From: Apium graveolens
Lineage: Eukaryota > Streptophyta > Magnoliopsida > Apiales > Apiaceae
DNA length: 64,000 bases
Direction: 5' to 3'
Assembly (NCBI RefSeq): GCF_009905375.1
Contig: NC_133649.1
Location: 222,905,372 to 222,969,371 of the forward strand
Of this stretch, positions 1 to 64,000 are shown piece by piece. The number at the start of each line of letters is the position of its first letter. Position 1 is the first letter of the stretch. A model generated the notes under the pieces. It was not told the DNA's origin. It was given only the letters and a program-made list of their open reading frames with translations, and ran no database searches. The position numbers and the translations under genes are program-made.

Positions 1-1
1 A

Positions 2-1471
2 AACATGGTGGACAAATCAAAGTTCAAATGTTACAACTGTGGCATTAGTGGACACTTTGCAAGTGAGTGTAGGAAGCCAAATTCTGAGAAAAAGAAATTT
101 GAGCAAGTTGATTACAAAAAGAAGTATTTTGATTTGCTTAAACAAAAGGAAAGAGCTTTTCTCACTCAAGATGATTGGGCAGCAGATGGGGTAAATGAAG
201 ATGATGATGTGGAATATGTCAACCTAGCCCTGATGGCTAATTCTGATGAAAATGAAACTAGTTTATCAAGCAACCAGGTAATTACTACTGATCTCTCTCA
301 GCTTTCTAAACATGAATGCAATGAAGCCATAAATGATATGACCAATGAATTATATCATTTGCGTGTTTCCCTTAAATCACTAGCAAAAGAAAACACTAGG
401 ATCAAGGAGAATAATGTGTTTTTAAGTGATAGGAATGCTGTGTTAGAGGATCAGGTAATTGAGCTTGAAAAGATGAAACTTAAATGCTTGACTGTTGAGA
501 GTGAACTAGCAGAAGCTGTTAAGAAAGTAGAAATTCTTTCTACACAGTTAGAAAGTGAGCAAGAGGTAATCAAGGCCTGGAAAACATCTAGGGATGTTAG
601 TGTTCAGATTGCAAAGGTTCAGGGAATTGAATCATTCTGTGAGGATGCTTGTAAGAAAAACAAAAAGGAGTTAGAATTAATTGATGGATTGTCAACGGAT
701 GTGGAATCAACGGATGATGAAAGTTATCCGTTGAAGGAAGAAAAGGAGCATCCGTTGAAGGCTCATCAATTAAAACAGGCAAGTTCTTTTAAAAATAAAA
801 GTCTCAATAAAAAGAATGATTCAACTCTCAAAAACTTTGTCAAAGAAGGAGCTAGCACATCCAGAGATGTCAGTAAGGTGAATATAGGACACATGACTTT
901 AGATCAGCTAAAAGATAGGCTTAAGTTGGTTGAGGATAAGAAGGAAACTAAAAGAAAATCTAAAAGAAATGGGAAGGTAAGGATTAATAAACATAACAAT
1001 TACACACCTGATAGGTATGCTCCTAGAAAAAGCTGTGTGCATTGTAAAAGTGTTAATCACCTATCTGATAATTGCAAATCTGTTAAAAATGTTCCCATGC
1101 CTTCAAATCCCTCCATGCCTAAAATGTCTATGTCACCTCTGCATGCTATGCCTGTTATGTCTCACCAGAATCCCCAAGCACATTTTGCAAACATGCCATA
1201 TGTTAACAATCCTTATTTTACTGCATTTAGTATGCCTCAAATGCCATACAATATGCCTATGTGGAATAACATGTTTGCACAACCTATGCCTTATCAAATT
1301 CAAACAAATATGTTAAATGATTCTGTGACTAACCCTACACTTCAACCAACCACATCTGAGACCAAGGGTGACCCAAAGTTACCTAAGTCAAAAGATGCAG
1401 GAGGAATGAAGTCTAGGAAAAAGACTAACAAGGCTGGACCCAAGGAAACTTGGGTACCAAAATCAACTTGA
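2..1471 (+). CDS. Gag (C-terminal part), family A
   Basis: The frame is open from the window edge to a TGA at 1469, so the N-terminal capsid part is missing. What remains has a first zinc knuckle of the CX2CX4HX4C type (CYNCGISGHFASEC) near residue 9, a charged coiled-coil-like stretch at about residues 110-190, a lysine-rich region, a second knuckle (CVHCKSVNHLSDNC) near residue 344 and a Met/Pro/Asn-rich tail ending in WVPKST. Gag packages the element RNA into cytoplasmic particles; the knuckles bind RNA. A linker near residues 230-250 encodes STD and YPLK/HPLK units that come from four copies of the family word. The pol frame starts 4 nt further on in another frame. Confidence 0.9.
   Translation, partial: NMVDKSKFKCYNCGISGHFASECRKPNSEKKKFEQVDYKKKYFDLLKQKERAFLTQDDWAADGVNEDDDVEYVNLALMANSDENETSLSSNQVITTDLSQLSKHECNEAINDMTNELYHLRVSLKSLAKENTRIKENNVFLSDRNAVLEDQVIELEKMKLKCLTVESELAEAVKKVEILSTQLESEQEVIKAWKTSRDVSVQIAKVQGIESFCEDACKKNKKELELIDGLSTDVESTDDESYPLKEEKEHPLKAHQLKQASSFKNKSLNKKNDSTLKNFVKEGASTSRDVSKVNIGHMTLDQLKDRLKLVEDKKETKRKSKRNGKVRINKHNNYTPDRYAPRKSCVHCKSVNHLSDNCKSVKNVPMPSNPSMPKMSMSPLHAMPVMSHQNPQAHFANMPYVNNPYFTAFSMPQMPYNMPMWNNMFAQPMPYQIQTNMLNDSVTNPTLQPTTSETKGDPKLPKSKDAGGMKSRKKTNKAGPKETWVPKST
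692..758. repeat. Family A word cluster inside gag
   Basis: TCAACGGAT occurs at 692-700 and 707-715, and its reverse complement ATCCGTTGA at 726-734 and 750-758. In the gag frame the forward word reads Ser-Thr-Asp and the reverse word reads (Tyr/His)-Pro-Leu-Lys. Confidence 0.95.
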
Positions 1472-1475
1472 TTGA

Positions 1476-4400
1476 TTTTGTTGTGTGCAGGGACAAAGAA
1501 GGAATCTATGGTACTTGGACAGTGGTTGTTCAAGACACATGACAGGAGATTTCACCCTGCTCACAGAGTTTAAGGAGAGAGCTGGCCCTAGCATAACCTT
1601 TGGAGATGACAGCAAAGGATTCACTATGGGATATGGCTTGATTTCAAAAGAAAATGTCATCATTGATGAAGTTGCATTGGTTGATGGTCTCAAACACAAT
1701 TTATTGAGCATCAGTCAACTATGTGACAGAGGGAATACTGTTTCCTTCAATTCTGAAGCCTGTATTGTCACAAGTAAAAAGGACAATAAAGTGGTTCTAA
1801 CTGGAGTTAGAAAAGGGAATGTGTACTTAGCTGATTTCAACTCTACAGATACAGAATCCATAACTTGTCTTCTCAGCAAAGCAAGTCCAGTTGAAAGTTG
1901 GCTATGGCACAAGAAGCTGTCCCATTTGAATTTCAAGACAATGAATGATCTAGTCAAAAAGGACTTAGTTAGAGGAATGCCTCTAGTGGAATTCACAAGG
2001 GATGGGCTGTGTGATGCTTGTCAGAAAGGAAAGAAAAAGAAAGTATCATTCAGTAAGAAGCTTGAATCTGCAATTGATGAACCACTACAACTTCTACACA
2101 TGGATCTTTTTGGACCAGTCAATGTATTGTCAATTTCAAGGAAAAGATACTGCCTAGTGATTGTAGATGATTTCTCAAAGTTTTCATGGGTTTATTTTCT
2201 TGTATCAAAGGATGAAGCTAGTGAAATCATCATCAATCATATCAAGCAAGTCAACAATCATCCTGATTTCAAAGTAAGGAATATTAGGAGTGACAATGGA
2301 ACTGAGTTCAAGAATTCAACCATGAAGTTATTCTGTGAAGAAAGTGGGATCATGCATGAGTTCTCAGCTCCAAGAACTCCACAACAAAATGGTGTGGTGG
2401 AAAGGAAGAACAGATCACTAATTGAAGTTGCAAGGACAATGCTTGAAGAGTCAAAACTCCCAACTTATTTTTGGGCTGAGGCTGTTAACTGTGCATGTTA
2501 CACTCAGAATATTTCTCTAATCAATTAGGCAAAATGCATGACTCCCTATCAATTATTCAAGAGAAGAAAACCAACTTTAAACTTTCTACATGTCTTTGGT
2601 TGCAAATGCTACATCTTAAGGAATCAATCTGATCACAAAGGGAAGTTTGATGCAAAGGCTGATGAAGGAATATTTGTTGGTTATTCTGCTGGAAAATCAT
2701 ATAGGGTCTACAATCTAAGAACCAACATTGTCATGGAATCTGTACATGTTGTGTTTGATGATAAAAAGATTGATGGACTAACAGATGAGGGACATCATGA
2801 AGGACTCAAATTTGACAACATTGAGATATACTGTGATGATAGTGAAAATGAGAATGATGAAGAAGGCATCTCAAGAAGAACTCAGAATCTGCCTTTGGAT
2901 AATGCACAGAATGCTGCATCCGTTGGAAGTCATAATTCAGTTTCCGTTGAAAGAAGCAATGCAGCATCCGTTGAAAGACAAAGTGCATCATCCGTTGAAG
3001 TTCATAATGAAGCATCCGTTGATCACAGTCTGTCAACGGATAATCAATTCACTTCATCAGTTGATAGAGCTCCCAATTCCTTTCAAAGGATCAACAACTC
3101 AGGGGGAGTTTCAACAAATCAACATTCTATCTCACATCATGACAATACTGAGGCAACCTCATCTAGGGCTAATCTACCACCTCAAAGGAAATGGACCAAG
3201 AATCACCCTTTTGAACTGATCATTGGTGATGCTACATCAAAAGTACAAACTAGAAGGGCTACTCAAGATGAATGTCTATATAGTAGCTTTCTATCACAGG
3301 AGGAACCTAAGAGAGTGGAAGAAGCTCTATTGGATCCAGATTGGATTTTAGCAATGCAAGAGGAGCTAAACCAATTTGAGAGGAACAAAGTATGGAAGCT
3401 AGTACCCAAGCCAAAGAACAAGAGTTCTATTGACACAAAATGGGTATTCAGAAACAAGATGGATGAAAATGGCATTGTCATAAGGAATAAAGCCAGATTA
3501 GTTGCTAAAGGCTATTCTCAACAAGAGGAAATAGATTTTGATGAAACATTTGCTCCAGTTGCCAGACTTGAAGCCATCAGAATCTTTCTAGCCTATGCAG
3601 CTAATGCCAATTTCAAAGTCTATCAGATGGATGTCAAGAGTGCATTTCTATATGGGGAATTGGAGGAAGAAGTTTATGTAAGCCAACCTCCAGGTTTTGA
3701 AGATCAAAATTTTCCAGACCATGTGTATTATCTGTTGAAAGCACTCTATGGACTAAAGCAAGCACCTAGAGCCTGGTATGAGACTTTGTCAAAGTTCCTT
3801 CTAGATAATCACTTCACAAGAGGTACTGTTGACAAAACTCTCTTCTTTAGAAATGTTAATGGCTCTAAGATACTTGTACAAATTTATGTAGATGATATTA
3901 TATTTGGATCTACAGATGATAAGCTTTGTAAAAAGTTTGCTAAATTAATGCAAAGTAAATATGAAATGAGCATGATGGGAGAGCTAACTTACTTTCTTGG
4001 TTTACAAGTTAAACAAGTTAGTGGTGGAATTTTCATTAGTCAAACTAAATATATTTATGATCTTTTAAAGAAGTTTGACTTAATGGATTGTTCACCTGCA
4101 AAAACTCCCATGGCCACTGCCACTAAGCTTGAATTAAACAAGGCTGAAAAGTCTGTGGATATTACAAGTTATAAAGGCATGGTTGGCTCACTTTTATATT
4201 TAACTGCTAGTAGACCTGATATAATGTTTTCTACTTGTCTCTGTGCTAGATTTCAAGCTGACCCTAAAGAATCTCACTTAGTGGCTATTAAAAGAATTTT
4301 CAGATATCTCAAGGGGACTCCAAATCTAGGAATTTGGTACCCTAGAGAGTCTGGTTTTGATCTAATTGGCTACTCAGATGCAGATTATGCAGGTTGCAAA

Positions 4401-4829
4401 ATAGACAGGAAAAGCACAACAGGCACCTGTCAATTTCTAGGGAACAAGCTTGTATCATGGTTCAGCAAGAAGCAGAATTCTGTTTCCACATCAACAGTTG
4501 AAGCTGAGTACATTGCTGCTGGTAGTTGCTGTGCACAGATACTATGGATGAGGAATCAACTATTTGACTATGGTCTGACTGTTGACAAAATTCCAATATT
4601 CTGTGACAACACAAGTGCCATTGCCATTACTGAAAATCCAGTGCAGCACTCAAGAACCAAGCACATTGATATCAAGTACCACTTCATTAGGGAACATGTG
4701 ATGAAAGGTACAGTGGAACTTCATTTTGTTCCAAGTGAAAAGCAGATTGCAGACATATTTACCAAGCCACTCGATGAATCAATATTCACAAGATTAGTAA
4801 GTGAGTTAGGTATGCTTAATTATTCATAA
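1476..4829 (+). pseudogene. Pol polyprotein, family A (one internal stop)
   Basis: One frame of about 1,118 codons encodes: aspartic protease (LDSG motif, 1515-1526); the GAG-pre-integrase zinc site with HKKLSHLNF and CDAC (about 1908-2030); the integrase core with its D, D and E residues in HMDLFGPV, RSDNGTEF and QQNGVVERKN (about 2098-2410); an acidic Ser/Asn-rich linker (2800-3200); reverse transcriptase with YVDDIIFGS (about 3885); and RNase H with [15 protein letters not shown] through TKPLDE (about 4370-4770). A single TAG at 2526-2528 interrupts the integrase C-terminal part, where a lysine codon is expected in LIN-AKCMTP. All visible catalytic motifs are intact, so this copy died recently or is only marginally defective. 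The frame differs from gag (+1), and no start codon is needed at the boundary. Confidence 0.95.
2918..3041. repeat. Family A word cluster in the integrase-RT linker
   Basis: Exact ATCCGTTGA lies at 2966-2974, 2990-2998 and 3014-3022, and TCAACGGAT at 3033-3041, with near copies at 2918-2926 and 2942-2950. Here the reverse word is read as Ala/Ser-Ser-Val-Glu, a different reading frame from its use in gag. The protein linker is repetitive as a result ([12 protein letters not shown]). Confidence 0.95.
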
Positions 4830-5264
4830 TCTATGTCATCTATATAATCTGTCTTGAAGCCTGAAATGAAATTTGCTGCAAGAACAAAGTTGGCTTTAAT
4901 TAAGACTTATCCTATCAACGGATATTCTCTATCCGTTGAAAGCCAAATTTGTTCTATCAACGGATATTCATTATCCGTTGAAAGACAAATACATTTCTGG
5001 TAATTTTATCCTTCAACGGATAAAATGGCGTTGTTCATCAACGGATAACTATTTCCCTTATCCGTTGAAGTGTCACGTCAGTTACTATAAGTGAGTCACA
5101 GCCATTGATTCTTTTACTCAACCATTGATATAGATATACAGTGTTGTATGTAATTGTATTTAAGGTAGTTTTCAGAATTTCTACAGTTTTCTTTGTTCTT
5201 GAACGGCTGTAACTTACCTAAAAGTATCATTTAATCATTTTATTTACGTTTTAATTCAAGAAAG
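4830..5264 (+). other. Non-coding gap between pol and ORF3, family A
   Basis: No reading frame is supported. The stretch holds three inverted pairs of the family word (4915-5068) and runs into a TATA box and pyrimidine-rich leader just before ORF3, so it looks like a promoter region for ORF3 rather than spacer. Confidence 0.7.
4915..5068. repeat. Three inverted pairs of TCAACGGAT / ATCCGTTGA
   Basis: Forward words lie at 4915-4923, 4957-4965, 5013-5021 and 5038-5046. Reverse words lie at 4931-4939, 4973-4981 and 5060-5068. Pairs 4915-4939 and 4957-4981 leave only 7 nt between the words, so the RNA or single-stranded DNA could form 9-10 bp stems; 5038-5068 forms a third, with a 13-nt loop. 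Confidence 0.95.
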
Positions 5265-5272
5265 TATAAAAG
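5265..5272 (+). promoter_or_regulatory. TATA box of a possible ORF3 promoter, family A
   Basis: TATAAAAG lies 100 bp upstream of the ORF3 ATG and is followed by a CT-rich leader (about 5290-5360) typical of plant 5' UTRs. Similar TATA-plus-CT leaders precede ORF3 in the C and B1 elements here. Promoter activity is inferred. Confidence 0.5.
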
Positions 5273-5371
5273 CCCAATTGAACTCTTATTCTCACTTTAC
5301 GCTTTCTTGCAATTCTTATTCTCTTTCTCTCTAAATTCTCAAGTTTTTCTCTGCAACCTCTACTCACAACA

Positions 5372-8300
5372 ATGGCACCAATAGTCAAAATTATGTCTCA
5401 AACATGATTTGTTTATGAAAAGAATAATTTCATAGCCTTGGTTGAAAATAATGAAGCCCATTCTGATTATCACAAGATGATGGACTTCATCAAAAACTGC
5501 AAACTAAGCTATGCAATGCTGGAAGCCCCAACCATCTACTGTGAGGTGATTGAGGAGATTTGGACAACTGCAGAGTTCAACTCCACAGATATGACTATTG
5601 CCTTCTCTCTCAAAGGTAAGGACTATTGCATTAATTGTGATGATTTACAATCTTACTTTAAGTTGCCTGAGAATACTGCCATGACACCACACACTGATAA
5701 AGATGTCTCTGTTATGCTAGATTCCATAGGCTATGCTTTTGATTCTGCTAGTTTGGTTAGTATTAGAAGGAAAGGCCTTATGAAAGAATGGAGTTTTCTT
5801 GGAGATGCCTTTATTAAGGTTTTCTCTGGGAAGATTAGCAATTTTGATGCTATCACTTCATCTCTTGTTAATATGCTCTATATGCTAATATCTGATAGGT
5901 ACTTTAATTTTAGCAACTGTGTTATGCTAGAATTAGGTTCCAGATTAGGTACTATGCTAGATTCTTTATGTTATTGGCTAACCATGTTGCTGAAGGTTTG
6001 GTTATATCCAATGAGAATAATAAACTCAAATGCTGGGCACAAGAAAAAAGGGTCCTTGTAGACCTTTTGAGAATGAACCTCAACAGCCAGGTGCCATTGG
6101 TATACTTGCCAATCATGAATGCACCACAGGTAAGTGAGGTAAATACTTCTATAACTCCTACTATTTCCAACCCCAATGTTTCTTTGCCTTCTAGTGTGGC
6201 TATGGAATCTGTGTCTTTGTCCAAACAGGCTCCTACCAAAGCCACCAAATCTAAAGTTTCCAAAGTCAAGTCAAAGAAACCTACCTCTGTTGTTTCTCAA
6301 AAGACAACAGTTGTAACAACTACCATAAACCCTGAAGGGAGTGAACAGGGTGTGATTGGTGAGGGGAGGGGTGAACATCAAAAAGCCCCCCAGGATAAGG
6401 TGGGAGAGGTGAGTGGTACCCAAACCAACCAAGCCACAGTCTCTCAAAAGACTGTGGTGGTTCAAAAGGAGTCCAGCACATCCCTAGTTGCATCCTCCCA
6501 AAAGGATGTAACTATTGAAAATAGTCCCCAACCAGGGACACAGAACAAAAGAGGGAGGGACACTGAAGCCACACATTCACCATTTAAAGCCTTTTCAAGG
6601 AAGAAGAAGGCCAAAACCCTAGTTTCTACACAAGGGACACACACAGCACAGATACATCCACCAGTATCTGTGCCTTCTCAAATCCAGCTTGATGTGATTC
6701 CAGCAAATGTGGAATCACAACCCCATTCTCTCAATATAGAAACACACCATTCATCAAACTCTCCAACACCCTCTCTGGATGTGGATATGATATTCACATC
6801 AATTCCTGATTCTCCCTCATTAAAACTCAGGGAGGAGCCCCACTCCAAACCTGATGATCATCATCTTTTAGATGATTTGTTGGATCATCAGCCAATTCTT
6901 TCATATATAGTTGAAGAATCTGTGTTACCTCACTTAAAATCAATCCACACAGATTCAACAATTATGTCACTTTCTATATCTACATCTTTTCCTTCCTCAA
7001 CGGATATCTCTCATCCGTTGACAAGTGGTTGTTCTTCAACGGATAAGCTTAACAGCAGTTATCCGTTGATACCATCAGTTTCTACTTCAACGGATACTCC
7101 CTATCCGTTGATGGTCTCTACACACTTAACAGACACAATTCCAACTGTAGAGGACATGTCAACTGTACAATCACTTTTAGGTTTGAGGGAAGGGAGTGAT
7201 CTTTTGAGTGAGAGGCTGGGTTGCTCCCAGGCAAAAGGAGAGGTTGAGAGTCACCAAATGCATGCTATTTCTTCCAGCATGGCAAAAGTGAGTGAGAGGA
7301 GTGCCACCTTAGAAGGTGAAGGTGAGGGTGTGAGGGTGTGTGTGAGCCAGGGGGAGCCCCTGATGCAAGAACAGAGAGAAATTGAGAGAAAGGCAGGTAC
7401 AGAAGCTATAAGGGTGGATCCAGCCATTGCTAGTGAGTTAATGAAAGTGGATGATGCAGATAAGGAAAGACAATTTCAGCAACATTACAAAGCTGTCATT
7501 GATAACATTTCCTTGGATGCTGACACTTTTACTCACCCTGCTTCAGCCTATCAATTATTGGCTGCACAGGGCAATGTGGAGGCAGAACAGACACTAGACA
7601 TTGTACATACTTCAGAATCTCTTCTCAGAGACAAAGCTGCTATCAACAGGCTGCCTTCTCAAGCTGGTGAGCTATCTGAAGAATTTGGAGTAAATTCTAA
7701 TGATGATGACTCTAATTCTTTGAATGAGAGCATGAACTTAGGGGGAGTAGCAGGCCCAAGTTCTGTTCCTGATCTTCCTGCATGGGCATGGGCAAAACCA
7801 TCAACACCAGGAGAGTTTGGCGTCACTTTGGTCAGACAAGTCATGACAATTCAACAGGCCCTTCAGGAGACTCAGGATGCTGGTACCAAGGCAATTCTTC
7901 AAGCTCATCTGGAATCTCTGCATCTCTTGCAGTTGCAGCATTACCAGCAAAATCTAAGTGTGGATGAGCTCAAGCTGGACATTGCTGATCTGAAATCCTA
8001 CAATGCTGAGAAATTGGATTCACTTATGCCCTATGGTACTATGCAAGATTTGTTGGGGAGACTGAGGAAAGCATCTGATGCTGACAAGAGGCTGGCCAGA
8101 TTGGAAGATAGGGTTCAAATCATTGAAGACTCTATGGTCACCATTCTTCAGAATCAACAAATCAAACAAATCTACTCATGCAGCTGGCACAAGCACAAGG
8201 CTTGACCCCTACCCTTGATGATAATAAAAAGGGGGAGAATAAAAGGGAAGGGGAAGGAGAGCCATCTACAACAGTTCAGATTTCTCAAGTGCTAGTTCCT

Positions 8301-9857
8301 GTCATCACAACTTCTCCAACTATTCAAGTCAAAGGAAAGCTAGAAGGAATTGATCTAATCCAAATAGCAGCAGCTGAATTGCAAGTCTAAGAGCAAAGGA
8401 AGAAGATTGATGAAAAGATGCAACTAATATTTGGTTCTACAACTTCTCAATCACAATCTGTGAAGCATAGCATAAAAGTGGAATCAATTATTATGGAACT
8501 CAAGCCAGTAGGGAGGCATAAGGATGGAGAAACTTCTTCCAAAGATCTGCAACCTATGGTTCTCAAGCCCAACAACAGATCCAATAAGGACTCTACAAAG
8601 AATCCTCTAAAAGAGGTGGATTTTCCTCTTCCAAAAGCTGATGAGGACAAGCTTTTAGGTAGAAGTATTGCATATCTCAAAGAGACCATGGATGAGGCTG
8701 TAAGGAGAAACATGGCTATTATCTTCAGAGAGGGAAAGAGCATATGTGTGATGCAAGGACATCTCAAATTCTCAATAGCCAAGAGGGAAGAAATCAAAAG
8801 GTTGAAGGAAGAAGCCAAACAGCTAAAGGCTGACAAAAGAGCACAAGCAAAGCTTGAAAAACAGCTAAAGTCAAGTCAGGCTGAAGAACAAAAAGAAATT
8901 GAAGACAAAGGTGAAGATGAAGCTATGGGGGACATGGTTGGTACTGAGATGGAGGAAAGAAGTAAGGAAGAATGGCAGAAAGGGAAAAGAAAGAAGGTCA
9001 ATACAAAGAGAAAGAAGGTAGATAAGACTGAAGAAACCCAATCAATATCCAAACCACTACCCTCTATTCCTGAACCAATTGTACCTGACCCCTTCATGAA
9101 TATTCATGGTGAAACAATCATTCCCAAGGAGGAACCAATTGATTGGGACACCATCAAATTGCCCACCTTCCTAACCTCTTCTCCACCATCAAAGAAGCAG
9201 AAAAGAAGAATCAAATCAACACCCTCTAAAGCCTCAATCAAATTCACACAGAAGCCTAAGCCTAAACCTCAAACCTCTAAAGATGATTATGTTCACATCT
9301 GTGACATAAAAGAATTTTCAGACATTGAACTCTATCTGGATGAGCTGGAGGATGTAAGGGGAATAGCTGCCTACAGACAGCTACCAGAAAGACTAGTGTT
9401 CAAATACAAAGGAGCTGGGGAAAGAACATGGCCTCTTCACAGAATTCTGAATGAAGGCTACTCTACCTTGATTAGAGTCTACTCAGCCATACAAAAGGAT
9501 TCTGGCTTTACCAGGACTGCCAAGACTGAGATTCTTAACAAGATTACCAACATAAAGAAAACTTGGAGGGAGCCCAATGCCTTGCCTAGAACTTTACTCA
9601 TTCAAGAAAGAGGAATTATAATTCACAAATCACCTCATTGGTTGATGGAGTTCAGAGACAACAAAGGAGTCAGAAGATTTTTCAGAATTGAAGATCAGCT
9701 AAAGATTGCCAGTAATGAAACTCTCAAAGATATGCAATCTAAGTTAGATATCAATGAAGAAGATGAAGCTGAATTCTACAGACAACTTCAACTTCAAATA
9801 GAGGAGAATGACAGGAGGCTAGGAAAGAAAACCAGGGATCAAAGGAAAAGAAAGTAA
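5372..9857 (+). pseudogene. ORF3 ('envelope-like'), family A, broken
   Basis: ATG at 5372 opens MAPIVKIMSQ. The product would be about 1,490 residues: a globular N-terminal part (to about 5960) also seen in B1 and C, a long Ser/Thr/Gln/Pro-rich middle, a Lys/Glu-rich coiled-coil-like stretch (about 8770-9040) and a conserved C-terminal part (about 9280-9800, around LYLDELEDVRGIAAYRQLPE). Lesions are TGA at 5405, a frameshift near 5945-5965, a frameshift near 8180-8205 and TAA at 8388. Sire elements are known to carry an extra ORF here, often called envelope-like. I see no convincing signal peptide, membrane segment or fusion peptide, so an envelope role is not supported by this copy. The function is unknown. 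Confidence 0.8.
6997..7111. repeat. Three inverted word pairs inside ORF3
   Basis: TCAACGGAT at 6997-7005, 7036-7044 and 7087-7095 is each followed by ATCCGTTGA at 7013-7021, 7061-7069 and 7103-7111. The arrangement matches that upstream of ORF3, but here it sits in coding sequence (STD...HPL, STD...YPL). Confidence 0.95.
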
Positions 9858-10034
9858 TTTGCTCAGGCTAAAGGAGCACCCTTGGAAACAATGTAATTCT
9901 TCAATTCCATCTCAGCATATACATTTTTGTAGCACTTTTGAATTTCTACTTTGTTCCAGTTTATATTTTTGTTAAGTGTTTTGTTATCATCAAGCTAAAC
10001 CCAAATTTATGCCTACAGTTCTAGTAGACATAAA

Positions 10035-10045
10035 TAGGGGGAGAT
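10035..10045 (+). other. Polypurine tract, family A
   Basis: AGGGGGAGAT directly abuts the TGTTAGGAAT start of the 3' LTR. Polypurine tracts prime plus-strand DNA synthesis. Confidence 0.9.
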
Positions 10046-10332
10046 TGTTAGGAATATGTGTATTAGTTTGATGATAAGTTAAGCAAAACACTTAAGTAGA
10101 AATCTAGTGTTTGTAGCCTCAACGGATAAGATCATCTTGGCTATCCGTTGAAGGAGTAGCTTTACTTAGCAATAAGTTTAGTATTGTAGCACATTTCACT
10201 CTCTGGTATCAAGCTGTAATTCTTAGATGTTGTTGGGAAATAATCAGTCATGTTGACTACTAATGGATGTACAAATAGGAGGGCTAATTGTAAATATTTC
10301 ATGCCTTGTAATTTTATATAAGTGAAGAAGTG

Positions 10333-10529
10333 TCAACGGATATTGAAGACCTTCAACGGATAAGAAACAAAGCCTCAACGGATGTCACTAATGCTTCAAT
10401 GGATAATATCCATCAACGGATAAGTGCTTCAACGGATAAAGACTTCAACTGATAATGCATCAACGGATAAACCTTCAACGGATAAAGCCTCAACGGATAA
10501 GGCATCAACGGATGAAAGCTTCAACGGAT
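10333..10529 (+). repeat. 15-22 bp direct array of the family A word in U3
   Basis: Ten exact TCAACGGAT copies start at 10333, 10353, 10375, 10413, 10429, 10460, 10475, 10490, 10505 and 10521, with one-mismatch copies at 10396 and 10445. All point the same way. Spacing tightens from about 20 to 15-16 bp along the array. It lies about 260-450 bp upstream of the LTR TATA box at 10785. Confidence 0.95.
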
Positions 10530-10784
10530 GCTTAGTTCATTAGCAGTTGATAGTGACAATTCACAAGCTGACAGAGGCACATGGATTGACAGAGACATAC
10601 TGGAATGTGGAAGCCTCTAGGAGGAATCAAGAAAATGCAGCATTTCCATTCTGATGCAAACAAGGAAGTATTCAAAGATTTACAGATTATCCTAGATTGC
10701 ATTGGATAGAGAAATGAAGAAGAAACATGTGAAGAATCTTTTCAATTGTATTTTACAGTTTGTCTTCACTTGTAAACTTGGTGT

Positions 10785-10792
10785 TATATAAA
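10785..10792 (+). promoter_or_regulatory. LTR TATA box, family A
   Basis: TATATAAA lies about 740 bp into the LTR, a usual place for the U3/R promoter. A weaker alternative, TATATAAG, lies at 10315, just before the word array. Confidence 0.55.
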
Positions 10793-11153
10793 CCAAGTAG
10801 CAGCTAGTAATTAGATATGAATTTTCCTTGAGCTGTTTAGAAATATCAAAAGAGAAAATAATCTAGTTTGTACTAGGAAGCAGCTGTGATTTAATTTTTT
10901 AAATCACAGATTTTCTGAAATAACACATCTCTGGTGGAACAACAAATCCACCAGAAAAGTTTTTTTTTAAGTTCTTTGTGTTCATTACATTTGTGTTTGA
11001 ATATATATCTGTCTGCATCAGCTTCAAGCAATTCACACACATTTGATCACTCAAACACTTAGCCTTAGAAACTGCTCAAAACTTGAAAAAGTTTTGAGAT
11101 TTACATTCAACCCCCCTTCTGTAAATCTCATTGTTAGTCCACTGGGAATAACA

Positions 11154-12400
11154 ACTATTTTGCTACAAAATTTCTAGGCTCTTTGTTGATAAAGAGCTTA
11201 GCTTCTTCTTGAGAGTGTTACAAGAAATTTGATCTAAATTATTACAACTGACTAAGGACCAGTGTTAACTTTATAACTCAGTTAACTGCTGGTTTACACA
11301 GTGTGTAATAAGACATGCTATTAGCTTTTCTAAATTGTCACTTGTCATTTCTATTTATAAAAAAAGTAGATCTTTCATTTCTGGCTTAGCATATCTTTAG
11401 CATCTCGTATTCACTTTGATCTTCCTTTTTCAGTTAATCTTTACCATTGATCTTGCACATTCTTCAAGCTGCTTTTTGTAGACTTGTCAATCTAGCTATT
11501 TGGATTGTTTGTTGATTGTTAATCTTGGATATTGAACTGATCTGCAACTTGTACTTTAAGATTTTACCTCGAGATCTCCAGTTTTAGGTCTATAGAGCAC
11601 CTGACATCTCGATAAGTATATTAGCTTATCGAGATCTCTAGTACTCTATATTTAGTTTGGCTTGTAGAGGTCTTCAGTTTTCTATAAGATAATTTTGGCT
11701 TGTCGAGATCTCTAGTTTTTACATCTTCACTTTGACTTATCGATAACTCTTAGTTCTCTAGTAGCTTCTTGACTTATCGATATCTCAGAATTCTCTAGTC
11801 AAATTTAACTTGTCGATATCTCAGAGTTCTCTAGTCAAAATTTAACTTGTCGATGTTTCTGAGTCTAGTGAATTTAGACTTATCGATATCTCTGAGTTCT
11901 CTAGTAGACTTAGACTTATTGATAACTCAGAGTTCTCTAATGAATGTAGACTTCTCGATAACTCTAAGTTCTCTAGTGAAGAAATGACTTGTCGATATCT
12001 CCAACCTTCATGTCTTCTTGACTTGTCGATATCTCACTGAGTTTTCTAGTAGCTTTCATGACTTCTCGATAAGCCATTCTGGAGTTCTCGAATGACTTCT
12101 CTATAACATTAAATCTGTGACTTGTAGAGATCTTGACTTAGAGTATTTTTCCTAAAACAGCTTTATTCAACTCCAAGCTTCTTCATAATTCTTCTTAGGC
12201 ATGATCTTCTTGATCTTCTTCCAGATAGAATTCTTAGGCTTGATACTGTTTATAGAAAAAGGCTCTAGTCTGCTCCTTTGACATTTTTACAGACTTTAAA
12301 TGTTACAAGTAAAAAATACAGATTAAGATAACAATACAACTTACTTAGGGTTGACAAAATGTCTTAGTCTTGTTAAAGTACAGGCATGTCTTTTACAACA
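11154..12400 (-). repeat. Family C LTR fragment (C'), cut by the A insertion
   Basis: It can be followed against the full family C LTR at 20368-21603 (shared AAGGACCAGTG, TTCTTCAAGCTGCTTTT and the GACTTrTCGATATCTC array), read on the minus strand. It ends TTTTACAACA at 12400, giving a TGTTGT start on the element strand. About 13 units of the C word lie between 11620 and 12130, roughly 30-35 bp apart. Its left part is beyond the A element, so whether it is a solo LTR or part of a longer copy cannot be told. Confidence 0.8.
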
Positions 12401-12409
12401 TATACTGTG

Positions 12410-12475
12410 TTTAGGGATGGTGTTAGTGAGGGGCAGTTCAATCAAGTTTTGCTATATGAGCTTGATGCAATTCGC
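12410..12475 (+). pseudogene. Argonaute PIWI-domain fragment (22 codons)
   Basis: The plus strand reads [20 protein letters not shown] followed by IR, the signature RDGVSEGQF...[10 protein letters not shown] block of the PIWI domain in plant AGO1/5/10-type Argonautes. No open frame continues on either side: a C-type LTR ends 10 bp upstream, and downstream sequence is non-coding or intron-like. A possible further exon remnant (AANFEAETSG) begins near 12633, but that match is weak. This is a dead gene scrap, perhaps captured by the neighbouring CACTA element. Confidence 0.75.
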
Positions 12476-13077
12476 TTTTCCGTGTCAGTGAAGTGCAGAT
12501 ACTGTAGATGAATATTCAGTATTTGTATTCACTTTTCATATACTGTTAGATGACTTTCTTGAATTATTTTGAATGCTCCAAGATGGAAGAACATCTTTTC
12601 AGCATGCTAAGCATCTGTCTTTTGCATGTCCAGGCGGCCAATTTTGAAGCTGAAACTTCTGGTGTTCAGGATGGTGAATATTAATTTTCAAAGCATGAAT
12701 ATGCCATAGGGCGTGGGAAGTATAGTGGAATCTATGGAGCTACCTCGAAAAATGGAAATATTGAGCATGGGAAGTGAAAAGCAGCATTCAGGATAAATAA
12801 AGATGAGTTATCTGCAGAGGCTTGAGTTGAAATGATTAGGTGACATTATTTTAGAAAAGAAAAGAAAGAAATTGCTCATTTGTTCTTTTGAAGTTAGAAT
12901 TTGGTACTTTGATAGTTAGAACCAAGTATCCGATTTAATCTATGCTTGTTGATAAGACTTTAGAAACAGTTTAGTAAGTTTTAAATTTCATTCGATGCTT
13001 GTTATATTGATTGCTGGATGCCTTGTTTGGAAGGAATAATGTAAAAGCAGAATAATTATGTCAATTTTTTTAATTTT
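12476..13077. other. Unassigned sequence between AGO scrap and CACTA end
   Basis: No gene is supported. A short frame at about 12697-12775 (EYAIGRGKYSGIYGATSKNG) looks faintly like a kinase glycine loop but stops at once. It could be more captured gene debris inside the CACTA element. Confidence 0.4.
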
Positions 13078-13561
13078 TGAAGTGTTGCATTTGACTCTAT
13101 ATGGTGTCGCATAAGACTAAACATGATGTTACATATGAATTAAAATGGTGTTGCAAATGACTAAACTCAGTGTTGCATTATATATTATGGGACCCACTCC
13201 TAACATGGCAAAAGTGGAGCCCACTGCTGATGTGGCAAATATGGGACCCCTTTGCTGACGTGTCAAAGTAGGGACCACTGTTGACGTGGCAAAATGACGT
13301 GTTGCTTGCCACGTAGGACACAGTTGTGATGTGGCTTCATTTTATACAACACTAACTGTTGTTGTCATTGTATGCTTTTACTGTTGCAAAAGACACATAA
13401 TACAACACTTTCTGGTGTTGCATAATTCGTTGCCTTAGGGCTCTACAACCACGTCCACATTGACAACCCCTACCTGGTGTTGCCTATTACCTTATGCAAC
13501 ACCATTTAGGCCTTATGCAACTGTATAGTAGGGGTTGCCTATGTGCACTTATGGCGTAGTG
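13078..13561. mobile_element. CACTA (En/Spm-type) transposon terminus
   Basis: The right edge ends ATGGCGTAGTG at 13561; its complement, CACTACGCCAT, is a CACTA-type terminal inverted repeat. The 480 bp inside are full of GTGTTGCA / TGCAACAC words in both orientations (about ten), typical of sub-terminal repeats that bind CACTA transposase, plus a 27-bp tandem repeat. The opposite end was not found in the window and no transposase is visible, so this is a fragment or one end of a larger, interrupted element. Confidence 0.75.
13189..13298 (+). repeat. 27-28 bp tandem repeat, four copies
   Basis: Units start at about 13189, 13216, 13243 and 13271, each GGGACCACTGyTGACGTGGC-like. They sit in the CACTA sub-terminal region and carry repeated (A/G)CGTGGCAAA cores. 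Confidence 0.8.
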
Positions 13562-14320
13562 AAATGATAAAAATTATCTCAATGAACCGCATAGTTACTC
13601 TATTATATATAATAAATAATAGATGATTTGACGGGTAATTCAAACAAAACATTATCTCAATGTAATTAGCGGGGCTTTGTTTGCATATTTTCTTTTCTTA
13701 TTTAATTTCTAGGCTTTTCAGGTTAGAAAATCCTAACACTCCCGATTATAGCAAATTCAACGCAAATGCTACTCTTGGCTATATTATAGCAAAATGTAAG
13801 AAAATCAATTTTAAAGGATTATCACTAGGGTTGAGAAAAAAATTGAATTTTTTTGAATCGGAAACAGAAATCGAAACTACTATAAATCATTAAAATTCGA
13901 ATCACAAAAACCGATCCGTAACCGAAACCGCAAAATTAAAAACCAAAACTGAAACCGATTTTGCAGTTTCGGTTATAAGTGAAAACCGAACCGAAAAACC
14001 CGGATCTGGACCGATAATTAAAAAATTAATAAATAAATTCTATTTAATATATATAAATTTATAAAATTTATAAATTTATATATTTTTTAACAAGAAGTTA
14101 CAAGTATTGGAGTAATAAATAATAATATTGGATCGGGCGTTGAATATTTGGGCTTCATCTTCTAGTTCAGGCATTTGGTCTAGAACTGATCATATTAAAA
14201 AAAGCAGACAGATAAAAAATCAAATTTGAAATACTGTATTTCGTAATAATATTTATAATATGCTAGTATTTTTTATCCGAATTTTTTTCACAAGCCAGAT
14301 TCGAATATGCTAATATGACA
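13562..14320. other. AT-rich stretch with AACCGAAACCG-rich block
   Basis: No gene is supported. At 13850-13990 there is a block rich in AACCGAA units; a complementary TTCGGTTTCGG block lies at 14830-14990. The two may be inverted ends of an unclassified element of about 1.1 kb, but I could not define terminal repeats or a target duplication. Confidence 0.4.
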
Positions 14321-14673
14321 CAGCGAATGAGGAGCATTGGATTCTACATTTGTTAATATGATACTCCCTCAGTCCCACTGGATTGTTTACGTTAGTTTTC
14401 GGCACGCTTTTCAATACTCGTTTAAAGTATACTTTCGTAATCTTTTTTTAATTTTTTTTCTAAATAAAAGTTTTATGTTTAAACTATACTATATAGAAGC
14501 CTCGAAATACGTGCAAATAGTATACGTAAACTTCCCAGCGGGATGGAGGGAGTAATAAACTGGCTCAAGAGTACTCATCCATGATGTTTAAACAGTGAAT
14601 GAGGAGCATGAGGTTCTAGAGTTGTTAATATGATAATAAACTGGCTCAAGAGTACTCATCCCTGATGTTTAAA
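14321..14673 (+). repeat. About 80-bp tandem duplication, first copy split by a MITE
   Basis: The sequence from CAGyGAATGAGGAGCAT to TGATGTTTAAA occurs at 14321-14592 and again at 14593-14671. The first copy contains the 189-bp MITE; the second is uninterrupted. Confidence 0.9.
14364..14552. mobile_element. Stowaway-type MITE (Tc1/mariner), 189 bp
   Basis: The ends are CTCCCTCAGTCCCACTGG and, on the other strand, CTCCCTCCATCCCGCTGG, matching the Stowaway consensus CTCCCTCCGT. A TA flanks each side (14362-14363 and 14553-14554). The uninterrupted tandem copy has a single TA at the equivalent site, proving the insertion and its TA duplication. Confidence 0.92.
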
Positions 14674-15699
14674 CATTTAGCTAGATTGTAGTTTGTACTA
14701 CTATTTTGCTCAAGGAAGCAATTAATTATGTAATTTCACTTGTAACCAACTTTAAATTGATCTATATTTTTTTATTAAGAAACTTTTTTTAAAAGTCTAG
14801 TATTAACATTTCTTTTATGAATTATTGTAATGCGGTTTTAAAACTGAATCTGAAATGATTGTATCTGAACCGAGGTTTTCTAAATCGAAATCGAACCGAC
14901 GGTTGCAATTTCGGTTTCGGTTTTCGATTTTAAAAATCGAGGATATGCGGTTTCAGTTTTGGTTTTAACCTAAAACTGCATAGATCCGCCCTGCGCTCCC
15001 CCTTAGTTACCACTTATCATATTATACACACACTTGATTTCATATATGAAACCAAGAATGTAAGCTTGTCACATCATCTTTAATTATCAACCGAGATAAA
15101 ATTTAAACAATTTTTGTATCATACATTACAAAGTAACAAAACTATATTGAATAAGGTAAATATTAAAAAAATATTATTTATGTAAATTTGAAATTAGTTA
15201 TGAAATTAGCATTTGAGTGCAATTTTTATTTTAGCACCAAAAATTTTTGGTGCTATATTATAGCAATAATTATAGAATTGTTTTTATTTTTTATTGGACT
15301 TGTTCTTAGAGGTTCCAAACTTTAACATGACCCGATACAGACTTCGAAAAAGAAAAAATAAGAGTTGGGTTTTTGACTTTCGGGTCAGGTAAAAACTTAC
15401 GCGAAAAAATCATGTTATTTTTGGATTGACCTGAAACCGAATCTTTTTATGATATATTATAATAATAGTTATAGAGAATAATGTAGGTGAGATTACCTCA
15501 CCGTACATACCTGAGGCATGCTTACAAAACTGTCCTGTTGTGTTTAAAAACTCTTTTTTATATTTTTTATATTTTTAATTATAAAGTACGTGCATCATTG
15601 TTTATACATATCTATTACAACTAGGGTTTAGAAATATATACACACATGTATCTATGTTACTCATCACTCTATTATATTATTAGATTTCTTTGTCTTTCG
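14674..15699. other. AT-rich unassigned sequence
   Basis: No gene is supported. It contains the GGTTTCGG-rich block (14830-14990) and, at 15232-15255, a perfect 24-bp palindrome built on TAGCACCAAAAA. The last part may be promoter of the decayed FRS gene. Confidence 0.4.
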
Positions 15700-18322
15700 A
15701 TGGAAAATAAATTTCAAACAATAAGGAAAATTGATATGAACGATAATCTCGCCAGTTTTGAAAAAATTGAAGAGGAAAAAAGTTCAGATGGTCGATCTCA
15801 AGACTCCACAAATGAAAGAGACTTTGGAAGTGCAGATTCAACAAAAATTCCATATGTGGGTATGGACTTTCCTGATGAAAATATAGCATATAATTTTTTA
15901 AGAATTTTTCACTTCAAAACGGATTTGCAACACGGAAGTACTCATCTTACCGGTCTAGGAGTGATGGTAGTTTGATAAAAAAACATTTTTCTATAATAAA
16001 GAAGGTTTCAAAAGGTCTGACAAATGTGAAGAAGGAAGATAATCAAACCTCGTCGTATTAAAAGAGAAAACTTTAAGGGACATATAATTGTTCAATGAAG
16101 TTCAAAAGAACATTGGTGTGTTACATGTTTTTCGGATATACACACACACGAGATGATTTTTTTCCCCAAAAAGAAGGCATGCTTGCGATCTAATAAAAAG
16201 GCAAGTGAGGAACCACACAATAAAGCTATAATGGAGGATTATCATAGTTGTGGTGTTGGACCAGCGAAAATTGCACGTTTGCTTAATGTTGGAGGTCATA
16301 GTTCTTCTAAAATTACTCCCCAACAAGTGTCTGGCCATTTGAGAATTAATATAAAGAACAATATTGGCACAAAATCTATGATTGTTTTGAAAAAGATTAT
16401 GAAAAGACAAGCTGAAGATTCTCAATTTTATTATGCAATTGAAGTTGACGAAAATCAGACTTGTAGAAGCATTTTTTGAGCTGTTGGGAGAGCCAGAAAT
16501 GCATATATGTTATTTAGCGATATTGTGGTGTTTGATGTTACATATAGAACCAATACTTTCTCACCACCATGCACCATTTATTGGTGTGAATCATCATAAA
16601 TAATCCATGCTATTTGGTTGTGCTCTTTTAGTTGATGAAATGAAGAAACGTTTATATGGTTGTTTCAAAATTGGTCAAAGTGCATGTGGAACAAGGCCCC
16701 GGGTGCAATAATCACTGATCAAGATCCATCAATGGGTAATGCAATTAAATTCATTTTTCCAACTATTCATTATAGATTTTATAAGTGACGTCTTGGTTTA
16801 AATGTTGACGAACATATTCATTTTTTACGATATTTATACAATCCAGAATTTGACGAAGATTATCGAAAATTGACTAAAAATAGAGACATTGAAGAATCTG
16901 AACAAAGTTGGCTAAAGTTGAAAGAAAATATGAGCACCGTTTTGAAGAGCCTTTAACTGAAAAACAACAAAAAAGGAAGTTAAATCTTGGAGATGGCTCG
17001 AAAGTATGTATAATCAAAGAAAGCATTGGGTGCGAGATTATTTAAAAAAAAATGGCAGGTAATTCTCCTTTAGTATGTATGTTTTTTTTAAAATTATAAG
17101 CATTGACTATAATTTAACATCATTTTTTTCTCATATATATAGGCATGAAATCTAGCCAAGGAAGTGAGAGCATAAATGCATTTTTCGATGGGTTTGTACA
17201 TAATAGCACCCCTTTATCTAAATTTGTTGATCAATATGACAAAGCTATTGATGATTTCCGTGATAAAGAGGATGATCAAGATTTTATTTGTATGACTACA
17301 AAACCGGATTTTACAAAAGTAACTCCTATGGAATCTCATGCAAGCCAGGTATACACAAAAAATGTATTTGCTAAATTTAAGGAAGAATTTGATTGTGTTT
17401 TTCACTATTGACACATAAAGCTAAAAAAATATGCGGACATGTCAACTTACGAAGTCACTTATAATTATGTTGATAAGTCTTTGTTGCACATTGTGAATGT
17501 AAGATCGGAATCCAATTTTGAGTGCATGTGTGCAAGATTTGAGAATGTAGGAATTTTATGCATATATATCTTATATTTGATGAAGCAAAAATTTTACTTC
17601 ATGTATATTCCTGAGGTATATATATTATCAAGGTGGATGCTAAATGCTAGATATGCAACTACCCCAAAAGCTGGCAAAATTTTGAAAGAATCTTAGAAAG
17701 ATTTGAGCAGACATGAAGTCACCGCACTGTTAGCCTGAAATTTTCGCAAACATATATGGATCGATTGTTCAATAGAGTGGTGCATCGCCAAGAATTCTTA
17801 ATAGCAAGAACTACTTGTTTAGACAATCTGTCATAGGAGCTTGATAGTATTGAAACAAAGCAGTCATGTATAGTCACTGAAGTGAGCAGTCGGGTTACTC
17901 CTTTATGTGAAACATCTCATATAACTATTCGCGATCCTAGCAAATGCAAAACCAAGGGACGGCAAAAAATTGCTACAAGAATTGTTTCCGGTAAACAAGC
18001 TTCACAAACTGATGCGAAAGCATGCATGCACGATAAATATCATCGTCCTGGACACAATTCAAGAAATTGTCAGAGGCAATAGAGAAGATTGGTATGTTAA
18101 TGATTGGTACTTTATTTTTCGTAAACAAGTAACATTAATCTTTCATGTAATCTCCATAACTTCTTGTATATCATGTGAATATTTCTTCTATAATATTTTG
18201 GTTTATAATTTATTGAATATTATGATTTGGTGATTTTAAAATTACAGGACAAAGAGTGCCCTGAGGTTGGGAATGAAGTTGATTCAGAGGATGTGGACAA
18301 AGCTACTTCAATACTTTATTAG
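15700..18322 (+). pseudogene. FAR1-RELATED SEQUENCE (FRS) pseudogene
   Basis: From an ATG at 15700 the translated pieces follow a plant FRS/FHY3 protein in order: acidic leader; FAR1 DNA-binding region (PYVGMDFPDENIAYNF, 15850-16060, frameshifted); a middle part with KKACLRSNKKASEEPHNKAI (16170); the MULE-type transposase core (VVFDVTYRTN, 16530, and NKAPGAIITDQDPSMGNAIK, 16690); SQGSESINAFFDGF after an intron-like gap (17150); the SWIM zinc finger FECMCARFENVGILC with ILSRWMLNAR (17510-17650); a PGHNSRNC knuckle with one cysteine changed (18045); and a last exon at 18248-18322. FRS proteins are transcription factors domesticated from Mutator transposases. At least eight stops or frameshifts break it. 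Intron-like gaps suggest decay of a genuine gene copy, not a retrocopy. Confidence 0.85.
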
Positions 18323-19369
18323 AGACTAAGAAATAAAGGACAACTGTAACTGATCACAGAAGTAGTTACTTGTTCCTTCCTTTGTTAATTTTCGTTTTCA
18401 GATTTTAGTCATTATGAGAAAAAAAATTCAAGAATGGTCATTTTTATTTTCTTAAAATTTGTGTCAATAGTATCCATCTGAGATGATGTCTTGGTATATT
18501 TCAGTCAATAAAGGGTATTTTTTGTTAAATCCTGTAACGTGGTGCTTATGTTGGGTATGACTGTTTTCAGCTTCTGTATTAGTTCTATTAAAGCCTTCAA
18601 TCACGGGGAAGGTTAAAAATCTATAACACAATAAATATTAAAACGTCCAATAAACATTAGCAATACAAACTGATGGGGTCTGAAATTTTTTTTAGCAAAC
18701 TTTGGAAAGAGTTGCAGTGCATGTTCTTTGCTGCTGTAAACTATGGAAAATTCTATGCAGACTTCAAAATATGAATGCTTTTGTTCCCACCATAAAGTAG
18801 CCAATATCTTTCTAGTTTCTACATTCTTTCTGCAATAAAAATAGCTTTTAGTAATGTATTTGTTTTGTGACGGCTAAAACATAGAAGTTTGAATATCATA
18901 TAGATTTTTCTTTTAAAAGTTTAATGGATTGTTAAATCAGATTCATAATAACAGTAAGCAAATTACACAAGGTTTGTTTTGGGTTATGAAGAGTGAATTT
19001 CCTTGAATTCATAACATAACGTGGGTGACCATCCTTGACCAAAAAGAGGTGGTTGTCATAAATAAATTGATGTTAATTTGCTATATTACAAATCATATTG
19101 CATCTTATAATTTTAAGACTAGAGAGTAACGCCTGCTTGTTATGTTACTATAAATTTTCTATAAATTTTGATAGGAAATAAATGACATGCTTGAAGATTG
19201 TCAGGCTATGGTGAGCTCACCCTAATCAGAAGCTCCGGCCTTTGGTAAACCAGGTAATTCAAATAGTGAATTGCGAAGCTCCACTTCCTTCGCTTCCAGC
19301 TAAAATGCTAGGTTAAAACAGAATAAAATGAAAGATATGACCTTCAGCCCATCAGTGGTAGATGGAAAA
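18323..19369. other. Unassigned sequence left of the nest
   Basis: The first 100 bp may be 3' UTR of the FRS remnant. A short exon-like piece near 19175-19220 (EINDMLEDCQAMVSSP) has no recognisable family. I see no gene or repeat structure I can support. Confidence 0.35.
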
Positions 19370-19883
19370 TGTTACCAAATAAAGATATAATTATTTAAGG
19401 GGGTTGGATACAATTATATCAATAAATCGAAATCAGGATGTAAGATCAATAACAGTTTATTAATTCTGATATAAACTGTTACAAAACAGTCTCAAGAAAT
19501 TCTAATATTCTTGAGAGCTGCTAGGTTACAATTATTCTCGTGTAAAAGCTTATCAACAATGATAACCTATTATGTGTTTATATAATACACATCTGCTCTA
19601 TCAATTACAAGATATGTCAAATATATATTTATCATATTTCTATACATATCTCAATTAACAACCACGTTCCTACAAATCAGGAACCGACAACTAAACTACC
19701 CCTCAATTACTGGGACTGTATAAATCAGTAGGTCCTGATATATTCTGTAATTCTGACACTCAGTTATATCTTGATGACTGTCTTTATCCTGACGCCATAT
19801 CTTGATGCCATACAGATCCTGACTGATGGCAAATCCTGATTCCCAGCAAATCATATTCTGACTTCGAGTAATTTCACCTAAAA
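19370..19883 (-). repeat. 3' LTR of element D (514 bp)
   Basis: On the plus strand it runs from TGTTACCAAA to CACCTAAAA, followed by ATCTCCCC (complement of the polypurine tract). A TATATAAA box is on the minus strand near 19575. TCAGGAT/ATCCTGA words occur several times between 19700 and 19860, upstream of that box, a weaker parallel to the words of A, B and C. The inner LTR terminus appears mutated from CA. Confidence 0.7.
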
Positions 19884-19896
19884 ATCTCCCCAATTT
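19884..19896 (-). other. Polypurine tract, element D
   Basis: The minus strand reads AAATTGGGGAGAT directly before the LTR. Confidence 0.75.
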
Positions 19897-20004
19897 ATGC
19901 TTTGTAGAAGTTGCATAAATTATATGCTCTACTTGATTTTAAAAATAGGAAGACACAATGTTGAGTAGAAAAATGTAGAGCATACTCAGTAATTGATGTT
20001 GATA

Positions 20005-20367
20005 TCAATTTCCTAGTTCCTCATAAACCCTTGAGTATCTCTTGTCAAAAGCCTTAACTCTCTCATCTATCTTCTTTTTACGAAATTGCTTTAACTTGAG
20101 CTTTAAACTTCTTTCATAATCAGTTTCTTCATACAATTGATATATGGCATATCTCAAGTTCCTAATTGAACTACCCTCTATCATCAAATCATCAAGTAAT
20201 ACATAACTGGCTCTCAGACCATCAGGATTTAATGTCAGCTATCTTGAAGTAAGAATTTTTCAATCACAGCTACACATATTCTCATTCCCACTTCCTGATT
20301 TCTGAAGTTCATGTACATAGGGATGTAATATTCAAAGTACTTAAAGCCTTTATCTTGAATTCTCCTT
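20005..20367 (-). pseudogene. ORF3 C-terminal remnant, element D
   Basis: The last 60 codons before a stop at 20005 read SSIRNLRYAIYQLYEET and end in RYSRVYEELGN; similar residues continue upstream (toward 20367) with stops. Position just before the polypurine tract and the style of sequence match the end of ORF3 in A and C. Cut off by the C insertion. Confidence 0.6.
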
Positions 20368-21603
20368 TGTTAGATATTGAGTGCAGTTAAATATAACATA
20401 AAAGGGGGGGGTGAATGTGTTTCTTTGAATTTTAGTTAACTTTGAAGTGTTTGGCTTAGATTAACAAAGTAGATATGAATTTTGTAGAGATAAATTGCTT
20501 GATAATAACACACAAAATAAGATATCAAAAACTCACTTGATTGTATTAATCAAATTTGTTTTCCTACAAATCTGTGTTCTTAAATTTAAGAACTCAGCTA
20601 CAAAACTTGAGATATAATACAATATTTTTCTAGATCTATTTTCTTATTTCTAAACTAAAGACCAGTGCATGCTTTATAGACCAACAACATGGGATTACAA
20701 AACTTGCACTAAAATGTACTAACACAGTTTCTAAAGCTATCTTATCTATTTCCTTTTTTCGGTATTAGCAAATCTGTGTAGAGTCTTGTAGGCCTGTAAA
20801 AATCCTTTGTTCAGTGAATCTTGGCCCTTGATCTTGTATTCTTCAAGCTGCTTTTGTAGTCTTTCCAATTCAGTGAATGAATATTTTTTGATTGATAATC
20901 TTGAATCTTGAACTTGTCTGTATTATGAAATATGTGATAGGTTGTTGAGGTCTCCTTTTGTTCTATAGAAAAGTGACATATCGCTAAGTAAAATGACTTA
21001 TCGATATTTTGAGTTCTCGACATAAATAAATGACTTGTCGAGGTCTCTAGTTTTCGAAATGTAGAATATCTTGTCGACATCTCTAGTTTCTGATATAGGC
21101 TTTTGACTTGTCAACGTCTTGATTCTCTACATGAGGATTTTTGACTTGTCGATATCTCTAGATCTCTACATGAAGAAATGGCTTTTTAATATCTCCAGTT
21201 CTCTGCATATACATTTTGACTTGTTGATATCTGAGATCTCTACATGCAGGTTGACTTGTCGATATCTCATGGGACTTCTCTACAAGTCATTTTGGAATTC
21301 TCGATATCCCTTGATCTATGACTTGTCGATATCTGACTTAGAACATTTTTCCTAGAACAATATTATTCAAATTCAAGCTGCTATATTTCTCTCTGAGGAA
21401 TGGTCAGGAATTGATCTTCTTTTAAAATTTATGCCTTAGCTTGAAGGATGTTCACAGAAAAATCCTTCAGTCTATTCTACTTAACATTTTTAAAGACTCA
21501 AGGAATATAATTACAGAATACAAATATAGATTATCATACTACTTATCCTTAGGGTTGTCAATATGACTTACTCTTGTTATATAAAGACATGTCTTGCACA
21601 ATA
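20368..21603 (-). repeat. 3' LTR of element C (about 1,236 bp)
   Basis: The plus strand starts TGTTAGATAT and ends GCACAATA next to ATTTCCCCC. It holds about eight copies of the C word (consensus GACTTGTCGATATCTC) between about 20985 and 21340. On the element strand these lie upstream of a TATA box (CTATAAAG, minus, about 20673-20679). The same LTR type is present as C' at 11154-12400. Confidence 0.82.
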
Positions 21604-21618
21604 ATTTCCCCCAATTTG
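21604..21618 (-). other. Polypurine tract, element C
   Basis: The minus strand reads AAATTGGGGGAAAT just before the LTR. Confidence 0.8.
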
Positions 21619-21755
21619 TGAAAATATCACTTGCCACAAATTCATGCCTGCTAACAAGACTAACCCCAAGATAAAATCAAATACAATGAGACCGACAAAT
21701 TTATAAAGTACATTTTTATACAAATTGCAGTTACATCATTACAAAGTTACAAAGC

Positions 21756-24700
21756 TTAACTAAATTTCTCATAACCAGGTTCTTTTCGAATGAGGTCCTT
21801 GAGTTGGACTAATACTTCAAGTTCTTTAATAATCTCAGTCCCTCTTAGAGCTTCCACCGGTTTGAGCCATTCAACTAATGGGTAACTGTTTAGCAAGTAA
21901 ATCCTGTACCTTGCAAACTTGTTGGTCTTTATGTTCAGAAAATGTCCATCCTTAAATACTCTGCTCAACCCCTTAACCTCCAGTTCATTTGATATTTGTT
22001 CAAACAACTCAATCTCCTTAGAATATTTCCTTTCTCTTTCCTCCCTCACAACCTTTTACCTTGCATGCCTAATATTCCTTTCTTTTAACCTCTAAGCCAA
22101 TACAGCCTTCCTCATCCTTGTACATGAATCCCTTGCATTCATCAAACTAATCACTCTCTCCAATTTTGCAGTTAAAAATGTCTCAATTACTTTTCTATTC
22201 AGCAAAATGAAGGTGCCATCTTTTTAGTAAATCCTAACTTCTCCTAGAGTAACAAACCAAATTTTGACTATCTCCTCAACTAACTGTTTGTGATAATCAT
22301 CATCTGATATGTTATCAGAAATTGGTAGAAAGTCATTTTGATTGAAGCAATCCCAAAGAGCACCAGCATCAGCTTTAATTTCTCTTGTCTTTCTTCCTGC
22401 TATCTTGAAGTGAGTTCTAGTTGGAGGTTTGAATGAAGGTGGTTTAGATATTTTCTGGAGTGAGGTTTGGGTAGCTACGATAGGGATTTTAAATATGGAA
22501 TGTGCAGTTGACTTGTATAGATACTTGGGATTTGAGGTTTTGATTGATTGTGTGTTTGTTTGGCTAGGTTTATGGGTTTGAGTTGGTAGAATTTGTGAGA
22601 TTTGAGTTTCTTGAACTTTCTATTTCTTTTCTGCTCCTTCTCCATCATTCTTCTTTTCTTCTCATCCTCATTTCCTTTCTTATCCTCATTCACATTCTTT
22701 TTGTCATCCACTCTGCTACCACTAGTTTTGCTAGAGTGACTTGAATTTGAGCCAGAAGATTTACGCTCATCTTTCTTCTGCTCATCATCATCCAAATCAT
22801 CTTTTGTGTTGATTTGTTTTATAGGTAGCATAATGTCTGCATTTTTCAAGTATTTGCCATAATTTTGATCATTTCCACATCCTCAAAAGTCTTGATCTCC
22901 TTTGACTTTAATGTTGTCTCCAAGATCATTATTAGCTTCTTGTATTCCATAACATATTTTTTGGATTTGAAAGTGTTTACATTTCTTGGTGTTTAGACAG
23001 ATGTAGGCCACTCCTTTGATTGGCTAAAGGTAGGCTTCATGAAATGCACCTATTTGACCCTTTTTGAGCTCATTAAGCAGGAGAGTGTCCTCTAGAATCA
23101 CCACCTTTACTCTGTTGATGAAGATATCCAACTCAGATGCTCTTTTTGATTATAAGAAAAAAAGAGACACCTGCATGCATATGTCCACACATGAGTCATT
23201 TATGTTGATCACTATTCTCTTTTCCCTGAAATTTTATCCAGACACCATAACCACCATCATGAAATTGATGTTTTTATTCACAGCCTTCTTGTAAGATAAA
23301 TGATTGAAATTTAGAGAGACTCTCAGAGTTTCCAAAAATTGATCAAGTTCCCTGTCAAGGAAAGGTCCCTCAGCTGCCATCTTGAGTCTATTTAATACCA
23401 TATTTTCTTCATTTTTTCTAGAGACTTTGTTGTATTTTAGCTTGGGCTCCATCTCCCTCTTAGGCTTAGTGACATGAATTGTGATATGTTGAGGAATTTG
23501 GGTCCTTACTCGTTGAGTTATTTCTTGAAGGGGTATGTTTAAGCACCCATAATAGCTCCCAGTGACACTGATGTCTACATTTGAAAGTATTTATAGAAGT
23601 CTATTAGAGACTTTATATCTTGTTGTTGACTTATGACAAGGGATGTGAGCTGTGAGACGTGAGTTAATAGAGAAGTGTTGGAGGCTTGAAGATCTGTGAC
23701 TTGAGCTTGTAGATTCTGGATTTGAAGGTTTGTTGATGTAGAGGGTATGTATTGTGAACTAGATGCATATATGGTACCAAGTGAATTCTAAACAACATTC
23801 TTGATCTCCTCCATTACCAAAGCTGGTGGTTCATATTTAGCCTTGTACAACTGATCCAGCTTGACCTTGGAGTCATTAATCTGTGTAATTTGTTTCTGGA
23901 TCACCTCATGCAAGGCTATGAAAGATTCCCTCAACTTTGTAAGATTTTCTTCAACTGGTGCAAGAGAGAGAGAGAGCTTGAAGTTTGTCTAAGAATTTGT
24001 TGAATTTTGTTTTCATCTCTGAGAATGTGGGCATGAGTTCATCAATCTTTTGATTTACCCATTTCTTCATTTCAATTTGATGTTCATCTAAGGTTTTCTC
24101 CACTTCTCTTCCAATATGATGAAAGTGTTTTAATTGAGCTTTATATACTTCAGTGATGGTATGATAAACTTCTTGAGAAGTGAGGACCTTGGCATTACCC
24201 CCTAAAATTATGACATATTCTTCTCTCAATTCGGCCAAGGCCTCCTCCATACTCACACTAAAATTCTTGGACAACCATGCATCCATATTGCTATCCTGCT
24301 CGGCTTCATCTGCAATTTTGGCTTGCTGTTCCTCTACATCCTTCTTATAGGATAGCAAGATTATCTGATAGTCTTGATTAGACATATCAGTTGTGAGAAG
24401 TTGTTGGGTGATGTTGGCTAGGCCTGCAAGTTGATCAACTAGTAAATCATTTATGGTTGATGGTTGAGCTTGAGCATCTTGCAGCCATTGTGGGATGAGG
24501 TGTAAAGGTTGGTTTGGATTTGATGGTTGGTTTTCTGTGTTTGAGATTGATGGAACTATTCCTATGACATGTGTCACAGTTTGACTCACAGTATGATATG
24601 TGGTTGTGATAGTGTGTTTTTCACTAGTAGAGTGAACCTCCATTTGAATTGGAGGGGATTTGACCAGGTTACTATCATGTACCATGGACTCAAACCCTTG

Positions 24701-26534
24701 TTCCTCTTACAAGGAACTGGCACTTGAATATGATTGATAACTTGCCTCTCCAATAACTGGATTATTGGAAATTATACTCCCAACTTCAATTGACAAAGCA
24801 ATATCAGTCACGGTTGTGAGGGGAGTTGTTCCTGCTTGAGAAACCTCCAATTGAATTAAAGAGGATTTGATTAGCTCCCCTTAAGAGTACTACCCTCAAA
24901 CCTTGCAGTCTGTGAAGATTATTGCGCACATGAAGGTGTAATTGAAACATGCACAAGGTCTTTAGTAAAAACTAATGAAACCCCTGTGTTTTTATGGTAT
25001 CATCAAGGTCTACATCAACATGTAGCCTCTCACCATCTAAAGATTATATCTGAGTGGTGAGCACAGTTTCTTGAACTGTGTCACTTGATATTGGAAAAGT
25101 GTGAGAAGTAGATTCAAGCCTCTCATTATAGGATGAAGAAATTTGAGAAATGAGATGAGTGTGTTCATGAATGATTTTTGGCAACTCCCCCTGAATAGAT
25201 GAGGGAGTTTCAAGTGATGTGGTCTCACTATGTGTGACAAACAAATGACTTCTTTCAACCTCTTGAGAGTGCTCAAGAGGGGGTGCAGACTCTTGACATG
25301 ATGTATTGCGAAGAATGCTTGTTTCAATAGTGACACCTTGTTGAGAAGGTACAACTAGGGTCTGTTGTTGCCCCTTTGTTACAACTGCATCCTTTTGAGA
25401 AAATGCAGAGGTGGTCATTTGAGTGGTCAACTCAACCTTCCTTAGTTTCTTTGGCTTTTTAACCAGGGATGACTCAGTATGTATTTGGTCCTCACCACTC
25501 TCAGTAATAAATACCATAGGTGTTTGCTTTTTCTTCTTTTTACTAACTCCATCCTTTTGAGAGGTTGAAGTAGTTGGCTTCCTAGCATCTAGTAATTGTG
25601 AAGGGAAGGTCTCAGCTATGGAAGGCCGCTGTGTGCTATCCTGTTTGTGTACTTCTACAGGTGCAGGAGCCATAATTGTACTAAAAATTGCACTTGATCT
25701 CATATCAGGCATATGGTAAGGGTAAGTTCTAAATCTCTCCAACATGAAGTCAGTGACATTTAGAGCTACCTTTACCTGATTCTTTCTAGTTAGTGAGCCA
25801 AATAAGATTTTGGACACATGTTTATAATTGCATGTTTGATTTCTATCTATTCCTTCAAGCATATGAATGTCTGCTACTTTATAATTTAAAGTGGACATTA
25901 TAAACCTAATGAAGAAAATTTATTTACCTCTACTTACCAAAGTCATGGTCAGCCTTATGCTGAGTTCTTCCAGGGTCAACATGCCAACATTGAGATGCCT
26001 GTTGTATGCTATGGAATGCACCGGCTTCTGCACCACACTGGAGATGTTATCATAGCCAGTCTTTCTGTAAGTGAATGCTCTAATGATGGAGTCAACAATG
26101 AAGGACTATTCTCTCCTTAGATTTTTCTTGTTCATCCTGACCATATCAATCTTGTCACTGTATTTTGTGAAATCCATAAACTCAGCCAACTCCTGCGTTG
26201 TTGGAGCCTCCACAACGCTATCTGTGAGAATGCCCAAGGCCTGGTTGACATCATCAACATTGAACTCTACAGGAACACCTTGAATTGTGCAGTTAACCAC
26301 CAAGAAGACTTCTTGATTCTCATGAACAATTATGTTTACAACAGCTGAATTCCAAAACTCGTTGAGCACATCCAAATATAGCACATAATTTGCAGTTAAA
26401 GCTCCTGCAAAATAGGAATCAGAAAGAAATATAAGAAAACACTTGAAGTTATCGGGTGTTTGGTTTGCATCTACAAAAGCCAAATAGTTAGTTCCATCCT
26501 TTGGGTTAATAACTCTAACATTGTTGGCAGCCAT
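21756..26534 (-). pseudogene. ORF3, element C, heavily broken
   Basis: ATG at 26534 opens MAANNVRVINPKDGTNYLAF. The N-terminal domain (FLSDSYFAGALTANYVLYLD, GILTDSVVEAPTTQELAEF) aligns in order with that of B1 (FLS-SEIGYALTQPDAISGT). Then come a Ser/Thr/Gln/Lys-rich middle (25898-25044), a coiled-coil-rich part (24685-23951), a Lys/Asp-rich stretch (22849-22475) and a C-terminal end (22049-21756, IKTNKFARYRIYLLNSYPLV). At least six stops or frameshifts split it. The product is unknown and I see no membrane segment. Confidence 0.7.
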
Positions 26535-26639
26535 TGAAAGTGTTGAGTTTGAGTGAGTAAGTGATTAGAGAAAGAAAGAGCTTGAAACGAGTGAGAGAGG
26601 TGAAGATTTTTAAAAATTAAGTCAATTGAGATCTCGAAA

Positions 26640-27160
26640 GCGTAAAGAGGGGTTATGTCGAGATGTCTGGGTATTTATAGGCTAGATTTGTGACCTGTCG
26701 AGAAGTAAGGAATAAACGGTTGATATTTGTTTATTGAGAAGTCACGTGAATTAGAAAACTCATGTCGAGATGTCACTATCCTGACTCTTATCAAGAAATA
26801 GATAGTGACTTATTGAGATATAGAATGAATACCCAGTTTGTCCTGATTGTACTGAATTATTCCAATTTTTATTGAATAAATCAACATAAAATTAGAATTG
26901 ATTTTACATCAAAATATTTTACTGAAATAATTTATTGAATTAAATAATTCAAGTTCTGAGTTATTGATAAGTCTAAAATTTATACTTGTAAAGAACTCCA
27001 TATTGAATTATATCGAGATCTCTACAATACTTATCGAGAAGTCATATAGAGGCTTATCGAGAAGTCCATCGAGAAGTTATAGAAAAGACTTATCGAGAAC
27101 TCTTGTCGAGAAGTCTCAAAATGACTTATCGAGAAGTCGTTTATCGAGAACTCAGCTCTC
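26640..27160. repeat. Family C word arrays upstream of ORF3
   Basis: Units such as TTATCGAGAAGTC (27031, 27054) and GACTTATCGAGAAGTC (27123-27138) recur about nine times at 26995-27160, with looser copies at 26690-26825. The 16-nt unit is almost its own reverse complement. On the element strand the arrays sit between the end of pol and the ORF3 TATA box. Confidence 0.9.
26672..26679 (-). promoter_or_regulatory. TATA box of a possible ORF3 promoter, element C
   Basis: The minus strand reads CCTATAAATACCC, a strong plant TATA context, about 140 bp before the ORF3 ATG. A CT-rich leader (26540-26600, minus) follows. Confidence 0.5.
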
Positions 27161-27399
27161 TACATACTTTTGTTCTTTCTCAAATCTGTCTTATATTAAT
27201 TTCACATACGGAAAATTTGAATTAACATTCAGACAGTTTTCCTTAGAATTAGAAAAATTCCAAGTTAAAATTTGAGTTTTGAAAAAATAAATATACAGAG
27301 AATCCTAAAATATTTATAAATCATATTTCAGTTAATTTCTAATTAAATCAAATTAATTTTGATTTATCATAAATTAATCTGCTGCAACACATTAGCTGA

Positions 27400-29350
27400 G
27401 TTCTTACCTTTAGGATGAAGACTTTAACATACCAATTTCACCTACAAGTCCAGTGAAAGTTGCTTCATCCAAAGGTTTAGTGAAAATATCAGCTAATTGT
27501 TTTTCTGTTGGAACAAAAATAAGATCAATAATACCATTTGCAGCACGTTCTCTAATAAAATAGTACTTACATCAATGTGCTTAGTTCTAGAATGATTAAC
27601 TGGATTAGCAATAATAGATATGGCACTAGTATTATCATACATGATTGAAATTTTATATAGCACTAGGTCATAGTCAATTAATTAATTTCTAATCCAAAGC
27701 ACTTCAGCACAATAACTTCCAGCAGCTATGTATTCAGCCTCAGTTGTGGAAGTTGACACAGATTGCTGTTTCTTACTATAACAAGATACAAGTTTTTGAC
27801 CAAGGAATTGACATCTTCCCCTTGTACTCTTTCTGTCTACCCTGCATCCAGCAAAATCAGCATTTGTGTATCCAACAACTTCAAAACCAGTTCCCTTAGG
27901 ATACCACAATCCCAAATTTGTTGTTCCCTTCAAATATCTGAAAATCCTCTTGACAACTATTAAATGTGATTCTTTAGGATTTTCTTGAAATCTAGTACAC
28001 AGACATGTTGCAAACATGATGTCTGGTCTACTAGCAGTTAAGTACAACAAATATCCAATCATTCCTCTATAACCTGAAATGTCTACACTTTTTCCTTTTT
28101 TATCTTCATCCAACTTGTTAGCTGTAGACATATGTGTTGATGCAGGTGAGTAGTCAACCATTCCAAATTTCTTCAACAAATATTTGACATAAGTGGTTTG
28201 ACTGATAAAGATTCCATCACTTTTTTGGCTAACTTGAAGGCAAGAAAGTAATTAACTTAATTCTCCCATTATGCTCATCTCATATTCAGTTTGTGTGAGT
28301 CTTGAGAATCTTTGACACGGCTTCTCATTAGTAGATCCAAAAACGATATCATCCACATAGATTTAAACTAGGATAATATCATCACATGTTGCTTGTAGAA
28401 TAGAGTCTTACCAATTATCCCTCTAGTGAATCCATGTTTGAGTAAAAATTCTGATAGTGTGTCATAACATGCTCTAGGTGCTTGCTTCAATTCATAAAGA
28501 ACCTTTAATAGTTTTTAAACAAATTTTGGAAATTCTGGATCTTCAAAGCCATGTGGCTGTTTCATATAGACTTTTTCTTCCAATTCACCATTAAGGAATG
28601 TACTTTCACATCCATTTGATACACCTTGAAATTTGAATGTTCAGCAAATGCAAGAAAAAATCTTATGACTTCAAGTTTTGCAGCTGGAGAAAAAGTTTGA
28701 TCATAGTCTATTCCTTCTTCTTATGAGTAGCCTTTGGAAGCCAATCTTGCTTTATTTCTTGTCATAATTCCATTTTCATCCATTTTGTTTCTAAACACCC
28801 ATTTTGTTCCAGTGATACTTCTGTTCTTTGGTGCAGAAACCAATTCCCAAACTTTATTTCTTTTAAATTGATTTATCTTTTCTTGTATAGCAGTTATCCA
28901 TTCAGGATTAAGTAGAGCTTCCTTAGTTTTCTTAGGCTCAATTTGAGACAGAAAGAATGCATGCATGCATGCATTCATTTGCAGTAGTACTCATAGTCCT
29001 CACTCCATAATTTGGATCACCAATTATAGCATCTCTTGTGTGATATCTATCTCATTTTCTGGTGTGATCTTGTTGACTAGAGTTGTCTATATTTTCTCCA
29101 TTATTGGCATGACTTGCAGAATTATCATCTCCTTCTCCCCCTGAGTTTGTGCCACCAAATTCAGGTGTGTTTCTTTCATGAGATGAACACAATTCAGTGG
29201 TTCACTTGATTCTTGCTTCATACTATTGTTTGTATTGATCTCAGCTTCATCTTCAGAATTACTGTCAATTTTCAGATTTTCAAATTTTAGGGCTTCTGCT
29301 TCATTTTCATCAAGGCATTCTAAGCCTGGACACTTGTCATCATCAAAGGT
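27400..29350 (-). pseudogene. Pol (RT-RNase H part), element C, broken
   Basis: The best stretch, 28179-27682, reads LLKKFGMVDYSPASTHMSTA through RKSTRGRCQFLGQKLVS to [19 protein letters not shown], the end of RT and the RNase H. Upstream pieces 28978-28721 ([26 protein letters not shown]) are the start of RT. 29374-29087 would be the integrase-RT linker, with its true edge at 29350 where B1 inserted. The YVDD region near 28350 is frameshifted and stop-ridden. The C-terminal TKPLDE region near 27460 is also out of frame. Confidence 0.8.
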
Positions 29351-29915
29351 TGTTAGATATATTTGAGATGTCATGTCTAATATGATTTGTGTTTAGTTTT
29401 CAGAACTAAACAATAGGACAAATCAGGACTTACTGAAATCAGGACTTACTGGAAGTCAAAACTTAATATCAGAACTTAAGGTCATATCAGAACTTAAGTG
29501 CGGGAAGACTTTCAGTTAAGGAATGAAGCTGATTTACAGGAGAAGATCGAGACTAAAACAAAAGAAGATATGCATGGAAAGAATTAAAAGACTGGAAGAC
29601 TTGTAGAAGATATCTGATTGATATATTTTAGGAGACAAAATTGTATTCCATATCAATTAGAATATATCTTGTAACTGTGTACTATATAAACACAGCTTAG
29701 GGTTTACACTATATGTATTATCATTATCGAGAAGATTATACATTGTAACCTAGTAGCTCTTAGTGATATTTTTTCATCACTGAGAGAGAACAACAGTTCA
29801 TATTATAACAGAGTTTATTGAATATAATTGATCTTTATTACATACTTGTGTTAAATCGATTTGATTGTATAAACACTGTATTCAACCCCCTTCTACAGTG
29901 TTATGTGACCTAACA
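29351..29915 (+). repeat. 5' LTR of B1 (565 bp)
   Basis: TGTTAGATAT to GACCTAACA, followed by the primer site. Two exact family B words (ATCAGAACT, 29468-29476 and 29486-29494) and several near copies lie about 200-300 bp upstream of TATATAAA at 29693-29700. The end of the LTR has the CAACCCCCTTCTACAGTG block common to B LTRs. Confidence 0.93.
29693..29700 (+). promoter_or_regulatory. LTR TATA box, B1
   Basis: TATATAAA about 340 bp into the LTR, the likely start of the genomic transcript. Confidence 0.6.
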
Positions 29916-29916
29916 A

Positions 29917-29929
29917 TTGATATCAGAGC
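29917..29929 (+). other. Primer binding site, B1
   Basis: TTGATATCAGAGC matches the plant initiator-tRNA-Met site TTGGTATCAGAGC with one change. It lies one base after the LTR and 40 bp before the gag ATG. Confidence 0.9.
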
Positions 29930-29968
29930 TTTTCTGTTAACACACATACAGTAAAGATCCAATCAATC

Positions 29969-32350
29969 ATGTCTGAAGAAACACAAACCCCAACTAAGCC
30001 CACCAAAACTCAAGAAACTCAAAACACCCAAACCCACAGTCGATATGAGACTATTAGGGTTCCCATACTGAGACCTTCTGAGTATCCCATACGGAAAGTG
30101 AAGATGGCTATGTTTCTGTAAGCTACAGATCCAGAATACCTTGATAGGACTAATCAAGGACCATATAAGCCTACCAAGCTCTCTGTTACAGTTTTTGATC
30201 AACCAGCAAAGTCCATACCAAAGGAGAAAGGTGATTACACAGCTGAAGACATCTCATCTATTGCCAAGGATGCAAGGGTAAGGCATTTGTTGCATAGTGC
30301 GATTGATAATGTCATGTCATACAGGGTAATTAATTGCAAGACTGCAAAGGAGATATGGGATGCTTTGGAGACAAGATTCCAGGGAAATGATGCAATAAAA
30401 AAGAACAGGAGGACTATACTCACTCAAGAGTATGAGCACTTTGACTCAAAAGCTGATGAGTCATTAACTGATTTATATGACAGGTTTACCAAAATCTTGA
30501 ATGATCTGTCACTGGTGGACAAGGAATATGATCTTGAAGATTCAAATCTAAAATTCCTTTTAGCTCTTTCTAAAAATTGGGATTTGAAATCTACTACCAT
30601 AAGAGACAACTATGACCTTACTAAAACTACTCTTGATGAAATTTATGGTATGCTCAAGACTCATGAACTTGAGATGGATCAAAAGAGCAAGAGGCATTGA
30701 AGAAAGTCAAGGATATTTGCTCTTAAAGCTGAGGAGGAATCTCCTAAAGTGGTTGCCTCAAAGAGGGGAAAAGGAAAGGCTCTCATCATAAAGTCTAATT
30801 CAGAGTCATCATATTCTAATGATGATGATTCAGAAACTGAAAGTTTACCTGAAATGGATGCTGATGCAGAGATGATGCAACTGTGTGCTCTTATGTTGAA
30901 GGGCATCACAAAGATAGCCTACAGGAAATTTAAAAAGGGCAGGAAGTTTTCCAGGAAAGGTGGAAGTTCTGATAAGAAAGGGTTCAGAAAGTCTAAAGGT
31001 AAAGGAGGAAAGTCTGACAGAGGAGATAACTCAAATGTCAAATACTACAACGGTGGTGAAAGAGGCCACATATCTCCTGACTGCAAGAAAGGAAAAAGTG
31101 ACAAAGGCAAGGCACTTGTCAAAAAGAAGAAAAGCTGGACAAACACTTCAGATTCTGAACATAAGGTGAACTATGCCTTAATGGAAAATGCTGATAGCAG
31201 TACTGAAACTGCTGAATTGAAGGTACCTCAAACAAGTTATGCTTTTCATACTGATGATATTACTGAGTTGAGATTATATCTTAAAACCATGTTCATTAGT
31301 TATAGAGATCAGACTTTAACATGTGAAAGATTAACATCTGAAAATCTTACTTTTAAAAAGAGAAATGACAATTTAGAAAAGGAGTTAGTTTTTCTTCATC
31401 AAACTAAGAAAGAAAGAGATGATGCTTTGTATGTTAGAGATGAAGTGTTAAAATTGAATGAATTTCTAAAAGCTGACTTAGAAAAGGAAAGAGAGATTAT
31501 TAGAACTTGGACTAACTCTGGTTGAACAACTCAGAATTTACTAAGTAGTGGAAACTGGAAAGAGGGCATAGGTTATGGAGATGATAAAAGTGAGAAAGGA
31601 ACTGTGCAAATTGAGCCAATTGTTGTTAAACAGACTGCTAAGCCAAAGGTAAATCTTGTTAAGTTTGTAGCAAAAACTGTAAGGTCTGATTCTGAAAAGT
31701 TGAAAGAGTCTAGGACAGAAGTCAAAGAAAAGTCAACTTCTGACAAACAAGATAAACCAGCTGAAGTAAACATAGGCTAAATGACAAAGAAACAGCTTAA
31801 ATATAAGCTAAAAGAGATCAGAAATGTGAACAAGGTAAAGGAAGCTAGGAAAAATAGGAATGAAAAGGAAGGTGTGAATAAAAGCAATAATTATATGCCT
31901 GTTCCTAATGCTCCTAGAAAGAAATGTTATAACTGTGGAAACCCTAACCATCTTGCTTCTTTTTGCAGGAAAAATAAAGATATAAACTCTTTAACTCCTA
32001 AATCAGAAGTTAAGAGTCAGTTTGTTAGGTTTAAGCCACAAAATCCTTGTTTTCATTATGGTAGTTTATGGCATTCCATTTATACTTGTAAGGAATATCA
32101 TAGTTTGTACTATGATTATTATCAAATAAATCCTTCTTTGAAGAAAGTTTGTATTATTTCTTCTAGTGTAAAGTCTGATGCAAAGTCTGATATAAACTCT
32201 GATAAACAACATGTTAGCATAAACTTTGAAATTAAATCTGCTGCAAATGCTAACAAACTTAAAAAGGCCAAAGGATCCAAGCAAGTCTGGGTCCCTAAAA
32301 CTAACAATAGTGGTCTTTGTGATTGCAGGGCAACAGGAAAAACATCCTAG
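29969..32350 (+). pseudogene. Gag, B1, broken by stops
   Basis: From ATG at 29969 (MSEETQTPTKPTK) one frame continues to 32350, interrupted by stops near 30119, 30698, 31523 and 31778. The capsid-like region (about 30250-30700) has the copia Gag block AKEIWDALETRFQG...EYEHFDSK. Three zinc-knuckle positions follow. The first (near 31050) reads YYNGGERGHISPDC and has lost two cysteines compared with B2. The second (near 31927) is intact, CYNCGNPNHLASFC. The third (near 32050) has Tyr for one Cys. A charged coiled-coil stretch lies at about 31300-31510. The end overlaps the pol frame by about 28 nt. Confidence 0.88.
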
Positions 32351-35300
32351 TGCTGGACAGTGGATGTTTAGGACATGTGAATGGAAATAAAGCCCTGTTA
32401 TCAGATTTTGTGGAGAAGGCTAGCCCAGGAGTTTCTTATGGAGATGGCAACATGGGAAAAACTCTGGGATATGGCAATATCAATCTTGGGAATGTCATCA
32501 TTGAAATAGTATCTCTTGTCTCAGGACTCAAACACAATCTGCTAAGTGTGAGTCAAATCTGTGACAGAGGTTATCATGTGGATTTCTTTGAAGAACACTG
32601 TGAAGTTGTAAGCAATTCTACAGGAAAAGTGGTTCTGAAAGGTTACAGGCATGGTAACATTTATGAAGCCAGACTTTCAACAAGTTCTAATGGTTCTGCA
32701 ATCTGTCTGTTGAGTAGAGCATCAATTGAAGAAAGCTGGAATTGGAACAAAAGACTCTCTCATTTAAATTTCAACAATATAAACGAGCTAGAAAGGAAAG
32801 ATCTTGTGAGAGGACTGCCAAAATCAGTATTTGCTCCTGATGGCCTTTGTGATTCATGTCAAAAGGCAAAACAAAGAAAATCTTCATACAAGAGCAAAAC
32901 TGAATCTTCAATTCTTGAGCCTTATCACCTACTGCATGTTGATCTATTTGGTCCAGTCAATGTCATGTCTATTGCAAAGAAGAAATATGTTATGGTTATA
33001 GTAGATGAGTTCACAAGGTACACTTGGGTTTATTACTTGCACAGGAAGAATGAGACTGCATCTACTCTAACTGATCATGTCAAACAACTGGATAAATTGG
33101 TCAAAGATTCTGTCAAAATTATAAGAAGTGATAATGATATTGAGTTCAAAAATTCAATCATGGAAGAGTTCTGCAAAGAGCATGGAATAAAACATGAATT
33201 TTCTGCAGCTGGAACTCCACAATAAAATGGAGTTGTAGAAAAAAAGAACAGGACTCTCATTAAAGCTGCACGAACTATGCTTGATGAAGCAAAGGTACCA
33301 ACCTATTTTTGGGCTGAAGCTGTGCAGACTGCTTGTTTAACACAGAATGCTACACTCATAAACAAGCATGGAAAAACACCATATGAGATGGTGAAGAAAA
33401 AGAAGCCAAATCTGAAATACTTTCATGTATTTGGTTGCAAGTGTTTTGTTCTTAAGACTCATCCTGAACAGCTGTCAAAATTTGATCTAAAAGCTGATGA
33501 AGGAATTTTTGTTAGATATCCACTTTCCACAAAAGCCTTCAGAGTCTACAATTTAAGAACAAGGGTTGTCATGGAATCTATCAATGTATCTTTTGATGAT
33601 AAGAAGATTACTGGACTTGAAGATTTTAATGATCATGATCAGCTGAGATTTGACAATGAAGATTTAAATTCTGATTCTGTAAATTTTGATGACTTAAATC
33701 CCGATCCTGTAAGTTCTGACGGGTTAAGTTCTGATGTCATTAAAACTGTGGTAACTACTCCTGGAGAAAATGCACCTGTCTAGGGGGAGCAAGCTGAAGA
33801 TCCTACCACAACTCAAGACTCTCAAAAAGCATCAGAACCTGTCACTGGCTCTTCAAGTTTTGATTCATCAAGTTCTGATGAGCCAAATTCTGATAATTCT
33901 GAAAACTCTGATTCTTCAAATTCTGAAGGTTCCAACTCAAATTCTAAAGTCTTAGAGAGCATAACTACAGGGGGAGCATCAGAAAATGCTGATGGAGACA
34001 TCATGGATCATGGGGGAGGAACCAGTTCTAGATAACAAATTCCATCTACAAGGAAGTGGACTAAGGCACATACACCTGACTTAATAATTGGAGATCCTGA
34101 AGCAGGTGTCAGACTTAGAACAATAATATCAAATGAATGTCTCTATCATTCTTTTCTATCTCAGATTGAATCAAAGAAAGTGGAAGAAGCTCTTCAAGAT
34201 GCTGATTGGGTGCAAGTAATGCAGGAAGAGTTAAATGAATTTGAAAGAAATAAAGTCTGAACCCTAGTGCCAAGACCAAAGAACAGATCAATTGTTGGCA
34301 CAAAATGGGTGTTCAGAAACAAAACTGACAGTGATGGCATAAGTACAAGAAACAAAGCAAGGCTGGTTGCTAAAGGCTACTCTCAACAAGAGGGTATTGA
34401 TTATGATGAAACATTTACACCAGTTGCTAGATTGGAAGCCATAAGAATCGTTTTGGCTTATGCTGCTCATAAAAAGTTCAAAGTCTTTCAAATGGATGTG
34501 AAAAGTGCTTTTCTCAATGGAGAATTGGAAGAAGAGGTATATGGTGAACAACCTCCAGGCTTTGTAGATTCAAAATTTCCAAATCATGTCTACAGGCTTG
34601 ATAAAGCACTTTATGGCCTTAAGCAAGCTCCAAGAGCACGGTATGAGACTTTAGCTCAATTCCTTCAAGAAAGTGGATTTCACAGAGGTAGAATTGATAA
34701 AACACTGTTCTATCTCAACCATCGAAAGGACTTACTTTTGGTACAGATATATATTGATGATATCATATTTGGTTCTACAAATGGCAAACTCTGTGAAAGG
34801 TTTCCAAAACTAATGCAGTCAAGATATCAAATGAGTATGATGGGAGAACTTAGCTATTTTCTGGGACTTCAAGTCAAGCAAAATGAAGAAGGTACTTTTA
34901 TCAATGAATCCAAGTACACCAGAAATTTACTGAAGAAATTTGGAATGCAAGACTGTTCAACTGCATCCACTCCCATGGCCACTGCAACCAAGTTAGATAA
35001 GGATACTGGTTCATCAGTAGATATTACTAACTACAGAGGTATGATTGGCTCTTCTTTCTATTTAACTGCAAGTAGACCTGGTATCATGTATGCTACCTGT
35101 CTTTATGCAAGATTTTAGGCTGATCCAAGAGAATCTCATCTAATATCTGTGAAAAGAATTTTCAAGTACCTCAAGGGTACAACTAATCTAGGATTATGGT
35201 ATCCTAGAGAATCAGATTTTAAGCTAATAGGTTACTCAGATGCATATTTTGCAGGATGTAAAATAGACAGGAAAAGCACAAGTGGAAGCTGCCAATTTCT

Positions 35301-35707
35301 TGGAGGCAGTTTGGTTTCTTGGTTTAGCAAGAAACAAAAATCAATTTCCACATCAACTGCAGAAGCAGAATATATTGCTGCAGGAAGCTGTTGTGCATAA
35401 ATTCTTTGGATGAAGAATCAGTTACTGGATTATGGGTTAAAATTTTCTAAAATACCTATTTACTGTGATAATCAAAGTGTTATTGCTATGACAGGTAATC
35501 CAGTTCAACACTCAATGATAAAGCACATCAGCATTAGGTACCATTTCATTAGGGAACATGTGATGGAAGGTACAGTGGAATTGCATTTTTGTTCCAACAG
35601 ATCAACAACTAGCAGATATCTTCACAAAACCACTATGTGAAGCTACTTTTACAAGAATGGTAAATGAACTTGGAATGGTTTCAGGTTCTTTCTCTAAATC
35701 TGCTTAG
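32323..35707 (+). pseudogene. Pol, B1, broken by stops and frameshifts
   Basis: The domains in order are protease (LDSGCLGHV, 32350), pre-integrase zinc site (KRLSHLNF...CDSCQKAK, about 32750-32870), integrase core (HVDLFGPV, RSDNDIEF with Gly to Asp), RT ([10 protein letters not shown] near 34750, Val to Ile in YVDD) and RNase H (35220-35690). Lesions are TAA at 33223, TAG at 33781, a frameshift near 34033, TGA at 34257, TAG at 35116, TAA at 35398 and a T insertion near 35588. Most stops equal C-to-T changes of CAA or CAG codons that are intact in sister copies. The Ser/Asp-rich linker (33600-33960) is written by repeats of the family B word. Confidence 0.92.
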
Positions 35708-37047
35708 TTTTGTTCTCATGCATTAGACTTTATGATCAGTGTTTACAGATTGTCTTATCTTTATGTAATCTATGCTTAAATTGTAATACATTAAATACTG
35801 ATTATTATCTGATGTGATTCTATATACTCTGATAGTGTTTTAAATATTCTGTGACTATTCAATCCAATGAGGATTATTGTGCTAGATGCTGACCTAGTAG
35901 TCTTTAACATACTAGAAATCCCATGTTTTAATTAGTTGTTTATGTGGAAACCCATTAACACAAGTAAATTCTGATGATGAGCTTAGTCAAATTTACTTTG
36001 TGTATCTTATTACTAAGTCACAAACTAGATTCTTGCTTCTCATTTGTCAAATTCTGATGTCAGTAAATCTTAAGGATGAACCACATGCTTGATAAGCCTC
36101 ACTTATCTAAAGAAAAGAAAAGAAAAGAAAATTGAAGTCAGGTACTCCTTTGAGATCTAGAGTAAATATGTGGAAGGGAAGACCCAAGTGCATTGCTGGT
36201 ATTACGTAATATGCATTAGAAAAGCAAATAATTTTTTCTTGGTGACTTTTCACATTCTCTGATTACTGGAGAAATACTCTGATAATAGCATAAATTCTGA
36301 TAGCAGTTGTGACTCACTTACACTGAGAAGCCACTGTAAAAAGTTATTTCAAAAGATGCATAAAATAAGCACAAACAATTGAGGTAGATTCTTGCATAAA
36401 TTCATTCTATAATAGACTTCACTATTAATGACAGATTTTAAGCACTTTTCTTAGTTATGCCTTATTTCTAAGATGTACTGAAGTTTATCAGACTTTAATC
36501 TTTATCTGATATTTTGCTAATGCACACATTATCACTCCATATGAATGATGACAATTACTGTGGTGATTAAGTTGTTTTAGACAAACAGTTAAGTGTTATA
36601 TGCATAATTTCTAAGGACAAGTTCTGATGGAAGTTCTGATGATTAAACTCTGAAAAAACAAGTCAGTATTTGTATGAAGAATCACAGATACAAACATTCA
36701 CTTTTTGAGTACAAAAGCCATGTTCTGATGACCGTTAAAATCTGATAATAGTCAAGTTCTGATATTAAATCCTGATGCAAACTCTGATGCTTATGTGGTA
36801 TTATTTATTTACTAGACTTATTTGTGGTAAATACTGTAACGGTCATATTTTATCATAATATAATTAGGTGAGATAAAAACAGTCATAATCATTTAGTAAG
36901 TGGGAAGCGTGTTTTCCTTAAAACACTGCATGTGCACATTTATTACTGCTTATTACCTGTGCCCACTAATAATGTTTTGACTAATGATATGCTTCCAGGT
37001 GTCTAAAGTCTGTTCTGCTTCAATCATAATAGTTGTCAAAAAGAGAG
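35708..37047 (+). other. Non-coding gap between pol and ORF3, B1
   Basis: No frame is supported. The 1.3-kb stretch is recognisably shared with B2 (45465-46799), with B3 right (59288-60651) and, in part, with B3 left. Blocks such as AAGTGCATTGCTGGTATTA and ACTCCTTTGAGATCTAGAGT are nearly unchanged. Exact AGTTCTGAT words lie at 36620, 36632 and 36755, with many looser copies, 290-430 bp before the TATA box. A short AAAAG repeat is near 36112-36130. Confidence 0.75.
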
Positions 37048-37058
37048 TATATATATGG
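37048..37058 (+). promoter_or_regulatory. TATA box of a possible ORF3 promoter, B1
   Basis: TATATATATGG about 150 bp before the ORF3 ATG, followed by a TCTCTCTTATTCTCTCTC-type leader (37090-37140). Confidence 0.45.
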
Positions 37059-37207
37059 GAATTAAAAGATTTTATAATCTTTTACCTACTTTTCTTTCTC
37101 TAATCTCTCTTATTCTCTCTCACTAATATTCCCTGAAGCTATTTTCTTACAGGCCTTTTATCAAACACCTTGTGTACACTCTATTTTCTCACTTATTTTT
37201 CACAGAA

Positions 37208-40200
37208 ATGGCACCAAAAGACATAGTTTTCAATGGAGCTAAGTTTGTTCCTAACAACTACTCAGCTATTCTCTCTAAGGATGAAGCTCCATCAGAACAT
37301 CACTTCATCCAAGACTTTTTGTCTTGAAGTGAAATAGGCTATGCTTTGACCCAACCTGATGCAATCTCAGGGACTCAGGTGCTAGAGTTCTGGAGGTCAG
37401 GAGTTTATGATGATGGTGGTGCTAATGGGTCCCCAAGCATCATATTTATAACAGGGGAGGATGCACATGTGGTGACTTTGGCCACAGTTCGACAAACACT
37501 CCATCTGCCAGAAACCTGCACTTTTTCCACAGTTGAGGAGCCAGCTCTTCAACAGCTAATGGCCAATCTGGGCTATGAAAAGACTTTGGAAAAGCTTGGA
37601 CAACTAAAGAGACCCCACATCAGGAGGGAGTGGAGTTTCTTCTTTGACTGCATCACTAGAACTTTTGCAAACAAATGTTCAAACTTTGATGCAATTCCTA
37701 TCCTAAGTCAGCAAATTGGTTATGCTCTGATTACTCAATCTCATTTTGATTATGCTACTGCTGTACTAGGATTCATAGGGGATAGGATGACAGAAGATAG
37801 AAATACTGTATATTTTGCTAGATTCTGTCAACTCATTTATAGCTTTTGTAACTCTGATGCACCCCAACTAGCAAGTGAGTTAATTTCACCATTTAAACTT
37901 GCTAAGAGAGCATTTATTGACTTATTATCTACTGATAATAAGAAAACTGTTCTAAGACCCCTCCAAATTCCACAATCAGTCAAACAGTTTTTAGTAAACT
38001 CTGACCCAACCACATATACTGCTAAATATCTTGATGTCCAACCAACCCAACCTCCATCAGCACCTCCAACCACTACACAACCAACCACCTCTCAACCTCA
38101 ACCAACTCAACCTACCATCAGAACATACTTCCAACCAGCTCAATCCTCACAACAATAACCATTAGCACCTACCATCAGACCATCATCTTCCCAGCCTAAG
38201 AGGGCAAAGTCTGTTCCTCAACCTCTACCAAAGAGAAGGAAGATGATTCTAAGGGATAATTCAGATGATGAAGAAGCACAGGTTCATGCATCAGAACCTG
38301 TGAATATTGAAGCTGAAAATGTCAATTTTCAGAAAGAAATAGCAGCTGAAAAGGAAACTTCTCAGATAAATACTGAAGCTGAGCAGGAAGGGACATGGCT
38401 CAACCTCAATCTGAGGATACTACTGAAGGTGAGTAAGGGGATCAGGAATCTCTGATCTCAAAGCCAATTGTGTTTGAATCTTTTCCACCTCCTACTCAGG
38501 CTGAAGACACTGTTCAGGATACAGTGATCACACCTCCTGTCTCTCCAATTTATGAAAATGTAACAGCTGAAGATTCAGGATTAAGTCCTGAAATTGACAT
38601 CCACAAGCTGATCATTCCAACTGTGCTCTATCTTGAAGCTCCTATAGCAGCTCAGCCATCTACAGTCAATTCTCCTATTCTACAGGCTGAGATACCAACA
38701 ACTCCTATTCTGGAGATAAATTCTGATGATCAGAATTTAGATGAAGTTGTTCCAGAATCTCCAGTTGCCTCACACACTCTAGTGTTGTCAGAGGATAATG
38801 AGTCTTCTTCAAATTCTGGAGACAGTGTTTCTGTAGATACTCCAGCTCCTATTCTTGGAAAGGAGGCACTCATTGAGAAATTTGCTAAAGAGGATGCTCC
38901 TATTCCTTGGGAAGATACTCACAGAGGTGTGGAGTGGACCAAGAAGTGGAATGAAACTGATTTCATTCCAAGCTCCGAAGTACTGACAGACCATATTGGA
39001 AAAGCTGATGAGTTGCTCACAAATTCTGATTTCAAGACACAACTCAAAGTCACAACTCTGTCTACCAAAAATCTTCAAGGTCTACACTCTCAAACTCATG
39101 CTAAGGTTGATAAACTTCTTGAGTCAGCTGAAAAGCTAGATATGAATCTCAAGTTAGACAAGTCAAGACTTATCAGACCTATACATGAAAAGGTTGAAGC
39201 TATTGAGAAGGTACAAGAGAAGCAACAAGCCCAAATTTCTGAGGTCCTATAGAATCAAGCTTCTCAAAAGGCTCAACTGGATGAAATTCAATCTTCAGTA
39301 GAACTTCTTCTCTCTCTCTCCTACTACTTGATGATGCCAAAAAGGGGGAGAAGGTAGTTAAGTCCAAATGCTCACCTACTCTAATACTGAAGAAGAAGGA
39401 TGACAGAGGTGATGACCAGGGAAACTCTGATAAGAGTAGAGGTCAAGGTCAAGGGCAGAGCAGAAACTTTTCTTCAAGGAAACTAGGGCTGTAATTCGGG
39501 CCGAGCGAGCCGAGTTTCGAGCCGCGCGTAATTCGAGCCAAGATTAATCGAGTCGAGCCGAGCTGGCTTGTTTAGTTAAACGAGCCTAAATCTCTGCCCG
39601 AACTCGACTTGTTTAATTTCATGAGTCGAGTCGAGCCGACTCGTTTAGCTAAATGAGCCGATTTTAACGAGTCGGGCGAGCCAGCTCATTTAATTTTACA
39701 CTTAATCGAGCCAAACCTCTACCCGAACTCGGCTCGTTTAATTTCACGAGTCGAGCTGAGCTGACTCGAGTAATTAAACGAGCCGAAACTTCTGCCCGAA
39801 CTCGGCTCGTTTAACTAAACGAGCCGAGTCGAGCCCAATTAAACGAGTTCGAGCCGGGCGAGCTCGCGAGACGCCCGACTCGAATTACAACCCTAAAGGA
39901 AACTAAATACTGATGCAAGAAAATCTTCTATTCAAAAGAAGACAAGTTCTGAAGCTGCTCAAACTCAAAATATGATAGCAAGTACTGATAAACAAAATCT
40001 GATATCAAGTTCTGATAAGCAAAGTAAGATGACAAAGCCTGATGTTCTGATACAAGGTGGAAGTCAAGACTCTCAGAAGTTTTTTCAAACTCCGAAGCTA
40101 AAGGGAAAGCAGAATATTGTCTACTACAAGGATCCCAAGATTCAGACACTTGATGAAGAGATTGCTAGAAGATTAATTCTGAAGCATAATTCTGGAATGG

Positions 40201-41277
40201 ATTTAGAAAATCTCAAGGAGGAAGAAGCTAGATTTAAAGCTGAAAAGACAAATCTAAATCCAAAAGCTTCCGTTGGAAAGAAACCTCCAAGGCCTAAGGA
40301 AAAAGGCATTATGATCAAGGAGAAGTCAAATACTGAGGTATCAAAGCCCAAAACAAGATCACAGACTGAGATTGATCCCAAAGACAAAAGGAAGGGAAAA
40401 GTTGATGAACCAACCAAGCCACTGGAGATGAAAATTCCTCAAATCCTGATGAAACCAGTGTGCAAAATGGTTCAAGTTACTGATGATACTCTTGCTGAAG
40501 ATGAAGATGTTCAAACTCTGAAAAGAAGGAAGATTTCTGAAGAATCAAAGATAACCTCTGACAGTGCTCAAGTTGTTCAGAGTGAAGAACTGCAAGCTAC
40601 AATAGAAACAACCAGTTCTGATAAAGTCATCAAGACATCAACCTCTGACATAAATCAAGTTGATTTAGACAGAATGAAAGTAGCTGATAAAAAGAAACTT
40701 CTATGGAAAAATGTCAAACCATCAGATCCAAAGAAAAGCCAATTGCTGTCTGATTTCATGACTATTGGGTTAAATGCTAGAGAATCAAGAGACAGGGTTG
40801 GACTAGGTTCTGATGAAGCTAAAATCAAGATAGGAGTTGAAGTTGCTACTAGAGATCCATTTTTGTTAACTGACAAACCTCTTGAAGATGTTACACAGAA
40901 ACACCTTGATAAGGTTATCTCTGTTCAAGTGGTACTGGATGCTCATGACAAGCACAATGTCAAAGAAAATATGATTCTATTTCTTGAAGATGGAAGGACA
41001 TATCAAATGTCAGAATCAGATGTGCTAAATAAATCTCTGAAAGAACTTCAATTCTTTCATTATCTTTTAGAGATAAAGTCTGATATTACCAGGAGATGGT
41101 CAAATTTCATATTGAAGACCATAAGAGATAAAGCTAGAATTTCTAGATCAAGGGTTACATAATTCATTCCTAATATTGTTGAAGATGATGGAAGTGAGAT
41201 TCCAATAAAGAAGGATTCTACTAAACTTAAAGTAATTCTGAAAGAGAAATGTCTATACTACAATGAAAATTCTTCTC
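37208..41277 (+). pseudogene. ORF3, B1, broken and truncated by B2
   Basis: ATG at 37208 (MAPKDIVFNGAKFVPNNY) starts as in family A. The N-terminal domain runs to about 37970 with a TGA at 37325. Then come a Pro/Thr/Gln-rich stretch (38020-38160, TAA at 38156), acidic and Ser-rich parts, a coiled-coil region (39050-39300), the hAT MITE and a Lys-rich part with a conserved C-terminal region (40900-41160, ENMILFLEDGRTYQM). Other lesions are a frameshift near 38395, stops at about 38434 and 39250, a frameshift near 39320 and a stop at 41160. The final roughly 130 codons, seen in B2 and B3, are missing because B2 inserted at 41278. Confidence 0.8.
39484..39895. mobile_element. hAT-type MITE, 412 bp, GC-rich
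   Basis: The termini are TAGGGCTGTAATTCGGGC and, on the other strand, TAGGGTTGTAATTCGAGTC. An exact 8-bp direct repeat AAGGAAAC flanks it (39476-39483 and 39896-39903), the target size of hAT elements. The inside is made of GAGCCGAG/CTCGGCTC blocks in both orientations, so it could fold extensively. No coding capacity. It splits B1 ORF3 and is absent from the matching places in B2 and B3. Confidence 0.93.
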
Positions 41278-41883
41278 TGTTAGCTCACACACACTGTAGA
41301 AGGGGGTTGAATACAGTGTTTACTACAATCAAATCTATTTAAAGAATACACGTAACAGAACACAGATTTTATTCAAGATAATAAACTTTGTTACAATATG
41401 GAACTGTCCTCTCTCAGTGATGAACAAATTATCACGAGAGCTGCTAGGGTTACAATGAATAATAACTTCGATAATGATAACACGTATAGTGTAAATCCTA
41501 TGCCTATGTTTATATGCTACACAGTTACAAGATAATCTTCTAATTGATATTGAATATAATTATGCTTCCTAAAATATATCAATCAGTTATCTTTTCTTCC
41601 AAGTATTCTATTCATCATAGAATTCCTTCTTCATGCATATTTTTTCTTGTGTTTGTCTTGATCTTCTTTCCTTTCAATCAATCGCCTGCCTTATCTGAAA
41701 GTCTCCTTAAGTCCTGATATTATCTCATGATAAATATCTCCTGATAACTTAAGTTCTGATATCTTAAGTTCTGACTTCAATATAAGTACTGATTTCCAGT
41801 TAAGTACTGATTTGTCCTGTTAAGTAAGATCTGAAAACTAAACACAAATCATATTAGACATGACATCACAAATATATCTAACA
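41278..41883 (-). repeat. 3' LTR of B2 (606 bp)
   Basis: TGTTAGCTCAC to ATATCTAACA on the plus strand, then the polypurine complement. The family B word AGTTCTGAT is exact at 41752-41760, with several near copies at 41700-41830. Confidence 0.95.
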
Positions 41884-41897
41884 ATCTCCCCCAACTT
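41884..41897 (-). other. Polypurine tract, B2
   Basis: The minus strand reads AAGTTGGGGGAGAT, adjacent to the LTR. Confidence 0.92.
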
Positions 41898-42088
41898 GTA
41901 AATTAGCATAATATACAAGTTTAACAGATATTTGATGATGTCAAAAATATTAAGTACAAATGCATGAGAATTTTGATTATATAACTACAACTTACAGTCC
42001 TGATAGCTTTACCATCCTTAAAGTCTGATAACAGCTTCAGTCTGTATACACTTCAAAATTTAAGCAGTTGTAGATCTTTGACTTGGCT

Positions 42089-44873
42089 TCAATTTCTGAT
42101 CTCTTTGATGTCAGGAGTTGTTCTGAGATAGTTTTTCAACAAACATCTCTCAGCATATTCAAGTTCATTAACCATCCTCCTTTTAGCATTTTTCAATTCA
42201 GCTGTATCTTCACTAGTTTGAAAAATAGCAGCCCTGAGATCATTTATTTTAGCTTTCATTATGTCCTGATCTAGTCTGATCAGATATGCCTTGTCAGGCC
42301 CTAGATTGAATTCCACAACCTTATAACCCAGAAAAGTAGTTATGATCTTAGCAGTGTTAGGTTTCATTTCAACAATATCACCTTTGTGATCTCTGTACTT
42401 GGGACAATATGGGTTGTCAGACTTTACAGAGTAAAGCTTCTTCTGTCTTTGAATTTGTGACTTTAAATAACCTGCAACACCATCTATTAATCTATTTATC
42501 ACTTGAAGTAGGAATAGAACATGTTCCAGTTCTTCAAAATACTTCAATGAAATAGCTTTTTTCCTAATCTGGAATACCCTACCATCTGTCATAAAATATA
42601 ACATGATGTGTTCTTTCAAAATAGAATGGTAAACCATTTGTACATATTCAAGTTTATTCAATCTTTCAAGAGTTGCTCCTATTCCTGGTTCACTTAAGGA
42701 AGTTGGATCATTGGTAGTGTTGTGTATTCTCCTTTCATCAGAACTACCCAATCCAGATTTATCTCTTGCTTCATTTCCTGTAACAACTCTTGCTTCAAAA
42801 CCACTTGTTACAGTCTTCAAAGGTTGAGTCTGTTTAGCTTTGGTGAATCCTGGTAGGAGTATCTTTGAAGGTTTAACATGAACAATGTCAGAGGTTTCCT
42901 TTTCTTTATCTTCTGATATCAAGTCAACTTGAGCTATCTCAGAGGTTGCTTGCTTCACTGTCATATCAGAATTTACTAAGTCTTGACTCTGAACAACATG
43001 AGCCATGTCAGAGGTTATTTGAGAAATCTTCTTTTACAACAGAGTAAGACTAGCATCTTCTTCACCAATTATTTCTTCATCCATGACCGGCATATAAACC
43101 TTTACAGGTTCATCAACTTTTTCTTTGCTCTTGGACCTTGAATCTATTTCCACTTGTGATTTGGCTTTGGTTGCCTCAGAATTTGTTCTTTCTTTTATCA
43201 CAATACCCTTAAGCTTTGGAAGTTTCTTTTCATCTTCAGAAGCTTTAGATTTAGAGTTGACTTTTTCTGCTTTAAGTCTAGCTTCTTCTTCCTTTAGACT
43301 CTCAAAGTCCATTCCTGGATTTTCTTTAAGAAATAATTCCTTTGAAATTTCTTCATCAAGTTCCAGATCTTCACCAGAACTTATCCTTTTACCAGTATCA
43401 GAACTTATTCTTCTCCCAGTATCAGAACTTGAACCTTGACTTGTAATTCTAGCTTTACTTGATAAAAATCCTTTGCCTTGAATTTGACCTCTACCCTTAT
43501 CAGAGTTTCCCTGGTCATCATTTCCATCATCCTTTCCCTTCAGTGTCTGAATAGATTTTCATTTGGACTTAATCACTTTCTCCCCCTTTTTGGCATCAGC
43601 TGGTAAAAGAAGAGAGACAAGCAATTCCACTGAGGATTGAATCTCATTGAGTTGAGTTTGCTGAGAAGCTTGATTATTTAGAATTTCATCAATCTGAATT
43701 TGTTGCTTCTCCTGAGTTTTCTCAATGTAGGCAATTATGTCAAAGGCTGGCTTCAAAAATCTGTTCTTTTCAAGTTTCATATTCATATCTTGCTGGATCA
43801 AGGTTTCTTGAATTTTGTTCACCTTGGCATGAGTTGTTGAGTGTAGACCTTGAACGTGCCTAGTACTCAATGCGTAACTCTCAGCTGTGCCTTAAAATCA
43901 TCATTTATCAGCATTTCATCAGCTTTTGCCAGATGCTCAGCAAGAATCTTTTCAGAAGGAACAAAACTAACTGTGTTCCATTCCTTAGTCCAATCCTTTT
44001 CTCTAGGAGTTTCACTCTAAGGTACTGGTGCCTCTCTAACAAACTTCTTTATCAAATTAGCTTTGTTAACTGTTTGTTGAGGTGCATGTCCTGATGGACC
44101 AGCTGCATCAGCATCTAGATTAGTAACAGTTTCACCAGTAGTTTCAGCATTATCAGCATCAGAACTTATAGATCCAGCAGTATCAGCATCCTCTGATAGA
44201 ATAGCAGTATGTGAGGCAATCGAGGTTCAACATCATCCTCTAAATTCTGATCTGCAGCTAAGTTCTTATCAACAGCCAAATCTTGATGCCCACCTAAAGT
44301 CTGATTTTCATCATCCAGATTCTTAATTGGTGTAGTTGGAATATCTTCATTGAAATCAGCATCTTGAATTGGTGTTGTTAGTGGAGTGAATTGAGTTGCT
44401 GGAGCTTCCAAGTACAGAACCTCAGGCACCATCAAGTTATGAATATCAATTTCAGCACTTGTACCTGGGTCTTCAGTATGTACTGGATCAATTATTGGTG
44501 ACATAGGAGGTGTAGGTATTCTGTCTTGAGTAGGAGGTGTAGATGCAGTGGCTTCAACAAATTCTGGTTGTGCAGAAGGAAGTGATTCAATAACAACTGG
44601 TTCTATTGGGATCAAAGATTCCTGACCGCCTTCCTTAGCTGCTTCCTCTACATCCTCTGAATCGGACTCAACTATGTCCCTGTGAGCTCTTTGCTTTTTA
44701 ATTTTCTTCAAGGGTGGAGACACTGTAGGAGCTTTATCATCATAATTTAACTTTCTAAGCCTTTTGAGAGGCCTAGAACTCCCAGTTACAGTATCTTTCT
44801 GAGAAGAGATCTTCTCAGCTTCTACAACAACAGGTTCTGATGTTTGAACCTGTTCCTCAGTTGTTTCCTCAAA
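42089..44873 (-). pseudogene. ORF3 (middle and C-terminal parts), B2, broken
   Basis: The frame opens near 44873 after an AG-ended T-rich stretch and encodes EEQVQTSEPVVVEAE, then KKIKKQRAHRDIVESDSEDV (44700), an acidic part, HVQGLHSTTHAKVNKI with a coiled-coil (43870-43559), a Lys/Glu-rich part and the C-terminal region (43006-42089) with YSVKSDNPYCPKYRDHKGDI and FLGYKVVEFNLGPDKAYL. Frameshifts lie near 44150, 43540 and 43020. It lacks the N-terminal domain present in A, B1 and C; a small unrelated ORF stands in that place. Confidence 0.8.
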
Positions 44874-45167
44874 TCAACAGAATTTAATCAAAACATTCAT
44901 CACAAAATAAAATTAAAAATCGATGAAGTAAAGATTAATAAATTGCAATTAAACATGCACAGTCACATAATTTGAGAAACAAAGAACAAATCTTACAATT
45001 AAAGAAAATTTCATTGATATATCAGATGAGTACATTTCATGAAATTTATCAATTACATGCAAAAATTACAAGATAGACCTAACCTTAGAATCTTAACATC
45101 AACAGCCTTAGTCCTAGTCTAAGAAGCCTGACAAAGCTGATGGTGAAGAGAAACGGATGGATGACAA

Positions 45168-45407
45168 TTAATTCTTCTTCCTACTTTCAACAAAGAGAAT
45201 AGCAAGACGAATGATTTGCTCCTGCTGTGTAAGAATACGAAGATGAACTTCTCTTTGGAAAGACAATATATCATTTTTAATGTTCTCTGAAAGTTGAATC
45301 CAGATGATGAATGTAATGTTGTTGATAGGATATAAAGTTGGAATTCCATTTTGAAAGATAGTTACAGTTTTTGTGCCATAACAGTAATACCAACTAAAAT
45401 GTGCCAT
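45168..45407 (-). CDS. Small extra ORF before ORF3, B2 (79 aa)
   Basis: ATG at 45407, stop at 45168, open throughout. The protein starts MAHFSWYYCYGTKTVTIFQN and ends with an amphipathic stretch, QQEQIIRLAILFVESRKKN. A homologue with the same ends (MVRFNMFLNY...WIIRLAVLFISSRRS) sits at 60734-61000 in B3. Both replace the ORF3 N-terminal domain found in B1. About 300 bp of nearly identical non-coding DNA follows it before the rest of ORF3, possibly an intron. No family is recognised. A TATA-like box lies just upstream, at 45456. Confidence 0.5.
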   Translation of the reverse strand: MAHFSWYYCYGTKTVTIFQNGIPTLYPINNITFIIWIQLSENIKNDILSFQREVHLRILTQQEQIIRLAILFVESRKKN

Positions 45408-45455
45408 TGTTTGAGAGAAATGAACATATGTGGTTTTACTAATGAATGATCAGTC

Positions 45456-45464
45456 ATTTAAATA
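45456..45464 (-). promoter_or_regulatory. TATA-like box upstream of the small ORF, B2
   Basis: The minus strand reads CTATTTAAATGA about 50 bp before the ATG at 45407; the same position in B3 has TATTTAAA (60652). Confidence 0.4.
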
Positions 45465-46799
45465 GCAATGGAATACTAAGGGACGCGAGGAATGTGTAAC
45501 AATTACAAGTAAAAATAATGACCCCTCGACTCCCTAGACTGATGTGTAATAATAACAGTCAGTAAAAGATTTAAAGCCAGAGTTAATGGGCACGAGATAT
45601 AATAACAATTACTATGCACATGCAGTTTTTCAAGACATACACGCTAACCGCTAACCCATAATGATTATGACTGTTTTATCTCACATAAACCAATATTCTG
45701 TAAAAATATGATCGTTCAAGTAATGACCAAAAATAAATAAATACTACCACGTCAGCATCAAAACTTGATTATTATCAGAATTTAAAAGTCATCAGAATAT
45801 GGCTTCATAACTCGAAAAGTGAATGTTTATTCCTGTAATTCTTCACACAAATACTGATATGGGTTCAACAGAACTTAATCATCGGAACTTGTCCTCATAA
45901 TTTATGCAACTGACACTTAAACTGTTCATCTAAAACAACATTTATTACCACAGTAATTTTCATCATTCATATGGAGTGTATGTGTGTGCATGAAGCTAAA
46001 TATCAGACAAAGAGTAAAGTCTGATTCACTTCAGTACATCTTAGAAATAAGGCTTAACTAAGAACTTTGCTCAAAATCTGTCATTATTCTGAAGTCTACT
46101 ATAGAATGAGTTCATGCATGAGTCCACCTCAACTGTTTTGTGCTCATTTTATGCATCTTTTGAAATTCCATTTTACAGTGGCTTCTCAGTGTAAGTGAGT
46201 CACGACTGCTTATCAGAATTTATGCTGTTATCAGAGTATTTCTCCAGTAGTCATAGAGTGTGAAAAGTCACCAAAAAAATATTTTGCTTTTCTAATGCAT
46301 ATTACTTAATACCAGCAATGCACTTGGGTCGTCCCTTCCATATTTTTACTCTAGATCTCAAAGGAGTACTTGATATTTATTTCTTTTCTTTTTCTTTTGA
46401 TAAGTTAGGCTTATCAGCACTTAGTACATCCATAAGATTTACAAACAACAGAACTTAATAGATAAGAAACATTATTCTAGTTTTTGACTTAGTAATAAGA
46501 TACACAAAGTAAACTTAACTATGCTCAATAACAGAATTTGTTTGTGTTAAAAGATTTCCACATAAACAATTACTTCAAACATGGGATCTTTAGTATTTAA
46601 AGACTACTAGGTCAGCATCTAGCACAGTTATCCTCATTGGATTGATTAGTCACAAAAACATTCATATCACTATCAGAGTTTAGAAATTCACATCAGACAA
46701 CAATCAACGCTTAAACAAATTTCAATTTAAGCACAGAATACACAAAGATAGTAATATCTGTAAATACTGATCATAAAGTCTGATGTATCAGAACATAAA
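45465..46799 (-). other. Non-coding gap between pol and ORF3, B2
   Basis: No frame is supported. It is clearly homologous to 35708-37047 in B1 and to 59288-60651 in B3 right, and carries scattered family B words in ATCAGAA-type form. Confidence 0.75.
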
Positions 46800-49700
46800 C
46801 TAGGCAGATTTAGAGAAAGAACCTGAAGCCATTCCAAGTTCATTTACCAATCTTGTAAAAGTAGCTTCACATAGTGGTTTTGTAAAGATATCTGCTAGTT
46901 GTTGATCTGTTGGAACAAAATGCAATTCCACTGTACCTTCATCCACATGTTCCCTTATAAAGTGGTACCTAATGTTGATGTGCTTTGTCATTGAGTGTTG
47001 AACTAGATTACCTGTCATAGCAATAGCACTTTGATTATCACAGTAAATATGGATTTTAGAAAATTCTAACCCATAATCCAGTAACTGATTCTTCATCCAA
47101 AGAATCTGTGCATAACAGCTTCCTGCAGTAATATATTTTGCTTCTATAGTTGATGTGGAAATTGACTTCTATTTCTTGCTAAACCAAGAAACCAATCTGC
47201 CTCCAAGAAATTGGCAGCTTCCACTTGTGCTTTTTCTGTCAATTTTGCATCCTGCAAAATCTGCATCTGAGTAACCTATTAGCTTAAAGTTTGATTCTCT
47301 AGGATACCACAATCCCAGATCAGCTGTACCCTTAAGGTACTTGAAAATTCTTTTCACAGCTGTTAAGTGAGGTTCTCTTGGATCTGCTTGAAAGCTTACA
47401 CAAAAACAGGTAGCATACATGATATTAGGTCTACTTGCAGTTAGATAGAGTAGTGAGCCAATCATACCTCTGTAATCAGTAATATCTACTGATTTACCAG
47501 TATCTTTATCCAATTTTGTTGCAGTGGCCATATGACTGGATGCACTTGAACAATCTTGCATTTTAAACTTTTTCAACAAATTTCCGGTATACTTAGATTG
47601 ACAAATAAAAGTTCCTTCTTCATTCTGCTTGACTTGAAGGCCCAGAAAATAGCTAAGTTCTCCTATCATACTCATTTGATATCTTGATTGCATTAGCTTG
47701 GCGAACTTCTTACAAAGTCTGTCATTTGTAGAACCAAAAATGATATCATCAACATATATCTGCACCAAAAGTAAGTCCTTTCCATGGTTGAGATAAAATA
47801 GAGTTTTGTCAATAGTCCCTCTGTTAAATCAACTTTCCAGAAGAAACTGAGCTAATGTCTCATACCATGCTCTTGGAGCTTGCTTAAGGCCATAAAGTGC
47901 TTTATCAAGTCTGTAGACATGATTAGGAAATTTTGAATCTACAAAACCTGGAGGTTGTTCAACATATACCTCTTCTTCCAATTCTCCATTAAGAAAAGCA
48001 CTTTTCATATCCATTTGAAAGACTTTAAACTTTTTGTGAGCAGCATAAGCCAAAAATATCCTTATGGCTTCCAATCTAGCAACTGGTGCAAATGTTTCAT
48101 CATAATCAACTCCCTCCTGTTGAGAGTATCCTTTTGCAACCAGCCTTGATTTATTCCTTGTAATTATGCCATCACTGTCAGTTTTGTTTCTGAACACCCA
48201 CTTTGTACCAACAACAGACCTGCTCTTTGGTCTTGGCACTAGTGTCCAGACTTTATTTCTTTCAAATTCATTTAACTCTTCCTGCATTGCTTGCACCCAA
48301 TCAGCATCTTGAAGAGCTTCTTCCACTTTCTTTGGTTTAGTCTGAGAAAGGAAAGAATGATAGAGACATTCATTTGATGTAGTTGTTCTAGTTCTGACAC
48401 CTGTATCAGGATTTCCAATAATTATGTCAGGTGTATGTGCTTTAGTCCACTTTCTTGTAGATGGAAGGTTATCTCTAGAACTGGATGCTCCCCCATGATC
48501 CATGCTGTCTCCATCAACATTTTCTGATGCTCCCCCTGAAATTATGCTCTCTGAGTTGGATCCTTCAGAATTTGAGTTTCCAGAAATATCAGAACATGAG
48601 TTTCCAGAATTATCAGAACTTGGCCAATCAGAACTTGACGAATCAGAACTTGAAGAGTCTGTTGTAGATTCTGATGCTTCTTGAGATGTGGTTGGATCTT
48701 CAGTATGCTCCCCCTGCACAGGTGCATTTTCCTTTGGCCTAGTCACCACAGTTTCAATAACATCAGAGTTTAATCCATCAGAGTTTGCAGTATCAGGATT
48801 TAGACTGTCAGGATTTACGGAATCAGAATTTAAAACTTCATTTTCGAATCTCATATGATCATGATCATTGAAATCTTCAAGTTCAGTAATCTTCTTATCA
48901 TCAAAAGAGACATTGATAGATTCCATGATAACCCTTATTCTTAAATTCTAGACTCTGAAGGCTTTTGTGGAAAGTGGATATCCAATAAAAATTCCTTCAT
49001 CAGCTTCTAGATCAAATTTGGATAGCTGTTCAGGATGAGTCTTAAGAACAAAACACTTGCATCCAAATACATGAAAATACTTCAGATTTGGCTTCTTTTT
49101 CTTCACCATCTCATATGGTGTTTTTCCATGCTTGTTGATAAGTGTAGCACTTTGAGTAAAACAAGCAGTTTGCACAGCTTCAGCCCAAAAGTAGGTTGGT
49201 AACTTTGCTTCATCAAGCATAGTTCATGGAGCTTCAATAAGAGTTCTATTCTTTCTTTCAACAACTCCATTTTACAGTGGAGTTCTAGGAGCAGAAAATT
49301 CCTGCTTTATTCCATGGTTTCAGCAGAACTCTTCCATTATCAAATTCTTGAACTCAGTGCCATTATCACTCCTTATGATTTTCACAGAGTCTTTGACCAA
49401 TTTATCCGGTTGTTTGACATGATCAATCAAGATAGATGAAGTTTCACTTTTTGTATGCAAGAAATACACCCATGTGTATCTGGTGAACTCATCCACTATG
49501 ACCATAGCATATTTCTTCTTTGCAATAAATATGACATTCGCTGGACCAAATAGATCAACATGTAGTAGGTGATAAGGCTCAAGAATTGATGATCCAGTCT
49601 TGCTCTTGAAAGAAGATTTCTTTGTTTTGCCTTCTGACATGAATCACAAAGGCCATCAGGAGCAAATACTGATTTTGGCAGTCCTCTCACAAGATCTTTC

Positions 49701-50173
49701 TTGACTAGTTCATTTATATTGTTAAAATTTAAATGAGAGAGTTTCTTGTGCCAATCCCAGCTTTCTTTAATTGATGCTCTACTCAACAGACAGATTGCAG
49801 AACCATCAGTACTTGTTGAAAGCTTGGCTTCATAAATGTTACCACGCCTGTATCCTTTCAGAACAACTTTACCTGTAGATTTGCTTACAACTTCACAGTG
49901 TTCTTCAAAGAAATCCACATGATAATCTCTGTCGCAGATTTGACTAACACTCAGCAGATTGTGTTTAAGTCCCGAGATCAGAGCTACTTTTTCAATGATG
50001 ACATTCCCAAGATTGATATTGCCATATCCCAGAGTTTTTCCAATGTTTCCATCTCCATAAGAAACACCTGGGCCAGCTTTCTCCACAAAGTCTGATAGCA
50101 GGGCTTTATTTCCAGTCATATGTCCTGAACATCCACTGTCTAGAACTAGGATGTTTTTCCTGTTACCCTGCAA
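46800..50173 (-). pseudogene. Pol, B2, broken
   Basis: From about 50173 the minus strand encodes protease (LDSGCSGHMTGNK), pre-integrase zinc site, integrase core (HVDLFGPANV, RSDNGTEFKN), a Ser/Asp-rich linker, RT ([12 protein letters not shown]) and RNase H ([14 protein letters not shown] to KPLCEATF), ending SFSKSA at 46803. Lesions are one frameshift near 49625 and stops near 49320, 49275, 49222, 48948, 47829 and 47169. The stop near 49275 falls at the same codon as the 33223 stop in B1 (second Gln of the PQQNGV block before the catalytic Glu). Confidence 0.92.
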
Positions 50174-50185
50174 TCACAAATACCA

Positions 50186-52506
50186 CTAATGATTAGTTTT
50201 AAGGACCCAAACTTGCTTGGATCCTTTGGCCTTATTAAGTTTGTTAACATTTGCAGCGGATTTAGCATCAGAGTTTATGTTAACAGTTTTCTTATCAGAA
50301 TTTACAATATCAGACTTTGCATCAGTACTTACACTAGAAGGAATAATATTAACTTTCTTTAAAGAAGGTTTTATTTGATAATAATCATAGTACAAACTAT
50401 GATATTCCTTACAAGTATAAATGGAATGCCTTAAACTACCACAATGTAAACAAGGATTTTGTGGCCAATATCTAACAGACTGACTCTTAACTCCTGACTT
50501 TGAAGGTAAGGAATTTATGTTCTTATTCTTCCTGCAAAAAGAAGCTAGATGGTTAGAATTTCCACAGTTATAACATTTCTTTCTAGGAGCATTAGGAACA
50601 GGCTTATAATCATTGTTTTTATTCACACCTTCCTTTCCATTCCTATTTTTCCTAGGTGGCTTTACCGTTTACATTCTTAACATCTTTCAGCTTATGCTTA
50701 AGCTGCTTCTTTGTCATTAAGCCTATGTTTATTTCAGTTGGCTTATCCTGTTTTGGTTTGTCATAAGTTAATTTCTCTTTAACTTCTGATTTATCAATAT
50801 CAGACTTTACATCTACAAACTTAATAGGATTTACCTTGGGCTTTTGTTTAACAACTATAGGCTCAATTTCTATAGTTCCCTTATCATTCTTATCATCTCC
50901 ATAACCTAAGCCCTCTTTCCAATTTCCACTACTCAACAAATTTTGAGTTGTTCTGCCAGAGTTAGTCCACGTCCTGATAATCTCTCTTTCCTTTTCTAAC
51001 TCAGTTTTTAGAGATTCATTCATTTTAAGTACTTCATCACTAACATAAAAGGCATCATCTCTATCTTTCTGAGTTTGATGGAACCTGACTAACTCTTTTT
51101 CTACATAATCATTCCTCTATAAGCAAGATTTTCAGAAGTTAATCTTTCACATGTTAAAGTTTGATCTCTATAACTAATGAACAAGGTTTTAAGATATCTT
51201 CTCAACTCAGTAATATCATCAGTATGAAAGGCATAAGTAGTTTGAGGTACCTTTAACTCAGCAGCATCAGAACTGCTATCAGCATTTGCCATTAAGGCAT
51301 AGTTCACCTCACTTTCAGAATCTGAAGTGTCTGTCCAGCTTTCCTTCTTTGTGACAAGAGCCTTGCCTTTGTCACTCTTCACTTTCTTGCAATCAGGAGA
51401 TATGTGGCCTTTCTCACCACAGTTGTAGCATTTGACATTTGAGTAATCTCCTCTGTCAGACTTTCCTCCTTTGCCTTCAGATTTTCTGAAACTCTTCTTA
51501 TCAGAACTTGCACATTTCCTGGAAAATTTCTTTCCCTTTCTGAATTTCTTGTATGCAATCCTTGTGATTCCTTTCACCATAAGAGCACACAGCTTTATCA
51601 TCTCTTCATCAGTATCCATCTCAGGTAAGCTTTCAGTTTCTGAGTCATCATCACTATCAGAACTTGATGACTCAGTATCAGACTTTGTGATGAGAGCTTT
51701 TCCCTTACCTTTTCTTGAGGTAGCTACTTTGGGGACATCCTCCTCATCCTTAAGAGCAACTTTCCTTGACTTCCTTCCATTCCTCTTGCTTCTTTGTTCC
51801 ATCTCAAGTTCATGAGTCTTGAGCATCCCATAAATTTCATCAAGAGTTGTTTCATCAAGAACATGGTTTTCTCTTATAGTGGTGGCCTTCAAATCCTAAC
51901 TTTCAGGAAGAGCTAACAGGAATTTAAGATTTGAATCTTCAAGTTCATATTCCTTGTCCACCAGTGACAGATCATTCAAGAGTTTGACAAATCTATCATA
52001 TAATCCAGTTAATGACTCATCAGGTTTTGAGTCAAAGTGCTCATACTCTTGAGTGAGTATAGTCCTCCTGTTCTTCCTAATTGAATCAGTTCCCTGACAT
52101 CTTGTTTCCAAGGCATCCCATATCTCCTTTGCAGTCTTGCAGTTGATTACCCTGTTTGACATGACATTATCAATGGCACTATGCAGCAAATGTCGTACCT
52201 TTGCATCCTTAGCAATAGATGAGATATCTTCAGCTGTATATTCACTTTTTCCTTTGAAACTGTCTATGCTGGCTGATCTGCAACTAAAACAGAGAGCTTG
52301 GTTGGCTTGTGTAGTCCTTCATTGATTCTGTCAAGGTATTCTGGATCTGTAGCATCCAAAAACATAGACATCCTCACCTTCCATATGGGATATTCAGATG
52401 GTTTCAGTATGGGAACTCTAATAGTCTCATATCGATTATGGATTTGAGTCTTTGGAGGTTCTTCAGTTTTGGTGGGCTTGGTTGGAGTTTGTTCTTCTTC
52501 AGACAT
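50186..52506 (-). pseudogene. Gag, B2, broken
   Basis: ATG at 52506 (MSEEEQTPTKPTK). Capsid-like blocks at 52200-51900 (AKEIWDALETRCQG). The first knuckle is intact near 51430 (CYNCGEKGHISPDC), the second near 50570 (CYNCGNSNHLASFC) and the third near 50460 (CLHCGSLRHSIYTC). It therefore shows the three-knuckle Gag that has decayed in B1. Lesions are a stop and frameshift near 52240, TAG at 51896, and frameshifts near 51110 and 50650. The last stop (50186) is followed in the same frame by another stop and then by the pol frame. Confidence 0.9.
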
Positions 52507-52548
52507 GATTGTTTTTGGATCTTAAACTGTTTGTGTGTTAACAGATCT

Positions 52549-52560
52549 GCTCTGATACCA
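52549..52560 (-). other. Primer binding site, B2
   Basis: The minus strand reads TGGTATCAGAGC, a perfect 12-nt match to the initiator-tRNA-Met site, two bases from the LTR. Confidence 0.95.
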
Positions 52561-52562
52561 CT

Positions 52563-52794
52563 TGTTAGGTCACACAAACTATAGAAGGGGGTTGAATACA
52601 GTGTTTACTACAATCATATTGAATTAAAGAACACACGTAACATAACACAGGTTTTATTCAACACAATAAACTCTGTTACAATATGGAACTGTCCTCTCTC
52701 AGTGATGAACAAATTATCACGAGAGCTGCTAGGGTTACAATGAATAATAACTTCGATAATGATAACATGTATAGTGTAAACCCTATGCCTGTGT
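52563..52794 (-). repeat. 5' LTR of B2, first 232 bp, interrupted by B3
   Basis: TGTTAGGTCACAC onward aligns with the start of the 3' LTR at 41278, with about 16 differences in 232 bp by eye. It stops at CCTGTGT, where the B3 LTR begins. The remaining roughly 370 bp should lie beyond the right end of B3, outside the window. Confidence 0.9.
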
Positions 52795-53386
52795 TGTTAG
52801 GTCACACACACTGTAGAAGGGGGTTGAATACAGTGTTTATCACAATCAAATCGAATTAAAGAACTCAAGTAACAGAAAACAAACTTTATTCAATATAATA
52901 AACTCTGTTACAATATGGAACTGTCCTCTCTCAGTGATGAACAAATATCACGAGAGCTGTCAGGGTTACAATGAATATTATTCTCGATAATGATAACACA
53001 TATAGTGTAAACCCTATGTATGTGTTTTTATACTACACAGTTATAATATAATCATTAATTGATATGGAATATAATTCTGCTTCCTAAATTATATCAATCA
53101 AATATCTTTTCTTCCAAGTATTCTATTCTTCATAGAATTTCTTCTTCATGTATATCTCTTCTTGCATTTGTCTTGATCTTCTTTCCTTTCAATTAGCTGC
53201 CTTCCTTATCCGAAAGTCTTCTTAAGTCCTGATATTATCTCCTGATAACTTAAGTTCTGACAACTTAAGTTCTGACTTCAGTATAAGTGCTGATTTCCAG
53301 TTAAGTACTGATTTTTCCTGTTTAAGTAAGATCTAAAAACTAAACACAAATTATATTAGATATGACATTATCAAATATATCTAACA
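52795..53386 (-). repeat. 3' LTR of the B3 left arm (592 bp)
   Basis: TGTTAGGTCAC to ATATCTAACA on the plus strand, followed by the polypurine complement. It begins inside the 5' LTR of B2. Family B words of the AGTTCTGA type lie at 53220-53310. Confidence 0.95.
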
Positions 53387-53400
53387 ATCTCCCCCAACTT
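53387..53400 (-). other. Polypurine tract, B3 left arm
   Basis: The minus strand reads AAGTTGGGGGAGAT next to the LTR, as in B2. Confidence 0.92.
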
Positions 53401-53589
53401 GTAAATTAGCATAATATACAAGTTTAACAGATATTTGATGATGTCAAAAACATTAAGTACAAATGCATGAGAATTTGACTAGATAACTACAACTTACAGT
53501 CCTTAAAGCTTTACCAACTTTAACTTGTGATAACAGCTTCAGTCTGTATACACATCAGAATTTGAGCAGTTGTAGATCTTGACTTGGCT

Positions 53590-55670
53590 TCAATCACTGA
53601 TCTCTTTGATATCAAGAGTTGTTCTGAGATAGTTCTTTAATAAACATCTCTCAGCATATTTAAGTTCATCAATCATCCTCCTTTTAGCATTCTTCAATTC
53701 AACTGTATCTTCACCAATTTGAAAGATAGCAGCCCTGAGATCATTTATTCTGGCTTTCCTTATGTCCTGATCGAGTCTGATCAAATATGCCTTGTCAGAC
53801 TCAAGATTGAATTCTACAGCCTTATAACCCAGAAAGGTAGTTATAATCTTATCAGAGTTAGGCTTCATCTCAACAATATCACCCTTGTGATCTCTGTACT
53901 TGGGACAATATGTGCTGTCAGACTTTACAGAATAAAGCTTCTTCTGTCTCTGAATTTGAGTCTTGAAATAATTTGCAGCACTTTCTGTTAATCTGTTCTT
54001 CACTTGAAGTAAGAATAGAACATGTTCTAGTTCCTCAAAATACTTCAGTGGTATAACATTCTCCCTTATGTGGTAAACCCTTCCATCTGTCATGAAATAT
54101 AATAAGATATGTTCTTTCAAGAAGGTATGGTAAACCATCTGTACAGATTCAATCTGATTCAATCTTTCAGGAGTTGCTCCAATACCTGGTTCACTTAAGG
54201 AAGTTGGATCATTGGTTGTGTTCTGCACTCTTCTTTCATCAGCCCTACCTAATCCAGATTTATCTCTCGCTTCCTTTCCTGTAACCACTCTTGCTTCAAA
54301 ACCACTTGTTGCAGTCTTTAAAGATTGAGTTTGCTTGGCTTTAGTGAATCCTGGTAGGAGTAATCTTGAAGGTTTAACATGAGCAATGTCAGAGGTTTCC
54401 TTTTCCTTATCTTCTGATATCAAGCCAACTTGAGCTATGTCAGAGGTTGCTTGTTTCAGTGTCATATCAAAACTTACTATATCTTGACTCTGAACAACTT
54501 GAGCCATGTCAGAGGTTGTTTGAGAAATCTTCTTTGAAACCAGAGTAAGATTAGCATCTTCATCAGATATTTCTTCATCCATAGCAGGCAAATAAACCTT
54601 TAGAGGTTCACCAACTTTTTCTTTGCCCTTGGGCCTTGGATCTATCTGCATTTGTGATTTGGCCTTGGTTGCCTCAGGATTTACCCTGTCTTTTATCACA
54701 ATGCCTTTAGCCTTAGGAATTTTCTTTTCAACAACAGAAGCTTCAGATTTGGAGTTGACTTTTTCTAACTTAAGTCTAGCTTCTTCTTCCTTTAGACTCT
54801 CAAAGTCCATTCTTGGATTTTCTTTCAGAAATAACTGTCTTGAAATCTCCTCATCAAGTTCCAAATGTTTATCAGAACTTATCCTTTTACCAGTATCAGA
54901 AGTTATTCTTCTCCCAGTATCAAAACGTGTTCTTTGACTTGTAGTTCCAGCTTTACTTGAAGAAAGACCTTTACCTTGACCATGACCTCCACCCATTCCA
55001 GAGTTTCCCGGGTCATCTTTTACATCATCCTTTCCCTTCAGTGTCTTAATAGGTTTGCATGTGGACTTAATTACTTTATCCCCCGTTTTGGCATCAGCAG
55101 GTAATACAAGAGAGACAAGCAATTCCACTGAGGATTGGATCTCATTGAGTTGATTTTGATGAGAAGCTTGATTCTTCAAAATTTCATCAATCTGAGACTG
55201 GTGCTTCTCTTGGGTTTTCTCAATGTAGGAAATTCTGTCAAAGGTAGGTTGGAAAAATCTTTTCTTTTCAAGTTTCAGATTCATATCTTGCTTAAATCAA
55301 GTTTTCTTGAATTTTATTCACCTTGTCATGAGTTATTGAGTGTTGACCTTGAAGGTGCCTTGTACTCAATGCAGTAACTCTCAGCTGTGTTTTGAAATCA
55401 TCATTTATCAGCATTTCATCAGCTTTTGCAAGATGCTCAACAAGAATCTTTTTAGAAGGAACAAAGGTAACTGTGTTCCACTCCTTAGTCCACTCCTGTC
55501 CTCTAGGAGTATCACTCCAAGGTATTGGTGCTTCCCTTGTAACAAACTTCTTGACTATCTCAGCTTTATGAACAGTTTGTTGAGATGCATGTCCTGATGG
55601 ACCAGCTGCAGCAACATCTACATTTGTAGCAACAGCTTCACCAGTAACTTCATCATTACCAACATCAGAA
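53590..55670 (-). pseudogene. ORF3 (C-terminal two thirds), B3 left arm
   Basis: From 55284 to 53590 there are 564 uninterrupted codons, the longest intact ORF3 stretch of family B here: coiled-coil start (EKTQEKHQSQIDEI, SSVELLVSLVLPADAK), Gly/Ser part, Lys/Glu-rich part with DEEISRQLFLKENPRMDFES, and the conserved C-terminal region (LLYFMTDGRVYHIREN; YCPKYRDHKGDIVEMKPN; LGYKAVEFNLESDKAYLIRL). Upstream (55285-55670) the frame is broken and ends at a deletion that removed the ORF3 start and the small ORF. No start codon context or function can be assigned. Confidence 0.8.
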
Positions 55671-56929
55671 TAATAACAGCCATTGGAAGCTTAAAACAGG
55701 AGTTAATGAGCACACGAAACAAGTAGGAATTACTGTGCATGTACGAGTACCACTAACCCAAATTATGTTGACTGTTTATAACTCACCCAAATATATTCTG
55801 AATGTTAAATATGACTGTTTCAGATTTTAACCACAAATAAGTCAAGTAAAGAATCAGGATTTAATATCAGAACTTAGACTTATATCAAAACTTAACAGTC
55901 ATCAGAACATGGCTCCTTAACTCGAAAAGTGAATGTCTATTCCTGTAATTCTTCACACAAAATACTGATTTCGTTTCTTCAGAACTTAATCATCAAAATT
56001 TCCATCATTATTTGTCCTCATAATTTATGCAACTGACACTTAACCTGTTCATCTGAAACAACATTTATCACCACAGTAATTTTCATCATTCATATGGAGT
56101 GTATGTGTGTGCAGTAAGCTAAATATCAGATAAAGATTAAAGTCTGATTCACTTCAGTACATCTTAGAAATAAGGTATAACTAAAAACTTTGCTCAAAAT
56201 CTGTTAGTATTCTGAAGTCTACTTTAGAATGAGTTCATGCATGAGTCCACCTCAACTTTTTTGTGCACATGTTATGCATCTTTTGAAATTCCATTTTACA
56301 GTGGCTTCTCAGTGTAAGTGAGTTACGACTGCTTATCAGAATTTATACTATTATCAGAGTATTTCTCCAGTAATCACAGTGTGTGAAAAGTCACCAAGAA
56401 ATTTTTTATTTTGCTTTTCTAATGCATATTACTTAATACCAGCAATGCACTTGGGTCGTCCCTTCCACATTTTTACTCTAGATCTCAAAGGAGTACCTGA
56501 TTTGTTTTTTCTTTTCCTTTTTCTTTTGATAAGTGAGGTTTATCAGCACTTAGTACATTCATCAGATTTACTAACATCAGAACTTAACAGATAAGAAGCA
56601 CTATTCTAGTTTTTGACTTAGTAATAAGATACACAAAGTAAACTTAACTAAGCTCAATATCAGAATTTGCTTGTGTTTAAAAGATTTCCACATAAACAAT
56701 TACTTCAAACATGGGACTTTAGTATGTTAAATACTACTAGGTCAGCATCGAGCACAGTTATCCTCATTGAATTGAATAGTCACAGAAATATTCATATCAC
56801 TATCAGAGTTTAGAAATTTACATTAGAGATCAATCAGCACTTAAGCAATTTTCAATTTAAGCACAGAATACACAAAGATAGTAATATCTGTAAATACTGA
56901 TCATAAAGTCTGATGTATCACAACATAAT
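55671..56929 (-). other. Non-coding pol-ORF3 gap, B3 left arm
   Basis: Homologous to 45465-46799 and, inverted, to 59288-60540. It carries ATCAGAACTTA words near 55867-55900. No frame is supported. Confidence 0.75.
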
Positions 56930-58081
56930 CTAAGCAGATTTAGAGAAAGATCCTGAAACCATTCCAATTTCATTTACCAATCTTGAAAAGTAGATTCACA
57001 CAGTGGTTTTGTGAAGATATCTGCTAGTTGTTGATCTGTTGGAACAAAGTGTAATTCCACTGTACCTTCATCCACATGTTCCCTTATGAAGTGGTACATA
57101 ATGTTGATGTGCCTTGTCATTGAGTGTTGAATCGGATTACCTATCATAGCAATAGCACTTTGATTATCACAGTAAATAGGGATTTTAAAGTATGTTAACC
57201 CATAATCCAGTAACTGATTCTTCTTCCAAAGAATCTGTGCACAACAGCTTCCTGCAGCAATGTACTCTGCTTCTGCAGTTGATGTAGAAATTGACTTTTG
57301 TTTCTTGCTAAACCAAGAAACTAATCTGCCTCTAAGAAATTGGCATCTTCCACTTGTACTTTTCCTGTCAATTTTGCATCCTGCAAAATCTGCATCTGAG
57401 TAACCTATTAGCTTAAAGTCTGATTCTCTAGGATACCACAATCCCAGATCAGCTGTACCCTTAAGGTACTTGAAAATTTTTTTCACAACTGTTAAGTGAG
57501 GTTCTCTTGGATCTGCTTGAAATCTTGCACAAATACAGGTAGCATACATGATATCAGGTCTACTTGCAGTTAGATAGAGTAAGGAGCCAATCATACCTCT
57601 GTAATCAGTAATATCTACTGATGTATCAGTATCCTTATCCAATTTTGTTGCAGTGGCCATAGGAGTGGATGCACTTGAACAATCTTGCATTCCAAATTTC
57701 TTCAGCAAATTTCTGGTGTACTTGGATTGACAAATAAAAGTGTGTTCTTCATTCTGCTTGACTTGAAGGCCTAGAAAATAGCTAAGTTCCCCCATCATAC
57801 TCATTTGATATCTTGACTGCATCAGTTTGGCAAACTTCTTGCAAAGTCTGTCATTTGTAGAACCAAAAATGATATCATCAACATATATCTGCACCAAAAG
57901 TAAGTCCTTTCCATGGTTGAGGTAGAACAGTGTTTTGTTAATAGTTCCTCTGTTAAATCCACTTTCCAGAAGAAACTGAGCTAAAGTCTCATACCATGCT
58001 CTTGGAGCTTGCTTAAGGCCATAAAGTGCTTTATCAAGCCTGTAGACATGATTTGGAAGTTTGAAATCTACAAAGCCTGGA
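56930..58081 (-). pseudogene. Pol fragment (RT-RNase H), B3 left arm
   Basis: The genuine homology starts abruptly at 58081 ([20 protein letters not shown]), then [12 protein letters not shown], RNase H ([14 protein letters not shown]) and KPLCEST, with a frameshift near 56985. It ends at about 56930. An open frame continues upstream across the loop to 58233, but those residues are the antisense of the other arm and not part of Pol. Protease, integrase and the front of RT are absent. Confidence 0.88.
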
Positions 58082-58160
58082 AGTTTAAAGTCTTTCAAAT
58101 GGATGTGAAAAGTGCTTTTCTTAATGGAGAATTGGAAGAAGAGGTATATATTGAATAACC
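58082..58160 (+). other. 79-bp loop between the B3 arms
   Basis: Continuous with the right arm: it encodes [20 protein letters not shown] of RT in plus sense. The left arm has no counterpart. Homology between arms begins at 58081 on one side and 58161 on the other, at TCCAGGCTTT. Confidence 0.85.
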
Positions 58161-59287
58161 TCCAGGCTTTGTAGATCCCAAATTTCCCAATCATGTCTAC
58201 AGGCTTGATAAAGCACTTCATGGCCTTAAGCAAGCTCCAAGAGCATGGTATGAGACATTAGCTCAGTTTCTTCTGGAAAGTGGATTTAATAGAGGGACTA
58301 TTGACAAAACACTGTTCTACCTCAACCATGGAAAGGGCTTACTTTTGGTACAAATATATGTTGATGATATCATTTTTGGTTCCACAAATGACAGACTTTG
58401 TAAGAAGTTTGCCAAGCAGATGCAGTCAAGATATCAAATGAGTATGATGGGAGAACTTAACTATTTTCTGGGCCTTCAAGTCAAGCAGAATGAAGAAGGA
58501 ACTTTTATTTGTCAATCTAAGTACACCAGAAATTTGTTGAAGAAATTTAGAATGCAGGATTGTTCAAGTGCATCCACTCCTATGGCCACTGCAACAAAAT
58601 TAGATAAAGATACTAGTAAATCAGTAGATATTACTGATTACAGAGGTATGATTGGCTCACTACTCTATCTAACTTCAAGTAGACCTGATATCATGTATGC
58701 TACCTGTCTTTGTGCAAGATTTCAAGCAGATCCAAGAGAACCTCACTTAACAGCTGTGAAAAGAATTTTCAAGTACCTTAAGAGTACAACTGATCTGAGA
58801 TTGTGGTATCCTAAAGAATCAGACTTTAAGCTAATAGGTTACTCAGATGCAGATTTTGCAGGATACAAAATTGACAGGAAAAGTACAAGTGAAAGCTGCC
58901 AATTTCTTGGAGGCAGATTGGTTTCTTGGTTTAGCAAGAAACGGGAGTCAATACATAGCTGCAGGAAGCTGTTGTGCACAGATTCTTTGGATGAAGAATC
59001 AGTTACTGGATTATGGGTTAGAATTTTCTAAAATCCTTATTTATTATGATAATCAAAGTGTTATTGCTATGACAGGTAATCCAGTTCAACACTCAATGAC
59101 AAAGCACATCAGCATAAGGTACCACTTCATAAGGGAACATGTGGGTGAAGGTACAGTGGAATTGCATTTTGTTCCCACAGATCAACAACTAGCAGATATC
59201 TTCATAAAACCACTATGTGAAGCTACTTTTACAAGATTGGTAAATAAACTTGGAATGGTTTCAGGTTCTTTCTCTAAATCTGCTTAG
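58082..59287 (+). pseudogene. Pol fragment (RT-RNase H), loop and B3 right arm
   Basis: It starts within RT ([20 protein letters not shown]), has a TAA near 58156, [12 protein letters not shown] at about 58360, RNase H (DADFAGYKIDRKST, Cys to Tyr) and a roughly 35-bp deletion near 58945 that joins SWFSKKRESI to IAAGSCC out of frame. It resumes QILWMKNQ and ends SFSKSA at 59287. It lacks everything upstream of this RT point. Confidence 0.88.
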
Positions 59288-60651
59288 TTTTTGTTCTGAT
59301 ACATCAGACTTTATGATCAGTGTTTACATATATTACATCTTTGTATATTATGTGCTTAATTTGAAATTTGCTTAAGTGCTGATTGTTGTCTGATGTGAAT
59401 TTCTAAACTCTGATAGTGATATGAATGTATCTGTGACTATTCAATCCAATGAGGATAATTGTGCTAGATGTTGAACTATTAGTCTTTAATATACCAAAGA
59501 TCCCATGTTTGAAGTAATTGTTTATGTGGAAATCTTTTAACACAAGCAAATTCTGATATTGAGCTTAGTTAAGTTTACTTTGTGCATCTTATTACTAAGT
59601 CAAAAACTAGAATAGTGCTTCTTATCTGTTAAGTTCCGATGTTAGTAAATCTGGTGGATGTACTAAGTGCTGATAAGCCTCACTTATCAAAAGAAAAAGA
59701 AAAGGAAAGAAATAAAAATCAGGTACTCCTTTGAGATCTAGAGTAAAAATGTGGAAGGGAAGACCCAAGTGCATTGCTGGTATTAAGTAATATGCATTAG
59801 AAAAGCAAAATAAAAAATTTCTTGGTGACTTTTCACACTCTATGATTACTGGAGAAATACTCTGATAGCAGCATAAATTTTGATAAGCAGTCGTGACTCA
59901 CTTACACCGAGAAGCCACTGTAAAATAGAATTTCAAAAGATGCATAAAATGAGCACAAAATAGTTGAGGTGGACTCATGCATGAACTCATTCAATAGTAG
60001 ACTTCAGAATAATGACAGATTTCAAGTAAAGTTCTTAGTTATGCCTTATTTCTAAGATGTACTGAAGTGAATCAGACTTTACTCTTTGTCTGATATTTAG
60101 CTTAATGCACACACTTACACTCCATATGAATTACGAAAATCATTGTGGTGATCAATGTTATTTTAGATGAACAGTCTATGTGTCAGATTGCATAAATTCT
60201 GAGGGCAAGTTCTGATGGAAGTTCTGATGATTAAGTTCTGATGAGACCATATCCGTATTTGTGTGAAGAATTACAGGAATACACATTCACTTTTCGAGTT
60301 ACGGAGCCATATTCTGATGACTTTTAATTCCTGATAATTATCAAGTTTTGATGCTTACGTGGCAGTATTTATTTACTTGGTTTATTTTTTGTCATTACCT
60401 GAACGATGATATTTTTACAAAATATTGGTTAATGTGAGATAAAACAATCATAATCATTATGGGTTAGTGGTTAGCGTGTATGTCTTGAAAACCTGCATAC
60501 GCACAGTAATTATTATCATATCCCGTGCCCATTAACTCTGGCTTTAGATCTTTTTATTGACTGTTATTATTACACATCAGTCTAGGGAGTCGAGGGCTCA
60601 TTATTCTTGTAATTTTTAACCAGTCCTCGCGTCCCTTGGTATTCTATTGGT
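59288..60651 (+). other. Non-coding pol-ORF3 gap, B3 right arm
   Basis: Mirror of 55671-56929 and homologue of the B1 and B2 gaps. AGTTCTGAT occurs twice near 60207-60235, with further TTCTGATG copies to 60320, about 330-440 bp before the TATA-like box. No frame is supported. Confidence 0.75.
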
Positions 60652-60659
60652 TATTTAAA
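60652..60659 (+). promoter_or_regulatory. TATA-like box upstream of the small ORF, B3 right arm
   Basis: TATTTAAA, 75 bp before the ATG at 60734, followed by a CAT/TTC-rich leader. Confidence 0.4.
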
Positions 60660-60733
60660 CCAACCATTCACCCCAGCCAATACATCTTTCATTTTCTCAC
60701 AAACTCATTCTCTTTTTATTCATACCAACAAAA

Positions 60734-61000
60734 ATGGTTCGTTTCAACATGTTCCTGAACTATGAAACCTTTAACATCGAGTTGAGTTGTGATGAATGGC
60801 ACCAGGAGTGGCATGTCACCTCCATTCCCGACGAGCTATGGAACTCAGTTCCACAAGAGGTTCACACATAACTCTTGTTCTTATCAATGGAGTATCACCT
60901 CCATCTTGATAGGTTGGAAGAGGAAAGGAGAGAAGCTCTCCATCAGCAAGAATGGATCATCCGTCTTGCAGTGCTCTTCATCAGCAGCAGAAGGAGTTAG
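60734..61000 (+). pseudogene. Small extra ORF before ORF3, B3 right arm (one stop)
   Basis: MVRFNMFLNYETFNIELS to WIIRLAVLFISSRRS in one frame of 88 codons, interrupted by TAA at 60869. It is the homologue of 45168-45407 in B2: both ends match, the middle differs greatly, and the non-coding sequence after it is nearly identical between the two. The Glu/Arg-rich stretch LDRLEEERREALHQQEW looks helical. No known family recognised. Confidence 0.5.
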
Positions 61001-61262
61001 TCGTTAGGTATTCGTAGACTAGGACTAAGGCTGTTGATGTTGGGAATCGTAGAATAGGACTATCTTGTAATTTTTGCATGTAATTGATCAATTTCATCGA
61101 ATGTAATCATCTGATATATCAATGAAATTTTCTTTAATTGCAAGATTTGTTCTTTGTTTCTCAAATTATATGATTGTGCATGTTTACTTAAAATTTGTTA
61201 ATCTTTACTTCATCGACTTTTAATTTTATTTTGTGATGAATGTTTTGATTAAATTCTGTTGA
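61001..61262 (+). other. Non-coding stretch between small ORF and ORF3
   Basis: AT-rich, no frame, closely shared with 44880-45160 in B2. It ends TTGATTTGAG before the ORF3 frame opens, which could be a splice acceptor. Intron status is inferred. Confidence 0.45.
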
Positions 61263-63956
61263 TTTGAGAAAACAACCGAGGAACAGGTTTCCACTTCAAA
61301 ACCTGTTGTTGTAGAAGCTGAGAAGGTTTCTTCTCAAAAAGATACTGTAACTGGGAGTTTTAGGCCCCTCAAAAGGCTTAGAAAGTTAAATTCTGATGAT
61401 AAAGCTCCTACAGTGTCTCCATCTTTGAAGAAGATAAAGAAACAGAGAGCTCATAGGGACATAGTTGAGTCAGATTCAGAGGATGTAGTGGAAGCAGCTA
61501 AGGAAGGGGATCAGGAATCTCTGATCTCAACAAAACCTATTGTTATTGAATTACTTCCTTCTGCACAACCAGAAACTGCACAACCAGAAACTGCTCAAGC
61601 TAAAATACCTACACCTCCTATGTCACCTATAGTTGATCCAGTACATACTAAAGAACTAGGTACAAGTGCTGAAATTGATATTCATAACTTGACTGTGCTT
61701 GAGGTTTTGTACTTGGAAGCTCCACCAATTCAACTCACTCCACCAACAATATCAATTTTGGATGTTGATCAGAACCTGGCTGCAGATCAGAATTTAGAGG
61801 AAGAAGTTGAAGCCTCTATAGCCTCACATACTGCTGTTTTATCCGAGGATGTTGATACTGCAGGCTCTACAAGTTATGATGCTGCCAATGAAGAAACTAT
61901 CGGTGAAGCTGCTGCTCATTTAGATGCTGCTGCAGCTGGTCCATGAGGACATGCACCTCAACAAACTGTTCATAAAGCTGATTTAGTCAGGAAGTTTGTT
62001 ACAGGGGAAGCACCAGTACCTTGGAGTGAAACTCCTAGAGGAAAGGAGTGGACTAAAGAATGGAACTCAGTTAGTTTTGTTCCTTCTGAAAAGATTCTTG
62101 CTGAGCATCTTGCAAAAGCTGATGAAATGCTGATAAATGATGATTTCAAGGCACAACTGAGAGTTACTGCATTAAGTACAAGGCACCTTCAAGGTCAACA
62201 CTCAATAACTCATGACAAGGTGAACAAAATTCAGGAAGCTCTGATCCAGAAAGATATGAATGTGAAACTTGAAAAGAACAGATTTTTCAAGCCAGCCTTT
62301 GACAGAATTGCCAACATTGAGAAAACTCAAGAGAAGCAACAAGCTCAGATTTCTGAAATTCTAAAGAATCAAGCTTCTCACCAAAGTCAACTCAATGAGA
62401 TCCAATCCTCAGTGGAATTGCTTATCTCTCTTCTTTCACCTGCTGATGCCAAAAAGAGGGAGAAAGTGATTAAGTCCAAATACAAATCTATTCAGACACT
62501 GAAAGCAAAGGATGATGGAAATGATGACCAGGGAAATTCTGATAAGGGTAGAGGTCAAGGTCAAGGCAAAGGATTTTCATCAAGTAAAGATAGAATTACA
62601 AGTCAAGGAACAAGTTCTGATACTGGGAGAAGAATAAGTTCTGATACTGGTAAAATGATAAGTTCTGGTGAACATCTGAAACTTGATGAAGAAATTTCAA
62701 AACAGTTATTTCTTATAGAAAATCCAGGAATGGACTTTGAGAGTCTAAAGGAAGATTAAGCTAGACTCAAAGCAGAAGGTTTCAAGACAAAATCTAAAGC
62801 TTCTGTTTTTGAAAAGAAATTTACGAAGCCTAAGGGTATTGTGATAAAGGAAAGAACAAGTCCTGAGGCAACCAAGGCCAAATCACAAATGGAAATTGAT
62901 CCAAGGTCCAAGGGCAAAGAAAAAGTTGATGAACCTGTAAAGGTTTATATGCCAGTCATGGATGAAGAAATAAGTGATGATGAAGAAGATACTAGTCTTA
63001 CTCTGATTTCAAAGAAGATTTCTCAAACAACCTCTGACATGGCTCATGTTGTTCAGAGTCAAGATTTAGTAAGTTCTGATATGACAGTGAAGCAAGCAAC
63101 CTCTGACTTAGCTCAAGTTGGCTTGATATCATAAGATAATGAAAAGGAAACTTCTGACATTGCTCATGTTAAACCTTCAAAGATACTCCTACCAGGATTC
63201 ACCAAAGCTAAACAGGCTCAACCTTTGAAGACTGCAACAAGTGGTTTTGAAGCAAGAGTTGTTACAGGAAAGGAAGCAAGAGATAAATATGGGTTGGGTA
63301 GTTCTGATGAAAGAAGAGTACATAACACTACCAATGATACAACTTCCTTAAGTGAACCAGGTGCTGGAGCAACTCCTGAAAGATCGAATCGACTTGAATC
63401 TGTACAAATGGTTTACCATACCTTCTTGAAAGAGCATATCTTGTTATATTTTATGACAGATGGAAGGGTATACCAGATTAAGCAGAATGCTATACCACTG
63501 AAGTATTTTGAGGAACTGGAACATGTTCTATTCCTACTTCAAGTGTAAGACAGATTAACAGATAGTGCTGTAGGGTATTTAAAGTCTCAAATTCAAAGAC
63601 AGAAGAAGCTTTATTCTGTAAAGTTTGATAACACATACTATCCCAAGTACAGAGATTATAAAGGTGATATTGTCGATATGAATCCTAACTATGCTAAGAT
63701 TATAACTACTTTTCTGGGTTATAAAGCTGTGGAATTCAATCTAGAGTCTGACAAGGCATATCTGATAAGACTAGATCAGGAGATAAAAAAAGCTAAGATA
63801 AATGATCTCAGAGCATCTATTTTTCAAACGGGAGAAGTTACAGCTGAATTGATAAATGCTAAAAGGAGGATGGTCAATGAACTTGAATATGCAGAGAGAT
63901 GTTTGTTGAAGAACTATCTCAGAACAACTCCTAACATCAAAGAGATCAGAAATTGA
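61263..63956 (+). pseudogene. ORF3 (middle and C-terminal parts), B3 right arm
   Basis: One frame throughout, with only four stops (61944, 62757, 63132, 63546) and no obvious frameshift. Order: EEQVSTSKPVVVEAEKVSS, KKIKKQRAHRDIVESDSEDV, acidic part, RHLQGQHSITHDKVNKI with coiled-coil (62180-62430), Gly/Ser/Lys part, DEEISKQLFLIENPGMDFES, MDEEISDDEEDTSLTLISKK, LLYFMTDGRVYQIKQN and FLGYKAVEFNLESDKAYL, ending IKEIRN. It retains the section deleted from the left arm. The 3' LTR should begin about 180-200 bp past the window end. Confidence 0.85.
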
Positions 63957-64000
63957 AATTGAAGCCAAGTCAAAGATCTACACTGCTTAAATATGAAGTT

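Follow-up and report, generated by a model that had tools for sequence, protein, structure and literature searches.

Short family-private words of probable regulatory function in three nested Sirevirus-type Copia families of an Apiaceae genome segment

Main finding

Three retrotransposon families, designated A, B, and C, are nested in a single 64,000-bp segment of Apiaceae DNA (Apium graveolens; the whole stretch is hereafter called the window), and each carries multiple copies of a short word of its own. These words are probably family-specific cis-regulatory binding sites, i.e., RM (repeated motif) boxes of the kind reported in 2010, most of them differing from the CGG-CCG palindrome. In each family, a single short word would be recognized by a sequence-specific DNA-binding protein. 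Copies of the word would be maintained at two places, upstream of the LTR promoter that would yield the gag-pol RNA and in front of a probable internal promoter of ORF3. In A, words also lying in three weakly constrained coding linkers would provide a cluster every ~2–3 kb of the element. Binding of the word would lead to activation or to protection from silencing. We infer protein binding, the promoter status of both boxes and the activating or anti-silencing effect from enrichment, exclusivity, placement, occurrence on both strands and in two reading frames, CpG retention in A, and joint change in homologues. The outline of such a system was already published in 2010 (Bousios et al., PMC2829016).

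Elements and hallmark signals

Judged by their sequence hallmarks, A, B, and C are Sirevirus-type Copia (Ty1/copia) retrotransposons. The polypurine tract AGGGGGAG is found at 10036, directly 5′ of the A 3′ LTR, with extra copies at 3101, 7349, 7740, and 8230; B2 and B3 also have a terminal GGGGGAGATTGTTA tract, and no intact tract was seen for C within the window (the 3′ ends of B1 and B4 lie outside the window or were not identified). The polyC integrase signal near the 3′ end of the LTR is present in all three families, as CAACCCCC(C)TTCT at 11110 in A and at 29885, 41307, and 52824 in B, and as the counterpart ACCCCCCCC at 20412 in C. All three also contain pieces of an extra ORF after pol, in the env-like position (ORF3); such an ORF is found in many Sireviruses, not in every member. 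Most homologues of the A and B ORF3 pieces are plant proteins that are unnamed or annotated as hypothetical. Family A is represented in the window by a single copy, the 5′ LTR of which lies outside. Feature coordinates are collected in Table 1.

Table 1. Positions of words, LTRs, ORF3 and promoter-like features in the window.
Feature	Position	Strand	Details
A gag-linker words	692..758		4 exact (692+, 707+, 726-, 750-); STD/STD and YPLK/HPLK codons
A words, pol integrase-RT linker	2918..3064		4 exact, 3 with one mismatch; spacing mostly 24 bp
A cluster upstream of ORF3	4915..5068		7 exact: three inverted pairs (gaps 7, 7, and 13 bp) and one single
A candidate internal promoter	5265..5371	+	TATAAAAG, pyrimidine-rich leader; 107 bp 5′ of ORF3 ATG (5372); from sequence only
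A ORF3, broken, env-like position	5372..9857	+	open pieces 5408-6061, 5914-8205, 8391-9857
A words within ORF3	6997..7111		6 exact, three inverted pairs; peptide STD...[HY]PL
A 3′ LTR (TGTTAGG...TAACA)	10048..11150	+	LTR end by eye
A main LTR cluster	10333..10529	+	10 exact direct copies; tightest spacing 15-16 bp
A LTR TATA box TTATATAAA	10784..10792	+	
Second C-type LTR, cut by element A	11151..12400	-	blastn match to C LTR; TATA-like box near 11359
C LTR	20371..21605	-	ends by eye; six GACTTGTCGATATCTC-type units at 20997-21329; TATA-like box 20678
C region before ORF3 (ATG 26534)	26535..27160	-	TATA 26679; palindromic TTATCGAGAAGTC units at 27030-27147
B1 5′ LTR	29349..29915	+	ATCAG[AG]ACTTA words at 29422, 29438, 29468, 29486; TATA 29683
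B1 cluster before ORF3	36619..36788	+	AAGTTCTGAT and variants; TATATATA at 37048, ATG 37208
B2 3′ LTR	41278..41892	-	words at 41708-41811; TATA 41514
B3 3′ LTR	52795..53395	-	words at 53223-53312; TATA 53032
B4 tandem words before ORF3	60207..60242	+	three AAGTTCTGAT, 12-14 bp apart

A private word in each family

The word TCAACGGAT occurs 33 times exactly in A (21 copies on the forward and 12 on the reverse strand, spanning 692–10521) and nowhere in the remaining 52,850 bp of the window. Its expectation in A is 0.08 under an order-2 Markov model; an earlier note on this DNA had given the same count on both strands, the same exclusivity and an expectation of ~0.1. The best 9-mer of 100 simulated A-like sequences reached at most 6 copies. 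If one mismatch is allowed, A has 41 sites and the rest of the window one. Besides its main cluster, the A LTR holds two exact words, at 10119 (+) and 10143 (−). Word density is 12.9/kb before ORF3 and 10.9/kb in the LTR, compared to 1.3–1.7/kb in the coding parts.

The same note rightly attributed separate words to B and C. All 31 exact copies of AGTTCTGAT (1.5 expected) fall within 29349–64000, i.e., in B, where they average 7–8 in each of the four copies, and more when variants are included. In three distinct stretches of B the top 9-mer is AAGTTCTGA or AGTTCTGAT, at 11–12 copies where simulation gave at most 7. The degenerate form AA[AGC][TGC]TCTGA[TC] gives 106 matches (104 in B), and all 26 matches to the LTR form ATCAGNACTTA are in B. 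Exclusivity is imperfect for some variants, as AAGTTCTGA has 33 copies in B and one in C. The B words contain no CpG.

In C, the 22 copies of CTTRTCGA, found in two LTRs and an internal region, are likewise confined to the family; CTTATCGA and CTTGTCGA have 11 copies each in C and none in A, B, or 12401–20370, and the variant TTATCGAGAA is not exclusive (7 copies in C, 2 in B). Exact C 9-mers do not exceed simulation (7 copies, equal to the simulated maximum). The unit, GACTTMTCGAKAAGTC, is a near-palindrome centered on TCGA; it is complete in the region before ORF3, and most LTR units are half-size. The second C-type LTR has 13 unit matches at 11609–12073, two of which are both strands of one site.

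Placement upstream of TATA-like boxes

Distances from word to TATAWA, derived by hand from the positions, place clusters in the LTR and before ORF3 in all three families. In A they are 256–452 bp in the LTR (plus a pair at 634–666) and 197–350 bp before ORF3; in B, 187–261 bp in the B1 LTR, 260–429 bp before the B1 ORF3, and 191–297 bp in the LTRs of B2 and B3; in C, 319–651 bp in the LTR, 250–714 bp in the second C-type LTR, and 351–468 bp before ORF3, where one more unit lies 19 bp from the box. The 200–580 bp given in the earlier note is about right (~190–710 bp measured). Any single TATA-like box is weak evidence, as this AT-rich window has roughly one TATAWA per kb on each strand. The copy number and placement published for RM boxes (8 or more copies, 5′ of TATA within the LTR and upstream of ENV) are found in A, B, and C.

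The two upstream zones hold 19 of the 33 A words but only ~10 of the 31 exact B words (hand count). The words of A and B outside these zones (~21 of the exact words in B) are mostly in coding linkers, where the earlier note had also seen them; in A, the gag, pol, and mid-ORF3 linkers together hold 14 of 33. Upstream placement is therefore a preference, not a rule: one dominant private word per family, at the same two upstream positions, is supported.

Maintenance of the word as DNA

Several lines of evidence bear on whether the words are a neutral by-product, i.e., units multiplied by slippage or tandem duplication, with coding copies reduced to low-complexity peptide repeats. The 24-bp spacing in pol and the 15–16 bp spacing in the A LTR do resemble tandem units, the C units are arranged as ~36-bp repeats, and the flanks of A words are more alike within clusters (identity 0.343) than between them (0.289, with 0.262 for random). 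These near-random flanks between clusters, however, imply that the A words did not spread from one cluster to another as long blocks, and identical 9-mers recur in five distant clusters, on both strands and in two reading frames: reverse words read Y/H-P-L in gag and ORF3 and [AS]-S-V-[ED] in pol. Codon usage agrees, all six ACG and all five CCG codons of A lying in words and TCG being unused (open stretches 1–1470, 2529–4826, and 5914–8202). CpG is kept almost only in A words as well: 35 of the 43 CpGs of A fall in word sites (exact or with one mismatch), and the 8 outside compare to 391 expected (observed/expected 0.02). A neutral origin is accordingly disfavored for family A, and is unlikely overall. 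That the A word has been kept as DNA while its flanks diverged, in A and in its ORF3 homologues, is supported, and in its coding copies the word resembles a binding site more than a repeat arisen by chance.

Among diverged B LTR copies, word columns are identical at 48 of 50 positions compared to 379 of 503 for the rest (p = 0.0002), and the C-type LTRs give 63 of 72 compared to 620 of 955 (p = 2.5e-5). The B copies before ORF3 show no measurable excess of conservation over the sequence around them (41 of 49 positions identical compared to 292 of 387, p = 0.13; for the strict word, 19 of 23 compared to 314 of 413, p = 0.33). Among 16 open pieces examined, 33 of 34 forward B coding copies share one frame, mostly encoding [NSTK]SD, a regularity that a neutral origin would also produce; since almost all lie in this single frame, the B coding copies may be peptide-driven.

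Inverted word pairs could instead exist for the stems of RNA or DNA hairpins (siRNA precursors or cruciforms), the word itself being incidental, an explanation that we regard as improbable. Compared to shuffled sequences, the A region before ORF3 (4905–5050) and the words within ORF3 do fold strongly (z = −9.2 and −8.8), the C region before ORF3 less so (z = −2.8), and the gag words, two forward followed by two reverse, could pair; stems would also produce joint change of forward and reverse copies, and the comparable LTR palindromes of maize Sireviruses are hotspots of sRNA mapping (PMC5311732). Against this, the main A LTR cluster consists entirely of direct copies and 10390–10535 is unfolded (z = +0.39, with 127 of 200 shuffles folding as well), the B1 LTR cluster reaches only z = −1.4, and stems require complementarity rather than one identical word across five clusters. 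The A LTR cluster is not explained by RNA hairpins.

ORF3 homologues and the candidate binder

In ORF3 homologues, peptides at the same place imply other words, such as TCAACTGAT in carrot. The words inferred within the A lineage (TCAACGGAT, TCAACTGAT, and [TC]CGAYGGAT) are 1–3 bases apart. When the word is deduced from the protein sequence only, A, P0032, P0033, and P0060 give precisely TCAACGGAT, and carrot P0054 gives precisely TCAACTGAT; the expected word was recovered from 7 of 15 hand-picked linkers, and even there shuffled linkers equalled the score in as many as 6 of 60 trials. Covariation was assessed between the first base of the forward word, where the residue is S or P, and the base that follows the reverse word, at an ANN or GNN residue. 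Forward and reverse copies agree in 38 of 40 informative pairs from 67 rows (Fisher p = 6e-9, uncorrected for descent). Because the type of word agrees with the ORF3 tree (4 changes, the least possible being 3), the 40 pairs collapse to few evolutionary events, and a stepwise change of the word by descent is possible. The view that different words argue against common descent is thus not supported within the A lineage; only A, B, and C compared to one another look unrelated.

The binder may simply be a host protein, each family exploiting a different host transcription factor (for A perhaps a MYB) and encoding none of its own, which is a tentative possibility, less probable than not. Many LTR promoters use host factors, and the CAACGG of the A word matches YAACKG, the MYB consensus, and also AACGG, the core of mitosis-specific elements. 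Promoter-only use, however, explains neither the words in the gag, pol, and ORF3 linkers of A nor the joint change of the whole word set within one lineage, and the inferred word CCGATGGAT lacks a MYB-type core. In the 2010 study, RMs mainly gave stress-related sites in PLACE (Bousios et al., 2010, PMC2829016).

Alternatively, in a self-encoded system similar to VANC, ORF3 or another element protein would bind the family word and remove silencing marks from its own family. This seems unlikely, although the words are private to each family despite a shared nucleus, are distributed along the whole of A, and retain CpGs where nearly all others are lost; VANC21 and VANC6 recognize different words of 8–9 bp, each enriched in the family of its own VANC (PMC5735166). 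A more specific proposal, which we consider doubtful, is that ORF3 is a fast-evolving word-binding protein, a class I counterpart of VANC, that its family carries the word at both promoters and throughout the coding linkers, and that binding every 2–3 kb would keep the element unmethylated while word and protein co-evolve. The three A ORF3 open pieces have no Pfam match at E ≤ 0.1, and domain and fold searches returned no recognized DNA-binding family or fold. Host-factor and self-encoded binding are sub-cases of the preferred explanation, a family-specific binding site, and their probabilities overlap with it.

Two other leads were discarded. Three viral contigs carry TCAACGGAT-N7-ATCCGTTGA, each as that one inverted pair only, which was taken as chance, and no pol relative was found among 10 pattern matches in viral contigs. 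Alignment of RT identified 15 Copia loci in bacterial and archaeal MAGs, the best at 41% identity, which is too distant.

Relation to known systems

According to Bousios et al. (2010, PMC2829016), 13 Sireviruses each have an RM, nearly all of them different, in 8–32 copies. The motif is located in the LTR, 5′ of the TATA box, and the nine elements that have ENV carry it upstream of ENV as well; extra copies lie at the ENV start in two elements. CpG islands coincide with the RMs, and the existence of an internal promoter for ENV was suggested; the motifs are palindromic, 12 of 13 having a CGG-CCG core that Tnd-1 lacks. The families described here share the multicopy private motif and the clusters in the LTR and before ENV/ORF3. 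The published definition fits A only in part because its word does not have the palindromic CGG-CCG core: it is a non-palindromic half-site, direct in the LTR and in inverted pairs elsewhere, forming CGG...CCG only when paired. The B word lacks CpG, and the TCGA-centered near-palindrome of C is nearest to Tnd-1. The distribution in A also differs from the published one by its words in gag, pol, and mid-ORF3 linkers. Neither the available text of PMC2829016 nor a literature search yielded a report of A-type coding-linker words in two reading frames, of CpG retention almost only in words, or of joint change of word copies in homologues.

The VANDAL/VANC elements of Arabidopsis, with their anti-silencing system (Hosaka, 2017, PMC5735166; Sasaki, 2023, PMC10398659), likewise have family-private 8–9 bp tandem words that diverge between related families, and accumulation of such a short private motif in tandem is also found here. 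Protection from methylation is a candidate feature common to both, with CpG retention in A as its one, indirect sign here. In contrast to the retrotransposons of the window, VANDALs are DNA transposons with a known self-encoded binder and motifs in non-coding DNA.

In the window, three families that share one genome each have a private word at corresponding positions. The coding sequence of A provides a test that it is the DNA word that is maintained, and the homologues imply a word changing as a set. The 2010 paper left questions on the RM binder and on the role and expression of ENV/ORF3; the window allows a concrete test of whether a host protein or ORF3 follows the word. If ORF3 were a counterpart of VANC, this “env-like” ORF would gain a nuclear role and families in one genome would be kept separate. 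Finally, the LTR palindromes of maize Sireviruses are hotspots of sRNA mapping (Bousios, 2016, Genome Res 26:226, as cited in PMC5311732); the likeness lies in palindromic motifs within a fast-evolving LTR regulatory region, whereas the A LTR cluster is direct and unfolded.

Nested Elements

The window is filled with nested plant retrotransposons of Sirevirus-type Copia families, here called A, B and C (see table). The pol gene of A is interrupted by a stop codon in frame (2526-2528), and the ORF3 of A, the env-like reading frame that follows pol, is broken up into several pieces. ORF3 relatives are proteins of Apium graveolens, Heracleum and Daucus, those of Apium graveolens matching at 95% over half of one piece and at 97% over a short stretch; these protein identities point to celery or a close relative as the probable host. 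Family B is present as four partial or full copies (B1 to B4) that are 86-94% alike in long aligned blocks, the LTR of B1 being 78-80% alike to those of B2 and B3.

Features of the nested elements
Feature	Position	Strand	Remarks
Element A	1-11150	+	without 5' end; order gag, pol, ORF3, polypurine tract, 3' LTR
A polypurine tract	10036		AGGGGGAG
A 3' LTR start	10048		TGTTAGG
Second C-type LTR	11151-12400		adjoins A; borders by eye
Family C LTR	20371-21605	-	borders by eye
Family C ORF3	~26534 down to ~22000	-	borders by eye
Family C partial pol	up to ~29345	-	ends at B1 insertion point; borders by eye
B1	from 29349	+	
B2	41278-52795	-	
B3	from 52795	-	
B4	to window end	+	

Family-Specific Words and Their Placement

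Each family carries a short word of its own, and these words are real and well above chance. The count for A in the earlier note is exact: 33 copies (21 on the + strand, 12 on the - strand) and none outside A, against an order-2 expectation of 0.08, while the best 9-mer of 100 simulated sequences never exceeded 6 copies. The B word, AGTTCTGAT, is degenerate and occurs 31 times (1.5 expected), never outside B. The C word, CTTRTCGA, occurs 22 times, never outside C; none of the exact C 9-mers exceeds the simulated counts. The attribution of one word to each family is thus borne out, apart from a few leaking variants, namely TTATCGAGAA (7 in C, 2 in B) and AAGTTCTGA (33 in B, 1 in C).

In all three families, as that note had proposed, word clusters precede both the TATA-like box of the LTR and ORF3. 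Words in A number 12.9 per kb ahead of ORF3 and 10.9 per kb in the LTR, compared with 1.66 across gag-pol and 1.34 within ORF3; the preference is weaker in B, where a hand count assigns about 10 of the 31 exact words to LTRs or to the stretch preceding ORF3. The box precedes the presumed ORF3 ATG by 107 bp in A, 145 bp in C and 160 bp in B1, its place being taken by TATTTAAA in B2 and B4. Since either strand has a TATAWA roughly every kb, the promoter reading depends on the joint arrangement. Within A, a word spacing of 15-16 bp recurs and clusters return every ~2-3 kb, a recurrence that would suit an influence on the element as a whole better than one confined to the two promoters.

Words are also better conserved than their surroundings in the LTRs, with identical columns at 48/50 word positions vs. 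379/503 elsewhere among three B LTRs (p = 0.0002) and at 63/72 vs. 620/955 between the two C-type LTRs (p = 2.5e-5). Before ORF3, words are altered in B2 and B3, and the comparison of B1, B2 and B4 (B3 excluded) was not significant, either for all words (41/49 vs. 292/387, p = 0.13) or for the strict word (19/23 vs. 314/413, p = 0.33).

Words Within Coding Sequence

The words of A are maintained at the DNA level and not at the peptide level. Of its 14 coding copies, the gag and integrase-RT linkers hold 4 each and mid-ORF3 the other 6; forward copies encode S-T-D in 6/6 cases, and reverse copies encode Y/H-P-L in gag and ORF3 and, in a different frame, [AS]-S-V-[ED] in pol. Across the three open stretches covered, every ACG (6/6) and CCG (5/5) codon falls within a word and TCG is never used. 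Of the 43 CpGs of A, 35 lie in word sites (exact or with one mismatch), leaving 8 outside words where 391 are expected, 5 of them in the stretch before ORF3. The resulting observed/expected ratio (0.02) is far below that of B (0.15) and of stretch 12401-20370 (0.64). The A words are either selected or shielded from methylation-driven decay, or both. The B word has no CpG, and 33 of 34 forward coding copies share a single frame (mostly [NSTK]SD), so that B offers no DNA-level evidence.

Alignable relatives of A's ORF3 carry as many as three forward-reverse pairs at the corresponding position. Two unnamed sequences (P0032, P0033) combine STD with HPL/YPL, like A; many celery relatives combine PMD, SMD or PTD with HPS; carrot P0054 has STD with HQL three times; and P0057, P0059, P0060 and P0068 have mixed sets. 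Unmixed sets match coding by one 9-mer and its reverse complement: TCAACGGAT, [TC]CGAYGGAT or TCAACTGAT. In the Heracleum relatives (STK/STV/IPL) such a match is not clear. Of 67 rows, 27 are uninformative; in the other 40 pairs, the first forward residue and the residue that follows the reverse word imply concordant bases 38 times (19 T/A, 19 C/G, against 1 T/G and 1 C/A; Fisher p = 6e-9). These pairs are not independent, because word type tracks the ORF3 tree with ~4 changes among 16 proteins. When 15 hand-picked segments were searched blindly for the 9-mer best explaining the linker, with 60 shuffled linkers as control, TCAACGGAT was the sole result for A, P0032, P0033 and P0060, while P0054 gave TCAACTGAT and P0053 and P0070 gave CCGATGGAT; shuffled linkers equaled the real score in 0-6 of 60 cases for these seven, but for other segments as many as 53 of 60 did so. 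Word change in the A lineage may be partly mutational, since single CpG losses would turn a hypothetical [TC]CGACGGAT into either of two of its words.

Candidate Mechanism

Short-range pairing covers only part of the pattern: strong folding is seen in A ahead of ORF3 (z = -9.2) and within it (z = -8.8), but not in the LTR cluster, whose copies are direct (z = +0.39). A putative protein reading the word in either orientation would account for all clusters, the predicted binder being either a host factor or ORF3. No Pfam family matched the ORF3 pieces above cut-off. One alignment of ORF3 homologues gave just two families with one member each, probably gene-model fusions, and another gave none (0/27 members). 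A Foldseek comparison of AlphaFold2 models of the N-terminal (pLDDT 83) and C-terminal (pLDDT 72) domains with the PDB gave no significant match.

Relation to Known Systems

For the most part the layout has been described before, and the present elements add informative detail to it. The accessible part of Bousios et al. (2010; PMC2829016) describes 13 Sireviruses with repeated motifs of 8-32 copies each that precede both the TATA box, within the LTR, and ENV, and it supports an internal ENV promoter; the core proposal of the earlier note therefore holds for placement and private words and not as a novelty. Compared with the motifs described there, the A and B words are non-palindromic, and copies also occur in gag and pol coding linkers. 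Among the literature matches listed (titles and abstract beginnings, with few subscription papers covered), none concerned words in retrotransposon coding linkers or a retrotransposon-encoded word binder. The word-binding anti-silencing VANC proteins of VANDAL elements, as presented in the accessible parts of PMC5735166 and PMC10398659, are a functional analogue, but in DNA transposons.

Other Observations

The polypurine octamer AGGGGGAG has 14 copies (3101, 7349, 7740, 8230, 33782, 33969, 39343 and others), many of them inside ORF3 or pol linkers, beyond those near the 3' LTR. The ORF3 start is exchanged within family B, since the 5' modules of B2 (45168-45407, - strand) and B4 (60734 onward, + strand) differ from that of B1 (37208-38155, + strand) although the upstream flanks are alike; the B2/B4 module is a short ORF downstream of the TATTTAAA box, broken in B4 by an in-frame stop. 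The B1 ORF3 region also holds a CpG-rich insert of ~400 bp (39490-39890) that repeats CGAGCCGAG, is flanked by inverted TGTAATTCG/CGAATTACA and is probably a small non-autonomous mobile element. A broken gene that by eye resembles a FAR1/MULE-type transposase occupies 15700-18300, in the DNA separating the two C-type LTRs. Finally, two Copia RT loci (L004, L005) in a cyanobacterial MAG (Trichormus) are likely plant host contamination.
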